Position numbers and translations under genes: made by a program. The notes below the pieces were generated by a model. That model saw only the letters and a list, made by a program, of their open reading frames with translations, did no database searches and was not told the DNA's origin. This document shows, in pieces, positions 1-64,000 of a stretch of DNA of 64,000 bases (positions within the stretch are counted from its first letter, which is position 1; each line of letters opens with the position of its first letter). The stretch is taken from the NCBI RefSeq assembly GCF_964355755.1, contig NC_092674.1, forward strand, positions 7,755,001 through 7,819,000, in the 5' to 3' direction. This stretch comes from Antedon mediterranea. Taxonomy: Eukaryota; Echinodermata; Crinoidea; Comatulida; Antedonidae.

Positions 1-105
1 TGACTTAGCTAGATGAAACTGATGCCAAGATAATGCACGGACAAAATAGTGCTAAGGAAAGAATAAATAAATAAATAAATAAATAAAGATTTTGACAGAA
101 TCAAG
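1..105 (-). repeat. End of dispersed repeat R1
   Basis: Nearly the same sequence recurs at 33748-33833, and in inverted form inside the insertion at 54164-54936. It starts with TGACTTAGCTAGATGAAACT and ends with a short hairpin GATTxTGACAGAATC preceded by AATA repeats. R1 therefore occurs at least three times in this window. Confidence 0.6.
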
Positions 106-134
106 AGGTTATATGCATATCATGCATATAACCT
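106..134. repeat. Short perfect palindrome
   Basis: AGGTTATATGCAT and its reverse complement ATGCATATAACCT flank a few bases, directly after the R1 repeat and 18 bases from the last visible exon of gene 1. Confidence 0.6.
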
Positions 135-151
135 AATAATAAAAAAGTCAC

Positions 152-3100
152 CTTTTCTAGTGATATCTTTCTTTCGATCATAAAGTCATTCTTCACTACT
201 GATTTTACAGTGACGATAAATTGCCCGAATTTCATTGGTTGTTTTATTTGCTTGTCAATGTACGCGCCACACGTTTGGTCCATTTCATTCAGCTGCACAA
301 TGACGTCAGATTTATAGTCAAACACCAACCGCCAGAAATCCTCAGTAGTATTGGCTGGGTCAGCCAATGGAGCCTGTGTCACAATGTACGCGTTGGGCTT
401 CTTGTAATTCTTAAAATATAGAAATACGTACTATGATTAATGTTATAAAACAGAAATAATGGATTTGTATGAAACAGTATAGCCTATTACTTAACGCACT
501 AAGATAATAAAATATAATTCATATTTTGCGCAATATCATTTTCAATGTTATAGAAACACACTGAAAAATACTGATAATCTATATATTAATGCTACTAAAT
601 TTTTCGCGTAATTTTACGTATCTCCTCCAAAACCACTGAAAGGTACGTGCTCACATTTAGCACACTAATGTTTATTGAGGGGCCGCACACGATAGGCTAT
701 GTCACTTTCCTGAATTTTAAGGATAAACACTAAAAAAAGGCAAAAAATAGCAGTAATTTGATGTCTCAGCGACCAAGTTACGTCATTGTAAAACTACTCA
801 ACCTCCTCTGTTGTGTACCACCATGGCCGGATCTACAACTACCATGCCGGGCCGCTAAATACACAGTCTTTAGTCAACCGTATCGACTGAAGTTTTAATT
901 AATTACACCTATCCTTGGAACAGAATGTATTTTGTAAATCACGGTTTGGCTCAGTGAGCAAGTCGCCGTGACCATTGATATGAATGCTTAGTAGGTTCAT
1001 GGAGGAAATATACAGACTGTACTGTATTTCCTCGATGGTAGGTTCGAGCTCAATCCGCGAAATGTGTAATAATTAAGTATCACCGTTTAAAGCTAAAAAT
1101 CAAAACTAAACCACAATGTAATTACAAAACTAGCAAAAAAGATACGAAAAAATACACACAAAAAAATGGTAAAAAAAACATGAAAAAATGTAAATGAACA
1201 AATAAAACGAATCCACAAAATAAATAATAAATAAATGTCATTGTTTCATTTTTGAGCATTTTATGTAAATAAAAAACCCACACACAAGTAAAACGAATCC
1301 AATTGAGTGTCGTGTTTCCGCTAAATTCAAATATCAACGAAAAATACACCCACAATGTTTGTGTCCGAGCGCTTCATCTAATTTCGACTACTTTTTGTGT
1401 TGAGTCCGTAATCATTGTTATTATTCCAATACTTCACATCTTAATTCGATAACTTACCAATTCATTATTTTATCATTAAAATGTTTTAATCTCTGCCAAC
1501 TGATTGACAAAAGTCTGTCCCGCTCATGCACTTTGTCACTTTCTGAGGCGCACCCCAAATCCAGTATTGCTTTCATTTTGTAGCTTACATATATTTCAAA
1601 GTAAAGGAATACTCGGTGTATAACAAAATCAATGGCCGTAAGTAGTTCCGAATTGTATTTTTGACAATTTGTTTGTTTAAAAAAAACAATTTGTCAGGGG
1701 CCGGGAAGTGATTTTTTTATTTCGTACAGAAGTTGAGGCCCCTTATGTGAAAGATAGCCGAACTACTTAAGTTCCTAAATATAACTAAACCTAACCCTCT
1801 CTATAATCTCTCTCTTACTATAAAATAAAAAGAACTTGCTCATCTGATTCGAACCTCATACATCGACATGTAAAGTCCAAAGCCTAATCCACTCGACTAC
1901 ACAGACGGCTCGATAGAAAATCTTTGTATTAGCGAATTGTTAGCTCATTTCTAACGTAGCTTATGGACATGATTAATGAATATTCATGTTTATTTTGTGA
2001 CGTCTCATGAGGGGTCCCCAACTTACGAAAAGAAACATCACGGCCGGGAAAAGTACGCTTTTATTATACTTAATAATCATGCCACGGCGGTGAATTTTTA
2101 TTAAGGTAGACAAACCGTGCGGAGCACAGGTTTCTGGTAGACCACACTTTAATTACTTTAATACACTTTTTTTTATCTCTACGTATCAAATAATTAATAC
2201 ACCACGAAAAACACCCAAAATAATATAGTTTGGCATGTTTATACTTTCGTTATGCGTTTGCGCGCATCATCTAATTTACAGCACAATTTTTCTTTAGCGT
2301 CTTTTATTTTCCAGTCAAAAGTAAAGTCAAAGTTCTACTGTACTATTGCTTTAATTTTTCAGCCTACATTATATTGAAGTGAAGGAATAGTGTATAACAA
2401 ACCAATGGCCGTAAATACGGTAGTTTCGAATTTTATTCGTGATACAATTTGTTTTAATTTTAATAATTTGTCAAAGTACTTTTATCAAAGTGCGCTGTTA
2501 TTATACTTGCTCATGCAAAGTATATAACAACATATTAAAGCAGAAAAAGACCGTGCGGAGCACGGGCTACTGCTAGTACAATAAATAATACAAGTAATTG
2601 TATGTTACGTAAATTTAAATCGTCTTACGTCACAGAATGATGCGTTGATGTAATCAGTACCACGGTCGGATGGTGACATCAAGAATGGACGAGCTTTGTT
2701 TACTGCAAGACAACAAGAACAGTTTCTCTACCTATACTGTATTGAATTATGTGCCAATACAACGCAATGAAGAAATCACTCATATTTGTCAGCAGAATAA
2801 ATAAATGGATTTTAACAATATTTTATATGTTCATTATATGCAGTATTCTTTGGCCTATTATTGTAAACAGAACCAACCAAATATTGCAAATAAAAAAAAA
2901 ACATAAAATTAAAAGATACAAAGGCGGAGATGTCTTAAAGTATAAAACCATGAGATTATGTCATTAACATGAATAAATAATGATGGGCAGCTTCGAAATC
3001 ATACGAATAAAAAGAAAAAAACGTGTTTAGTATTTTTTTGGCAATGTCTGAAACTAAAATTCCAATTATTAAATAAACAAAACAGGCGTTGTTTTACAAA

Positions 3101-6100
3101 ATCACAACCTAATGTATTTTCTTATATTCTTATTTTCTTATATAAATCTAGAACTTACGAGGTAATACGTCATCGAATCTGTTCTTGAAAATGTTCTCAG
3201 GTTGTCTTGCGTGTGACGTAAGATCATCAACAGAAAGTGGAAACAAACAGTTCAAAGTCTATGTGTAAATAAGATAAAAGTGTTAAGAGGGCGTCTCATA
3301 CAAGGGGAACGATCTTTATAAATAAGCAATATCGTGTCATTCATTCATTGTGAATATAAGTATAATAGTTAATGAAATGAATTATGTTTAGAATTAAACT
3401 TAATAATGCTCACTTTGAGTTGAAAATCAAAATGTGTGTGAGTTTGTTGTGTTTGTCTTTGTATTTCGTTTTGCAATTCAGTTACAGGAATTACAGTCTT
3501 TCCACAAAACAATTCCTGAAGTATGACGGCATAGATGAACTTATATTGTTCCTGTAAATAAAATTAATAACCATTTTATTTTTAGTATTTATACGCCATA
3601 CTGACCTATGATTTATGTTGAAACCAACCAAAATAAACAAAGCAATTCAACATTTTGCTTTATAAGTAAAAGTGTGAGCATACGTGCAATATAAACTTAT
3701 TTATTGAATTTGATATTATTTTGCTAATTTTGTCAGTTGAAGAGATATATTTAAATAAAGAACGAATTGATGAATAACCTCTGTTTGAACCATTTGGATA
3801 CGGTTCTGCCTCATACTTCGTACAAAATTGAACACGTCCACTTTGCCTTGGTCCTTCGACATATCCAACATGGCTGCAATGGTGATCACAGTTCCCGTCC
3901 TGCCAGCTCCAGCGCTAACCAATGTATAGTAAAAATTATATCAACCGAATAATATAATAATAACAATATATACAACATGATTGCAATTGCGATCATAATT
4001 CATCATATTTCAAATATATTCAAAGGTAATTATGATAACAATTGGTTTGCTAGCAATTTATAATTTTGTTGTCTCATCTGTAATTACCATATTGACGTAA
4101 TCATAATGTCATGGTTGTTTAAATATCAATACCTTTTTAATGCGTGTAAAATCATTCACATTTGGATAAAATAGAGTACCGAAACTGATGTTGTCATTCG
4201 GTTAAATTATCAGTTATGATTACTAGTACAATTTTTAAAAAAGATCAAAGTTATACTCTCAGTTTGTAGTTTTTCAGTTAGATTATTACCTGCAATGTAC
4301 AATAACTGGCCCACTGGTACTAGCAAACTTCTGCTGAGTTTTTCTAAAGGCTTGGATAAAATCGATTAACTGCGGGACGGCGTTGGAAACACTCTTGTCA
4401 GGCCATTCCGTGAAATGATACTGGTATACATTGTAGATGCTATTCTCATCTCCCACCTTCAATAATAGATCAAGACAAATAAACAGTATTTTATTATTTT
4501 ATCTAATGTTTTGGTGTGATTTTTAAAAATAACGACTGAATACATGATGGTAATTAAAATGATTATATTAAAGTAGCTTATAATAATACACACATATCCT
4601 GTTTTTATATTATATGTATTCATACTTTTGCTATATTATATAGGCCTAAAGAAAGAATTCACATGTACTGGAAGTAATAAACTGAATATCTTCTTTTTAG
4701 AAAAATAAATGTATAAGTAATCGCTTTTTGATAATGAGCAACTCTACAATATAGGAAATGTTTTTTTAAATATTTTATATCCATTATGTTGTGTTTATTG
4801 TTTTATGTTTTTTATGTAAAAGGGTCCTGCGAAAACAGAAGTGTAAACTTCTCTATGCAGGATCCTTGCCATCATTTATGCTATGAAACTATATTTATAA
4901 AGGATGAGTAAATAAATGTGAATTGAATTTGAATTAATGATCATTTCAAATTGAAACCACAATAATAACATATGGTTGTCTCTATTATAAACGTGTTAGT
5001 AAAATTTGTTTTTTGAAGTGTAATGTTTTAATAAAGAAAAGTGTTGTAGGATAGACACAACTTCAAATCACTGGATGAAACATAATTTTACCTTCTGAAT
5101 TTGAAAAATTCTTGCCACATAGAAACCGTGATTGGTTTCACCGGCATTCGCTACAGACAATTCTGCGTACACCTGCGTATTATGTAAATCAGGCCAGTAT
5201 TGTTCACATTTTTTCTGCAAAATTAAAACACAACAAAATTAAATACAAACAAATTAAATAGACCTACACCAAAATTAAATACAACAAAAGTACATTACCA
5301 AATACCAACTAAATTAATGAAATGTGTTTAAAACGTAGGATACGCATTACTTGAAGGTACAGACAAAAAAATAGCTTGTATCATGAAGAATTTTGTCATG
5401 CCCTAAATAATGCACTCAATATACTTGTATTCAATTTCGCACCGTCGGAAAGTTAGTATTTGTAAATCCAAATTGTTAATAATCGGTACAAGTACAGAAA
5501 AAACTCAATAATGGCAAGATGAAGAGGATAATGAACCTTTCGTCTTTTTTACTACTTTTTTTTTATCGAATACCATTGCAAATTCATACTAGAAAACTAT
5601 AATACCCTCGTTCCCTCAACAAGATTCGTAACAACGACAATAACTCTAGACTTTTCTTTCCAGACCATTCTCCACATATCGTTGATTGAAGCCATATTTG
5701 GACCTGAAAATGTAAAGCTAATACAAATTAATATTTTAAAACATTAATAACACACGAAATCATTGTATACATTATTAGCATCTTGTTTTAATTTATTGAT
5801 TGCTGCTAAAACTTAAGAGACTTAGAACTTAGTACATGCGTATTAAACTGGCCTAATTAGTTCTTACCTTGGCATGCGATGAACTCATGTGGTATTGTAT
5901 ATCCCTGAAAAAAAGAAAGGCTACATTAAAATGGGTACAATTCAAAACAGCAACTACTACTAATATGACGTTGAAACGGTGTGTAAGAGTTATTGCTTGT
6001 AGAAATTAATTACTATAGTCGGGTTATCACTATAAAGACATAAGCGTTTAACTTTTTAATTACATACTGTTAAATCACTGCATACATACAGTATTATAGT

Positions 6101-9100
6101 ATCTATATATAATCATTTTAATTTGTTTAAATATATAATCATAAAAAACAAACTCGCAGGACAGATTGCTATTTTTCTTGTATCATCACTGTCTCTATTC
6201 CTACACTTCAAACATTGCTTAAATCGCACTTGAAGTAGTAGAATGTATTGTTATGCACCAGAAATAAATATTAAAAGAAAATAGTGTAATATTTATCATT
6301 TGTGGAATGTCAGTAAATATTTATGTTTGGTCAATTTAGCAATCCCACTGTAAAGTATCTCAAGAACAATGAACCTTTGTTGCTATTATATTCTTTAAAG
6401 CGAAAATATATGGTTTTTAATATAATATTTATTTAATTGTTATAAAATTGTAATCAAAATAACTTACATCAAGATATGAAGCGTTAATGTAGTCCGACCC
6501 CGGAACATCTTCGATCTGGTCAAGAACTACACGGGTATTGTCATCTGAAATTTGAATAATTGTAAGTTATTAGGTTGTATAAGGATTTGGCGCGAAATAA
6601 TATTTGCCAAGCATAATTCTATAGGGCCTGATTTTATTCTTGCTTTTATGCGAGCTGAAAAGAAAATATAATGAATTTTTTGCTTTATGTGCAGTTTTAC
6701 ATGGAAGAATGTTGAGTTACTAATTGCGTTGTATGCGTATTTGTTTTTTATATATAATATGAGTTCGTTAAATTCCGCAGTCTCCGTATAGCAACAACAC
6801 AATAGTATATACCATGTTAGGGCAAATTATGATAATAAAAATGTTCAAGAAACTTACATGGAATGACGTTTGCATATCGATTTTTCTTCGTATTTATTGA
6901 CGATTTTGCGACTGTGCTCGAGAATAAGGGCTTGTTGCCAAGATCCTTAAACAAATTGATAACTAATTAATAATTAATATACTCTGAGTACAGTATGTGA
7001 TAAGAACTTGCTGAACAATTATGGCTAATAGAGTGGCTTAGTATTTAGGGTAAGCCATGTAAAAAAAAAATAATGCTAGCAATTTGAAAAAAAGCCATAT
7101 AAAGTAATGTGCATCAACAATATGTAACTAAATATTGGGGAAAAAACATTAATTTAGAGTAAATAATTATTTTAGAGGTTCTAAGTAAAACACAACACTA
7201 TATTTTACCTTTATTGGGAGTCAGTTTTATATTATGTTATATTTTACCCTTATTGTGAGTCAGTTTTATATAATGCTATATTACATAGCCTATGTAAATA
7301 CGCGAACGTGATTGGTTGAAACTGCATCACATGACTACCGCTGCGAGGATGTTAATCGTATATATCCTCGAGAACGATGATATTGACTGTGTAATTTTCG
7401 CGTACCCTGTCATTAATCATATAAATTCTCGAGTACGATGACATTGACTGTGTAATTTTCGTGTGCAACACTCGCGTTTGCCGATAAATAAACAAAAGTC
7501 ATCTACTGGATCTTGAACTTGCAATGCAATGTCTCTCCATCACAAGACAACGCTTCAACCGCTGCGCCACGTAACTTGCTTGAAGAAATTAATCATCTAA
7601 ACTATTTAAACTATGCATACATAGCGCCCTCATTTGTTATTAGTCCACACTAAATGTGATGAAACACAGTTTGTGATTGGTCAATGCTCACGGTAGTAAC
7701 CTAGTAACTACGCGCTGAACATCCGGTGATTCGGCTCCTCGAAGAGAAGAAGACGAATTGTTTATTCGGCCTACCTGATTATAATATTATTATTAATAGG
7801 CTTATTGATGGAAATTCTCCTGTTAATTTAAACGACCTAGGGCTAAGTGAATATTTTATTGCCAAGGAATCATTAATTAGTAATTATCTGTATATTATTC
7901 TTCGCAAGGTAAGGTGTCTAGGCAGGCTTGTTTAGATACAATACAAATACTATAGGAGGCTTAGCCTAGCTTCACCCAACCCAGCAGACTTGTTCTTGGC
8001 TATATAATATAACAGATATTGCCTTTTATATCGGTTAAATATAAGATTTGACATCCCCTCGGGAATGATATTAAGTTCTCGGGGAATATATATTTCCCTC
8101 AGCTGGCGCTTCGGGAAATATATATTCCATCGAACTTAATATCATTCCCTCGGGGATGTAAAATCTTATATTTAACCTCTAAGCAGTCAATATCTGTATA
8201 ATATTTTACCGTTACAGTTTTCGGTCTTGTTGCTGTAATGTCACACATTATAATACATTTATTAATAAAATGAAAGAATGACAATAAAACAAAATAAAGT
8301 AAGGTATACTAACAGGCCTACTGTACGAAGTATAGCAATACGTACCTCGTACTCTTTCTCAAAACCACTTTCACTTAATTGACGCTTCATCACATACTCA
8401 TGTAGTTTGGATAACTCAATGGGTTTGTACTCTTGATTATCTAAGTGTGTGTTATCATACACAGGTTCCTGATTAATTTGAGGATGAGGTTGATTTTCAC
8501 ATTCAGAATCGACCTCATCATCAGCGTGCTTTTTTGAAGAATTGTCGACACCTCTCACTTCATCATATGCAGTGTCTTTATTAAATACAAAGGCACCCAT
8601 TATAATTGACATTTTATATATCTTTTTTTTATTTAAAATCAGTACTCAAAACGATGATTAAATCTTCATTTTTGACCTTAAAATATATCAAAAATCAAGT
8701 CTAACCGAATACCATGATAACATAGTTTTACTTCTCTTCACTGAAATCCTACCACGCCTTCCCATCCAACCCGCCTAGTTATCCTACAGCACTTACTAAA
8801 TCCATCCACCTACTAAACATACTCTGCCTATTATTCCTATCCCATCCTTCTAAACTCAATTCGCCCACAAATCTTCATATACATGTAAAAATCTTACCTT
8901 CTATGTCTTGTTCTTGTAGAATGTTGCGAGATAAAATACAGGTGGATAAACTAGCGTCTTTTTTATTTCTTCGCCTAATTAAAAAGACAATCCAGAACAA
9001 AAATAATAACCAGAATAATATATAGACTCAGAAATTCATTATCTCCAAACTAGCTCATTGCATATTTGTAATGTTAACTTTGACCAATAATGTCCTGTAC

Positions 9101-12100
9101 AATTCCTCATCTTATATTTGTGCGTATTTTGTATTATGTTCCAAAAGTAATAATAGGCAAAACGTCGGCAAGGGTTTGAGGCTCACTCGCTCCATGGTTC
9201 AGGTGGTAGAACGAGTCTTCTCGGATAAGGACTATAAACCATAGGTCCAGTGTACACATCTGGCTCATGTGCACTTTAAAGAACCTAGTATATCTTTCGA
9301 GACGAGTAGGGGGTTACCCCTGTGTTCACACATATTCACTGTCACAAGCTCATAATATTATACATACAATGGGCCCTCTAGGAGAACAGAGAATATATAA
9401 TAATAATAACAAATATCTTGTATTTTGTATATCGAATGATATTGTTAACAATAATGTATTATTATAGTATCATTATACAACAATGTAGATATTACCGTTC
9501 AATTAATATTAATATTAGAAGAAGTACCACAACCACCGGAACCAAGCTACCAACTATCACACCTACATACGATTCTAAAAACAATTGGAATAAAATAAAT
9601 TCAAGCATTTCAACAACCTAAATTTGCTAACGGAAGTAAAATATAGTAAACATTTATAATTATGTTACCCACAAGATTCTCATCTTTTTGGGATCCTGTC
9701 TTTGTCCATTTTCTAAATTGTCTCTTGTCATTATTGTTTTTGTTACTTTTTGTCTTGTGGGCGTAACTAAAGTTTTTTTTTTTAATTTGAGACAGAAGAT
9801 GTTGTTTCTAATTATTAATAAAACAACAAAACTACTATTTATTTTACTAACTTAAACGATTATTATTTATTAAAATTTAAATAATAAAAATAAATTTCAA
9901 TTTAAACCAAATATAATACATTAAAAGAAAGCTGAATGACATTCTTAACCAACAACTATAAAATCAGCAAGCATTATGACAAGATTTACATTATTTGTCT
10001 AACCTTTTTACTTACCTTTATCGCAACCAGTCCCAACCATTAGTTTGATTGTATCAGATGTCGTATTAACGTTTAAATACGACGCTAATACTGTGAATGT
10101 ATATTCTATACAGGATTCAATTCCTTCGTCAAAAACAACTTCATTTTTTGTTGTATTCCCTTGTTGAAATATACCACCTGACAGTTCATAATGGTAAGTC
10201 ACATGACGGTCTGGGATGTCGCACGTAGAAGCATTCCACTTAATTTGCAAGTGTGTACCATTTGTGAACGGATTGCATTCTATTGATGGCTCTATCATTG
10301 GAACAGAAAGAAAGTGACTGCGCTGGAGGTAGCCATTTAGCAAAAGGTCGATATAGGCCTAATAGTGCCAACACGTTTGATTATATCGGATGTTCTTATC
10401 ATAATCAATGTAGATAGGAGTATAACATTTCTTTTAAATCCATAGTCTAGTTTTAATTACAGAAAAAAAATGTATCGATTTTATCCATATTTTGAATTAG
10501 CCAATATATTAAATTTCTACAAAAAATATAGTATTTTTACGTGTGCGTTAAAAAAAACTCACCTGACGGCGCTGTTTGTACCGTTATATTCTGTCCCCAA
10601 TTACCAGCAATCTCCAAATTATTAACAACTCGAGCGTTTACGATATATTCAGTACAGCTTGATAATTCGGATAGTTCAACTTCTAATTGAGTACTGTTTG
10701 TTGTGTTGACTACACCTTGTACATTTCCATCAATGTACGAGTATTGCACTTGATATCGAAGAATATAGCTACACTGGATGTGTACAGGAGCACTAGAAAC
10801 AGGCTGAAATATAAGGAAATGATGTTTATTTATATTTAGCAGACAGATTACACAACTGAGAACAAAGGCTCACTTAGCATTGCAAATCTGTGAACCTTTA
10901 AATCATATGGCTTTCTATATTCTGTATTAATTTATTGTTTTTCTATCATTTAGGTTTATTTTTTCTTCGAACTTGCATAAATATTTTTTAAACAAAAAAT
11001 TACCACCGAACTTGCGCTAATGGCTAGGGTTGGATAAAAGCCCAAGTAAGCAACGGGTACTGCATCAATTGGATGATGATTGTGTGCTAGCCTTGCGTCT
11101 CAGTGAGTTAAGCAATGCCCTATTATGCTCTGACGTAATTGTGTATACCTACTTTATACTAAGTACATTGAGAACACTTGCAAACAAATTGGAAGTAATT
11201 CTAGAGTGAGATTCGAACTCACAACCACAGATCACTAGCCTAACGATTCCAGCCCAAGTAGCAGGCTGAAAATATAATATCAAACGTTTTTACAAGAAAA
11301 AAATAATAGAATGGAATATACCTTTAATCTTACGATGACCTGATTATCTTCAACGGTGTTTGATTCTATCTCAGGTTTTTCTAAAGGTTCTATGTAATAC
11401 GTAATAAAGTTCATTAATACTGATAAAATAGGGGACCATATAGTTTTAAACTTGATAATTACTAACTATCAAGTTTATAATATAATAAATGATAGTTTGG
11501 ACACTGACATTTACAAAAACAAATTGTTTAAAAACCTAAAATATCAAACAATAATTATTAAAATATTAGAGCTTACTTGTACATATGGTGTTGGTTGATC
11601 CAATGGTACTCGGTGGTCCATCTACTTCAATACCACCAACCATCCTCGAAAATTGAGAGTAAAATTGAACTTGAGTATTTAGGGTGAGATTATCAATAAC
11701 AACTAAATTGTTACCCGTGTCATTTAATAATACAAATGAATTCATTTCCGATGATTTATACGAAAACTTCCGTCTTGTAATTGTTCCTGTTCCATAGTCT
11801 TTACCAGAAATCCAAGTGACGTCAAAGGTTAGAGTAGTTGCTGTTTGGTGTACAATTGGTGGTCCAGAACCATATGGTAATGCTAATTATGAACACAAAT
11901 AAAAGTATTTCATTAGGGTAGACCACTTGTAGAACGAGATGGTCATCCGACTCGGTGAATGAAACGAAACATTTTATCAGGGCCGTCGTTTATAAAGAAT
12001 ATATATTTTTTTTAAATGGATTCACTTGCAGCTTGTTGATGTTGGTGTGAAATAAAATGGATTTACTTTGTTTAACAAATTGACGGCTGAAGGAGTGAAT

Positions 12101-15100
12101 TATCAAAACGACGGCCGTGTATCATGCTAGTAGGCAATGGGCGTTTGAATTGAGGGAGCCGACCTAGTAGATTTCCGCAGAAATGAACGGCGGCCGATAC
12201 GCAAATTAAAATATTATTATTTTAAAAAAATTCAACTTGTTGACCAATTCTTCTGACGAAAACAAAGCTCAACTCTATCTCCAGCTCCCATAGCGGAATA
12301 ATAATAATAAGATTGAATAGCCTCTACAATACGGGAATCCCTGACTTTATGCCGCACGTGGTTGAAATGTTTTTGTATTGATAATCATTTTTTTTTGTAT
12401 TTCTTTAATAAGTTAAAAATAAGTTCAATATATACCAGGAGTGGGATATTGCATCATGGATGAAAACGTTAACAAAATGCATTGAATCAGGCAATTTTAC
12501 CCTTCCCTGATTGAATAAAATACAGAATTTCTGCGTTACCATCCATTAATAAATATACGGCCATACTAGCTGCTTTGAAACACCGGTTCTCGTCAGATCA
12601 CAAGTTAAGTTGAGTTAGCTGAGCCCGGTTGCGTTCTGGATGGGAGACCGTCTAAGAATCGCATATCGGGTGCTTATATACCGGATAGTGATAATGTAAG
12701 GCTTCCTTTGTATTATTATAGTACCAACCAATTTCATACCTCTGTATTTAGTTAGACGTTTAATGCTAAAAAAAACATATAACAAAATAATATCTTGCAT
12801 AATAATAGTGTATGGTATTACCTATGCTGCAGTTTGGTCCAGCCCAAGCCTCGTGACATTCATCAGGACAACTTCCATCTCGATTACAATCTTCAGAGTT
12901 TTTGCAGTGACATGGGTAGTTACACAAATCACCAAATAAACCAGACGGACATTCTGAAGGTACTACACAAACAAAGCATACTTGAATAACGTTTGAATAT
13001 TGAAATAAAAATGTGTTCACCTCGGTCACAGTTCTTTACAGTATGATATGGATGTGCTTAAAAAGAATGGTAGTATATACTTGAGTGTATTAACATACTT
13101 AAGAAAAACGGGACAGAAATATTGACATAATATGTGCAACTCCTTCTGGGTAATCACATACGTTTGTAGCAGGCTTGGGACAAATAGGGTATGTATCACA
13201 GACGAAGTTGATTAGAAGGATTTGCATTGTCTGCTTATTTCCATGGGCATACTAATAAATAGAAAATGGCTATACGATACCTTGACAAGTATCACCAGTG
13301 TATCCATCCGAACATTCTGACCCGGATGAACATCCTGTGTGTATATCACAAACACTATCGTTACAGTGACATTCTTGGCGACAATCTGCTCCATAATACC
13401 CAGTCTTGCACTCTATAATAATAATATTTATTCGGTCATCAATGTAAAAAATAACTAGGAATGAGAATAGGCTAAAGCCCAAACAGATTCTTAACTCACT
13501 CCATAAAACATCATATAAAACATTTAATATTGTATTATTGTATTTTATAGCCATGATTGTTTTGAAAATTAATACAATTATTATAGGCATATAGTATACT
13601 GTTCCGTAGTTTTTTTGCCAAGGAATTATATTATTTTATATATGTCCCCCTGAATTTTTTGTATGTATATGCCATTTTAAAGTCACATACTATTTATGCA
13701 CTTGACCATGGATCGGAAAAATAATATTTACCTAAAAAACTGTAATTTAAAGAAAACATAAACAAATTGTCTGTCAATTAGGGGTCATAACTTTATTAAA
13801 ACAAAAAAATAACCTATCCATCCAAAGTCTCATAATATTTATTTTTCATGTTTTTGAGGGAAAATACATCTTCAAAATGTAACAATATTATATTAACTTG
13901 AGTATACTCATATAATTGCAACAATTCCTATGATATTAACACTCTATAACCTGTATTACAATCTTTTTCTCCAAAACCATTGATGCATGTACAACCAACT
14001 GGATCAGGTGGACATAAAAGAGCTCCTTGGCAATTGTTGCCAGTAGTAGAGGAACACACAGAGTCACATTTACGCCCCCAGTCGTTATTTCCACAACCTA
14101 TCGGATTAAATAACATACAATTACGTGCAATATGATGCATGTTATATAACTCCTCTGCGTATTTTAACAATAAATTATACAGTAATTAGGCGTACCGTGT
14201 TTACAAGATTCGCCGTCGAATCCTGGTGGGCAAATACACAGACCCGTTTTATCGTCACACACTCCGCCATTGTAACATACGCGACAGTTCATTTCACAGT
14301 CTGGAGGATTCCAATTTGGCGAAGGACAATCTATTTGGCAAATACGTGAGAAAAATGTAAGTGTATGAAAATGCATTTAGGCCTAACAAGTTATTATCAA
14401 ATTCAGCTGCACTGTAAAATATGAAAATATGTTTAACTTATAATTTCAGTAAAATTAAACCTCCATGAATATTTGATCTAAAGCCTATACGTATAAGCAT
14501 TTGCCTATGTTTTCTCAGAAACCCAATTTTCAAAACCTATAATATAGACTCTTTATCAAAATTCCTTGTATTGCAACCTACCTCTAACAATAAGTCTCAT
14601 GATACCATGGTTACCATCAGGGCTAGCACTTGTATAACATTCATATACGCCATCATCTTTTTTTCGTATGTTTTCGATCACAGCGGACGTATTACCCCTC
14701 ATGTTGTATATTTCTTCACCGTAATTTTGTCTCCAACGTAAATCGTTAATATCACCACCTTTACTGAGATTGATAGTGACAGACTCTCCAATACCGACCG
14801 TTATGGTTCTGTACTCCATATCAATATTGGCTATAAACAATAATATTAGTAAACTATAGTATTGAAATAAAAATGAAATTAGAAATGCTTTAGATATAAA
14901 CATTAAACACATTAGTACGTATATTTGACAATAAATCATCATAACATTACTCACCAGAAGCGGATGTCAATACAATAGCTGATTTTGTAACGACTTCGCC
15001 TTTCTTTGCTTTGAATGAAAAGACGCCAACTCTTTCGGTCTGAGGTTGTAACTTGTTATCAACACCCAGCCACGTGTGAATCGCCTCGTTTACTCGGTAT

Positions 15101-16112
15101 ATAATTGTGCTGTTTGTGTTAAATATTTTATATTCAGGCATATTTTTTGATAGTGGGTTTGTACCACTTTTATATTCAGTATCATTCCAAGTCACGTTGT
15201 CTTTCCCATCAATAATCTTGTATAATATTCCAACTGATAAGTCTCTAATATTGTTGTCGTCTTTAAGTGTGTATCCTCGAAACCAACTACTACCAGATGA
15301 CGTCAGCGGTGTTTCAGAAAAACATGTTATATCTAATGGATCTTGAAAAAAAAAATATTCTTGAATAAATCATTTTGAATCAGGCCGCTACTTGCTCCAG
15401 AAATGGTCCCAATTGTAAAGAAAACAGTACTGTACTATATACACAATTTAATTTATAAAGTAATTTTCATAGGTGGTCGTGTTAGCCTATTTAATATAGT
15501 AGGCCTTTATATTTCATTTATTGGAAACCACATAGCACCAATCGGAGTAATGTATAATTTTACAACATATTTGGACCAAACAATACGTAAACTTTTGCAA
15601 GTAATCTATACGATTTACTGAATTTAGAATCAGACGGATCAAGTAAAATGTAAAGTAAAGACTATTATGCATGCTATGTGAACGCACAGAGGAATTTGAG
15701 TTTTGTTAAAATTAAATTAGGCCTAAACATAAAAAAAATGTTACCTTTTAAAAATCCTGTAAAAAAATAACTGTTACACAAAAATAAACATTATTCCAGT
15801 TAGAATATAAACATTTGTAAATAACATTTTTTTTAAATCTCTAATGAGAGTATACACAACTATATGAATGAAATACAACTGAAGTGATCCGATTTACAGT
15901 CATAAATTGGGAAATAGAAGAAGTATGGCCGATCGTCAGTATGTAATACAAGTGTCAAAAGTTAAAAAGAATCATTGATATCTAGTTATTTAAGCAATAT
16001 AAATGCTAAACTAAATAGGCTAAATCCTACCCGATGATCTGCTTTGGCACGTCAGAAAGAGAAGAAGAAAATAGTTTCGAAAACATTTGACCAACATCTC
16101 GACGAAAGTCAT
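152..16112 (-). CDS. Gene 1: Tie-like-ectodomain receptor tyrosine phosphatase (3' end off window)
   Basis: Spliced gene, 25 exons visible with GT/AG borders: 16031-16112, 14955-15341, 14582-14830, 14196-14330, 13951-14097, 13281-13412, 12822-12962, 11577-11882, 11322-11389, 10563-10803, 10016-10291, 9496-9574, 8898-8974, 8346-8575, 6858-6945, 6468-6544, 5868-5904, 5606-5703, 5092-5214, 4290-4456, 3779-3914, 3414-3551, 3159-3258, 2629-2702, 152-409. These sum to 3846 nt (1282 codons) with no stop. The predicted type I receptor has signal peptide, N-terminal domain, Ig, four EGF-like modules, FN3 domains, one helix, and PTP domains D1 and (partial) D2. Every exon whose length differs from gene 2 does so by a multiple of 3, so the frame is intact. 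By comparison with gene 2, three short exons (end of D2) lie beyond the left edge. The role, tyrosine dephosphorylation at the plasma membrane, is inferred from the family; the ligand is unknown. An upstream alternative start would not fit the signal peptide. Confidence 0.88.
1380..2575. repeat. Two diverged copies of an intronic segment
   Basis: Phrases in the first copy recur in order about 780 bases later. Examples are the CATCTAATTT block (1375 and 2268), the block with TGTATAACAAA and CAATGGCCGTAA (about 1615-1640 and 2390-2412), and the ACAATTTGT block. CGTGCGGAGCAC also occurs twice (2118 and 2552). It is an old duplication or two insertions of one element, in the gene 1 intron between D2 exons. 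Confidence 0.5.
1838..1915 (-). repeat. tRNA-derived SINE head
   Basis: On the minus strand an A-box-like TGTAGTCGAGTGG and a B box GGTTCGAATCA stand at tRNA spacing. The flanking bases do not pair into an acceptor stem, so a functional tRNA is unlikely. Intronic in gene 1. Confidence 0.5.
3779..6945 (-). other. Gene 1 PTP domain D1 (catalytic)
   Basis: Seven exons (6858-6945, 6468-6544, 5868-5904, 5606-5703, 5092-5214, 4290-4456, 3779-3914) give a full PTP domain. Seen in order: KNRYAN (phosphotyrosine loop), DYINASYLD, MWRMVWKEKSRVIVVV, the FTEWPDKSVSN WPD loop, VIVHCSAGAGRTG (C-x5-R) and NRIQMVQTE (Q loop). The signature is split by an intron just after HC: AG ends exon 4290-4456 and C opens 3779-3914, giving Ser. 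All catalytic residues are present, so activity is expected. The WPD loop continues KSV instead of the usual HGV/HGVP, which is unusual. Confidence 0.9.
4740..4935 (+). mobile_element. LINE 3' tail remnant
   Basis: GGGTCCTGC...GCAGGATCC (about 4822-4863) makes a stem, followed by AATAAATGTGAATTGAATTTG. This terminal hairpin plus GAATTT simple tail is typical of CR1/L2-like LINE ends. No coding part remains. It lies in a gene 1 intron. Confidence 0.4.
7187..7275. repeat. Tandem duplication, about 50 bp
   Basis: TATTTTACC(C/T)TTATTG(G/T)GAGTCAGTTTTATAT is repeated twice in tandem within a gene 1 intron. Confidence 0.6.
7349..7470. repeat. Tandem duplication, about 64 bp
   Basis: Two units share CTCGAGxACGATGA, then ATTGACTGTGTAATTTTCG. 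They are slightly diverged and lie in the same intron as the preceding repeat. Confidence 0.6.
7505..7580 (-). repeat. tRNA-derived SINE head
   Basis: Minus strand reads ACGTGGCGCAGCGGTTGAAG (A box) and later TGCAAGTTCAAGATCC (B box). There is no matching acceptor stem, so it is a SINE or pseudo-tRNA. Confidence 0.5.
8005..8203. mobile_element. Long foldback (MITE-like) element
   Basis: The arms of about 85 bp are near-perfect inverted repeats: ACAGATATTG at about 8012 pairs with CAATATCTGT ending at 8197, and CCCTCGGGAATGATATTAAG pairs with CTTAATATCATTCCCTCGGG, around a centre of about 11 bases near 8102. No coding capacity. It sits in the gene 1 intron between 6945 and 8346. Confidence 0.75.
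8346..9574 (-). other. Gene 1 transmembrane and juxtamembrane exons
   Basis: Exon 9496-9574 encodes a single membrane helix (VGVIVGSLVPVVVVLLLILI) followed by basic RRNKK at the splice to exon 8898-8974, the stop-transfer signal. Exon 8346-8575 is an acidic linker holding tyrosine motifs (AYDEV, EPVYDNTHLDN) and then KPIELSKLHEYVMKR, the start of the PTP domain as in R2B-type receptor phosphatases. VYDN fits the pYxN consensus bound by Grb2-type SH2 domains (established consensus; use here is inferred). Confidence 0.8.
9165..9345 (+). repeat. Dispersed SINE copy (5'-truncated)
   Basis: Matches, in the opposite orientation, the SINE at 37612-37816: CGGCAAGGGTT box-B region, GGTAGAACGAGTCTTC, GATAAGGACTATAAACC, CCAGTGTACA and CGAGACGAGTAGGGGGTTAC. 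The A-box end is missing here. Confidence 0.7.
10016..11882 (-). other. Gene 1 fibronectin type III exons
   Basis: Exons 11577-11882, 11322-11389, 10563-10803 and 10016-10291 encode FN3-like repeats. Signatures include the conserved aromatic and Leu strands around VQFYSQFSRMVGG, the WNASTCDIPD..VTYHYELSG B-C region with Trp, and tyrosine corners such as SCTEYIVNARVVN and SCIEYTFTVLASY. They contain many NxS/T sequons, as expected for a membrane-proximal extracellular stalk. The 68-nt exon is the first part of a repeat completed by the next exon. Confidence 0.8.
11025..11280 (-). repeat. tRNA-derived SINE in gene 1 intron
   Basis: The minus strand has a strong B box, GAGTTCGAATCTCAC (near 11206-11220), about 40 bases after an A-box-like CTTGGGCTGG. 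AGCCCAAGTA occurs at both ends of the interval. A tRNA gene is unlikely because the terminal bases do not pair. Confidence 0.45.
12553..12680 (+). repeat. 5S rRNA-like sequence (pseudogene or 5S-derived SINE)
   Basis: The segment follows 5S rRNA through its length: ACGGCCATAC at the start, TCTCGTCAGATC, GAGCCCGGTT, then CTGGATGGGAGACCGTCT and CGGGTGCT at the end. The box C-like promoter region is well kept. It is about 8 bases longer than 5S, with small insertions. A single copy inside a gene 1 intron with substitutions argues for a 5S-derived retroposon or pseudogene, not a working 5S gene. Confidence 0.7.
12822..14330 (-). other. Gene 1 EGF/laminin-like module exons (four)
   Basis: Four phase-1 exons encode one Cys-rich module each. 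14196-14330: CRVCYNGGVCDDKTGLCICP then GFDGESC, a canonical EGF. 13951-14097: CGNNDWGRKCDSVC ... GCTCINGFGEKDC, laminin/Tie-type. 13281-13412: GYYGADCRQECHCNDSVCD, MEGF/Tie-type. 12822-12962: CPSGLFGDLCNYPCHC with CHEAWAGPNC. This run of xGxxC..xCxC modules after an Ig domain is what Tie receptors and MEGF proteins show. No calcium-binding EGF consensus is evident. Confidence 0.85.
14582..15341 (-). other. Gene 1 N-terminal unknown domain and Ig-like domain exons
   Basis: Exon 14955-15341 (129 codons) encodes an extracellular module I cannot name. It opens DPLDITCFSETP, contains WFRGYTL and ends GVFSFKAK..TKSAIVLTSAS, which looks like beta strands. It has one clear Cys, so a classical Ig disulphide is absent. 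Exon 14582-14830 encodes an Ig-like domain: a strand with GESVTINLS, a Trp in LRWRQN, and the Ig-type end KKDDGVYECYTS then MRLIVRG. The DxGxYxC pattern (DDGVYEC) is typical of Ig V/I sets, although the first Cys is replaced. Both exons are bounded by phase-1 introns, the usual setting for shuffled ectodomain modules. Gene 2 has the same two exons with identical lengths (387 and 249 nt). Confidence 0.75.
16031..16112 (-). other. Gene 1 exon 1: start codon and signal peptide
   Basis: The ATG is at 16110-16112 on the minus strand. It opens a 27-codon exon with a basic/aromatic stretch, a hydrophobic core (NYFLLLFLTC) and a polar end (QSRSS), followed by a GT donor at 16029-16030. The exon ends in phase 1 and joins in frame to 14955-15341 (residues DPLDIT). 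A second Met six codons in aligns with the start of gene 2 exon 1 (MLAKRF), so either Met could be used. The matching exon of gene 2 at 38354-38426 ends with the same HSRS/QSRS signature and phase, which is the main support. Confidence 0.8.
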
Positions 16113-16234
16113 GAATGTGTTACCATTACCTACAATCTTAACCTTAATGCTTAACACTTTAAATCAGTTCAACTATACAACAGTTAGTTGTGAATTATTA
16201 TTGTAAATTACAACTTATACTAGTTTATAATGCG

Positions 16235-16246
16235 TTTCCTTGTTTA
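16235..16246 (-). promoter_or_regulatory. Shared upstream motif TAAACAAGGAAA, gene 1
   Basis: On the minus strand TAAACAAGGAAA sits about 125 bases upstream of the gene 1 ATG. The same 12-mer lies about 185 bases upstream of the gene 2 ATG, each with ACTTATA-type sequence just downstream on the plus strand. It juxtaposes a forkhead-like core (TAAACA) and an ETS-like core (GGAA). Whether it is promoter or 5' UTR is unknown. A third near-copy lies at about 16880-16900. Confidence 0.35.
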
Positions 16247-17579
16247 TGTAAGTGTCCATTTGGAGATAAGATGAACTTGAGTTAGTTCCTAGTTCTTATG
16301 CAAATAGATTAGTTACTTTGATACTGAAACTTCAACATCTTTCATCTAATTATAGTAGTGTACTGTATTTGTTGATTTATATGTTTTTATCACTTTAGTC
16401 AAGACAAAATAACACTACATTTTACAATAATCATCATGAAAGTATATTATTACTACTTTCAGAAAGTGTTTTTCTTTGTTCTGCCCAACAACTAGTCTAT
16501 ACTCTAGCTAATACCTGTAATATTAGCCCTTTATTATTATTTTTTTTTAAACGGGATTTCTGTAGTTATGTGTTGAATGCCAGAGCAGGTTTATTTCAGT
16601 TTCAGCAGCTTATTTTTCATAATGAGCAGTAAGCAGTTTGACCAAACTATTTAACCATGAAGGAAGTCAAGACACCCAAAGGCTAAAGCGGTGACACCAG
16701 TCTTAGCGATTGTCTGCACGGAAAATGTCAGCAGCCAGAAACATGTTTATACTTGAAATGGCACTGTATGCACAACATGACTTTCCAATATCATCATCAC
16801 AATTTTCTACATTGAACAAAATTGTTAACGATTACTGTATCGTGAAATTTCACTTGCTAGAGTTTTTTTTTCAAGAATTATTTCCTTGTTTATTTAGATG
16901 TCATTTATCAAATATAATAGGAACTTGTATGCTATTTCCTAGTGCATAATAGTGATTTTGACACTTTACTGCTACTTACTTCACACGATACACGATAATG
17001 AATCGAAAAAAATTATTTCCTGATGAAACTATAATTAGAAGTCGATTCAATTGCATAATACATCAGCTGTTTACACTTGTAAAATGTTAAGAAACTTTTA
17101 ATAACTTCTTATCAACCATGGTGATTTAACACCATCAAAACATCCAAAATGTCCTACATCTTACTAGGAAGAATAATTTAAAAAGTATGAAACGATAGGT
17201 AATTTCATTTTCATAACATTTATTTACAAACTCTGACAAAAAAATAATATTAATAATACTAGTAATTTAATTTAATTAGTAATAATTTTCAAAAAGATAT
17301 TTTATTTAATATCTGACAAAAAAGTAAAGAAAAATACAATGCAAATAATATAATGATAATAGGTCAGATAATGACAAGGCAGATGCCCGGAAAGGTGAAG
17401 AAAAACATTTTGAGGTGGGCGAACCTTAATAAATAAAATAAATAAGAAAAATAATAAATAAATAAATAAACAAAACAATTAAATAAATAATTAATTAAAT
17501 AAAAATGGATAAATATAAAAAAGGAGGAAGTATGGAAAAGATAGGTACTGGTCAAGATATGACAGGCTAATAATTTTAA

Positions 17580-18130
17580 AATTTAAATACATTTTAGAAG
17601 GCAGATTATAAAAATGGACTATTCCATAATGTGGGTCCGGAGTATCTAATATTGTAATAATGAGTTGGTTTTATGGATAGGTACAGAAATAGTGTTATGA
17701 GATTGTATGGTTGGGATGGAGTGAAGAGGTGAAAGTAAAAGGATAGCAGAGGTGGTTTGGCAGAACATGGTAAATGGAAGAGAAGACAACATTATTTTGT
17801 TGGATGAGATTAATGTCATTGAGTTTCATAAGGCAAAGCTTCAAGAATAAATTTGATGTGTGGGACAGTGGTGGTGCTCCAGATATAATCCTGAGATTCT
17901 TTTGGAGAGTATGAAGCTTTTTAAGGTTGGTAGGGTATGTGTTGCACCAGACAATGTTGCAGTAACTCAGATAGGAAAGAATGAGGGAGCAATAAGGAAT
18001 CCGTAAAATATATTTGGGTAAATAAGATGATAACCTGAAAATAATACCAATTATTATAGATTTTATTTTCAACACCATTTATATGTGATTTCCAGGTGAG
18101 ACCGCTAATGACTTTATCATGACTAGGAAC
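17580..18130 (-). mobile_element. LINE reverse-transcriptase C-terminal fragment
   Basis: The minus translation shows LTWKSHINGVENKI, then SYCNIVWCNTYPTNLKKLHT, LQKNLRIISG and RYSGPTLWNS. This is the region after the RT fingers/palm in jockey/CR1-type LINEs. At least one frame change and stops; dead fragment. Confidence 0.7.
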
Positions 18131-18205
18131 ATGTGAAACAAATAGTTATAGATAACAGACCAATCCAGACATTAGTTTAAAGAGGTCGACAGGTTGTCAA
18201 CGTAA

Positions 18206-18340
18206 AGCTTGGTTCCCACTAGAGACGCAACGCAAGGACGTAAGCGCAACGGAAGTGATTTGACCAATCATAGGGAATGGATTTTTAGAACTTTCATTGG
18301 TCAACTCACTTGCGTATATCGTTGGAACCAGGCTTTGGGT
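18206..18340. mobile_element. MITE-like inverted-repeat element
   Basis: The left end CTTGGTTCCCACTAGAGACG and right end CGTTGGAACCAGG are inverted, and GAAGTGATTTGACCAATCA pairs with the complement of TCATTGGTCAACTCACTTGC. Short and non-coding, with runs of CGCAACG/GCGTA, which is unusual against the local AT-rich background. Confidence 0.6.
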
Positions 18341-19099
18341 AAACACAGTAGGTATTTTTGTTCAGCACAAAAGTAAAAAATATTAACATTTAAAATATTA
18401 TATGTTAGGCCTATTTCTTGGTGAAATTACGGATTTCACACCGTAAAATAAGCCATTCAAACTACCGGAATAAATGGTTACCTACTGAGTAACATACCAA
18501 TAATACAACTGCTCACCGTTGTACTTCCCGAGTAATGTACACGCAAATAACAACAGTCTCCAATAAGTGTGCCTACGACTTGCGATCTACCAGCTTAAAT
18601 AAACATGTTTAACATACGATAAACACTTATCACGTATTCAATAAATTACTGTACTTTTAAATTATGATTTTCCAAACAATGACGGAATTCTTGATATACT
18701 AGTAATACTTGCTGTGGAAGATAGTGTTTCCTGACGATTAGTTGTCGGTAACTGTATGAAAAATAAGCCATTCTTCAAGTCGTAAATATGCGAAGCTTGT
18801 GAAGCCACCAACAACTATGAATAATTTTTGATGATGGCTTTCCTTTATTAAATTGCATAGTGTAGGTAATGTATAATACAGTCAGTTTAGCCATTTGTTT
18901 TTTTCAATCGTTCAGGAAAGTGATGATGTGAAGCTGTTTGTTGCCGCGAGTTTTTATTACTTATTTATACCAACAATTATGGGATTCACACCCTGAAAAC
19001 ATCACTAAAATTCATCCACCAAGCACATTTTTTGTTTCTAATTTAAATGATGATGATTAATTTAACTATGTTTAAATTTGAGATAAAACAGTAATGTTT

Positions 19100-19310
19100 G
19101 TTTATTTATCTGTATATTTTTATTATTTTTATTCATGTACTGAAATGTAAATTCTCTTTTTAATTTGCATTCTTTGAGTATTATTTTATGTATAGGCACT
19201 TTCAGCACAAGCTCTGCTTTTTGAAAACAGTGCCTCCTTCGTGATTTTTTCTGTATATTTTTGTTTATTTATGAAGAAAATAAGGTTATTTTGATTGATT
19301 GATTTTTTGA
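19100..19310 (+). mobile_element. LINE 3' tail remnant
   Basis: GGCACTTTCAGCACAAGCTC...GCTTTTTGAAAACAGTGCC forms a stem near the end, followed by AATAAGG and a TTGATTGATTGATT simple tail. Same design as the tail at 4740-4935; no coding part. Confidence 0.4.
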
Positions 19311-19559
19311 CGAAGTCAACAACATATTATTATACAAGTATAATTACACAACTTTTAAGAAGTAACGCTCGGCCTTATTAATGAATAAAGTACAAACCGT
19401 ACCCCAAATGCTTATTATTATGGCCTAACATTTTTTAGAAAGGGAGAATCAACCAAATAAAGTCGTTGATGTAAAACAATAAAATAAATTAAAAAAAAAC
19501 ACAAACCCGATGGGCCATGAAGTACGGACAATCTTTTTCCATCTGATTATGTATAGTAA

Positions 19560-20290
19560 TACATTAATTTATACCTATTTATTTATTTATTATTTTTTTA
19601 TTTATTCAATTTCGTCCATATACAATACAGAGAAGTAAAAACAAATATAAAGGCAAGGAAAGGCCAAACAGGTGCTAAACACCTATGCTAGTTGGTCAAC
19701 CCAGAACAGAGTACAGAAATAAACAACAACAAAATTACATTCTACAATTAAAGCATCTACAAGAAATTTCAATATCAAAATTGTTTAAAAATAATGAGAT
19801 AATTTAATAATTTGGTTTTAAAAGAACTAACAGAAATATCTAAGTTGCGAATTTGACCGGGTAAGTTGTTCCAAATTAGGGTAACACGTGGGATATATTA
19901 TTGAAAAGAAGATTCTGTTCTGCAGCGACGAATATCAAAAAGAGTACAAACAGAAGAAGAGCTACGAGTAATACGCTGTGGATTGCGAATATTAAATAAA
20001 TTGTCAGTATTAATTATATTAGAATTGAATAACTTAAAAAGAAAAACGATATAAGTAAATTGACGCCTATACCATAATTGTAATAAATTGCATGTTTGAA
20101 GTCTGCATTTGTAATCAGCTTCTAAATAAATTTAGTTGCTCTACGCTGAACTCCCTCAAGTTGTATCATATAAGTTTTACAATTGGGAGACCAGACAGTA
20201 GAGAAGTATTCTAGGTAACTACGAACAATACTTAAATAACGGATAATAATTCACTGTTGTTGATATTGGCACATTATGTCGTTATTTGTG
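19560..20290 (-). mobile_element. LINE C-terminal and 3' UTR fragment
   Basis: The minus translation shows LEYFSTVWSPNCKTYMIQLE and GVQRRATKF, then after breaks NTDNLFNIRNPQRITRSSSS, IPRVTLIWNNLPGQIRNLDI and SSFKTKLLNY. These motifs are diagnostic of the LINE pol C terminus. It ends in AT-rich 3' UTR with AATAAA-type repeats near 19600. Frameshifts and stops make it inactive. Confidence 0.8.
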
Positions 20291-20638
20291 AAAAACGCGT
20301 ATTGGCGACGCAGAGTCAGAAACGTATACAGTATACTGGAAATAATAAGTAAGACAATTTATTATACTAAATATAATATATTATTAAAAGTATAATACCG
20401 AAATAAAAGTATCACAGCATTGCATTGCTAATAACTATGATTTAGAAATGTATTAAATATTGTTGAATAATTCAGTTTATTTATCTTTTTATTGATATCA
20501 CATTATAATATTATATATTGTTACGGTTTATTTCTTCTTGTGTTTCCATACAATGCTGTACTATTACATATGCCTATATGTATGTGACTCCTATGAACCT
20601 AAATTATGTAATAATGTAATATTGAATGTAATACAGTT

Positions 20639-20880
20639 GTTTTATATAAATGTACACGACTATAATATATACTATGTGTATACAAAATGGAGTTAATATA
20701 AGCCTATTCTCTATTTAAATATTTTAAAAGTATATAATTATTATATATTATCATTATCAGTTTTATATAAATGTAGACGTACTACTATATATACTATGTA
20801 TATACAAAATGGAGTTAATCTAAGTCTATTCTCTATTTAAATATTTTTATAGTATATAATTATTATATATTTTGTTATTA
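20639..20880. repeat. Tandem duplication, about 121 bp
   Basis: Two adjacent units share TTTTATATAAATGTA, ACAAAATGGAGTTAAT and TATTCTCTATTTAAATATTT in the same order. Intergenic, downstream of gene 2. Confidence 0.75.
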
Positions 20881-21430
20881 TTTTTATTATTATTATCATC
20901 GGTGTGTAGATATTTACATTAGTGATACTGTGTAATATTTCAGATAATATAATTTAGTTATATTACAATAATAACAATATCAAAGTGTCTAGTACTGTAC
21001 TACCAGACTTGTTACTTTTGAAGAGTGTTGTGAAGTTCGGGATATTCAGCAGCTAGTGGTATTGAACATATAGACTCAGAATAATGAGTGTTGTAATGTT
21101 TAGGAGTATACATAGTTTATGGGTTAAGATACACAGAAGCAAAAGTGGCTTGTCTTTGTAGTCCTAAGCATAAACATAAAACATATACAGTACGGACGCA
21201 TTACATTAACAAAAAATGACATTTTGAGACAGAAAAAGAAAAAAAAACAAAGTGAGATAAGCAAAATATTTACAACCCCAATTTTGAAGTAGCAATAGTA
21301 GCTAGCAATATGTTTCAAATATCATCTTTTTAATATTGTACTTTAGCATAGGGAGCGAGGTCATGTGATTTTGTTCTAGAGTAGACTGAAGTTTATTCCA
21401 GTAAGTTGGTCCTTCAATCAAAATTGATCT

Positions 21431-21436
21431 TTTATT
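21431..21436 (-). terminator. Candidate polyadenylation signal for gene 2
   Basis: AATAAA on the minus strand about 250 bases after the gene 2 stop codon. In such AT-rich DNA the hexamer is common by chance, so this is only the nearest plausible site. Confidence 0.25.
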
Positions 21437-21686
21437 AATTTCTAGTCTACTGTGTGGAATATATCTTATTTGCGTTTCTTAATGTCTTTAAGCGATCAGT
21501 TTTAGGGTATCTCAGTTACTAGCACTCAACTTATTACCTTTGATGAAGGTTGTGAGATTTCAGTCTGTTATATTCCAAGTAGGATAAGAATATTGAAACG
21601 GTCAACCGTGCGTATACTTTTTGGTGCTTATTACTTCTACTCGGTTTCTAGGTAATGAATATACGTATCAAGTATTAAGCACTGCT

Positions 21687-24411
21687 TTAAACATTGACAT
21701 ATTCTTGATAATTCTGCAGGTAACATTTTGCTGCATCGTAACAAAAGTTGTATTGAACCTACAAGTAAAACAGTCAATACAATAATATAAGTCACTATAA
21801 TTGAAAGTATACTAAGTATAGTATAAGTATCGTATGTATGTATAGTACAATATAGTTCTTGGTTACATAACTAAAAACAAATAATGTAATGTCACTCGTG
21901 TTTGTCTAAGTATTTAACGAAAATAAAACAAGTTACTTGAATCATTGGTTATGTATTTGATAACCTTAATTCAGAATAGATGATACAGGGAATACACCTT
22001 TGATAGAAGAAACCATTAAAAACAGAAATACTCCAAAACTATATCCTACAAATGTGAATCTTATCTCGGTGTTTATGGAGTTGATGGTTGACGATGGTGG
22101 TACTAATAATAATTCTATAAAACCATTTAACAATAATTACAATACCTTAGTTTTCAACATAGTAGGACAGGTTGAACGCAGTGTTTTAAGTGTTTGAAAT
22201 ACGTCCACCATCTTGTCATCTCTCATTTTCCCAATCATTGAATGAACTAGACAGAACAATCCAGATCTGCAAACTCCATCCCTAATACAGAAAATAATAT
22301 TTTCAGAAACAATTGTAATTAGTACGGTGAAGCTATTTTTCATGTAATTCGTTTTATTAAAAATATAAATATAGTTCTGAATTAAATTATACTATTATTA
22401 GTTCAATACTCCCTTCTTTTAAAAACAAAACAGCTAATAAGGAAAGATAATGACAATATGTATTCTTACAGACAGTGCACGATAGTTGGCTTGTTACTAG
22501 AAACAACGCCCTCTCCAATATTTGTAATGAACCGCACAAACGGATCCACTTTAGGAACGGTCTTTCCTTTTGGCCATTGCCGGAACTCAAAATAAGCAAT
22601 TTCCCGTACGTTGTTTTCCTTAAAGACGAAAGGTAGCAATAGACTCAAGATTCATTAAATGTTATTGGTCTAATTTGAAATGGAAATTTGTTTTGCTTGG
22701 CATAATTAAGACAATAAAACAACAAAGAAAAACTGTTAAAAAACTGGAGAAAAAAAATGCAGATTGTAAAAATGCCATAGGCCCTGTAAAATACTGTTAA
22801 AATTCCAAGTAAAAATTACAGCAAAGAGTTATCTTCGAACGTTAGAATTGTACATATTATTGATATTTACAACAAAAGACTTCCTATTCTACATAGATTA
22901 TAATAATAATATTCATGTATACTTCCTTATAATTATTGTTTGACAGTAATACCTTTACTAGACATAACATTATTCTATTCTTCGTAATTGTTTTAATTAC
23001 TGTAGAAATTACATCCATCTGTATTAATAATCAACCAAAAGTTACCTTTTCTAATGATATTTTTCTTTCGATCATAAATTCATTCTTCATTGCAGATTTC
23101 ACAGTGACAATAAATTGCCCGAATTTCATTGGTTGCTTTATTTGCTTGTGAATGTACGCGCCACAAGTTCTGTCAATGTCATTCAGCTGCACAATGACGT
23201 CAGATTTATAGTCAAATACCAAACGCCAGAAATCTTCAGTAGTATTGGCGGGGTCAGCCAAAGGAGCCTGTGTCACAATGTACGCGTTGCGCTTCTTGTA
23301 AACCTAGACAGAAAAATAGAGAACAACCTTTGTAACACCACACCTTTTGATATCAGCAATCAAGACAATGATGTAGGTTATTTGTGTATTTATAATGTAA
23401 ATCCAAAGGCAAATTACTGAAAAAATGACAATGCTGTGGGTATCAGTGGCTGGAACTCAATGGAGATACAAAAAAAGCTAAATAAAAACGATAAAGTAAA
23501 CAGCCAGAAAAGTTAGCAGAGCTTTCGGGCAACACTAGCCCTTCATCAGTGCATGTAAAAATGTATTTTTTTTTTGTTAAAAAAATGTAATATCCTTACG
23601 TCACAGAAAGATGCATTTATATAATCAGTACCACGATCGGATGGTGACATCAATATCGGACGAGCTTTATTGACTGAAAAAAATAAAAATTATTTTAATT
23701 TGAATTATTCCATCTCATCCAAAACGCGATAAAGAAGAGGTAGCTAATTTCTTCCAGCAAAAAGACGTCATTTATGAGTTATTAATAGGCCAGTAAAACT
23801 TATTTTACAAAAAAAAAAAAAAAATAGGGCTAGGCCTACTATGTTTTTAAGTGACTAGATATAAATGTTAGTTTTGGTATGGCTTTGTTTATACTGAGCA
23901 TAACTCAATGTTTTTCTTTATAGTAGATACTAGAACTTACGTGGTACTACGTCATCGAATCTGTTCTTAAAAACATTCTCTGGTAGTCTTGCATGTGACG
24001 TAAGATCATCAACAGGGAGTGGAAACAAACAGTTCAAAGTCTAAATAAACAAAAAGTGTTGAAAGGGAGTTTCAAACTGGAGAAAGATTTTCTTTTAGAG
24101 TCAAGCAAACGTGTTTTTTGTTATTCCTTGTCAATTTAAGTTTTAGGTAAATACACTTTGATCCAATTAATGTGGCCATTAAAATGGCATATTCAATTAA
24201 AACATTTGTCAGTATTTATTCAGGGAGGCAATACACTTATTATTAAAACAAATGATTGAAAAATAATGCTCACTTTGAGTTGATAATCAAAATGTGATGG
24301 CATTTTTTGTGTTTGCCTCTGTATTTCGTTTTGCAATTCAGTTACAGGAATTACAGTCTTTCCACAAAACAACTCTTCAAGTATGACGGCATAGATAAAC
24401 TTATATTGTTC
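21687..24411 (-). other. Gene 2 PTP domain D2 (degenerate) and C terminus
   Basis: Exons 24274-24411, 23941-24040, 23600-23673, 23046-23303, 22470-22618, 22146-22281 and terminal exon 21687-21758. The WPD-equivalent reads FRQWPKGKTV, so the general-acid Asp is Lys. The signature reads VHCLDGVCRSG: Cys (about residue 1341) and Arg remain, but SAG is LDG. This matches D2 of vertebrate receptor PTPs, which have little or no activity. The last exon encodes VQYNFCYDAAKCYLQNYQ and stops at 21687-21689, matching the usual D2 ending QYxFCYxxxxxYL. The intron inside the signature is at the same codon and phase as in D1, and both following exons are 136 nt. Confidence 0.85.
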
Positions 24412-27400
24412 CTGTAGATAAAATACATAGTTTAACAATGCAATATTAATGTTTGTGGGTTAAGTGCGTGGAGCGGATGTTATTGCTTTTCGGATGTGGC
24501 GCTGAGTGCCAAATAATGACGGGTTGCGAACAATATTGTAGGTCTGACAACATACTGTAATCGGAAAAGTAAGGTAATCCAAGATTGTTATATTGCTATA
24601 GATAACATAAACGTACCGTAATGTATGTAGGCCTACACTTTATAGCTTATCGAGTTCACTATTAAATAGTGAACTCGAAAGCTATACATTTTCAAGACGG
24701 TAGTTTCTGGTAAAACAGGTCATCCGTATGTGTACATTTGGTTTATATTTTGTTTAATGGAGTAAGCAATAAGGATATATGATTAACTTCCTTCACCAAT
24801 TTATTTATAAAACGGTTTATATTCTGCCATATAAAGTAAATAAACTGATTTCCCCTAAACAAAATATTGTTTTGTAACTTTTCTTCATTTTGTTTATTTC
24901 TATGGTGCCATGCTCATAAGGCTCATTCATAAAGAAACAACAGATCAACTGAGTCATGTCTAACCTCTGTTTGAACCATTTGGATACGGTTCTGCCTCAT
25001 ACTTCGTACAAAATTAAACACGTCCACTTTGCCTTGGTCCTTCGACATATCCAACATGGCGGCTATAGCGATTACAGTCCCCGTCCTGCCAGCTCCAGCA
25101 CTAACCGATTAAAATATAATTAAAATAATATAAATTACTTATTTGAACTTTATAACAATATAAACAAGAGTTGTTTGTGGAAATTATTTTTGTTATTGAT
25201 GTAATTGTAATGTCATGGTTGTTTCTGCAAAGTGCAATGCTTGGAAAAAATGTATAAATGTATTTCAAAGTTATTGAATCCAATCGATTAAGTAATCGAC
25301 GATATTGGAAACACTCTTGTTTGGTCATTAAAAACAAAGTTGATGATCATATTACCTGCAATGTACAATAACTGGTCCACTGCTAGCAAATTCCTGCTGA
25401 GTTTTTCTAAACGTTTGGATAAAATCAATTAACTGCGGAACGGCGTTAGAAACACTCTTGTCTGGCCATTCAGTGAAATGATACTGGTATACATTGTGAA
25501 TGTTTTCTCCATCTCCTACCTTATACATTTAAATACAAGATTAAACTTACGATAAACTTTTAAAGAAACCGAGGAAACTGTAATGTGCAAAACGATGACT
25601 GGATGTTCGAATTAAATACCTTTTTTGGGTTAGAGAGAGACTTATTCGTATAAAAATAATTGTTTCAAGTTAATTTTTATTACCGACGTATTAATTTAAA
25701 TCCTCAGATCTCACGCATTATATATTTAAAAAAAGATATTCTGTTATTGTTTTCTAATATATGTTAGTTGATTGCATAAGTACAGACTAAAGAGTTTCAT
25801 TTGTACTAAAAATTAAAAACAAAAAACAATGATTTCAGGCCTACCGTATATTGTACGAGTGTACAACTTTACATTAGTTAGGACGGCCATGTTTCGGTCT
25901 TTTCAAAGTTTTAAATTACAATCAAAGAAATAACAATTAAATAAATTAAAGAAAATAAACATGCATTAGCATTAGCTAGACATAAAATAATGTTTACCTT
26001 CTGTACTTGGAATGTTCGGGTCACATAATGACCGTAGTTGGTTTCATCGGCATTCGTCACGGATATATCTGTGTATACTTTTCTACTGTTTAAGTCAGGC
26101 CAATATTGTTCACATTTTTTCTTAAGTAAAAGAGCATGAAAACGACTAGTAACAACATTAAAGTTACAATAACCATTACGGTATATTTATGTCTGTACAT
26201 TTTTCTGTACAAAGGATATTGCAGTTACCATAGATCTTTTTAATGAAGAGTTTACAGTATGCTGAATAGTTTTAATAATGTACCCACACCTCTATTTCTC
26301 TTACATGCACACACACCATTCCTGCGACAAATCCAACGTGTAGATATTGAAAATGTTTGAACCTTTCTTTGATTATCGACCGAGAGGAACACAAAGCAGA
26401 TTTATCTCCAGAGTAAACTAACAAAGTGTAAGTCTATGTATAAAGTTAGTTTAATACTATGAATTATCATCATTGCTACTACTTTCTAAAGGCAATGTAA
26501 ATGTTTACATAACTATGTAACAAACAAAATAAAGTACCCTCTTTCCTTCAACAAGATTCGTAACAACGACAATAACTCTAGACTTCTCCTTCCAGACCAT
26601 TCTCCACATATCGTTGACTGAAGCAACATTTGGTCCTGAAAATCATAAATAATGAAGAGTGTTTATTAATTCTAAACTATACTATATTGTCGTTATTGTT
26701 GTTATTATTATCATGTCTATTTGAATTTATTTTTTGCAAATTGAAAGAAGTTTTCTTTTTAGATAAAATGTATGATGCCATATAAAGTGTAGACTTTAAA
26801 ACACATATACATTTAAGAAATGCTTACCTTGGCAGGCGATGAACTCATGTGGTATTGTATATCCCTGAAAAGGAGTAATTTCAGTTTGTAAAAATATAAA
26901 ACTAGTATAAAACTAGCAACTACAATATCAAATGCTGATCTAGAATTATTTTCGAATGAATGAAACAAAAGCGGTCATTCACTATACATGCTTGGTTTAA
27001 AATTGTCAGAACAAGTCATTTATATAACTTGCGTGTGTGTGTGAAATTCCTCTCAATAGTAGGCCTAATGTGGTCTGTTCTACTTAGAGGGCCTACGGGA
27101 CATTTTCTCACTCTTTGTTGAAATTAGCTTCTTCAAACATGCTTGATCATGTGATAATTTCAATAATGTATTCTTTAATTTTAATAAGATTTTTTAACCA
27201 ACTTACATCTAAATATGAAGCGTTAATGTAATCAGATCCCGGAACATCAGCAATTTTGTCAAGAACCACACGGGTGTTGTCATCTAATGTTATAATAAAG
27301 AAACTTAATCATTACTTAATACAGTGATTAAGCATTCAGAACGTTTGAGAGACGTTCATCTGATTATTACATAATAAATAAATATATTGTTACTAACGAA

Positions 27401-30400
27401 ATTTACTAATGAACTACTAAAAAATATGTGACTTACATGGAATTACATTTGCATATCGATTCTTCTTTCGATTTACAGATGATTTTGCGACTGTGCTTGG
27501 AAATAAGGGCTTGTTGCCAAGATCCTTAGATAAAGAACAATTCTCAGTGTGTGAGAATTAAGGAAAGTCATGTTTCAAAACTGTGCATTACGTAGTAAGA
27601 ATAGGAATAGTTTGGAAAATCTGAACTTCTGTGTTTAATAAGAATCATACTACCAAACATTTTAGAAGTTCAAATTGAGTATACAAAGAATATGGTATAC
27701 AGCAGGTATACAGAGTCAGTAAATAAAACCATGAAGTATACAGTGCAGTACTTTTTATTATTATATATTATTATTATATTATTTATTCAGGCAATAGATA
27801 CATTTCACAAATATAATACAAATCAGCAAATTAAATAAACAAAATCACAAACACAACCTAAGCCACTGACACCAATTGACACCTATGCAATGTAACCTAC
27901 CTCAAATTCTTTCTCAAAACCTTTTTCAACGCTTAATTGACGTTTCGTCACATAGTCATGCAGCTTTGATAACTCGATGGGTTTGTATTCTTGGTTGTCC
28001 AACTGTGTGTTACCATACACAGGTTCCTGGTCAATTTCATTATCGGGTTGATATTCGGATTCAGACTCGACCTCGTATTCGGTGTGTACTTGCTCTTTTG
28101 AAGAATTGTCGACACCACTCACTTCATCATAGGCATTGTCTTTAAACATAAAACAAATTGTTTTTACTTATCGTGTACCGGTATATACATTTGTTTTCAA
28201 AATATCACTAGTTATGTTATCGCTTATAGTTTTAAACAAGATTATCGAAATGTATAATCCTAATAAACACATTTTGAGTCCAACATAATACTTTTAGTAT
28301 ATTAACTCCTAATTTAAAATCTACTCCTCAACCCCTCTCTTTTACATAAATGAGTATTTTACCTCCTATATCTTGTTCTTGCAGAATTTTACGAGCTGAA
28401 CCACCGGCCGGGGATACACCAGTGCCAAATGCGCCAGCGCCGGGTACACCGGAACTTTTATTACTTCTACGTCTATAAGTGAAAAAAAACCAAGATTTTA
28501 TTATCGTTTTCTTGCGGTATAATCGATAAAAGGGGTTGTGTTAATGTTCAAGGCCTAATGAAAAATAATATAATCGGATAGGAATACACATTTTAATTCG
28601 GTTTAAATTTATCCGTTTACCGTTTGATTACTATTAACACGACAATAAGTACCACCACGAGCGCTGGAATCAGGCAACCAAGTATCACACCTATCGAAGC
28701 CTCTGTACCTGAAAATGAACAGAAATACAGTTGTGTTGTATTGCAGTCTTGTTGAAACCCAATTTGCAGTAATCGTATATTATTAGTCTGTGCATATTCA
28801 GCTACATCTTCACCATCCTTCAAATACCACCACCTCAACCAACATTAACTTTTACACCATAAACAACCGATTTGTACAGTGCCTAAACGAGGCAAAGTAA
28901 AACAAAGAATGTTTAGAATTTAGAAAAATAATTGCACTTACCTTGATCCGGACAATTCGATCCAACAATGATTGTTGTTGTATCAGACGTCCCATTAACA
29001 TTTAAATAAGATGCTAATACTGAGAATGTATATTCTATACATGATTCAATTCCTTCACCAAATACAACTTCAGTTTCTGTAGTATTTCCTTGCTGAATTA
29101 TTCCACCTGACAGTTCATAATAGTAGGTCACCTGATAGTTTGAGATGTCGCACGTAGATGCTATCCATTTCATCAGCAAATGTGTTCCATTGAATGAATC
29201 ATCTTCTATTGATGGCTCTTATAATATTAGAAGACAGAATAAATAATAAATTATTATAATAATACTGGTTTTTGTTTACAGAAATAGCACAGAAGGGTAA
29301 CTCTTATTTTGTAATAGACTAGTAAAACTAAATCTGGTTCATGTTTCTCTGTTTCCGAGACTTACGATGACACACATTAAATCCTGTTTGTAACAAACTC
29401 CCACCTTTGTCAAACTTTCACCTACTTTTGATTCATTTGAAATTAATTTAAAAACTCATTGAAGCCGATTTAGCTAATTTCATGATACAATGCGCCTTTG
29501 ATATATTTTTTTTTGTAAATTGAATGTTTGATTATTATTCTGATTACTGAGTGTCGCTGGTTCTGACTTTTCTTACGGTAGAGTTACTTAGATTGTATTC
29601 ACAATGCCAACTGAATATATTTGACTATCAAAACACTAGTATTACTGAATCAACATATTCTACAAAATGTATGAAATATAATTCCTAGATTGCATGAGAG
29701 GCCTTCTAAAACCGCGTAAAAAGTTTGACTGGCTATCGACACTTTCCCACATGCGGAACATTCTTTGTAACCTCTTTCACACTATCCTTAAGTATCTAAA
29801 ACCTAGCATAATTAGAATCTTTTAAAAACAATTTTGTTTGTAAGGCCAATTTTTTTATAGGCCAATTTTTTTATAGGCTAAAAAAGGAATGACAATTTGA
29901 TACCTGATGGCGATGATTGTACCATTATCGCCTGTCCCCAATTGCCAGCAATATCCATGTTATTAACAACTCGTGCGTTTACGTTATATGAAGAACACCA
30001 CGATAATCTTGATAGTTTAACTTCTAATTGAATACTACTTGTATTGGTAATCTTACTTTCATTTCCATCAATGTCCGAGTATTGCACTTGATATCGAAGA
30101 ATGTATTTACATTGTATTCTATCATAATCATCAGAAACTCCCTAAATAATTATAATATGATTATTAAAGTTTATGTAGTAATATATTGTAATAGTGACTG
30201 ATTAAACATTCATATTCATTACTCATATTTCATTAAAGTCCGTTTAATAATGCACAATCAACTAATGTTTGTAACATAATTTCAAAATTTTAATAAATAT
30301 ACTGTACCTTTAAATTTACGGTGACTTGATTTCCAACAATTGTTGCTAGTTTTATCTCTGGTTCTTCCAAAGGTTCTAACATAAGTAAGGTAATCAGTTA

Positions 30401-33400
30401 ATAACGAACAAAATATAAACTATGCTATCAAACGAGCATCAGAAATTAATTCATTATATGATTTTTATTTCCTTTTTTCTTATTTGAACCACGTATTATC
30501 TATCGTATCAGTTTAGACAACAAAGCAATTACCGTACATGTGGCTAAAATGACATATCAGTAAATAAGTAATGGTAGCAATACCAACCTAAAATACCCTA
30601 AGTAAACATTTAGAAAGGTAAGATCATATTGAATTATAAAAATATATTTTTATAAAAAAAGTTAATTAATAAAGATTATCTACCATGAACTCCAGGCCAG
30701 CTAAGTTCCACTTAATGTCCACGAGTATGTGCGGTTTTCTATATTTCAATAATAGTGTTGTTTAATGTTAGAGCTTACTTGTACATATTGTATTTATTGA
30801 TCCAAGTGTACTTCTTGGCCCCTCTGTCTCAATACCACCAACCATCCTCGAAAAGTGAGAGTAGAATTGATATTTTGTATTTGGGATGAGATTACCAATA
30901 GAAATAAATAAATCATTATCTTCTTCGTCTATTGACATAATTGAATCCATCCCCGATGATTTATACGATAGCTTCCGTTTCGTAATTGTTCCTGTTCCAT
31001 AGTCGTCACCAATAATCCAAATGACGTCAAACGTTAGAGTAGTTGCTGTCTGGTTTACAACTCTTGGCGGTTCAGAACGGTATGGTAATGCTAATTGTTA
31101 TATAAATAAATGCAAACTTTGTTTAAAAAAACTGTATTATTCAATTCAATAGCTTAGATATTTTGCATCATGAATCATCGTGAATGTCACACATTAAACA
31201 GATTTGATTATTATAAATTTTTATTATTATTATTATTGGAGTTGTTCCATTATTACAGTACGGAGTAATTTTTGTTCGAATATTTCATGGCAAGGCCTAA
31301 TTGTGCCTATCTAAACTAAAAAAACACATATATTTATTTTTTTATAATATTTATGTCTATCGTTACCTATGCTGCATTTTGATCCAGCCCAAGCTTCATG
31401 ACATCCGTTAGGGCAACTTCCATTTCGATTACAATCTACCGAGTCCTTGCAGTGACATCGGAAATTACACAAAAAACCAAAGAATCCAGATGAACAGGAC
31501 AGGGGTACTTTAAATAAGCAAAACAGGTACATGTTTTTTTTTAATAACACATGGGATTTGTTCAATCGTTGGGATATCCTAAAAATACGCATAGATATAC
31601 TATAAAAATGGTATATAATATATTATTTCAGAATTACTATATGCAAAAGTGAAAAAAGCAAACAAAAACTAAACGATTTGTATTAAATAAAATCTAAAGA
31701 TATGGTAAGTTAGTGAAGATAAAACAAACTACAATTGGTAATCTCCTTGGTAGTATCAGGGAAATAGCCTTGTTGTGTACACTACCTTGACAATTATCAC
31801 CAGCGTATCCATCTAAACAGCCGGTAGAACATCCTGTGTGTTTATCACAAACACTATCGTTACAGTGACATTCTTGGCGGCAATCTGCTCCATAGTATCC
31901 AGCCACACACTCTGTAAAATAATGTATTATATTTTATCACAGATACCTGTTATCATCTAACTGTTATTATTTTTAATTTTACTTGATTTAACAAATAATT
32001 ACAACATTAACTAGATTTAATTCGTCACTATGACGAATTATAGGTTATATGCATTGATTTAAATAAAGATAAATGATTCTTAAAGGATACATTAATTGAT
32101 TGATTTTGTCAAAATCTTTAATTATTTATAATGAATGAAGAGGATTTTGCTGTCACAAATAGCCAGTATCACAATCCAATCAAAGATCCCTCCGCGTATA
32201 AACCATCATTGTTACATAATAAAAAATAAAAGTTACTTTTTTCTCAAGATTTTATTATAAATCATGTGCATAATCTATACACTAAGAAATTTATTTATTT
32301 TTATTTATTATATATTATATACATCTTTTAACAATTTAAAAAAATTATGCACTGTCAAACTATAAACGTTTAACTTTAATTTATGAACGTTTTTAGGAAA
32401 GTTAATGTTAAGTTTGTTTTTTCAGCACAAGAAAATGTCATAATTTGATTTTTCGAAATTATTTTTTTAAAAAATCATACATATGCTACAAACATTTTGC
32501 GTATCCTGTAACTTTTTACGTACTCCTATAATGCAATTTCGAGTTGAAAAGTGAATCAAATATGATGATATTATTAAAGAAAGGCTGTAAAACAGAAATC
32601 GGGCAAAAGCGTGTGTATTAACATTTAACGCGTAGTGCGCGTGCAAAAATCTGCGCACTCATGGTAATTTTTTTTAACGCTTAAAATTGCCTGAAACGTA
32701 CTCTAATTTCATCGAAAATAAATTTTGACAATTTTTAACATTTTAGGCGCGCGTACATATCCGTTGTATGCGCTGCTCACGTAATTGTATTGCCATATGA
32801 TGAAATATGATCTGAAAGTTATGAGTACCAAATTTGGATTAATTATGATTCATGCTTGTGTTAAATTAGATAAACCCGTCACATGGAAGAGCCATATAAA
32901 CTTTATTAAAAATAGGATAAAAAAGAAATCTGGAATTCTGTTTAGTTTACGCCATATTGTACCCCGTAATATTTTACTTATGCTTTATAAATCATTTATT
33001 CAATCAAATATTATTACTTATGGTTTAGAATTCAGGGGTAGCACGTATAAGTCGAATCTATATCCTATTTTACTTGTCCAAAAAATGTGTTTTAGATGTA
33101 TAACTTTCTCTGATTTTATGGTTCCATCTTCTCCATTATTTAAATATCTGATTAGACGTTTTTAAGTTGTTTGAATTAAGTATAGTTAAGTTTGTTCCTG
33201 ACCAAATTAACGGCAAAACACCACATCAAACAATGGAATACTTTTATTTAATTACACATAATGCTAGTACCAGATTTAGTAATAGATATAATTTTGCAAT
33301 TCCGAAAGCTCGCATAGATGCTGGTAAATTTAGAATTTCTTTTAATGGAGCTCTTCTAGATTTAAATTCATAAAGGAAGTTAAATGTTTACTTTTACAAA

Positions 33401-36400
33401 AATATTAACGTTAGCCCTTGTCTACGTTATTTCTTTCATATAGTTGCTGTTTCCTTCTTATTGAATTATTGTTGACAGATGAAAATGTATGCATTATGAC
33501 TAATTTATTTTTTGTGACAGGAGTCAAACCTTGATTAGCGAAAGCTATTTTTTGGCTCTTTTTCACACACACATACATGTTGTATTGTATTGTACTATTT
33601 ATGTATGATGACGTGAATAAAGTTGGTATAATATGATTACAAACGTGATTTTGTTAAATCGCCCGTAGACCGCGTAATGTTTGATTGCGCACTGTGAAAA
33701 CATAATCACATCGATTCCTGGCCATAAGGAATATACTCTGAAAAATTGACTTAGCTAGATGAAACTGATATCAAGATAATTGACGGACAAAATAATGCTA
33801 AGGAAAGAATAAATAAAGATTCTGACAGAATCAATAAGAGTAGGCCTACAGTACTGAACTATAATGTATTAACCTGTATTACAATCGTTTCCCCCAAAAC
33901 CATTTTGACAAGCACAGCCGACTGGATCAGGTGGACATAAAAGAGCTCCTTGGCAATTTCCACTAGAAGAACACACGACCTTGCAGTCACGACCCCAGTT
34001 GTTATTTCCACAACCTATCACAAATGAAATAGGCCTACTTAATGTTCAATAAAATGTCATCTTTTTTGTTTACATTGTTATACAGTAATACGTACATAAT
34101 GTAGCTGTTCTGAAGAACAACAAAAGAATAATGAGGGCGCTATTGTATAGTGTGTAAAAGGCCGTTTTGGCGTGTCATAGATAAAAGAAAAAGAAAAACA
34201 AATACCGACAGCGTGGTTGGTAAGACGTGTGCAAATAAATGATAATAAAAATCAGAAAGTTCTTGCGTATATATTATTTATGGGCCTTTCTTCAGTACAG
34301 TAGCAATATTTATTTATTACCCTGTTTGCAAGAAGTTCCTTTAAATCCTGCTGGACAAATACAAACACCCGTCTTATCGTCACACACTCCGCCATTATAA
34401 CATACAGGACAGTCCATTTCACAGTCTGGAGGATTCCATTTTGGCGAAGGACAAGCTAATAGACAACGATTTACAAAATGTAAATACATGGAATTGTATT
34501 GGTCAGTTTATAATACATCTTTATGTGAGCTATAGAACAGAACGTAACTTAAATTTGGCATTAAAGTAATTTGAGGCAGTTTAAATTACGTTGTAAAATC
34601 ACACAATTTAGGCCTACCAATAAATTGATTATTTGGATCCAAATATAATTGTTTCAAAATATAAGCTAGTTTATTTTGGAAATAAAAACCTAACTTTACT
34701 TGTTTATTCGCCACTAAAAACTGTTAAATAATATTGAAATCAAATGTCTGTAGTAGTCTGACGTGTTATACATTTTACAGAATTTCTTGTATTCATCAAT
34801 GTAGTTGAAAATCAAAACAATGATTGATTTTTAATAACTGTTTAAACTTACCTCTAACAATAAGTCTCATGTTACCACGGTTACCATCTGGACTATCACC
34901 TGTATAACATTCATATACGCCATCATCTTTTCTTCGTATGTTTTTAATCACAGCAGAATTAAACCCCATCAGATTTTCAAGTTCATTATTGTAATTATGT
35001 CTCCAACGTAAGTCGGGAAGATCACCACCTTTACTGAGATTGATAGTGACAGACTCTCCAACACCGACCGTTATCGTTCTGTACTCCATTTCAACATTGG
35101 CTATAACATTTTACGAATATAAACTAATAGTAATAGTTATATTTTATTAAAAATTTTTTAAATAAAATTAAAAATTGTTGTTGAATATCCCATTTTAATG
35201 TAACATAATAGTTATCCAATTTGACCAAAAATTGGATAGAAAAAATGCATTTACCTAAATTAAACAAAACTGTAATTTAAAGCAAAAAATGGTCAAATTG
35301 GCTGCCAGCCAATGGTATTTTTTTAAACATTTATTTTGTTTTATATTTTTACAAATAATAAGATACATCTTGTCATTACTCACCAGAAGAGGATGTCAGT
35401 ACAATTGCTGAGTTGGTGACTTCACCATTTTTCTTAGCTTCGAATGTAAAGACACCAATTCTATCTGCAGCCTGTAATTCACTAACACCGAGATATGAAA
35501 ATTTGTCTCCACTACGTATTCGATATATAACTAGGCTTTCGGTGGGAAATATTTTACCGTCCGGCATATTTTTGTCTTGATCTCTAGAGCTGGGACCGTC
35601 AAAATTGCCAGTATCAGCCCAAGTCACGTTGTCTTTTCCATTCTTGTATAATATTCCAACTGATAAATCTCTGATGTCTTTGTCGCCGTCTAGTGTGTAT
35701 CCTCGAAACCAACTCTTACTAATCTCGCCAACAATAGGCGTTCCAGAAAATGCTGTTATATCTAATGGATCTTGTAAAAATGAAATTAAGTTTTATAATT
35801 AATTTATTACAGTCGTTTCACAGCAATTTGGCCTAATAAATCAGGTGAATAAAAGTATAACATTGCCTCGAAAAGAGTAAGACGAGAATACATTTCATGT
35901 GATTAAACACGACGCGATGTGCTTAAACTGCCGCTTCTGACTCATCAACTAACGTTGATTGATCCAAGTGGGAACCACGATACTATACTATACTTATTAC
36001 TATTATTGTCAATGAGTGGTGTTCCAGAAAAAGTATGAGAATCTTTATTATGACCATTTACACAAAACGTGAAGTGGACGGACGTTCTTCACTTACCGTT
36101 TCTGCTCGTCTGTGTAAATTGTCCTTAACAAAGAGTGAGACGCCATAATACAGTAGGGACATTGTATCCAGTTTTACGACCAAAATATGTTAAAAGTTGA
36201 AATACCGCAAAATGTACTACCAATTTACTTCTAAGGTTTAATTCAATTATTACATTAACAACGTGACATTCTAAAACATATATATCAGTGGCAATACAGT
36301 GTGTGTAAAGTAACCCCTCGCACACCAGCGACGCTTTCGAATTCACCGCGTCTTCTGTGCCATGTGATTGATCAATCATGAAAGAGATAACAATAAGTAT

Positions 36401-38426
36401 TTCCTCAATGATCCAATCAGTGGGACAATGTTCTCACTTAATCCTCGCTATACCGAAACCGGTCAAAACAAATGCTCGTTTCATAATCATATTCTACAAA
36501 AAGACTGACAAGTAAAGTAAATACATTTTTGCTGTGTCATTGTAGATCATTATCATTGAAGTCGGTTTGAAACTTCACAGCAAGATCAGTTGTCGCATAC
36601 CGAATATACACATTTAAACAATGTTATATCCAATAAAATATTGATACATTTTTAAAAACATTTGAAGAATGAGTGAGAATTTACACCAGGAAAAGGTTGA
36701 AAAAAGAATTAAAGAGATGTAGGCCTAGACTTAATGAATTGGCAGGAAAGAGAGAAAAACAAGCAAAGACAACCAAAATGAAAACAAAGCCCATCATTGT
36801 GTTTGTTTGTATGCAGAGAAATTCCCACTATTTAGAAAAAAATAACAAATAGAATATTGCTTTGTAATCGACATGTTTTATGACACTTTAAAAACTTACA
36901 AGCAGAAAGAAATGTTGAAGATGGAAACATGGGAAGGCAATCGCAATAGTCAACGCTTTCGATTAGCGCAAACAAATTCGCCTAATAGTGGAAAAAATCT
37001 GTAAAGAAAACCATCTAGCTAGCCTACATTATAAAACATACGCTATAAAATATTCTTTAGATTAGTGGATATTACGTTCCTTTCATGGATATATTGTTCA
37101 CTCTATCCATACATAAACAAATAATACAATATATGTTTTTGTGCGTGTAACTGATCTCAGTTGTTATTATAGAGTAAAACAGTTCTTATAACTCATCATG
37201 AGCTTAGCCCTTGATTGTCAACATAAGCCGTTAGGGTCACCTCTATAAATAAGGTTGAATAAAAAAATAAATAAAAACAAATAAAACAAATTCTTCAAAA
37301 TAGTTTGCATGACAAAGTGGTGACTTTGTTGACTAGTTGCTAATAACAAAATAGGCTAAGCTAACCAGAATAGGTTTGTTTTTAGCAAAGGCAACCTTAC
37401 TCTATTTAATTTAATTATATATTATATTATTATATATGGCCATTACTATTAAAACATATGGCTTCCATTTAATATGTATTATTATGTTATTGTGTTTTGA
37501 AAACAGTCAACTGAAACATTGAATATTGAAATATTTTATTCATACTGGGCGATCTCTTCAGTCAAAGACTAGTCTCTCAGAGGGCCCAGTTATGATCAGC
37601 GACTGTGATGTACTAGTACACCGGGGTAACCCCCTACTCGTCTCGAAATATAATACTAGGTTCTAGGTTCTAGTGTACGAGCTAAATATGTACACTGGAC
37701 TCACGGTTTATAGTCCTTATCCGGGAAGACTCGTTCTACCACCAGAACCCAGCGAGTGAGCCCCGAACCCTTGCCGATGGCCAGTTACACTGTTTTAACC
37801 GCTCGGCCATTCACTCGTGTATCCCTTATGTCAAGTATCACGTTTATTCAAATAAAACTAAAAATCCGATTTCAAATAAAGTAGGCCTGAGCAAGATTAT
37901 ACAATATATATGTAGCACTCTTTATATAAATGACACAGACTGTTGTTATATTCTCTCAATGGTACTTTATTTACACTATATACAGGTAGGCCTACACAGA
38001 GAGTGATTAAGTTGTAGCTATCGGTTCAAGTTATTTCCAAATTGTGTTAATCTACAAGAAGTGTTAATTACAGAACATACATGACTATTTAAGGAGTAGC
38101 CCAGTGAGGTGACTTATCAGTTCAGTGAACCTCCTTGTCCCCTCCCAAGAGCTGGTATATACATTAAGATCACACCCAAGTAATCATTAGTAAGTTATTA
38201 CCAATTCCATAGAATAAGGCAATTAATTATTAGGAGTTGACACCTTAGTGGTTACAGCCCAGGTCTATAGTCTACATTAGTTAAGTATGGAAAACCACAT
38301 GAATTCCAGGAGAGTGAGTGACCTGCTACATCAAAACATAATTATAAACATACCTGATCTTGAATGGAATGCCAAAGAGAAAGCTATAACCAGGCGGAAC
38401 AAGTTTACAAAACGTTTAGCCAACAT
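21687..38426 (-). CDS. Gene 2: complete Tie-like-ectodomain receptor tyrosine phosphatase
   Basis: Complete model of 28 exons: 38354-38426, 35384-35770, 34852-35100, 34321-34455, 33874-34014, 31786-31911, 31367-31507, 30779-31090, 30308-30375, 29904-30141, 28942-29217, 28621-28708, 28363-28472, 27901-28139, 27437-27524, 27207-27283, 26828-26864, 26538-26635, 25998-26120, 25356-25519, 24965-25100, 24274-24411, 23941-24040, 23600-23673, 23046-23303, 22470-22618, 22146-22281, 21687-21758. Total 4233 nt, about 1410 residues plus stop. Approximate order: signal peptide 1-24, unknown domain 25-153, Ig 154-236, EGF modules 237-417, FN3 418-715, membrane helix about 720-742, linker 745-860, D1 about 835-1100, D2 about 1105-1395. 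It would act at the plasma membrane. The order resembles the Tie kinase ectodomain joined to R2B-like phosphatase domains. It is the intact middle member of the tandem array, about 5.6 kb downstream of gene 1 by position. Confidence 0.9.
24641..24685. repeat. Hairpin palindrome in gene 2 intron
   Basis: TATAGCTT-at-CGAGTTCACTATT faces AATAGTGAACTCGAAAGCTATA with a very small loop. No recognised family. Confidence 0.6.
24965..27524 (-). other. Gene 2 PTP domain D1 (catalytic)
   Basis: Exons 27437-27524, 27207-27283, 26828-26864, 26538-26635, 25998-26120, 25356-25519 and 24965-25100. Present: KKNRYANVIP, GSDYINASYLD, GYTIPHEFIACQ, WRMVWKEKSRVIVVV, HFTEWPDKSVSN, VHCSAGAGRTG with catalytic Cys near residue 1056, and NRIQMVQTE. 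Exon lengths equal gene 1 except 164 versus 167 nt for the WPD exon. All residues needed for catalysis are seen. Confidence 0.9.
27901..28708 (-). other. Gene 2 transmembrane and juxtamembrane exons
   Basis: Exon 28621-28708 encodes the helix (IGVILGCLIPALVVVLIVVL) followed by KRR. Exon 28363-28472 is 33 nt longer than in gene 1 because of a Gly/Ala/Pro-rich insert (PGAGAFGTGVSPAGG). This insert is encoded by an unusually GC-rich stretch at about 28395-28455 within very AT-rich surroundings. Exon 27901-28139 carries AYDEVSGVDNSSK, an acidic run, EPVYGNTQLDNQEYKP and the PTP entry IELSKLHDYVTKRQ. Confidence 0.8.
28942..31090 (-). other. Gene 2 fibronectin type III exons
   Basis: Exons 30779-31090, 30308-30375, 29904-30141 and 28942-29217. 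FN3 features include NLIPNTKYQFYSHFSR, SWCSSYNVNARVVN, ASTCDISNYQVTYYYELSGG and SCIEYTFSVLASYLNVN. Exon sizes match gene 1 within multiples of 3 (312/306, 68/68, 238/241, 276/276). The first exon shares a block of near identity with gene 3 at 51.63-51.86 kb. Confidence 0.82.
32460..33835 (-). repeat. Repeat R1 copy split by a LINE fragment
   Basis: 32460-32855 and 33640-33835 match, in inverted orientation, adjacent parts of the insertion at 54164-54936 (GCGCAGATTTTTGCGCGC region; AATCGATGTGGTTATGATTT region). In the 54-kb copy these parts are continuous, so the 0.8 kb between them here is a later insertion. Confidence 0.65.
32856..33640 (+). mobile_element. 5'-truncated LINE inserted in R1
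   Basis: The plus translation shows KPVTWKSHINFIKNRIKKKS, GILFSLRHIVP, RSTYKSNLYPILLVQKMC and, after a frame change, QINGKTPHQT and FNGALLDLN. This is a LINE pol C terminus. The 3' UTR ends at about 33640 with GACGTGAATAAAGTTGGTAT. The same 3' UTR occurs inverted at 46650-46880, and part of the coding region is duplicated at 53300-53688. Confidence 0.75.
34101..34304. mobile_element. Solo BEL LTR with target duplication
   Basis: LTR at 34106-34299 (194 bp), TGTTCTGAAG...TTCAGTACA, closely similar to the 3' LTR at 63802-63997. It is flanked by identical GTAGC at 34101-34105 and 34300-34304. TG...CA ends and a 5-bp target duplication fit BEL/Pao. It lies in a gene 2 intron and arose by LTR-LTR recombination. 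Confidence 0.9.
34852..35770 (-). other. Gene 2 N-terminal unknown domain and Ig-like domain exons
   Basis: Exons 35384-35770 and 34852-35100 have the same lengths as their gene 1 partners. The N-terminal module ends IGVFTFEAKKNGEVTNSAIV. The Ig exon has GESVTINLSKGGDLPDLRWR and RKDDGVYECYTGDSPDGN. Differences from gene 1 are concentrated in the first exon, which suggests faster change in the outermost, possibly ligand-facing, module (inference). Confidence 0.75.
37612..37816 (-). repeat. tRNA-derived SINE in gene 2 intron 1
   Basis: The minus strand begins GTGAATGGCCGAGCGGTTAA (Leu/Ser tRNA-like A box) and continues to GGGTTCGGGGCTC (B box), then a body with GGTAGAACGAGTCTTC and CCAGTGTACAT and an end with CGAGACGAGTAGGGGGTTAC. 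The second, truncated copy at 9165-9345 confirms a dispersed family. Confidence 0.75.
38354..38426 (-). other. Gene 2 exon 1: start codon and signal peptide
   Basis: ATG at 38424-38426 (minus) opens a 24-codon exon with basic residues, a hydrophobic core (LVIAFSLAF) and HSRS, then a GT donor in phase 1. It lies 2.6 kb from exon 2, and intron 1 carries a SINE. The exon was found by its match to gene 1 exon 1 (KCFRNYF.../KRFVNLF...), not by a long ORF. It is the only start that makes the total coding length divisible by 3 with a clear leader. Confidence 0.8.
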
Positions 38427-38609
38427 CTCCACTAATGTCTCACGTCATGTTCATTAAGTAGCCAGTTATAACAGCAATGGTACGCTCATACACGTCTCTA
38501 GAACTTAATATTTGGATAGAATGCTATATAATACAATGTATAGCAATTAAGTAGTTAAATTAGTGAAACACAACAGACTTATACAGCACTAAATAATAAT
38601 ACGAAGTGT

Positions 38610-38621
38610 TTCCTTGTTTAT
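38610..38621 (-). promoter_or_regulatory. Shared upstream motif TAAACAAGGAAA, gene 2
   Basis: Partner of the gene 1 site. The extended sequence CTAAATAAACAAGGAAACA is readable here on the minus strand, in the putative proximal promoter or 5' UTR of gene 2. Conservation between paralogues whose introns have otherwise diverged is the reason to flag it. Confidence 0.35.
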
Positions 38622-39289
38622 TTAGTTGTCTGTATATTAACCCATGACCCTTTTATCTAGTAATAATCCTATTTCCTCATACTTTAAAACCGGTACTATG
38701 AAAGCTGAATAGAGATCACCAACAACAAAAACTATTGTCTAATTTTAGCATCGCGAAAGAAAAAGAAATATTATATAATAGTATATTTGATTGAGTCATG
38801 TACTACATCAGAACTTTTCATCAGCAGTGAATATTTATATTTTGCTTATTATTCATAACAATGATTTTGCTACTTTACACAACTCGTTTTGGTATGCATA
38901 TTAAGTCTTGGTAGTGTTTTGTTTATCATATCACTACGTTCACAAAATAGGTTATAATCAGAAACTCCCCAGAGAAGTTGAAAGTGCACTTGGCGATTTT
39001 CAAAGCGTATAAGGAAATAATATTAATAGCAATTATAAGTGGCGTAAATCGAACCATGGAGCGAACTTTGTTTGTTTATAAAGAGATCCGTTTAGAAATA
39101 TTGACTTGTGACGATATGCTTCAATGCATTTTGATAATAAAAATAGACTATCTTTTCAAACTATCACGTAGGCTATCATTTAATCCTGATTGGATAAATT
39201 GATATCAAGGAACGCGGATATTAACCAACAATATGTAACATTAATCCTAATAATAGAATAATTACACAGCAAAATTTGAAATTCTAAGC

Positions 39290-41515
39290 AAGAAAAAAAA
39301 ATCTTGTTTTAAGAAAAAATTCTTAAAATAAGTATTTTTTTTCTTGTCAAGATTTAAAATTACTTAAAACAAGAAATAATTTTCTAGAAAAGACACATTT
39401 TCTTAAATTAAGTTTTGCAATATTCTTGAAAATGCTTATTACAAGAAATATTTTACTTAAAATAAGAAGTCAATATCATTCTCTTCTTATTAAGAATAGT
39501 TTTGCTTAAAACAAGATTTGAAAATACTTAATTTGAAAAGTATTTTACTTAAAATAAGAAATCTATATTATATTTATCCCTATCAAGAATAATTTTTCTT
39601 AAATCAAGATTGATGAATTATAAAAATTACTTAAAACAATAAATATTTTTCTAGGTAAGACAAAGTTTCTTAAATTAGGTTTCGCAATAGTCTTGAACAT
39701 ACTTGTTTTGAGAAATATTTTACTTAAAATAAGAAGTCAATTTCACACTACCCTTATCAAGATTATTTTTACTTGAATCAAGATTCGCAATATTCTTGAA
39801 AATGCTTATTACAAGAAATATTTTACTTAAAATAAGAAGTCAATATCATTCTCTTCTTATTAAGAATAGTTTTGCTTAAAACAAGATTTGAAAATACTTA
39901 ATTTGAAAAGTATTTTACTTAAAATAAGAAATCAATATTATATTTATCCCTATCAAGAATAATTTTTCTTAAATCAAGATTGATGAATTCTAAAAATTAC
40001 TTAAAACAATAAATATTTTTCTAGGTAAGACAAAGTTTCTTAAATTAGGTTTCGCAATATTCCTAAAAATACTTATTTTGAGAAATGTTTTACTTAAAAT
40101 AAGAAGTCAATATCATACTATCTTATCAAGACTATTTTTGCTTAAATTGAGATTCGCAATATTTTAAAACATACTTATTTTGAGAAATGTTTTACTTAAA
40201 ATAAGAAGTCAATATCATACTATCTTATCAAGACTATTTTTACTTGAATCAAGATTCGCAATATTCTTAAAAATACTTATTTCGAGAAATGTTTTACTTA
40301 AAATAAGAAGTCAATATCATACTATCTTATCAAGACTATTTTTGCTTAAATTGAGATTCGCAATATTTTTAAAAATACTTATTTTGAAAAATGTTTTACT
40401 TAAAATAAGAAGTCAATATCATACTATCCTATCAAGACTATTTTTGCTTGAATTCAGATTCGCAATATTCTGATTTTGAGAAATGTTTTACTTAAAATAA
40501 GAAGTCAATATCATACTATCTTATCAAGACTATTTTTACTTGAATCAAGATTCGCAATATTTTTAAAAATACTTATTTTGAAAAATGTTTTACTTAAAAT
40601 AAGAAGTCAATATCATACTATCCTATCAAGACTATTTTTGCTTGAATTCAGATTCGCAATATTCTGATTTTGAGAAATGTTTTACTTAAAATAAGAAGTC
40701 AATATCATACTATCTTATCAAGACTATTTTTACTTGAATCAAGATTCGCAATATTCTTTAAAATACTTATTTTGAGAAATGTTTTACTTAAAATAAGAAG
40801 TCAATATCATACTATCTTATCAAGACTATTTTTGCTTAAATTGAGATTCGCAATATTTTAAAAAATACTTATTTTGAAAAATGTTTTACTTAAAATAAGA
40901 AGTCAATATCATACTATCCTATCAAGACTATTTTTGCTTGAATTCAGATTCGCAATATTCTGATTTTGAGAAATGTTTTACTTAAAATAAGAAGTCAATA
41001 TCATACTATCTTATCAAGACTATTTTTACTTGAATCAAGATTCGCAATATTTTAAAAAATACTTATTTTGAAAAATGTTTTACTTAAAATAAGAAGTCAA
41101 TATCATACTATCCTATCAAGACTATTTTTGCTTGAATTCAGATTCGCAATATTCTGATTTTGAGAAATGTTTTACTTAAAATAAGAAGTCAATATCATAC
41201 TATCTTATCAAGACTATTTTTACTTGAATCAAGATTCGCAATATTCTTTAAAATACTTATTTTGAGAAATGTTTTACTTAAAATAAGAAGTCAATATCAT
41301 ACTATCTTATCAAGACTATTTTTGCTTAAATTGAGATTCGCAATATTTTTAAAAATACTTATTTTGAGAAATGTTTTACTTAAGATAAGAAGTCAATATC
41401 ATACTATATCCTATCAAGACTATTTTTGCTTGAATTGAAGTCAATTCTATTTTAATATTCTTAAAAATACTTATTTTGAGAAATGTTTTACTTAAAATAG
41501 ATTGTCAATATCCTT
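39290..41515. repeat. Left subterminal tandem array
   Basis: From about 40080 the unit is about 102 bp, alternating with a 10-bp-shorter 92-bp version to give 194-bp dimers (for example unit starts at 40476, 40670). The core is ACTTAAAATAAGAAGTCAAT, then TATCAAGACTATTTTTxCTT and GATTCGCAATATT. The part from 39400 to 40060 has an additional 370-bp higher-order repeat (39421 and 39791). The open frame through the array (NVLLKIRSQYHTILSRLF) is a by-product of the repeat, not a gene. Confidence 0.9.
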
Positions 41516-42290
41516 ATATTCACACAACGGTAGAGCAGTTAGCACTTCAGTTTCAACTGATGAAAGAATCTGGGTAATCAAACTGTTTGTGCTTTGAATA
41601 ATCGATTGCACTGCAACCTAAAGAAAATAATATTGATTTAATATTTTTTATATTCAAGTTTTAATATGTTTAAAAACTAAGTTGTGCTTTAGTTGGGGAG
41701 CTATGCAGCCTAACAAAAAAAATGTTATTTGTAACAATGAAATTGGTCACAAAAAAATGCAACATAAACTTAGCGTGTAAACTATAATGCCTAGGCCTAG
41801 TACCCAAGTCCTATAGTTACTATAGCTAATAGTCCTGTATAATAACAGTACCAGCAAGGCCTAGGAAATAGACGTATTTCTCTAATAAAAAATAGTTTAA
41901 AATGCATAATTGTTGTAATTTTAAAGCAAAATGGCTTACCTGTGGAATCTTGTTTCTCTCCTTTAATTTTAGTAGAAAGAAATCAGCATTTTTTATACTA
42001 TTATCTGCTTGTTCATCCTCTAGTTAGTAGGCCTTCTTGCTGAGCATCAACAAGATCATTAATATTAAACAATCATTAACAGTATAACAATACTAGAATT
42101 ATCACTACTACTATCGTCAGTTGATAAATCATCCCCGTTATAATAGTTTTTTTCTTCATTAACTTCGTCAGTCTCCTAGTCTAGGCCTAGTTCTACTTCA
42201 TCCTCAATTGGCATCCTCGTTTTCTCCAGGCATACTTATATACTGATGTTTCCATCGTCAACAGCAGGAGGTTGCCGATTGTTATACTCG
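41515..42290 (-). pseudogene. Remnant coding exons inside the TIR transposon
   Basis: On the minus strand an exon-like stretch ends NADFFLLKLKERNKIPQ with a GT donor at about 41938. After an AG at about 41622 it continues VAVQSIIQSTNSLITQILSS and ETEVLTALPLCEYKDIDNLF. Upstream an acidic stretch (EVNEEKNYYNGDDLSTDDSS) is broken by stops. The FLLKLKE...IPQ..V.SI pattern resembles, from memory, multi-copy uncharacterised transposon-linked proteins of fish and invertebrates. Function unknown. Confidence 0.4.
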
Positions 42291-42839
42291 TCCTTAAAAT
42301 GGCGTCTTATGACATGCTTGTAAAACGAATTGTAAATTCCAAAGCTTGCCGGGCAGCGAACCACCAATTCCACATGTTACTCGAAAATTCGGAGTATTTC
42401 CATGAATTGAATTATAATGCCTTAGCAAATAGGGTAGCAAATACTGTACCTACTTCAGTTTACTGGCACCAACTTATCGCTTTTTTTCGGACTGCAACAA
42501 ACACGTGTCATTATTATTGTCTGTCGTATTACTGTTGGTCCAGACGTTTTATAGATTTGCTTTAACCACGATGGAGGTTTATACCTCCATGCTTTAACGT
42601 TGAGCAGTATAATGACCTTATACATTCTGGGTAAAAGGCCAGCGATAAATTTTTGGTTATAGTTGAAAAACAACACTGTGTGTGGTCGATGACCTAGCTC
42701 CCGGCGGGATCATGGCCAACGGTTTTTTAAAGTAATCATTCAAAATCTAGAGTTTGTAAGTAAAAGACACCTTTCATCGCAATTTATATATTAAATGCTT
42801 CAATAGGCCTAGTAAGATTAGTCTAATATAATGTTGAAG

Positions 42840-44145
42840 GAAGACGCTTTGTTGAAGATCCGAGAAATAGATGAAGAAGTGGCCAACATTTTAACAGGTT
42901 CGTAGGCCTAATAATTATATTTTAATCTGCCAGCAGTCTAGGCCTAGCCTAGGCTCCTTCCTAGTAAGTAATACTGTAGGCCTGGAACTAGTAGGTCTAG
43001 GCTAGCCTACTATGCCTGTACTGACGGACAGGTGTATAGGTTTAGCTTAGCATTTTAGTTCAGACATTGACAGAGGGGACAAATATTGTCGGACCTATTT
43101 CAGCTAGGTATAAGGAAGGCCTAATAATAGATAATACAATTATAATGTAACAGTTAGTTTGTAATGTAGCCATGAAATATCTACGAAGGATTATATTATA
43201 TACACATATTCCAATGAGAAATATAATGACATTTAAAAACACTTCTTTATATTTAATTAATTGTACACACTAAGTAATCCCCGAAGTGATCACATCGATA
43301 TTGAAACTTAATGTTTCTAACTCTAAATTTAAAAAAAACATACTAAAAAAACAAACAAAAAACATACGTACTGCATAACTAAAATTGTTATATTAAATTT
43401 CTTTTTAAAAAACTGTGTTATTTACAATATCTTAAATTATTTGTTAGGTAATTGAAGAAGTTCGAAGGATACTAATTATTACTAGGCAAAGAGGAATGAA
43501 ATACAAAAGAAAGCTTTTTAAAAAAGTGCTTAGCAAATTTTTTCAAAGAAGAGAATAATATACAGTAGTTTATTTTGGTATTTTAAAGAGAAACACCAGT
43601 CCTCCATCTGGTAAGTAAATTTCGAGGTATATACTATGTTTACAATAATTTATTAAAATCAAACAATTAAACAAAATTTACATTTAATTGTATGATTGTT
43701 ATTATAAACATTGATACGGAATAAAAACATCAATCAGGACTGAGCACCGTTTTGCGTATTGTCTTCCTAAATAGTAATATTAAAAATAAATTTAGACCCT
43801 AATAATTTAACTAAAAATAATAGATACAGCCAGGCCTGTCTTTGGGATCGGTATAAACAGGGCAAAGTTTGTGATTAAAAAGTTCAAATGCATATTCCAC
43901 CCACCCTTATGTCTTATAATGTAAAATTATTCTTACCACCGTTCTAATATTGCGTCATGTTTTTGTGTTTACCGCCCCAGATATAGGACTCTAAAACCAC
44001 ACCGTACCCAATTAGTTGATGATGTTACACATATTTTAAATACAGTAATAACTAAAACTATATTAATCTCTTTTCATTTTTAGGAACATGAATAAAGATC
44101 CAGAATCCTGGTCTTCACGCCGATCAGGTAATATGCCGGTATTGC
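42840..44145 (+). other. Two plus-strand exon-like pieces in the transposon core
   Basis: 42832-42898 reads MLKEDALLKIREIDEEVANI and ends in a GT donor. At 44083 an AG is followed by a 44-nt piece (NMNKDPESWSSRRSG) and another GT at about 44128. They may belong to the element's own gene or be chance. No family recognised. Confidence 0.25.
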
Positions 44146-44619
44146 TTTTGGACACAGAAATGGCCTACATTAAAGTTTAGCAAACAATTCTAACTACAAA
44201 GAAAGCAAAATTAGATGAGGCTCTAGTTACTCTCCTCTCCACTTTTTACCTTCTGGATTTCGATTATCCAAAATGAAAAGAAGTAGGCATCACTATCCTT
44301 TAACAGTTAGTGATTTGTGATGAAAACACACCTGTACACTTGACAAAGGCTGTTGAATCATCATTAGTATACATTAATAAATTTAAGGACACCTAATAGT
44401 TTAAAGCCCAGGTGCGGGAGAAGAATTTTACGAAATTTGTATTTTACCATTTTAATGTTTTTAAGTTTTCTTTTGATGGCATTTTATTATTAATAAAAAC
44501 AAGTTTGTTTTAAAGAAGTTGTATATATTATTGTACCTAATGTCATGTAAATTGTAGTTCTTAATGAAAATAACAGTAGTATTGTTAATATTATGTTTTA
44601 TAACATTCTTGAATTTATT

Positions 44620-46275
44620 TGTTTAAGTAAAATATTTCTTAAAATGAGTATTCATTTATCGTTCTTAAAATAACTTAAAATAAATTTTTAATGATTTATA
44701 TTTTATAGAATTCTTGTTTCAAGCAATTTTTTTCCCAATATAAGTAATAATTTACGAATTTTAATTTGATAGAATTCTTGTTTCAAGCAATACTTTTCTT
44801 AAAATAAGTAAACATTTACTGGTTTTTATTTGATAGACTTCTTGTTTACTTATTTTAAAAAAAGTTTTGCTTGAAACAAGAATTCTACAAATAAAAATCG
44901 GAATATTCTTACTTATTTTAAGAAATATATTGCTTGAAACAAGAAAACTAAAAATATAAATCGGAATATTCTTACTTATTTTAAGAAAAATATTGCTTAA
45001 AACAACAATTCTAAAAAATACAAACCGGAATATTCTTACTTATTTTAAGAAAAATATTGCTTGAAACAAGAATTCTACAAATAAAAATCGGAATATTCTT
45101 ACTTATTTTAAGAAATATATTGCTTGAAACAAGAATTCAAAAAATACAAATCGGAATATTCTTACTTATTTTAAGAAAAATATTGCTTGAAACAAGAATT
45201 CAAAAAATACAAATCGGAATATTCTTACTTATTTTAAGAAATATATTGCTTGAAACAAGAATATTAAAATTAAAAATCGGAATATTCTTACTTATTTTAA
45301 GAAAAATATTGCTTAAAACAAGAATTCTAAAAAATACAAATCGGAATATTCTTACTTATTTTAAGAAAAATATTGCTTGAAACAAGAATTCTACAAATAA
45401 AAATCGGAATATTCTTACTTATTTTAAGAAATATTTTGCTTGAAACAAGAATTCAAAAAATACAAATCGGAATATTCTTTCTTATTTTAAGAAAAAAATT
45501 GCTTGAAACAAGAATTCAAAAAATACAAATCGGAATATTCTTACTTATTTTAAGAAAAATATTGCTTGAAACAAGAATTCAAAAAATACAAATCGGAATA
45601 TTCTTACTTATTTTAAGAAAAATATTGCTTGAAACAAGAATTCAAAAAATAAAAATCGGAATATTCTTACTTATTTTAAGAAACATCTTGCTTGAAACAA
45701 GAATTCAAAAAAATACAAATCGGAATATTCTTACTTATTTTAAGAAATATATTGCTTGAAACAAGAATTCTATAAAATACAAATCGGAATATTCTTACTT
45801 ATTTTAAGAAATATCTTGCTTGAAACAAGAATTCAAAAAAATACAAATCGGAATATTCTTACTTATTTTAAGAAATATATTGCTTGAAACAAGAATTCTA
45901 TAAAATACAAATCGGAATATTCTTACTTATTTTAAGAAATATATTGCTTGAAACAAGAATTCAAAAAAATACAAATCGGAATATTCTTACTTATTTTAAG
46001 AAAAATATTGCTTGAAACAAGAATTCTATTTTAAAAAATCGATAAATTGTTACTTATTTTAAGGCAGATACTGCTTAAAACAAGAATGAAAAAAGCAATT
46101 AAATTCTTGGTAAGAATATTGTTCTTAAAGTATTATTTCTTGGTAAGAATAATTTTCTTGATAAGAATTTGTGTGATTCTTGTTAAGAATTTTACGATTC
46201 TTGGTAAGCCAAAAAGTATTGAAATACGGACAAGTCAAAATTTACTTGTTTCAAGAAATATTTTGCTTGAAACAA
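44620..46275. repeat. Right subterminal tandem array
   Basis: About 20 copies of a 63-64 bp unit: TTGCTTGAAACAAGAATTC, a variable AT run, CGGAATATTCTTACTTATTT and TAAGAAA. The CTTATTTTAAG word is the complement of the left array's CTTAAAATAAG, so the arrays are inverted relative to each other. The apparent ORFs (LLETRIQKIQIGIFLLILRK repeated) follow the 21-codon period and are not genes. Confidence 0.9.
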
Positions 46276-46649
46276 GTTTTTTTTTTCTTAAAACAAGAAT
46301 CAGAATTTTGCTGTGTATAGCATGTAAACAATATTTGTTTTATATTCACAAATATTTCTAAAATAATTGCTACTATAAAAAATGTTGAGGCAGCTGATTA
46401 CAAATCTCGTTTAATGCCCACTGCTACATGTATTAGATAACACATATTACTTTTTATCACTTCCAACCGTCTGAACCTTTATTTTATTAATTAAATATGC
46501 TACAATAAATTTATCTTTAAATATTCTTAATTTATAGTCATTGAACATCCATTTATTTTCTGTTTAAAATTATGGTTTTCAAAATGTTGGATCAATATAT
46601 TCATTTTCAAAACACTTTAATTTGTGCATGTTGTATGTATTGTTTTTTA

Positions 46650-46880
46650 GATATCAACTTTATTCACATCATCATACATAAATAGTACAATACAATAAAA
46701 TGTATGTGTGTGTGAAAAGGAGCCAAAAAATAGCTTTCGCTAATCAAGGTTTGACTCCTGTCACAAAAAATAAATTAGTCATAATGCATACATTTTCATC
46801 TATCAACAATAATTCAATAAGAAAGAAACAGCAAAGTATATACATAGTCAAAAAGTTTACAAGAGTTATCCCAGTGATTC
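46650..46880 (-). mobile_element. LINE 3' UTR fragment
   Basis: Reverse complement of the LINE 3' end at 33470-33640: GGAGTCAAACCTTGATTAGC, AGCTATTTTTTGGCTC and ATAAAGTTGATA are shared. Only untranslated sequence remains; it lies just outside the TIR transposon. Confidence 0.7.
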
Positions 46881-46961
46881 GACCTGAAATAATTTAACGT
46901 ACCGTACTGCTTGAGTTTAACCGTGGAGAACAATACATTTGTCAATGCTGTTACTTCTTCC

Positions 46962-47150
46962 GTCGTTGTAAAACGTTTCTTCTACCTGTCAGCTTAATTA
47001 TTGTTCATGTTGTTGTACAATGCATAAAACGATTCTTATACCTGTCAGCCTCATTGCATTTCATGTTGTTGTTGTTGTTGTTGTTGTTGCTACACTATAT
47101 AAAATGCTTCTTTATACATATCAGGCTAATTACTTCTCTGTTGCTTTGGA
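46962..47150. repeat. Three-unit tandem repeat with (TTG)n
   Basis: Three units of about 70 bp with AAAACGxTTCTT, then TACCTGTCAGC(T/C)T and a CATGTTGTTG run; the middle unit has an expanded TTG microsatellite. Confidence 0.6.
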
Positions 47151-48138
47151 TTGAGTGCTTGGTCCATTCATTTGCATAATATGTGGACAAACCAGGTTAG
47201 CGTACGTGGACCTTTTACTTACAATTGGTGACGGTTCTTGAATTGATAATTAAATTGTAATCTCCGACAACTCTCTTTTCCAGAATAACTAGTGAATAAT
47301 TGTTACTAAGAATTTTGATTTGTTTTTTATTTCAAATATTTAAAAAAAACCTTATTAATAGTGATAATAATTTTATTATTATTATTGTTGTTATTATTAT
47401 TATTATTGTTATTTGTGAATATTGTAAGAAATAATTCTTAGTTTTATGTACACAGTTATAACAGTCGGGATCGGGAATGGTTTAAACTCTTACAATATTT
47501 GAAAGTACAGTATGTTTTTATTATATTAGTTCACAAAATTATATAACATGTTCGGTTATTATTTCTTAATGTGCAACTAGTTTAAATTGTAATGTCTTTC
47601 AAATATTAGTCGTGACAGAGTTCTGAAGAGATATTGTTATTATACATTAGGAGTAGTCAACTGGTTTTTTGACAAATCGGTTTTTAAAATAAAAATGTCC
47701 GTCAACAGTCTTAAAAGAACGCTTACATACTTATTTTAGTACTACTAATTATAAATAACGAAAAACATGAAGTTTAAATTATTGTACTATTTAAATTATC
47801 CTAAGGCTAAATATATTTATTTTTTTCCACTTGAATCTTACTGTAACCTTCTTTACACGTGTCTGCTCTGTTTATTTCCGTAAACAAATATTTATCTTCT
47901 ATAATCTAAAGATTTTGTTGAATAATAAAAAAGAAGCTTGTTTTTTTCAATTTTTTTTTCATATTGGTTAACCATTGTTTTTGGAGAAGAGAACTTTATA
48001 AGAAAGAGTACATTTATCCAACTACCACTTGTTTTTTTCAAAAATCGTATTATTATTTACATTTGTTGCAGATTGCTTATTGATTTTTCCATTCGGTGTT
48101 TCTTCTCTTCTACGGATAACTCAATAGGTTTGTATTCT

Positions 48139-48571
48139 TCAATTTGTAATTGTGTTACCATAAACATGTTCCGGTACAGACTGTTGAGGGTTTGTGTAAA
48201 CGTGTTCAGTAGTAGCAACAGTAGGCTTAATACCTTCATATTCACTTTCTTTATATTTTTTAGACAAACTTTGATAATCGGTATCGATCGTGCATATATC
48301 TTGTTGAGTAGTTGATGATTTACCAACATCTTTTTCTGAATGTATACGTCTAAACCTAAAATTAACCAATTGTAGCGTACCGTTATAATTATTTTACCCT
48401 CTGTCTGTCAAAGAGGCTTGTGGTTTCGTCAGATAATTAATTATCTAATTTCTTTAATTTTCAACTACAGTAGTAGTCTAAAAGTAATACCTTACCGTAT
48501 AAATATCATCAAGGTAATAGCAACAGTTGCAATTATTGAGGTAACTACAACACCTATAACGTAACCGTAAA
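48139..48571 (-). other. Gene 3 membrane helix and cytoplasmic tail
   Basis: Exon 48496-48571 gives VYGYVIGVVVTSIIATVAIT and LMIFIR, a single membrane span. The next exon (from 48355 down) continues in frame with RFRRIHSEKDVGK, then two tyrosine motifs EHVYTNPQ and EHVYGNT, before the frameshift and TGA at 48139-48141. The shifted frame would read EYKPIELS and stop after about 20 more residues. The tail thus has adaptor-type YxN motifs but no catalytic domain. Confidence 0.7.
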
Positions 48572-48719
48572 CTGGAAATAAAAAGAACACATTTAACCAT
48601 TTTTCATGTTGAATTGTCAAGCTCCTTGACAAAATGTCTAGATTCTAAACTCAATATTCTTTTAGAATTATCATAAAAATTACTGATTCAGAAGCAATAT
48701 AAGGAAATGTGTTCCTAAC

Positions 48720-51700
48720 CTTGCTTCTTTTGGTCACAATCTATTCCAAACATAGTTGTTTTTGTGTCAGAAGTCCCGTTGACATTTAAATACGACGCTA
48801 ATACTGTGAATGTATATTCTTTACATGACTCAATTCCTTCAACAAATACAACTTCAGTTTGTATTGTAGTCCCTTGCTGCTGAAATAATCCACCTGACAG
48901 TTCATAATGGTAGGTTACATGATAGTCTGGGATGTCGCACCATGACGCTTTCCACTTCATCAGCCAATGTGTTCCATTAGTAAATGGATTACTTTCTATC
49001 GATGGTTCTATTATTGAAGATATGGAATTTACTATATATTGTAAATAATTACTTATAATTAGGCCCATTAGTGTTTCTCACTTAATAATGTTTCATATTT
49101 TTTAAATAATTAAGTAACCCTGATCACTTAAAACGTATTACGGTGTGTTTATACCAAAACATAGCATTTGAAATAATAATAACTTAATATTCAAAATAAA
49201 ACTGATGTATGTTACGTTAGTTTACCTGATGGCGCTGTTTGCACCGTTATCTCCTGTCCCCAACTTCCAGCAATCTCAACATTATTAACAACTCGAGCGT
49301 TTACGATATAATTAGTACAACTTGATAATCCTGATAGTTCTACTTCTAATTGCGAACTGTTTGTTGTATTAACTACGTATTGTGTATGTCCATTAAAGTC
49401 TGAGTATTGCACTTGATATCGAAGAATAGAGTTACATTGGATGCTATCATAATCACTAGATACAGGCTGAAAATACAAAAGAAAAACTTCCAGTATAGAA
49501 TAGGAGAAATACAGTATTGAACCGTTATTTGGAATTGATACAAGTACCCATTACCAATTTTTGTTGTTATGTTATGAGGAAAAACAATTAAATAATACTT
49601 CGATATGAGTTACTACGTTTAAGTCTTCTACTGAACTATAGGGTTTGACATATTATACCGACCCTTTGAGAAACTATTTACGTTGTTAAAACGTATGTTG
49701 GTCTAATACTTTTACCGAATTTTGAAACGTAATTTATACTTTTAAAATAATGGTGGAATATTTTCGGACCCTTTTAGAAACTGTTTACGTCGTTAACAAA
49801 AATACTTTTACTGAACGTACATATACAGAAACGTAATGTATAGGCTACTACCAAGAAGAAATCTATAGTAAACACTGATTATAATATACCTTTAAACGCA
49901 CGGTCATCTGGTTATCTCCAACAGTTTTAAATTCTATCTCAGGTTCTTCTAAATGTTCTACATATCACAATGTAATACAATTGATTAGAACCGGAAAAAA
50001 TAACATACACTCAGGTATGTTCATTAGTAGTTCCATTTTTAAATTATTTTTATTATTTTGTATGAGATCTTTATGATTCTTCATTCTGTTCATTGTGTAA
50101 CACTTATCTCAAAAAGTAAAAGGCCAATGATCACCAAAATAAAAAAAAAAAATGTTTAATTATTTAATCTTAATCCTAATAAGCTTTTAAGCGTGATCAC
50201 TTATTCGTGACGTCATTTATATGCCATTTTGATAAATCACTTTATCAATCATATTTCCATAACTCTTAATCAAAATATTAATGAAATTCACTATACATAC
50301 ACTTCAGGTCAAGGGTAAAAATATTAGGAAAACAATTAATGTATGCGTACACAAGGTCGTTAACAATTTAAAAAGCTCAAAATTACGTTTGAGTATGAAT
50401 TAGGCCATTTGCGTTGTTTAAAAAAAAGTACGCGCGATACTAAATACGATTTTTTTTAAACAAATCACATTCTACTCATCTTCCTTAAATCTGTCTACAA
50501 TATCAAACTAGTTTGACAAAAAAAAGTGTGATGTGCCCAAATATGGTAATGATATGACATCATCATGTCCATACATGGTCAAATCACATAAAATTTGATA
50601 GTGTAGACTGAGCTTTAGGACATTCTCCAAATTTGAGTTCATTCCGACTTTGTGCATACGAGCAGGTTAAAAATGACAAAATGCTATGCAGTTATTGTTT
50701 AACTGTAATAAGTGCTAATGAGCAGATATGAATTCATGTGCACATTTGACATGCACAGTTTTATGACGTCATCATATGGCCACCTTTGATTTGTTTTTCC
50801 TTTTATCTTAGACCATCATATTCAACAGAGCGCATACACTTATCTGTGATAAATTTTCTTTTAAATTGTAATGTTATGCTTGCTCAATCAATTATATTTA
50901 TCATGCATTGCCAAAATATTAATTTTGAAGACGTCATCACGCCTAATCGAGAATTACGTAGGTCATTATAATTTCACCTACACCGTATACTGAATTCTCA
51001 CAGCTCTTTAGAATGTATAGGTAACCTTGATATTTATAAGTTATTATGAAAAATCTGCTGAAATGTAGATATACATATACATTACTGTACAACATGCACC
51101 GCGCTTCTACGTGTCCAATTTTCTTCTTTTTCGAAATTGGCATCTTCATGTTTGATTTTGATAACGTCATCATACCAAAATATTAGAATATATTTGGGTC
51201 TCGTAATTTTACCTATGCTACACTGTAGCTATGCAATATACTGTATATGACACATAATAGCATATAACTCAGCAGCACTTAAGCGTATAATGCATCCATC
51301 ACTTTTTTTGTGATTGTATCTTAAGGTTTTCTTAAATTAGATGTCGGTAAAATTATCTTTTATCACAATGACCACCTATCAATCTTCAAAGTCACGAATT
51401 AAATTCTGGTTATATATTTATTACTGTCTATAGGTCTATTATGAGTAGTTCAACTTACGTCTGCAGATGCTTTGTTATTTTACTTATGTAACTGGTATAA
51501 TTAGTAATTTTGTTTGAATGATTTTGCTGAATATTAGAGCTTACCTGAACATATTGTGTTGGTTGATCCAAGTACACTTCCTGGTCCATCTACCTCAATA
51601 CCACCAACCATTCTTGAAAATTGAGAGTAGAATTGTTATTTTGTATTTGGGATGAGATTACCAATAGAAATAAATAAATCATTATCTTCTTCATCTAATG

Positions 51701-51856
51701 ATATAAATGAATCCATCTCCGATGATTTATACAAAATTTTTCGTTTCGTAATTGTTCCTGTTCCATAGTCTTCACCGGAAATCCAAGTGATGTCAAACGT
51801 TACAGTTGTTGCTGTCTGGTTTACAACTCTTGGCGGTTCAGAACGGTATGGTAATG
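48720..51856 (-). other. Gene 3 fibronectin III exons with premature stop
   Basis: Exon 51545-51856 is a mosaic: 51545 to about 51630 resembles gene 1, the rest resembles gene 2. TAA lies at 51636-51638, right beside the switch. Exons 49226-49466 (QLEVELSGLSSCTNYIVNAR) and 48720-49007 (WCDIPDYHVTYHYELSGG) are closer to gene 1. The 1.6-kb intron at 49958-51544 is unusually long and contains several TGACGTCA-like palindromes, but I see no exon in it. Confidence 0.7.
49640..49830. repeat. Diverged tandem duplication in gene 3 intron
   Basis: CCCTTTGAGAAACTATTTAC followed by GTTGTTAA recurs about 115 bases later as CCCTTTTAGAAACTGTTTAC and GTCGTTAA, with shared flanking words (ACTTTTAC). Confidence 0.5.
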
Positions 51857-52140
51857 CTAATTGTTATATAAATAAATTCAAACTTTGTTAAACAAAACTG
51901 TATTATTCAATTCAATAGCTTAGATATTTTGCATCATGAATCATCGTGAATGTCACACATTAACAGATTTGATTATTATACATTTGTATTATTATTATTA
52001 TTATTATTATTGGAGTTGTTCCATTATTACGGTACGGAGTATTCTGTGTTCGAATATTTCATGACAAGGCCTAACTGTGCCTATCTAAACTAAAACAACA
52101 CACATATTTAATTTTTTATAATATTTATGTCTATCGTTAC

Positions 52141-52711
52141 CTATGCTGCATTTTGATCCAGCCCAAGCTTCATGACATCCATTAGGGCAACTTCCATTTC
52201 GATGACAATCAACCGAGTCCTTGCAGTGACATCGGAAATTACACAAAAAACCAAAGAATCCAGATGAACAGGACGGGGGTACTTTAAATAAGAAAAGCAG
52301 TTAAATGTTTTTTGTAAGATAACGCATGGGATTTGTTCAATCGTTGGGGTATCCCAAATATGCGTATAGATATACTATAAAAATGGTATATAATATATTT
52401 TTCAGAATTACTATACGTATGCAAAAGTGACAAAAAAACAAAAACTAAACGATTTGTATTATTAAATAAAATCTAAAGATATGGCAAGTTAGTGATAATT
52501 TGGAAAGTGAAGATAAAACAAACTACAAATGGTAATCTCCTTGGTAGTATCATTGAAATAGCCCGGTTTTGTACACTACCTTGACAATTGTCACCAGCGT
52601 ATCCATCCAAACAGTCTGATCCGGTAGAACATCCCGTGTGTTTATCACAAACACTATCGTCACAGTGAAATTCTTGGCGGCAATCTGCTCCATAGTATCC
52701 AGCCACACACG
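52141..52711 (-). other. Gene 3 EGF-like exons
   Basis: Two exons equivalent to EGF modules 3 and 4. The exon at 52580-52711 reads GYYGADCRQEFHCDDSVCDK, with Phe replacing a Cys that is invariant in genes 1 and 2. Exons and flanking introns are almost identical to 31367-31911 of gene 2. Confidence 0.75.
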
Positions 52712-53299
52712 CTGTAAAATAATTTAGTATATTTTATCACAGATACCTGTTATCATCTAACTGTTATTTTTAATTTTACTTGATTTAACAAATAATTACA
52801 AAATTAACTAGATCTAATTCGTTACAATGACGAATTATAGGTTATAGGCATTGATTTAAATAAAGATAATTGATTTTTAAAGGATATATTGATTGATTGA
52901 TTGATTTTTTCAGAATCATTAATTATTTATAATGAATGAAGAGGATCTTGCTATCGGAAATAGCCGGTATCACAATCCGATCAAAGATCCCTCCGCGTAT
53001 AAACCACCCTTGTTACCTAATAATAAAGACTTAAGTTACTTTTTCTCTAGATTTCATTATAAATCATGTGTATAATCTATACACTAAGAAATAAAATTGA
53101 ACAAACAATACGGATAATAAAAAAAACAAATTTCGTTTCATTTCCCAAGGTGAGGCTTAATCTCGGTAATTTTTTTAACGCTTAAAATTGCCTGAAACGT
53201 ACTCTAATTTCATCGAAAATAAATTTTGACAATTTTTAAAATTTTAGGCGCGCGTACATATGCGTTGTATGCGCTACTCACGTAATTGTATTGCCATAT

Positions 53300-53688
53300 G
53301 ATGAAATATGATCTGAAAGTTATGAGTACCAAATTTGGTTTAATTATGATTCATGCTTATGTTAAATTAGATAAACCCATCACATGGAAGAGCCATATAA
53401 ACTTTATTAAAAAATAGGATAAAAAAGAAATCTGGAATTCTGTTTAGTTTACGCCATATTGTACCCTGTAATATTTTACTTATGCTTTATAGAGCAATTA
53501 TTCAATCAAATATTACTTATTGTTTTAAAAGTCTGGGGTAGCACGTATAAGTCGAATCTATATCCTATTTTACTTGTCCACAAAATGTGTCTTAGATGTA
53601 TAACTTTCTCTGATTTTATGGCTCCATCTTCTCCATTTAAAGATCTGGGTATTTTAGACGTTTTTAAAGTTGTTTGAATTAAGTATAG
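53300..53688 (+). mobile_element. LINE fragment within the duplicated block
   Basis: Duplicate of 32800-33185: WKSHINFIKK, YKSNLYPILLVHKMCLRCIT and PFKDLGILDVFKVV are seen in shifting frames. Interrupted at 53689 by the BEL element. Confidence 0.75.
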
Positions 53689-53719
53689 TGTTCTGAAGAA
53701 CAACAAAAGAATAATGAGG
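53689..53719 (+). repeat. Remnant of BEL 5' LTR
   Basis: Identical to the first 31 bases of the LTRs at 34106 and 63802, then abruptly LINE sequence. The rest of the 5' LTR and the leader are gone, so the LINE arrival was accompanied by a deletion. Confidence 0.85.
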
Positions 53720-56700
53720 ACATTGATGCCGATGTTTCTTCGTTGCCCTGAAAAGTTAATGACTGTGCTTCTTTTCTGATTAAATGTGATGCAGTTCATA
53801 TAAGTGATGTTTATGATACAGAACTATGGCCATTGAATGCAATAATAAGACGGTATTATGATACAAGAAACACTAAACGTGATGATGGAGGATGTTCCTA
53901 ACATGTCATTATCCAAGCTGAGGTGTGTTTCCTTTAACTGTAAGTCTTTTATATCTCGCAAAAAAGAAGTTTACGATTTATGCAATGACAATGATATTGT
54001 AGCCATACAAGAACATTGGCTTACTGATGATGAATTGTTCATACTTAAGTCTTTTCATGTTGATTTTGATTGCGTTAGTGTTTCACAGGTCTGCAGTTCT
54101 GATGGTTTACTATTGGGTCGCCCTTATGGTGGTGTAGCCATTTTTAGTCGCGTGGAAGCGACTCTATAGTTCACTATGTCGGTCGGTCGGTCTGTCTGTC
54201 TGTCTGTCTGTCTGTCGGTCTGTCGGTCTGTCTGTCGGTTTGTCTGTCTGTCGGTCCGGTATCACTATGCGTTTTATCGCTTTATGACCTTATCTTGATA
54301 TCAGTTTAATCTAGCTAAATCAATTTTTCACAGAATATTCCTTATGGCCAGGAATCGATGTGGTTATGATTTCACGGTGCGCAATAAAAAATTACGCGGT
54401 CTACGCACGATTTAACGAAATCACGTTTGTAATCATATCTTAACAACCATGAATCACAATTAAATAAAATTTGGTACTCATAAATTTCAGGGCATAAATC
54501 ATCATATAGTAATACAATTACGTGCGTAGCGCATGTAACGCATGCGTACGCGCGCCTAAAATTTTCAAAATTTATTTTCGATGAAATAAGAGTACGTTTC
54601 AGGCAATTTTAAGCGTTTACAAAATTGCCATGAGTGCGCAGATTTTTGCGCGCGCACTGCGCGTTAAATGTTATTGCGCACTCTTTTTGCCCAATTTCTG
54701 TTTTCTTGACTTACTTTTCAACTCGAAATTACGTTATACGAGCACGTCAAAAGTGACAGGCTACGCACGTGTAAATTAAAAAAATATAAATGTTTTTAAA
54801 CATTTCAACATTTTTAAACATGTTCAATAATTTCGATCAGTATAGTTCACTATGTCGGTCGGTCCGTCTGTCTGTCGGTCTGTCTGTCTGTCGGTCTGTT
54901 TGTCTGTCGGTCCGGTATCACTATGCATTGTAGCACGCGACTTAATGGCTGTTGGCCTTGTTTTTACAGATAGACGTTATCTAAGTTTATCTCTTCCATT
55001 GATTTTAATGACAAAAGATTGATTGGAATAACAATAGGTAAAGGATCTAATGTATCCCTTCTTATTAATGTTTATATTCCCTATGACGATAATGCTGATA
55101 ATTTTATTGAGTTTGTTGATTATCTAGGAAAAATTAAAACGATTATTAATAAATTTCACAGTAACAAAGTTGTAGTTTGCGGTGACTTTAATGCTGACAT
55201 AAATAGGAAATTTGGCAAAGAGCTTGTAAACTTTGTCTCTGAAAACGATTTGATACTGTCAGATTTATCTTACTTAGGTTTTGATTCAGATAATTTTACA
55301 TGTTTAAGTGAATCCCATGGAACCACTAGTTGGTTGGATCATATTGTGTGTACACATGGAGCCAATGCTTGTGTAACTAAAGTAGATATTTTGTATGATA
55401 TTTTAGGATATGATCATTTCCTTTTGTTATTTGAATGTTCGATCTCTCTAGGCCTACAACAATGTAAAGGTGCTAATAATGAAAGTGAATTTAAACATGA
55501 CTACGTTAACTGGGATAAAGTTAAGGCCGCTGATATTGACTATTATGCTACATGTACTGATCATTACTCAGTAATGTTAACATTTGTACTGATGCACTAA
55601 CTTGTAACAATATTAATTGTAGCAATGAGCGTCACCGTCTTGCTATTGATGACCTGTATAACAATATTGTTGCTTGCCTAAAACGTGCATCTAGTGAATT
55701 TTTGAAGCCCACTAGGTCTAGGTCATATAATGTTGTGCCAGGCTGGAATGATTATGTTTCTGATCTGAATTCTGTTGCTCGTGAAGCCTTCTTATTATGA
55801 AGAACTAACGGCAAACCCAGGAATGGGCCCTTGTTTCATTCTATGAAAATGTCTCGTTCTCGTTTTAAGTTGGCGTTACGCACGTGTAAACAGAATGATC
55901 AACAACTGAGAGCTGATAAATTAGCTCAGTCTTACAGTAATAGGGACTACAAAGGTTTTTGGGAAAGTGTTAAGCATATGAATGATACTAGAGCTAATAC
56001 CTCTGAAGTTATTGATAATGTTAGTGGTGAATACAACATATGTAACCATTGGGCCAAACATTATGAGAATCTGTTTAACTGTGTGGATAACACGACTCAT
56101 AAAGCATTTGTAGAGGAGACTCTAGAATACTGTCCGCCTGAGATAGGTATTAATGTCACTCCTGATCTTGTATCTAATTGCATTGATAAACTTTCTGTAG
56201 AAAAATCACCCGGACTTGATGGTTTGGGTGGTGAACATCTTAAATATGGTAGTAAACGACTTCATATCCTATTGAGTTTATGCTTTAATGCTATGCTGTG
56301 TCATGGTCATATAACTAAATATCTTGTTAAAGTTATTCTAGTGCCGATTGTTTAGAGTAAATAAGGTGATATTACTAGTAAGAATAATTGTAGACCTATT
56401 GCTTTAGCGTCTGTATTATCTAAGGTGTTTGAATCTATTTTGATCAGCTGAGTCATTGCGGTAACTCACTGGAATCCAATGACTACCAATTTGCATTTAA
56501 AGCGAAGCACTCGACTGATACGTGTATCTTTGTATCAAAACATGTAATTGACTACTACAATAGAAATGGTAGTCCAGTTTTTTCCTGCTTTCTAGATGCC
56601 AGTAAGGCTTTTGATCGAGTCAATCGCTGGACTCTTTATAATAAGCTCATTAACAATGGTATTAATCTTTGTATTGTTAATTTGCTCAAATGTTGGTATG

Positions 56701-57609
56701 AGAAACAGAGTTTTGTGATACGTTGGGGAAACTCTGTTTCAAATGCATTTACAGTATCTAATGGAGTTAGACAGGGTGGGGTTATGTCCCCTCTCATTTA
56801 AAACATATATATTAGTACTCTTAATTGTAGACTAAGTGGTTTGTGCCAGTGTTGCCAATGTAGAAACATTATCTTGAATCATCTTAGTTATGCGGATGAT
56901 CTTGTTCTACTTGCCCCCTCAGTTGCTGGTCTCCAGCAATTGGTACATGTTTGTGAAGAGTTTTCGCAAGAGAATGATGTTTTATTTAATGATAAGAAAT
57001 CTTTTTGTATGGGTTTCTGTCCTCGTACTTGAAAACTTGAAGATAATTCTATTACTAAACTTTTTGGTAAAAAACTTGCTTATGTTGAGAAAGGTCATAT
57101 TCTTATGTGTGATTGCAGTGATGAGGCTGACATTCAAAGTCAGTACAGATCTTTATGTATTAGAAGCAACTCACTCAATCGCAAATTTATGAAATGCTCT
57201 ACCAATGTTAAATGTTGTCTCTTTAGATCTTACTGTATTAATATGTATTGTGCAGCCCTTTGGTGTAACTATCGTATGAAGAATATTAGATCTCTTAATG
57301 TATGTTACAATAATGCTCTGCGCCGTATACTTAATGAATCTAGAAATAGTAGTGCCAGTTTATTGAACATGGTGTCCCTTCCTTTAATGAGTACATGTGA
57401 AAATCTACCTATGGTTTTATGCAACGTATGTTGAATAGTGGTAACATCCTTGAATATGCTCCATAACTCCAAATGTATTGTAGATGGAGAAGCATTCTAT
57501 ATACTTAAGTTTAGAGTTTACGATTTTTTATTTATTTTTTTTTTCTGTTTATACGTGTATTAATATGGATGATATTTCCGAAATAAAAAGAAATTGAATT
57601 GAATTGAAT
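53720..57609 (+). mobile_element. 5'-truncated LINE (APE-RT class, jockey/CR1/Rex-like)
   Basis: 53754-53901 encodes the end of ORF1 (VYDTELWPLNAIIRRYYDTR). Pol starts at about 53858: endonuclease motifs LRCVSFNCKSF, VAIQEHWL, VVVCGDFNADI and SWLDHIV, then RT motifs LSVEKSPGLDGLGGEHLKYG, CRPIALASVLSKVFE, SCFLDASKAFDRVN, SNGVRQGGVMSP and LSYADDLVLL, then the C-terminal region. It ends with AATAAA and a (GAATT)n tail at about 57609. A 773-bp insertion splits the endonuclease and several frameshifts/stops (near 55600, 56355, 56800, 57030) kill it. The clade cannot be fixed by eye. Confidence 0.85.
54164..54936. mobile_element. Insertion flanked by (GTCT/GTCG)n direct repeats
   Basis: The element interrupts the LINE endonuclease and is bracketed by GCGACT (54158-54163 and 54937-54942), a likely 6-bp target duplication. 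Both ends carry TATAGTTCACTATGTCGGTC, then a GTCT/GTCG microsatellite, then GGTCCGGTATCACTATGC. The core is an R1-family repeat rich in GCGC words (for example GCGCGCGCACTGCGCG near 54649) in AT-rich context. No ORF. Confidence 0.65.
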
Positions 57610-57870
57610 ATGGATGCTATGGCCGCATTCAAATTAGCCCTAGAACTTCCAAAAGCGGAAGTGATAGAATTCCTTGGGGATCCAGGAAACTATTGGGCTT
57701 TTGTACAACATTTTGAGATAAATGTAGCAAGTAAGTTAACATCAAATAATGCAAAATTACAATACCTTCTACAGTTATGTAAAAATAAGGCAAAGGAAAG
57801 TATAGTAAGTTGTCCTCTATTAGGAGAAGAAGGTTATAAGCAGGCTTTAGAGATTCAGTTTGGGGCAGCC
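57610..57870 (+). pseudogene. BEL gag, N-terminal part
   Basis: ATG at 57610. KAEVIEFLGDPGNYWAFVQH, NAKLQYLLQLCKNKAKESIV and GEEGYKQALEIQFG match the BEL/Pao gag pattern (LxGD..xYxxFxxxFE, KLxYLLQxC, GYxxAxxxxxxxFG). Cut at 57870 by the foldback element. An extra G just before the insertion also puts the two halves in different frames. Confidence 0.8.
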
Positions 57871-58774
57871 TGTTGAACCCACAAATGTGAAAACGCCCAC
57901 AAATGTGAAAACAACCACAAATGTGAAAACGTATCACCCACAAATGTGAAACAACCACAAACGTGAAAACGCATCACCCACAAATGTGAAAACAACCACA
58001 ATTGTAAAAACGCATCACCCACAAATGTGAAAACAGCGCCCACAAATGTGAAAAAAAGAGAGATCTTGTCGCCCACAAATGTAAAAAAGAATCCAAATCA
58101 AATTTAGTGCTAGACCCAAACAATTTTGATCGAGTTAATGTTAATGTATATACATTGTATTGAGTTGTTTCAATAATTGTGTGTTCACGATACGTCTGTT
58201 AGGGTCGTCGTTAACGCGTTGGATTATTACAATTTACTGCTCGTGCGCGCGATATTTGCATGTTAACTCGTTGGTGGTTTAATGTACGTATAGTTCAAGA
58301 CGATATTTGCTGCGCGCTGCACGATACTTCCTTCCAGATCAAGGCCATGTTATATCATTGTTGCTTGTAGTTGTGTAGTTGTTAACTGGTTGACTTACTA
58401 TTATGTACGTATAGTTCCAAGTCGATGCAAAAAACATCGAACATGGTAATATTCCAACGCGTTAATGACGACCCTAACAGACGTATCGTGAACACACAAT
58501 TATTGAAACAACTCAATACACATGATATAATGTATTAACTTGATCAAACTTGTTTGAGTCTAGCACTAAATTTGATTTGATTTTTTTTTTACATTTGTGG
58601 GCGATGGTCGTTTTCACATTTGTGGGCGCGGTTTTATTACATTTGTGGGTGATGCGTTTTCACATTTGTAGTTATTTTCACATTTGTGGGTGATGCGTTT
58701 TCACATTTGTGGTTGTTTTCACATTTGTGGTTGTTTTCACATTTGTGGGCGTTTTCACATTTGTGGGTTCAACA
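57871..58774. mobile_element. 904-bp foldback element with palindromic minisatellite arms
   Basis: Flanked by CAGCC at 57866-57870 and 58775-58779 (5-bp target duplication). It starts TGTTGAACCCACAAATGTG and ends with its complement CACATTTGTGGGTTCAACA. Both arms are arrays of (CCCACAAATGTGAAAAC)n, about 10 units on the left (57878-58088) and about 8 in complement on the right (58590-58770). Inside, a second inverted pair (TGTGTTCACGATACGTCTGT and its complement) continues the stem. No ORF of its own. Confidence 0.85.
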
Positions 58775-58779
58775 CAGCC

Positions 58780-59480
58780 CCATCTAGTTTTAAACACATT
58801 GATGCTTAAGTTAACCAACAGAAAAGAGATTAATGCAGGAAACCATGAAGAGTTATGGGGACTAGTCAGTGACATGAAAAAATGTCAGCTAACACTTACA
58901 AAAATGGGGTACACAAATGATTTAAACAGTACCTCCAACCTATTAAAAATTCAAGGGCTATTACCTAGATTTATGCAAGCTAAATGGGCTAATGCTGCAC
59001 AATCAATACTTAGTGAAAGGGAACCAAGTTTCATTTACATTTGTAGAGAGTCAAGCTGCAGTAAACATCAATATGTTTGGAAGAAATATTAGCACTACAG
59101 CTAATGAAAATAAGAGTAGTAAATTTCGAGTAGTAAACACAGATTTTAGAGGTAAAAAGGCTTACAGTCATAGTTGTGCACCCACAGAGGAAAAGCCTAG
59201 TGAATCACCTTTGTTCACGTGTGTATGTTGTAAGAAAAACCATAAGTGATGGGAATGTGTAAAATTCAGACAACTATCCATCAATGAAAGATGGAATATT
59301 GCTAGCCAAGAAAAATGTTGCTTTAAGTGTCTATGTAAACATAGGGCAGTTGATTGTAAACGGGTTATGTCCTGGGGTATAAATGGGTTTAAGAGTGACC
59401 ATAATAGGTTGTTACATAGAGAAAAAGTAAAAAAAGAAAGTAATTTGGAAACTGTAGAGGTAAGAGTTGCCAGGGAAGGG
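58780..59480 (+). pseudogene. BEL gag, C-terminal part with zinc knuckles
   Basis: In frame from 58709: LMLKLTNRKEI, NHEELWGLVSDMKKCQLTLT and NLLKIQGLLPRFMQAKWAN, typical of the gag domain. A frame change near 59080 leads to CVCCKKNHK, a stop, and CFKCLCKHRAVDC. These two Cys/His knuckles precede the protease in BEL elements. Broken. Confidence 0.75.
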
Positions 59481-59521
59481 GAGCGTAAAGTAACTAAAAC
59501 AGAAACAGGGACAACACTACT

Positions 59522-59959
59522 TTGTTAAGTAAAAAACAATCTATTGCTTTGCGAACCATACCAATCATAGTTAGTAATGGAAAGAAAAGAGTAGAGGTGA
59601 ATGCATTATTAGATGATGGTAGTACTCAGACATATGTTAATGAAGAGTTATGTGGAGAGTTGGGTATCAGTGGAGTAACAGAAGAGATGGTTCTGAGTTT
59701 GTTAAATGGTAAGGAGGAAAGATTTGTGACTAAGCCAGTTGAGATATTTGTATTACCGTTGGATGGATCTAAGAAATTTAAAGTGAATGCAGTGACTATA
59801 AGTGATGTTACTGGTAGACTAGAAGCGTCAGATTGGAGTAGTGTTAGTAAGGATTGGAGTCATTTGAGAGACATAGAATTTCCTGTGATAAGTAGTGAGA
59901 GAAAAGAGATAGATTTACTAATTGGAGTGGATTGTCCAGAGTTGCATACAGCAATGTAA
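59522..59959 (+). pseudogene. BEL aspartic protease region
   Basis: KSIALRTIPIIV, then VNALLDDGSTQTYVNEELCG with the D-D/S-G active-site form used by BEL/Pao proteases. Later SDWSSVSKDWSHLRDIEFPV and IDLLIGVDCPELH, the usual end of this domain. The ORF stops at 59959 and the frame is lost before RT. Confidence 0.85.
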
Positions 59960-60036
59960 GTAAGTAAGAGAAATGTGGAGGTCCCGGAGAACCTGTTGCG
60001 AGAAGAACACCGTTAGGTTGGACGTGTGTTGGTCCT

Positions 60037-61011
60037 TTGAGTAGAAGTTGGCGAACAACATCACTACATGTGAATACTTACAAAACCAGTAGGGAACGAA
60101 GTAATGATGTGGACGAGTTGATGGGGAAGTTTTGGGAAGTAGATAGTTATGGAGTAAGTGATTTGAAAATATATAAAGCTGAAGATGAAAGAGTGATTCA
60201 AAAAGTGTCAGAGTCATTGGCAGCTGTTGATGGGCGATACAGTGTGAATATTCTGTGGCGGGAAGAAGGATTAAATATGGATAACAATTATGAGATGGCC
60301 TTTAGGAGATTAGAGTGTCTAGAAAGAAAATTAACTAGAGACAATATGTTAGGCGATAGTTATCAGAACGTTTTAGATAATTACAGATCTAAAGGCTATG
60401 TCAGAAAAATAGACCCATCCCTAACAGAACTAAATCAATGGTTTCTACCACATTTCCCAGGAGTTAAACCCGATAGGGAAACAACGAAAGTTAGGTTAGT
60501 GTTCGACGCCGCGGCGCGTTATGGGGGAAGATGTTTGAATGATATGATCTACCCCGGGCCTAAATTGCAGAACGATTTATTCGATGTGTTATTAAGATTT
60601 AGAAAGGAGAAGGTAGCGATTATTTGCGATATTGCAGACATGTATCTCCAGATTGGAGTGCAACCAGAAGATAGGAAAATGCTTAGGTTTTTATGGCGAG
60701 ATTTAGATACAGAGCGGATGCCAGAAATGTATGAGTTCAATCGACTAGTGTTTGGTCTTAATGTTGCGCCATTCTTAGCTCAATTTGTAACTCAGGAACA
60801 TGCACGAAATAATTCTAAAGAGTATCCCCTAGCACGGGCTGTTTTAAACTCTACCTACATGGATGATACCATGACCTCGGTTAAAAATGAGCAAGAGGCA
60901 GTAGAGTTATATAGAGAGCTGAAAGAATTATGGGGAAACGCGGGTATGAGTGCTAGAAAATGGGTTTCAAATTCAAAAGCGGTACTGGAAAAAAATACCA
61001 GAAGCAGATAG
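60037..61011 (+). pseudogene. BEL reverse transcriptase region
   Basis: RYSVNILWREEG, WFLPHFPGVKPDRETTKVRL then VFDAAARYGGRCLND, VAIICDIADMYLQIGVQPED, NRLVFGLNVAPFLAQFV and the catalytic STYMDDTMTS (YMDD at 60856-60867). 324 codons open. The frame shifts at about 60990, where the +1 frame continues with RIASIFDPLGILAPVVVAGK, the BEL connection region. Confidence 0.9.
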
Positions 61012-61994
61012 AGCTAAAGAAATCAAATTAAGTGGGAACGAGTTACCTTCTGCAAAAACCTTAGGTTTAATATGGAAAGCCGAGGAAGATACATTTAAGT
61101 TTCAAGGAGGTTCTGGTCCTTCTAATGTCTGTAAGTTAACCAAGAGATTAGCTTTGAGTAGAATCGCTTCTATATTTGATCCACTAGGGATTTTGGCTCC
61201 TGTAGTAGTCGCAGGCAAGATAATTATGCAGGAGATTTGGGCAAATGGATTAGACTGGGATGAAGAGTTGTCCCCTGATGTAGGTCAGAAATTAGAACGA
61301 TGGATAGCAAATTTGGGCGAATTAAAAGATATAGAAATAGAAAGATGTATAAACCCAGATGAGCGCGAGAATCAAGAGTTGCATACATTTTGTTGACGCG
61401 TCAAATGACGCATATGTGGCGGTTGTGTATTCAGTGTCACAGAATGATAACGATGTTAAAAAAAGAAATGTAGGATTAGTTCGCGTCAAAAACGAAAGTA
61501 GCTCCTCTTAAATCCATGATTAAATCATGGATATCCCGAGACATCACGAGTTGATGGCAGCTATGTTAGATTTAAAGCTTGCTAAATATGTTGTAAATCC
61601 GTTACAACGTCAACTAAAGGAAGTGAAATTTTGGGGTGACAGTATGAATTTATTTTGGTGGATTTGAGGTCATAGTAGAGATTTTAAGCCGTTCGTTGCT
61701 AATCGAATTGGTGAAATACAAGGTCAAACAAACCATAGTCAATGGAGATGTATACCCACTAAATTAAACCCTGCGGATGTGGCTTCGCGAGGATGTACTG
61801 TTATAGAGTTGCAGCAGAATGAACTTTGGTGGCGAGGTCCTGAATTCTTGAGTGATTGTGAGATGCAATGGCAAGAGAATAAGATTGAGAAAGCGATAGA
61901 TGAAATAAAGATTAAGAAAAGAACGAAAACGTTATTGAGTAAAGTGGTACCAAGAGTGGAAAGTGATAACTGGAGATTAAACCCAATAAGGTAA
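61012..61994 (+). pseudogene. BEL connection/RNase H region, degenerate
   Basis: 60950-61396 carries the FDPLGILAPV region. 61397-61778 has several stops in all useful frames where RNase H should be (traces such as FVDASNDAYV across frames). 61779-61994 resumes with ASRGCTVIELQQNELWWRGP, a conserved BEL segment. Clear decay. Confidence 0.7.
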
Positions 61995-62013
61995 CTCTAG
62001 TTGGAATAAGTTA

Positions 62014-63507
62014 GTGTGTGTATTTGCGTATGTGATGCGTTTTATAAATAACTGTAGGTTAAAAGACAAAGTCAGAGGACCATTAAATGTAGATGAGGTT
62101 AAGGACTCGGAAATTGCCATAATTCAAAAGGCACATGGTGATGAGTTCTCAGACGAAATTAAGAGATTAAGTAAGGGTGAAATACTAAGTACAAAGAGTA
62201 ATATAAGTGGATTGAATCCTCGAATGGATGCCGATTATTTGCTTAGAGCAAATGGACGTTTAAGTCTAAATGAGGCGATATCATATGATGTAAGATATCC
62301 CATTATATTACCGAGGAAACATCATGTCACTAAATTAATTGTAAAAATGTATCATGAGTTAGGAAATCATGTAATAGGTACAAATCATACATTGTCATTA
62401 TTATCTGAGAAGTACTGGGTACAAGCGGCTAGAGAAGAAATGAGAGAATGTGAAAAAAAATGTATGGGATGTAGGCGTAGATTAGCTAAACAATGGGAGC
62501 AAATAATGGCTCCATTACCTAAGAATAGAACTAGAAATGAGAGTTTAAAGGCGTTTACTAGAGTCGCAGTAGACTATGCAGGTCCCTTCCTTACTAAGCA
62601 GGGTAGAGGAAAGGTACAAACAAAACGTTATTTGTGTTTGTTCACATGTTTATCCTCTAGAGCCGTGCACTTGGAAATGGCGTACGGTTTAGACACAGAT
62701 ACGTTTCTAAATGCTTTTCATAGATTTGTCAGTAGAATGGGTAAACCCGAGGAAATGATGTCTGATAACGGGACAAGTTTTGTAGGAGCTGACAAGGGAG
62801 TGTTAAAATCCTTAAATAAAGATAAAATTCAAAGTGTGACAGTAGTCACTGGTATAAAGTGGAGTTTTATTCCACCTATGACCCCACATTTTGGTGGAGT
62901 ACATGAAAGTCTTATAAAATCTGCTAAAAGGGCTATATATGGAGTATTAAGAAATGCCGACATAACGGATGAAGAGTTACATTCTGCATTTGTAGGAGCA
63001 GAGGGTATATTAAACTCACGTCCATTAACATATCAATCTGCCTCAGTAGAGGATGTAATTCCATTAACTCCAAACCATTTTTTACATGGTCAAATGGGAG
63101 GTAATCTAGCTCCAGAGAGCATATTAGACACAGCAGTTGTTAATCCTAGGAAACGATGGAGACGTGTCCAAGAATTAATGCGACACTTTTGGAATAGGTG
63201 GTTAAGTGAGTGGTTACCAGCATTGAACCAACGAAAAAAGTGGAGAGAACCCAAGAGGGTTCTTAGGGTTGATGAAGTGGTATTAGTAGTTCAGAAAGGT
63301 ACGGTACGTGGTCAATGGCCATTGGGTAGAATAAGAGAAATATATAAAGGACCAGACGGTCATGTAAGGGTAGTTAAGGTGAAAACTAACAATGGAGATG
63401 TAATTCGAGGTATTACAATAATTTGTCCACTAGAGATATACTTGATTAAAAGAATGTTAAATATCAAGATACAGAAAGGTGTTATATTAAGAAGCACAAC
63501 TGTTTAA
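62014..63507 (+). pseudogene. BEL integrase region
   Basis: 497 open codons. Zinc-binding HH-CC (YHELGNHVIGTNH ... CEKKCMGC), then DDE residues in VAVDYAGPF, MSDNGTSFVGA and HFGGVHESLIKSA, then NSRPLTYQS, LTPNHFLHGQ and the C-terminal DUF5641-like VVLVVQKGTVRGQWPLGRI. This is the best-preserved part of the element. As a separate ORF with no upstream frame it cannot be made normally. Confidence 0.9.
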
Positions 63508-63787
63508 GTTTTAGTGTTAATAAGTTTAGAGTTGAATTATGGTAGATTGTAAAAATTGATCATATAATTGTTATACATTGTTGGATAATGTTTAAATAAG
63601 GACAGTGATTTTAAATGAGTTATCAACAAGTTCAATGTGAATACTATCAGTGATGTTAAATAATTAAAGTGAATATAAGTGATAGGGTTTTTTGTTGATA
63701 ATGATGTTTCATGTTATTTATTATTATGTTAAAAAAAAATGTAATTTGAGATTGTAAAGGGATCGACAAACAACTGTATTGTCTGTC

Positions 63788-63801
63788 GAGGAAGGGGAGA
63801 A
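63788..63801 (+). promoter_or_regulatory. BEL polypurine tract
   Basis: GAGGAAGGGGAGAA immediately precedes the 3' LTR, the expected plus-strand primer site. Confidence 0.75.
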
Positions 63802-63997
63802 TGTTCTGAAGAACAACAAAAGAATAATGAGGGCGCTTATGTATAGTGTGTAAAAGGCCGTTTTGGCGTGTCATAGAAAAAAAAAGAAAAGAAAAACAAA
63901 TACCGATAGCGTGGATGGTAAGAAGTGTGCAAATAAATGATAATAAAAATCAGAAAGTTCTTGCGTTTATATTATTTATGGGCCTTTCTTCAGTACA
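63802..63997 (+). repeat. BEL 3' LTR
   Basis: 196 bp, TGTTCTGAAG...TTCAGTACA. It differs from the solo LTR at 34106-34299 by a handful of substitutions and small A-run indels. It contains AATAAATGATAATAAA-type poly(A) signal sequence about 70 bases from its end. The three bases after it (TAT) fit the predicted target duplication TATAG. Confidence 0.9.
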
Positions 63998-64000
63998 TAT

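Follow-up and report, generated by a model that had tools for sequence, protein, structure and literature searches.

Tie1 and Tie2 have been studied as vascular receptor kinases, and in vertebrates VE-PTP restrains Tie2. Receptor tyrosine phosphatases of the R2B (PTPRK/M/T) and R2A/R4 (PTPRS, LAR, PTPRA) groups have one transmembrane (TM) segment and tandem domains D1-D2, of which D1 is catalytic. Vertebrate paired receptors such as KIR, LILR, CD300 and TREM are encoded by clustered genes, have similar ectodomains joined to opposed tails, and exchange sequence between members. The ITAM consensus is [DE]xxYxx[LI]x6-8Yxx[LI], and YxN motifs are possible Grb2-type docking sites. Among invertebrates, the fester/fester co-receptors of Botryllus form multigene haplotypes with ITIM, hemITAM or YxxI/L/V tails, for which integration of activating and inhibitory signals has been proposed (PMC12065747). 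In the portion of that paper used here, the co-receptor (FcoR) ectodomain is described as a V-type Ig domain, a sushi domain and two C2-type Ig domains.

The arrangement of paired receptors, namely clustered genes, homologous ectodomains and different tails, is present in the crinoid Antedon mediterranea. One class of receptors (class P) has phosphatase domains behind a Tie-type head and the other (class S) has a short ITAM-like tail; class S is the counterpart to the phosphatase receptors within one array. Among the literature matches listed (for example 15 of 121 and 12 of 56, subscription papers and preprints aside), none concerned a Tie-type ectodomain with PTP domains.

Results

The window is the whole stretch of DNA analysed, 64,000 nucleotides of contig NC_092674.1 (positions 7,755,001 to 7,819,000). 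The first-pass annotation had placed three paralogues in a row at 152-53688, and indeed three genes lie there, all on the minus strand and collinear exon by exon (Table 1). That span does not contain them entirely. The last exons of gene 1 (end of D2) extend to C5:7752249 (window position -2751; L001), and the 5' exons of gene 3 (signal peptide, Ig1, Ig2, EGF1 and EGF2) are at the equivalent of window positions 70979-66479 (L002). The tandem array far exceeds these three genes. The three encode type I receptors, and their shared plan runs from a signal peptide and an N-terminal beta domain through Ig2, four EGFs and FN3-type repeats to a single TM segment. The module order described earlier is correct, and the FN3 assignment exceeds the Pfam cut-off in one paralogue alone (33.8 bits); by FN3-type repeats we mean three FN3-sized exon sets per gene, read from exon homology.

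Table 1. Features of the three receptor genes, in window coordinates
Feature	Position	Strand	Basis or remark
Gene 1, phosphatase-class receptor, part in window	1..16097	-	exon homology, gene model
Gene 1 signal peptide	16097-16031	-	weak match, placement probable
Gene 1 Ig1, Ig2, EGF1, EGF2 exons	13951..15341	-	gene model
Gene 1 PTP D1 and first part of D2	152..6945	-	gene model, PTP matches
Gene 2, phosphatase-class receptor, signal peptide to stop, 28 exons	21687..38426	-	gene model, exon homology, signal exon
Gene 2 signal-peptide exon	38354..38426	-	near-identical in gene 3
Gene 2 N-terminal domain (Ig1 position, without conserved Cys)	35384..35770	-	gene model; AlphaFold all-beta, pLDDT 59
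Gene 2 Ig2	34852..35100	-	gene model, Pfam
Gene 2 EGF1 and EGF2 exons (EGF2: Tie-type PDPVGCAC signature)	33874..34455	-	gene model, Tie2 alignment
Gene 2 EGF3 and EGF4 exons	31367..31911	-	exon homology, gene model
Gene 2 FN3-type exons: FN3a; FN3b as two exons; FN3c	28942..31090	-	exon homology
Gene 2 TM exon (28708-28621) and two juxtamembrane exons	27901..28708	-	gene model
Gene 2 PTP D1 (HCSAGAGRTG, WPD) and first part of D2	23046..27524	-	gene model, Pfam
Gene 2 end of PTP D2 (HCLDGVCRSG; WPK replaces WPD)	21687..22618	-	gene model
Gene 3, part in window: EGF3, EGF4, FN3-type exons, TM, ITAM-like tail	48139..52711	-	exon homology, gene model
Gene 3 segment collinear with gene 2, introns included	51524..53719	-	89.8-93.6% nucleotide identity; partner 30758-33186
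Gene 3 TM exon	48496..48571	-	gene model
Gene 3 tail exon to in-frame stop: DTDYQSLSKKYKESEYEGI (strict ITAM consensus) and two YxN motifs	48139..48349	-	
BEL/Pao-type element ORFs	within 59968-63507		RVT_1, rve, DUF5641

The resolved model of gene 2 has 28 exons, the number claimed before. It is the 33-exon automatic model from which six unconserved exons (36379-36229, 36123-36097, 33717-33645, 32811-32757, 32584-32524 and 26433-26290) were removed and to which the signal-peptide exon was added. A Pfam scan of gene 2 gave two Y_phosphatase stretches (E 7.6e-132), with Ig_3 and EGF_2 below their cut-offs and MAM not matched at E<=1. Genes 1 and 2 have the two PTP domains attributed to them, of which D1 is conserved and catalytic and D2 degenerate, and gene 3 has no PTP exon. 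Genes 1 and 2 each have a TM segment and a D1 with HCxxGxxR and WPD. The sequence SxGxGR[TS]G, which follows the catalytic HC in the next exon, is found in both genes and in 13 of the 14 loci in which that next exon was read. The D2 of gene 2 probably has little or no activity. Between genes 1 and 2 the cytoplasmic dN/dS is 0.16. The suggested R2B affinity is partly supported: the highest single-D1 scores are those of PTPRK (274 bits), PTPRT (258) and PTPRA (252), but PTPRS, PTPRF/LAR and PTPRA come first in the D1+D2 match list. The array genes differ from these receptor PTPs in having a Tie-type head with EGFs and no MAM match.

That the phosphatases carry a Tie-like sensor was earlier argued from module order, and it is upheld by sequence similarity. 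Among PDB chains, where a Tie relationship was weighed against a MEGF one, the best match of the gene 2 ectodomain is Tie2 (E 1.8e-36, 129 bits, from the end of Ig2 to EGF3), the next-best other proteins being at E 1.8e-6. The EGFs alone match Tie2 at E 1.6e-26, followed by 2.2e-9. Taken as a yardstick, the head of a Tie kinase of this genome matches Tie2 no better (126 bits). Human Tie2 (2GY5/4K0V), two Tie kinases of the genome and each of the three window genes share the EGF2 signature [DN]PxGCxC, which is absent from the 6u11 and SCARF1 segments compared. The RLIVR Ig2-EGF junction, an FN3-type stalk and the single TM segment are further points of likeness with Tie1/Tie2. The head is homologous to that of Tie, chiefly in the EGFs. 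It should be noted that in a profile search gene 2 Ig2 alone behaves as a generic Ig, contactin being first and Tie2 not among the best 60 of 370 matches, and that a profile search with the N-terminal domain gave nothing significant (best E 0.27). Thus it is the EGF block that carries the Tie signal. AlphaFold pLDDT was 59 for the N-terminal domain and 66 for Ig2, and Foldseek found no match to the N-terminal domain model at E<=0.001; hence this domain is described simply as all-beta. An EGF tree with 6u11 and SCARF1 as outgroup had no starred branch and did not place the outgroup on one side, so we take nothing but the shared signature from the EGF comparison.

The array receptors also differ from Tie1/Tie2. 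Their cytoplasmic part is a PTP pair or a short tail in place of a tyrosine kinase, the N-terminal domain is unrecognised by sequence, and in genes 1-3 a fourth EGF precedes the FN3-type exons where Tie has its post-EGF Ig domain.

Gene 3 has a BEL/Pao-type element in the intron between EGF2 and EGF3, and its first FN3-type exon (FN3a, 51856-51545) reads an in-frame TAA in the assembly. Automatic models of gene 3 were discarded because a spurious intron masked this stop; one of them also put spurious exons through the retroelement. The TM exon and the tail of about 70 residues occupy 48571-48139. A tblastn search over 36500-48150 found no PTP exons, the sole match (E 4.0) being an EYKPIEL-like remnant of the phosphatase-class juxtamembrane region, out of frame just past the tail stop; the same query recovered the cytoplasmic exons of gene 2. 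A fresh frameshift was considered as the cause of the short-tail class and dropped, since nine other tails share the end of gene 3. The out-of-frame remnant itself is real.

Class S consists of gene 3 and nine further tails, with a head common to class P. Tail matches occur at 23 places among the matches listed, all in groups holding Tie-type EGF loci; one is gene 3 itself, C5:7862494 and 7863397 were left out, and 20 were retrieved. The alignment has 10 short and 11 P rows, genes 1-3 included, and omits L019 (a near copy of L018/L020) and L023 (degenerate). The S-tail carries an ITAM-type [DE]xxYxxL-x8-YxxI sequence and YxN sites. The strict ITAM was found in all 10 short tails as against one of 11 P-class juxtamembrane segments, and in 17 of 30,000 shuffled short tails. 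A loose YxxL/I/V pair is kept in 6 of the 11 P-class segments, so the tyrosine pair is not exclusive to class S. Over nine tails, dN/dS is 0.12 in the ITAM segment and 0.39 from there to the C-terminus; the tail of L004 was left out of this set, having a stop near the exon start. Together with the FN3a stop of gene 3, this stop suggests that some S genes may be dead. Behind short tails no PTP match below E 2 was found in any of six stretches.

Both classes lie within one 420-kb array. There were at least 160 EGF matches, of which 99 first-EGF loci were grouped and most second-EGF matches of the same genes dropped; locus 7987437 was kept in the grouping though it belongs with 7989596. Most of the head, with introns and the 5' flank, is 87-96% identical between genes 2 and 3, as against 73% in the Ig1 exon, and a 31-base piece within the collinear segment of gene 3 matches gene 2 at 34106-34136. 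A recent exchange, which took in the introns, has given the two genes a common head. Their dS is 0.39 in Ig1 and 0.00-0.19 from Ig2 to FN3a. The low identity and high dS of Ig1 suggest a patch of other origin and are no proof of diversifying selection; dN/dS above 1 was sought in Ig1 and was absent (0.45-0.67).

In the tail tree (74 columns, 19 rows, genes 1 and 2 omitted) the 10 short tails fall on one side, as in 0 of 500 shuffles, with a support of 91/87 that is below the starred level. In the head tree (174 columns, 4 of 31 inner branches starred, bootstrap unsettled) the short rows as one clade were rejected with a p-AU of 2e-7, a test which presumes the single tree that exchange violates. 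The head tree requires 9 label changes, no different from the shuffle mean of 9.4. The two trees show that heads and tails have discordant histories.

Discussion

On balance, our data favour a paired-receptor system in which an ITAM tail activates and a built-in phosphatase inhibits, giving two outputs on Tie-homologous heads. Src-type kinases would phosphorylate the S-tail, and its paired tyrosines would recruit the tandem-SH2 Syk-type kinase of the genome (a gene on C6 with tandem SH2 and a tyrosine kinase, best match SYK, 166 bits) and so start a signal. P receptors on the same or an allied ligand would bring a covalent phosphatase to the contact and the signal would be erased. Sequence exchange could hold the heads common to both classes, with the tails staying distinct. 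Such a system would resemble vertebrate paired receptors, with the difference that its inhibitory arm would be a covalent phosphatase and not an ITIM, the ITAM is in the sensor's own chain, and the sensor is Tie-derived. Like Botryllus FcoR it would be an invertebrate multigene family combining activating and inhibitory tails, as proposed for FcoR; the EGF/FN3 architecture and attached PTP found here do not figure in the part of the FcoR description used (PMC12065747).

The short tails could instead be Grb2-type docking sites, since each of the 10 has at least one YxN motif. The S genes would then be ligand decoys or scaffolds recruiting Grb2-type adaptors, with incidental ITAM spacing, and the nonsense codon in gene 3 fits such a role. 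We consider this rather unlikely, as the strict spacing is invariant among the short tails, dN/dS in the segment is low, and three other short-tail genes have uninterrupted conserved exons (the model at C5:7.848-7.855M has a few extra short exons, taken as spurious).

A further alternative, in line with the shared ligands or kinase antagonism suggested previously, is that the phosphatase receptors mainly oppose the Tie kinases of the genome through a common angiopoietin-like ligand. The analogy with VE-PTP and Tie2 speaks for this, and the genome does hold a Tie kinase gene, whose kinase domain matches Tie2 at E 4e-134, and a second gene that resembles it, judged by its letters. We find this explanation improbable. 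The kinase genes number two, against more than 30 P and S genes; they are unlinked to the main array and contain three EGFs, and their heads are only 56% (EGF1) and 38-42% (EGF2) identical to gene 2, as compared to 84-96% (EGF1), 60-98% (EGF2) and 80-90% (Ig2 where found) for the S rows of the main array.

The array contains near-identical and degenerate copies, which show turnover, and the EYKPIEL remnant suggests that a truncated P gene may well have been the source of the S tails. Both would be expected if adhesion RPTPs had simply expanded in this lineage and some copies had shed their PTP exons, with no functional pairing. This account seems quite improbable to us, because independent repeated truncations would not yield one tail clade with a common end and a dead by-product would not hold the ITAM segment at so low a dN/dS. 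It is hardly credible that the ectodomain and PTP exons are separate genes joined by the gene models, as exon order, phases and spacing recur in genes 1 and 2 and the head-tail-PTP order recurs along the array.

If the two classes are indeed paired receptors, the heads common to P and S are predicted to recognise one ligand with signals of opposite sign, and paired-receptor logic would have been reached in a different way, through fusion of the phosphatase to the sensor. A more tentative possibility is a germline-encoded system for immune or allogeneic recognition, with repeated exchange of Tie-derived heads between a covalent phosphatase and a Syk-read ITAM tail; gene conversion would spread specificity, and whether the signal is positive or negative would stay a property of the tail. 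In that case a single ancestral sensor family would have acquired three outputs within the same genome, namely kinase, phosphatase and ITAM receptors. The presence of a Tie-kind head on phosphatase and ITAM-type families beside a Tie kinase bears on the target of the ancestral Tie sensor and on the origin of opposed receptor pairs.

The gene 3 class, with the same head and an ITAM-like tail, had been overlooked in the first-pass annotation.

Gene models and layout of the array

In the 354-Mb assembly that holds the window (G000:C5:7755001-7819000), comparison of stop-to-stop ORFs with each other revealed three paralogues that are collinear and all encoded on the minus strand. The first-pass annotation had described three paralogues in a row. 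The span of 152-53688 proposed for them did not hold at its ends, as gene 1 runs past the left end of the window and the N-terminal exons of gene 3 lie 2.5 to 7 kb beyond its right end, in the stretch L002. Gene 1, gene 2 and the half of gene 3 that falls inside the window were taken from a codon-and-splice model. The gene 2 model arrived at the 28 exons counted earlier after six unconserved low-scoring exons had been removed and a signal-peptide exon added. Its product begins with a signal peptide and an N-terminal domain that lacks conserved cysteines, followed by Ig2, EGF1-4, FN3-type exons, a transmembrane (TM) exon, a juxtamembrane segment and two PTP domains, of which D1 carries HCSAGAGRTG and WPD and D2 carries HCLDGVCRSG with WPK.

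Positions of the features in and around the window (w, window position)
Feature	Position	Strand	Remarks
Gene 1	w16097 to w-2751	-	codon-and-splice model; past the left end of the window
Gene 2	w38426 to w21687	-	codon-and-splice model, edited; 28 exons
Satellite-like tandem array	w39348-41512		downstream of gene 3 tail
Satellite-like tandem array	w44695-46094		downstream of gene 3 tail
Out-of-frame EYKPIEL remnant of phosphatase-class juxtamembrane	w48114-48149	-	directly after gene 3 tail stop
Retroelement ORFs, BEL/Pao-type (RVT_1, H2C2, rve, DUF5641)	w59968-61011, w61990-63507	+	gene 3 intron, EGF2/EGF3

The three genes belong to a larger array on the same contig. C5:7.655-8.078M contains 22 first-EGF matches, 24 listed PTP exon matches and 17 matches to the tail query, and the order head, tail, PTP recurs along it. 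By element order the array holds at least 12 phosphatase-class genes (class P, such as genes 1 and 2), at least 8 short-tail genes (class S, such as gene 3; one tail is degenerate) and one unassigned gene, these counts being lower bounds because only the best candidates were listed. The classes follow each other as six P, S (gene 3), P, seven S and two P, with P, P, unassigned, P on the opposite strand. Other groups with EGF and PTP matches are located at C1:4.88M, C5:12.0M, C5:25.2M, C6:7.2, 8.3, 26.3 and 30.4M, and on C17. Three phosphatase-class genes at C5:7.694M, 7.711M and 7.734M have Ig2-EGF2 heads that are identical or nearly so, and are either very recent duplicates or assembly copies.

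Relation to Tie receptors

The ectodomain had been described as Tie-like, and this is borne out over the EGF block. Tie2 was the top match of the gene 2 ectodomain (E 1.8e-36, over the last part of Ig2 through EGF3, against 1.8e-6 for the next other proteins) and again of its EGFs alone (1.6e-26 vs 2.2e-9). Ig2 alone behaves as a generic Ig with contactin as top match, and a search with the N-terminal domain yielded no match; hence it is the EGF block that carries the Tie signal. Searching the genome for the pattern HRDLAARN turned up 33 occurrences. Two of these share their strand with a Tie-type EGF locus 8 and 25 kb upstream, respectively, and the gene models at both combine EGF, Ig, FN3 and kinase segments. 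The kinase domain of the first gene matches Tie2 with E 4e-134. The second, fetched in two pieces with a 6-kb gap between them, was assessed by eye and in one head comparison only. The 220-residue head of the first kinase gene scores 126 bits against the Tie2 head and the 669-residue ectodomain of gene 2 scores 129 bits, so that by these scores the head of the Tie kinase resembles Tie2 no better than gene 2 does. The genome has thus retained a Tie kinase, and in the window genes this family of sensors is attached to a different enzyme. One more HRDLAARN kinase loop, at G000:C6:15052247 (+), precedes the second Tie-type kinase head by 27 kb and possibly marks a third Tie-type kinase.

The short-tail class

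The tail of gene 3 used as a query found 23 matching places, itself included, all within groups holding Tie-type EGF loci; 20 of these were fetched. Ten tails, gene 3 among them, reach a natural stop soon after a stretch of the (E/D)HVYxN type, and all ten fit the ITAM-type pattern [DE]xxYxx[LI]x6-8Yxx[LI]. Of the 11 juxtamembrane segments of the phosphatase class, one matches it strictly and six match it loosely, and chance fits on shuffling numbered 17/30,000 for short tails and 90/33,000 for P segments. The dN/dS ratio over nine tails is 0.12 over the ITAM segment vs 0.39 onward to the C-terminus. No PTP match below E 2 was detected behind the short tails in any of six stretches (the C7 stretch covering the first 8 kb only), with gene 2 as positive control. 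In short-tail genes at C5:7.876-7.881M (modelled from EGF1), 7.848-7.855M (from Ig2) and 7.956-7.962M (from Ig1) the conserved exons are open through to the tail stop. Two short-tail copies contain stops, signs of birth-and-death turnover: L004 (G000:C5:25284077-25285076), which is one of the ten tails and has its additional stop close to the start of the exon, and L023 (G000:C7:9529960-9530959).

Gene 3 has its own TM exon followed by a tail about 70 residues long; no PTP exon occurs in the 11.6 kb after this tail. The remnant behind its stop hints at an origin of short tails from a phosphatase-class gene that was truncated. It should be noted that the FN3a exon of gene 3 contains an in-frame TAA in this assembly, because of which the gene may be non-functional or the source of a truncated protein. 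The two satellite-like arrays, with units of about 100/194 and 63 bases, lie at the place expected for the PTP exons of a phosphatase gene.

Different histories of heads and tails

In a tree of Ig2+EGF1+EGF2 (35 rows, 11 short) the short label required 9 changes vs a shuffled mean of 9.4, and a single clade for the 11 short heads was rejected (p-AU 2e-7), the branches of this tree being weak (4/31 starred). In the tree of 19 tails, in contrast, all 10 short tails fall on one side (support 91/87; 0/500 shuffles as low). Heads and tails thus differ in history. Genes 2 and 3 show this directly. Their signal exons are almost the same, and the protein identity between the two genes is 69% in Ig1, 90% in Ig2, 96% in EGF1 and 98% in EGF2. 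At the nucleotide level, identity is 87-96% across most of the region formed by the head, with introns, and the 5' flank, apart from lower patches of 73% in a 762-base stretch around the Ig1 exon and 71% over 218 flank bases; from FN3b onward similarity is confined to exons (78-82%). The head was thus copied in recent time between genes of the phosphatase and short-tail classes, and the tails were not.

Possible signalling and comparison with known systems

At C6:537-545k the genome encodes a tyrosine kinase with tandem SH2 domains; the SH2 pair scores 166 bits against SYK and 158 bits against ZAP-70. At C3:14.097-14.104M SH2 and PTP exons occur in one locus that resembles, by position only, an SHP gene. 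The simplest account is a paired-receptor system: once phosphorylated, the ITAM-type tail of S receptors could start a Syk signal, and P receptors, whose head is of the same kind, could bring an attached phosphatase to it. The sequences establish the homology, the two classes, the conserved motif, the exchange of heads and a Syk-type gene; phosphorylation, shared ligands, opposition between the classes and a biological role are inferred. On paper it would work like paired immune receptors. Among the matches listed by full-text searches of open-licence PMC papers there was no Tie-type ectodomain combined with PTP domains or with an ITAM tail; automatic annotations of like genes in other invertebrates may exist. 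The nearest system found there is the Botryllus fester/FcoR family (PMC12065747), which has ectodomains other than those of the array.

The sensor family is broader than the two classes: four further stretches (L024, L025, L029 and L030) contain genes with Tie-type EGFs for which automatic models of the part read reveal no PTP and no kinase. At C6:26.05-26.28M sixteen Tie-type EGF loci, without PTP among the matches listed, adjoin five with PTP. The one locus of this group that was modelled, L026 (G000:C6:26097001-26106900), terminates with a TM followed by a tail containing DRVYEVTDDDYATV, perhaps representing another tyrosine-motif class. In L028 (G000:C8:15776501-15786500) Tie-type EGF exons are followed by C-type-lectin-like exons, as read by eye from an automatic model.
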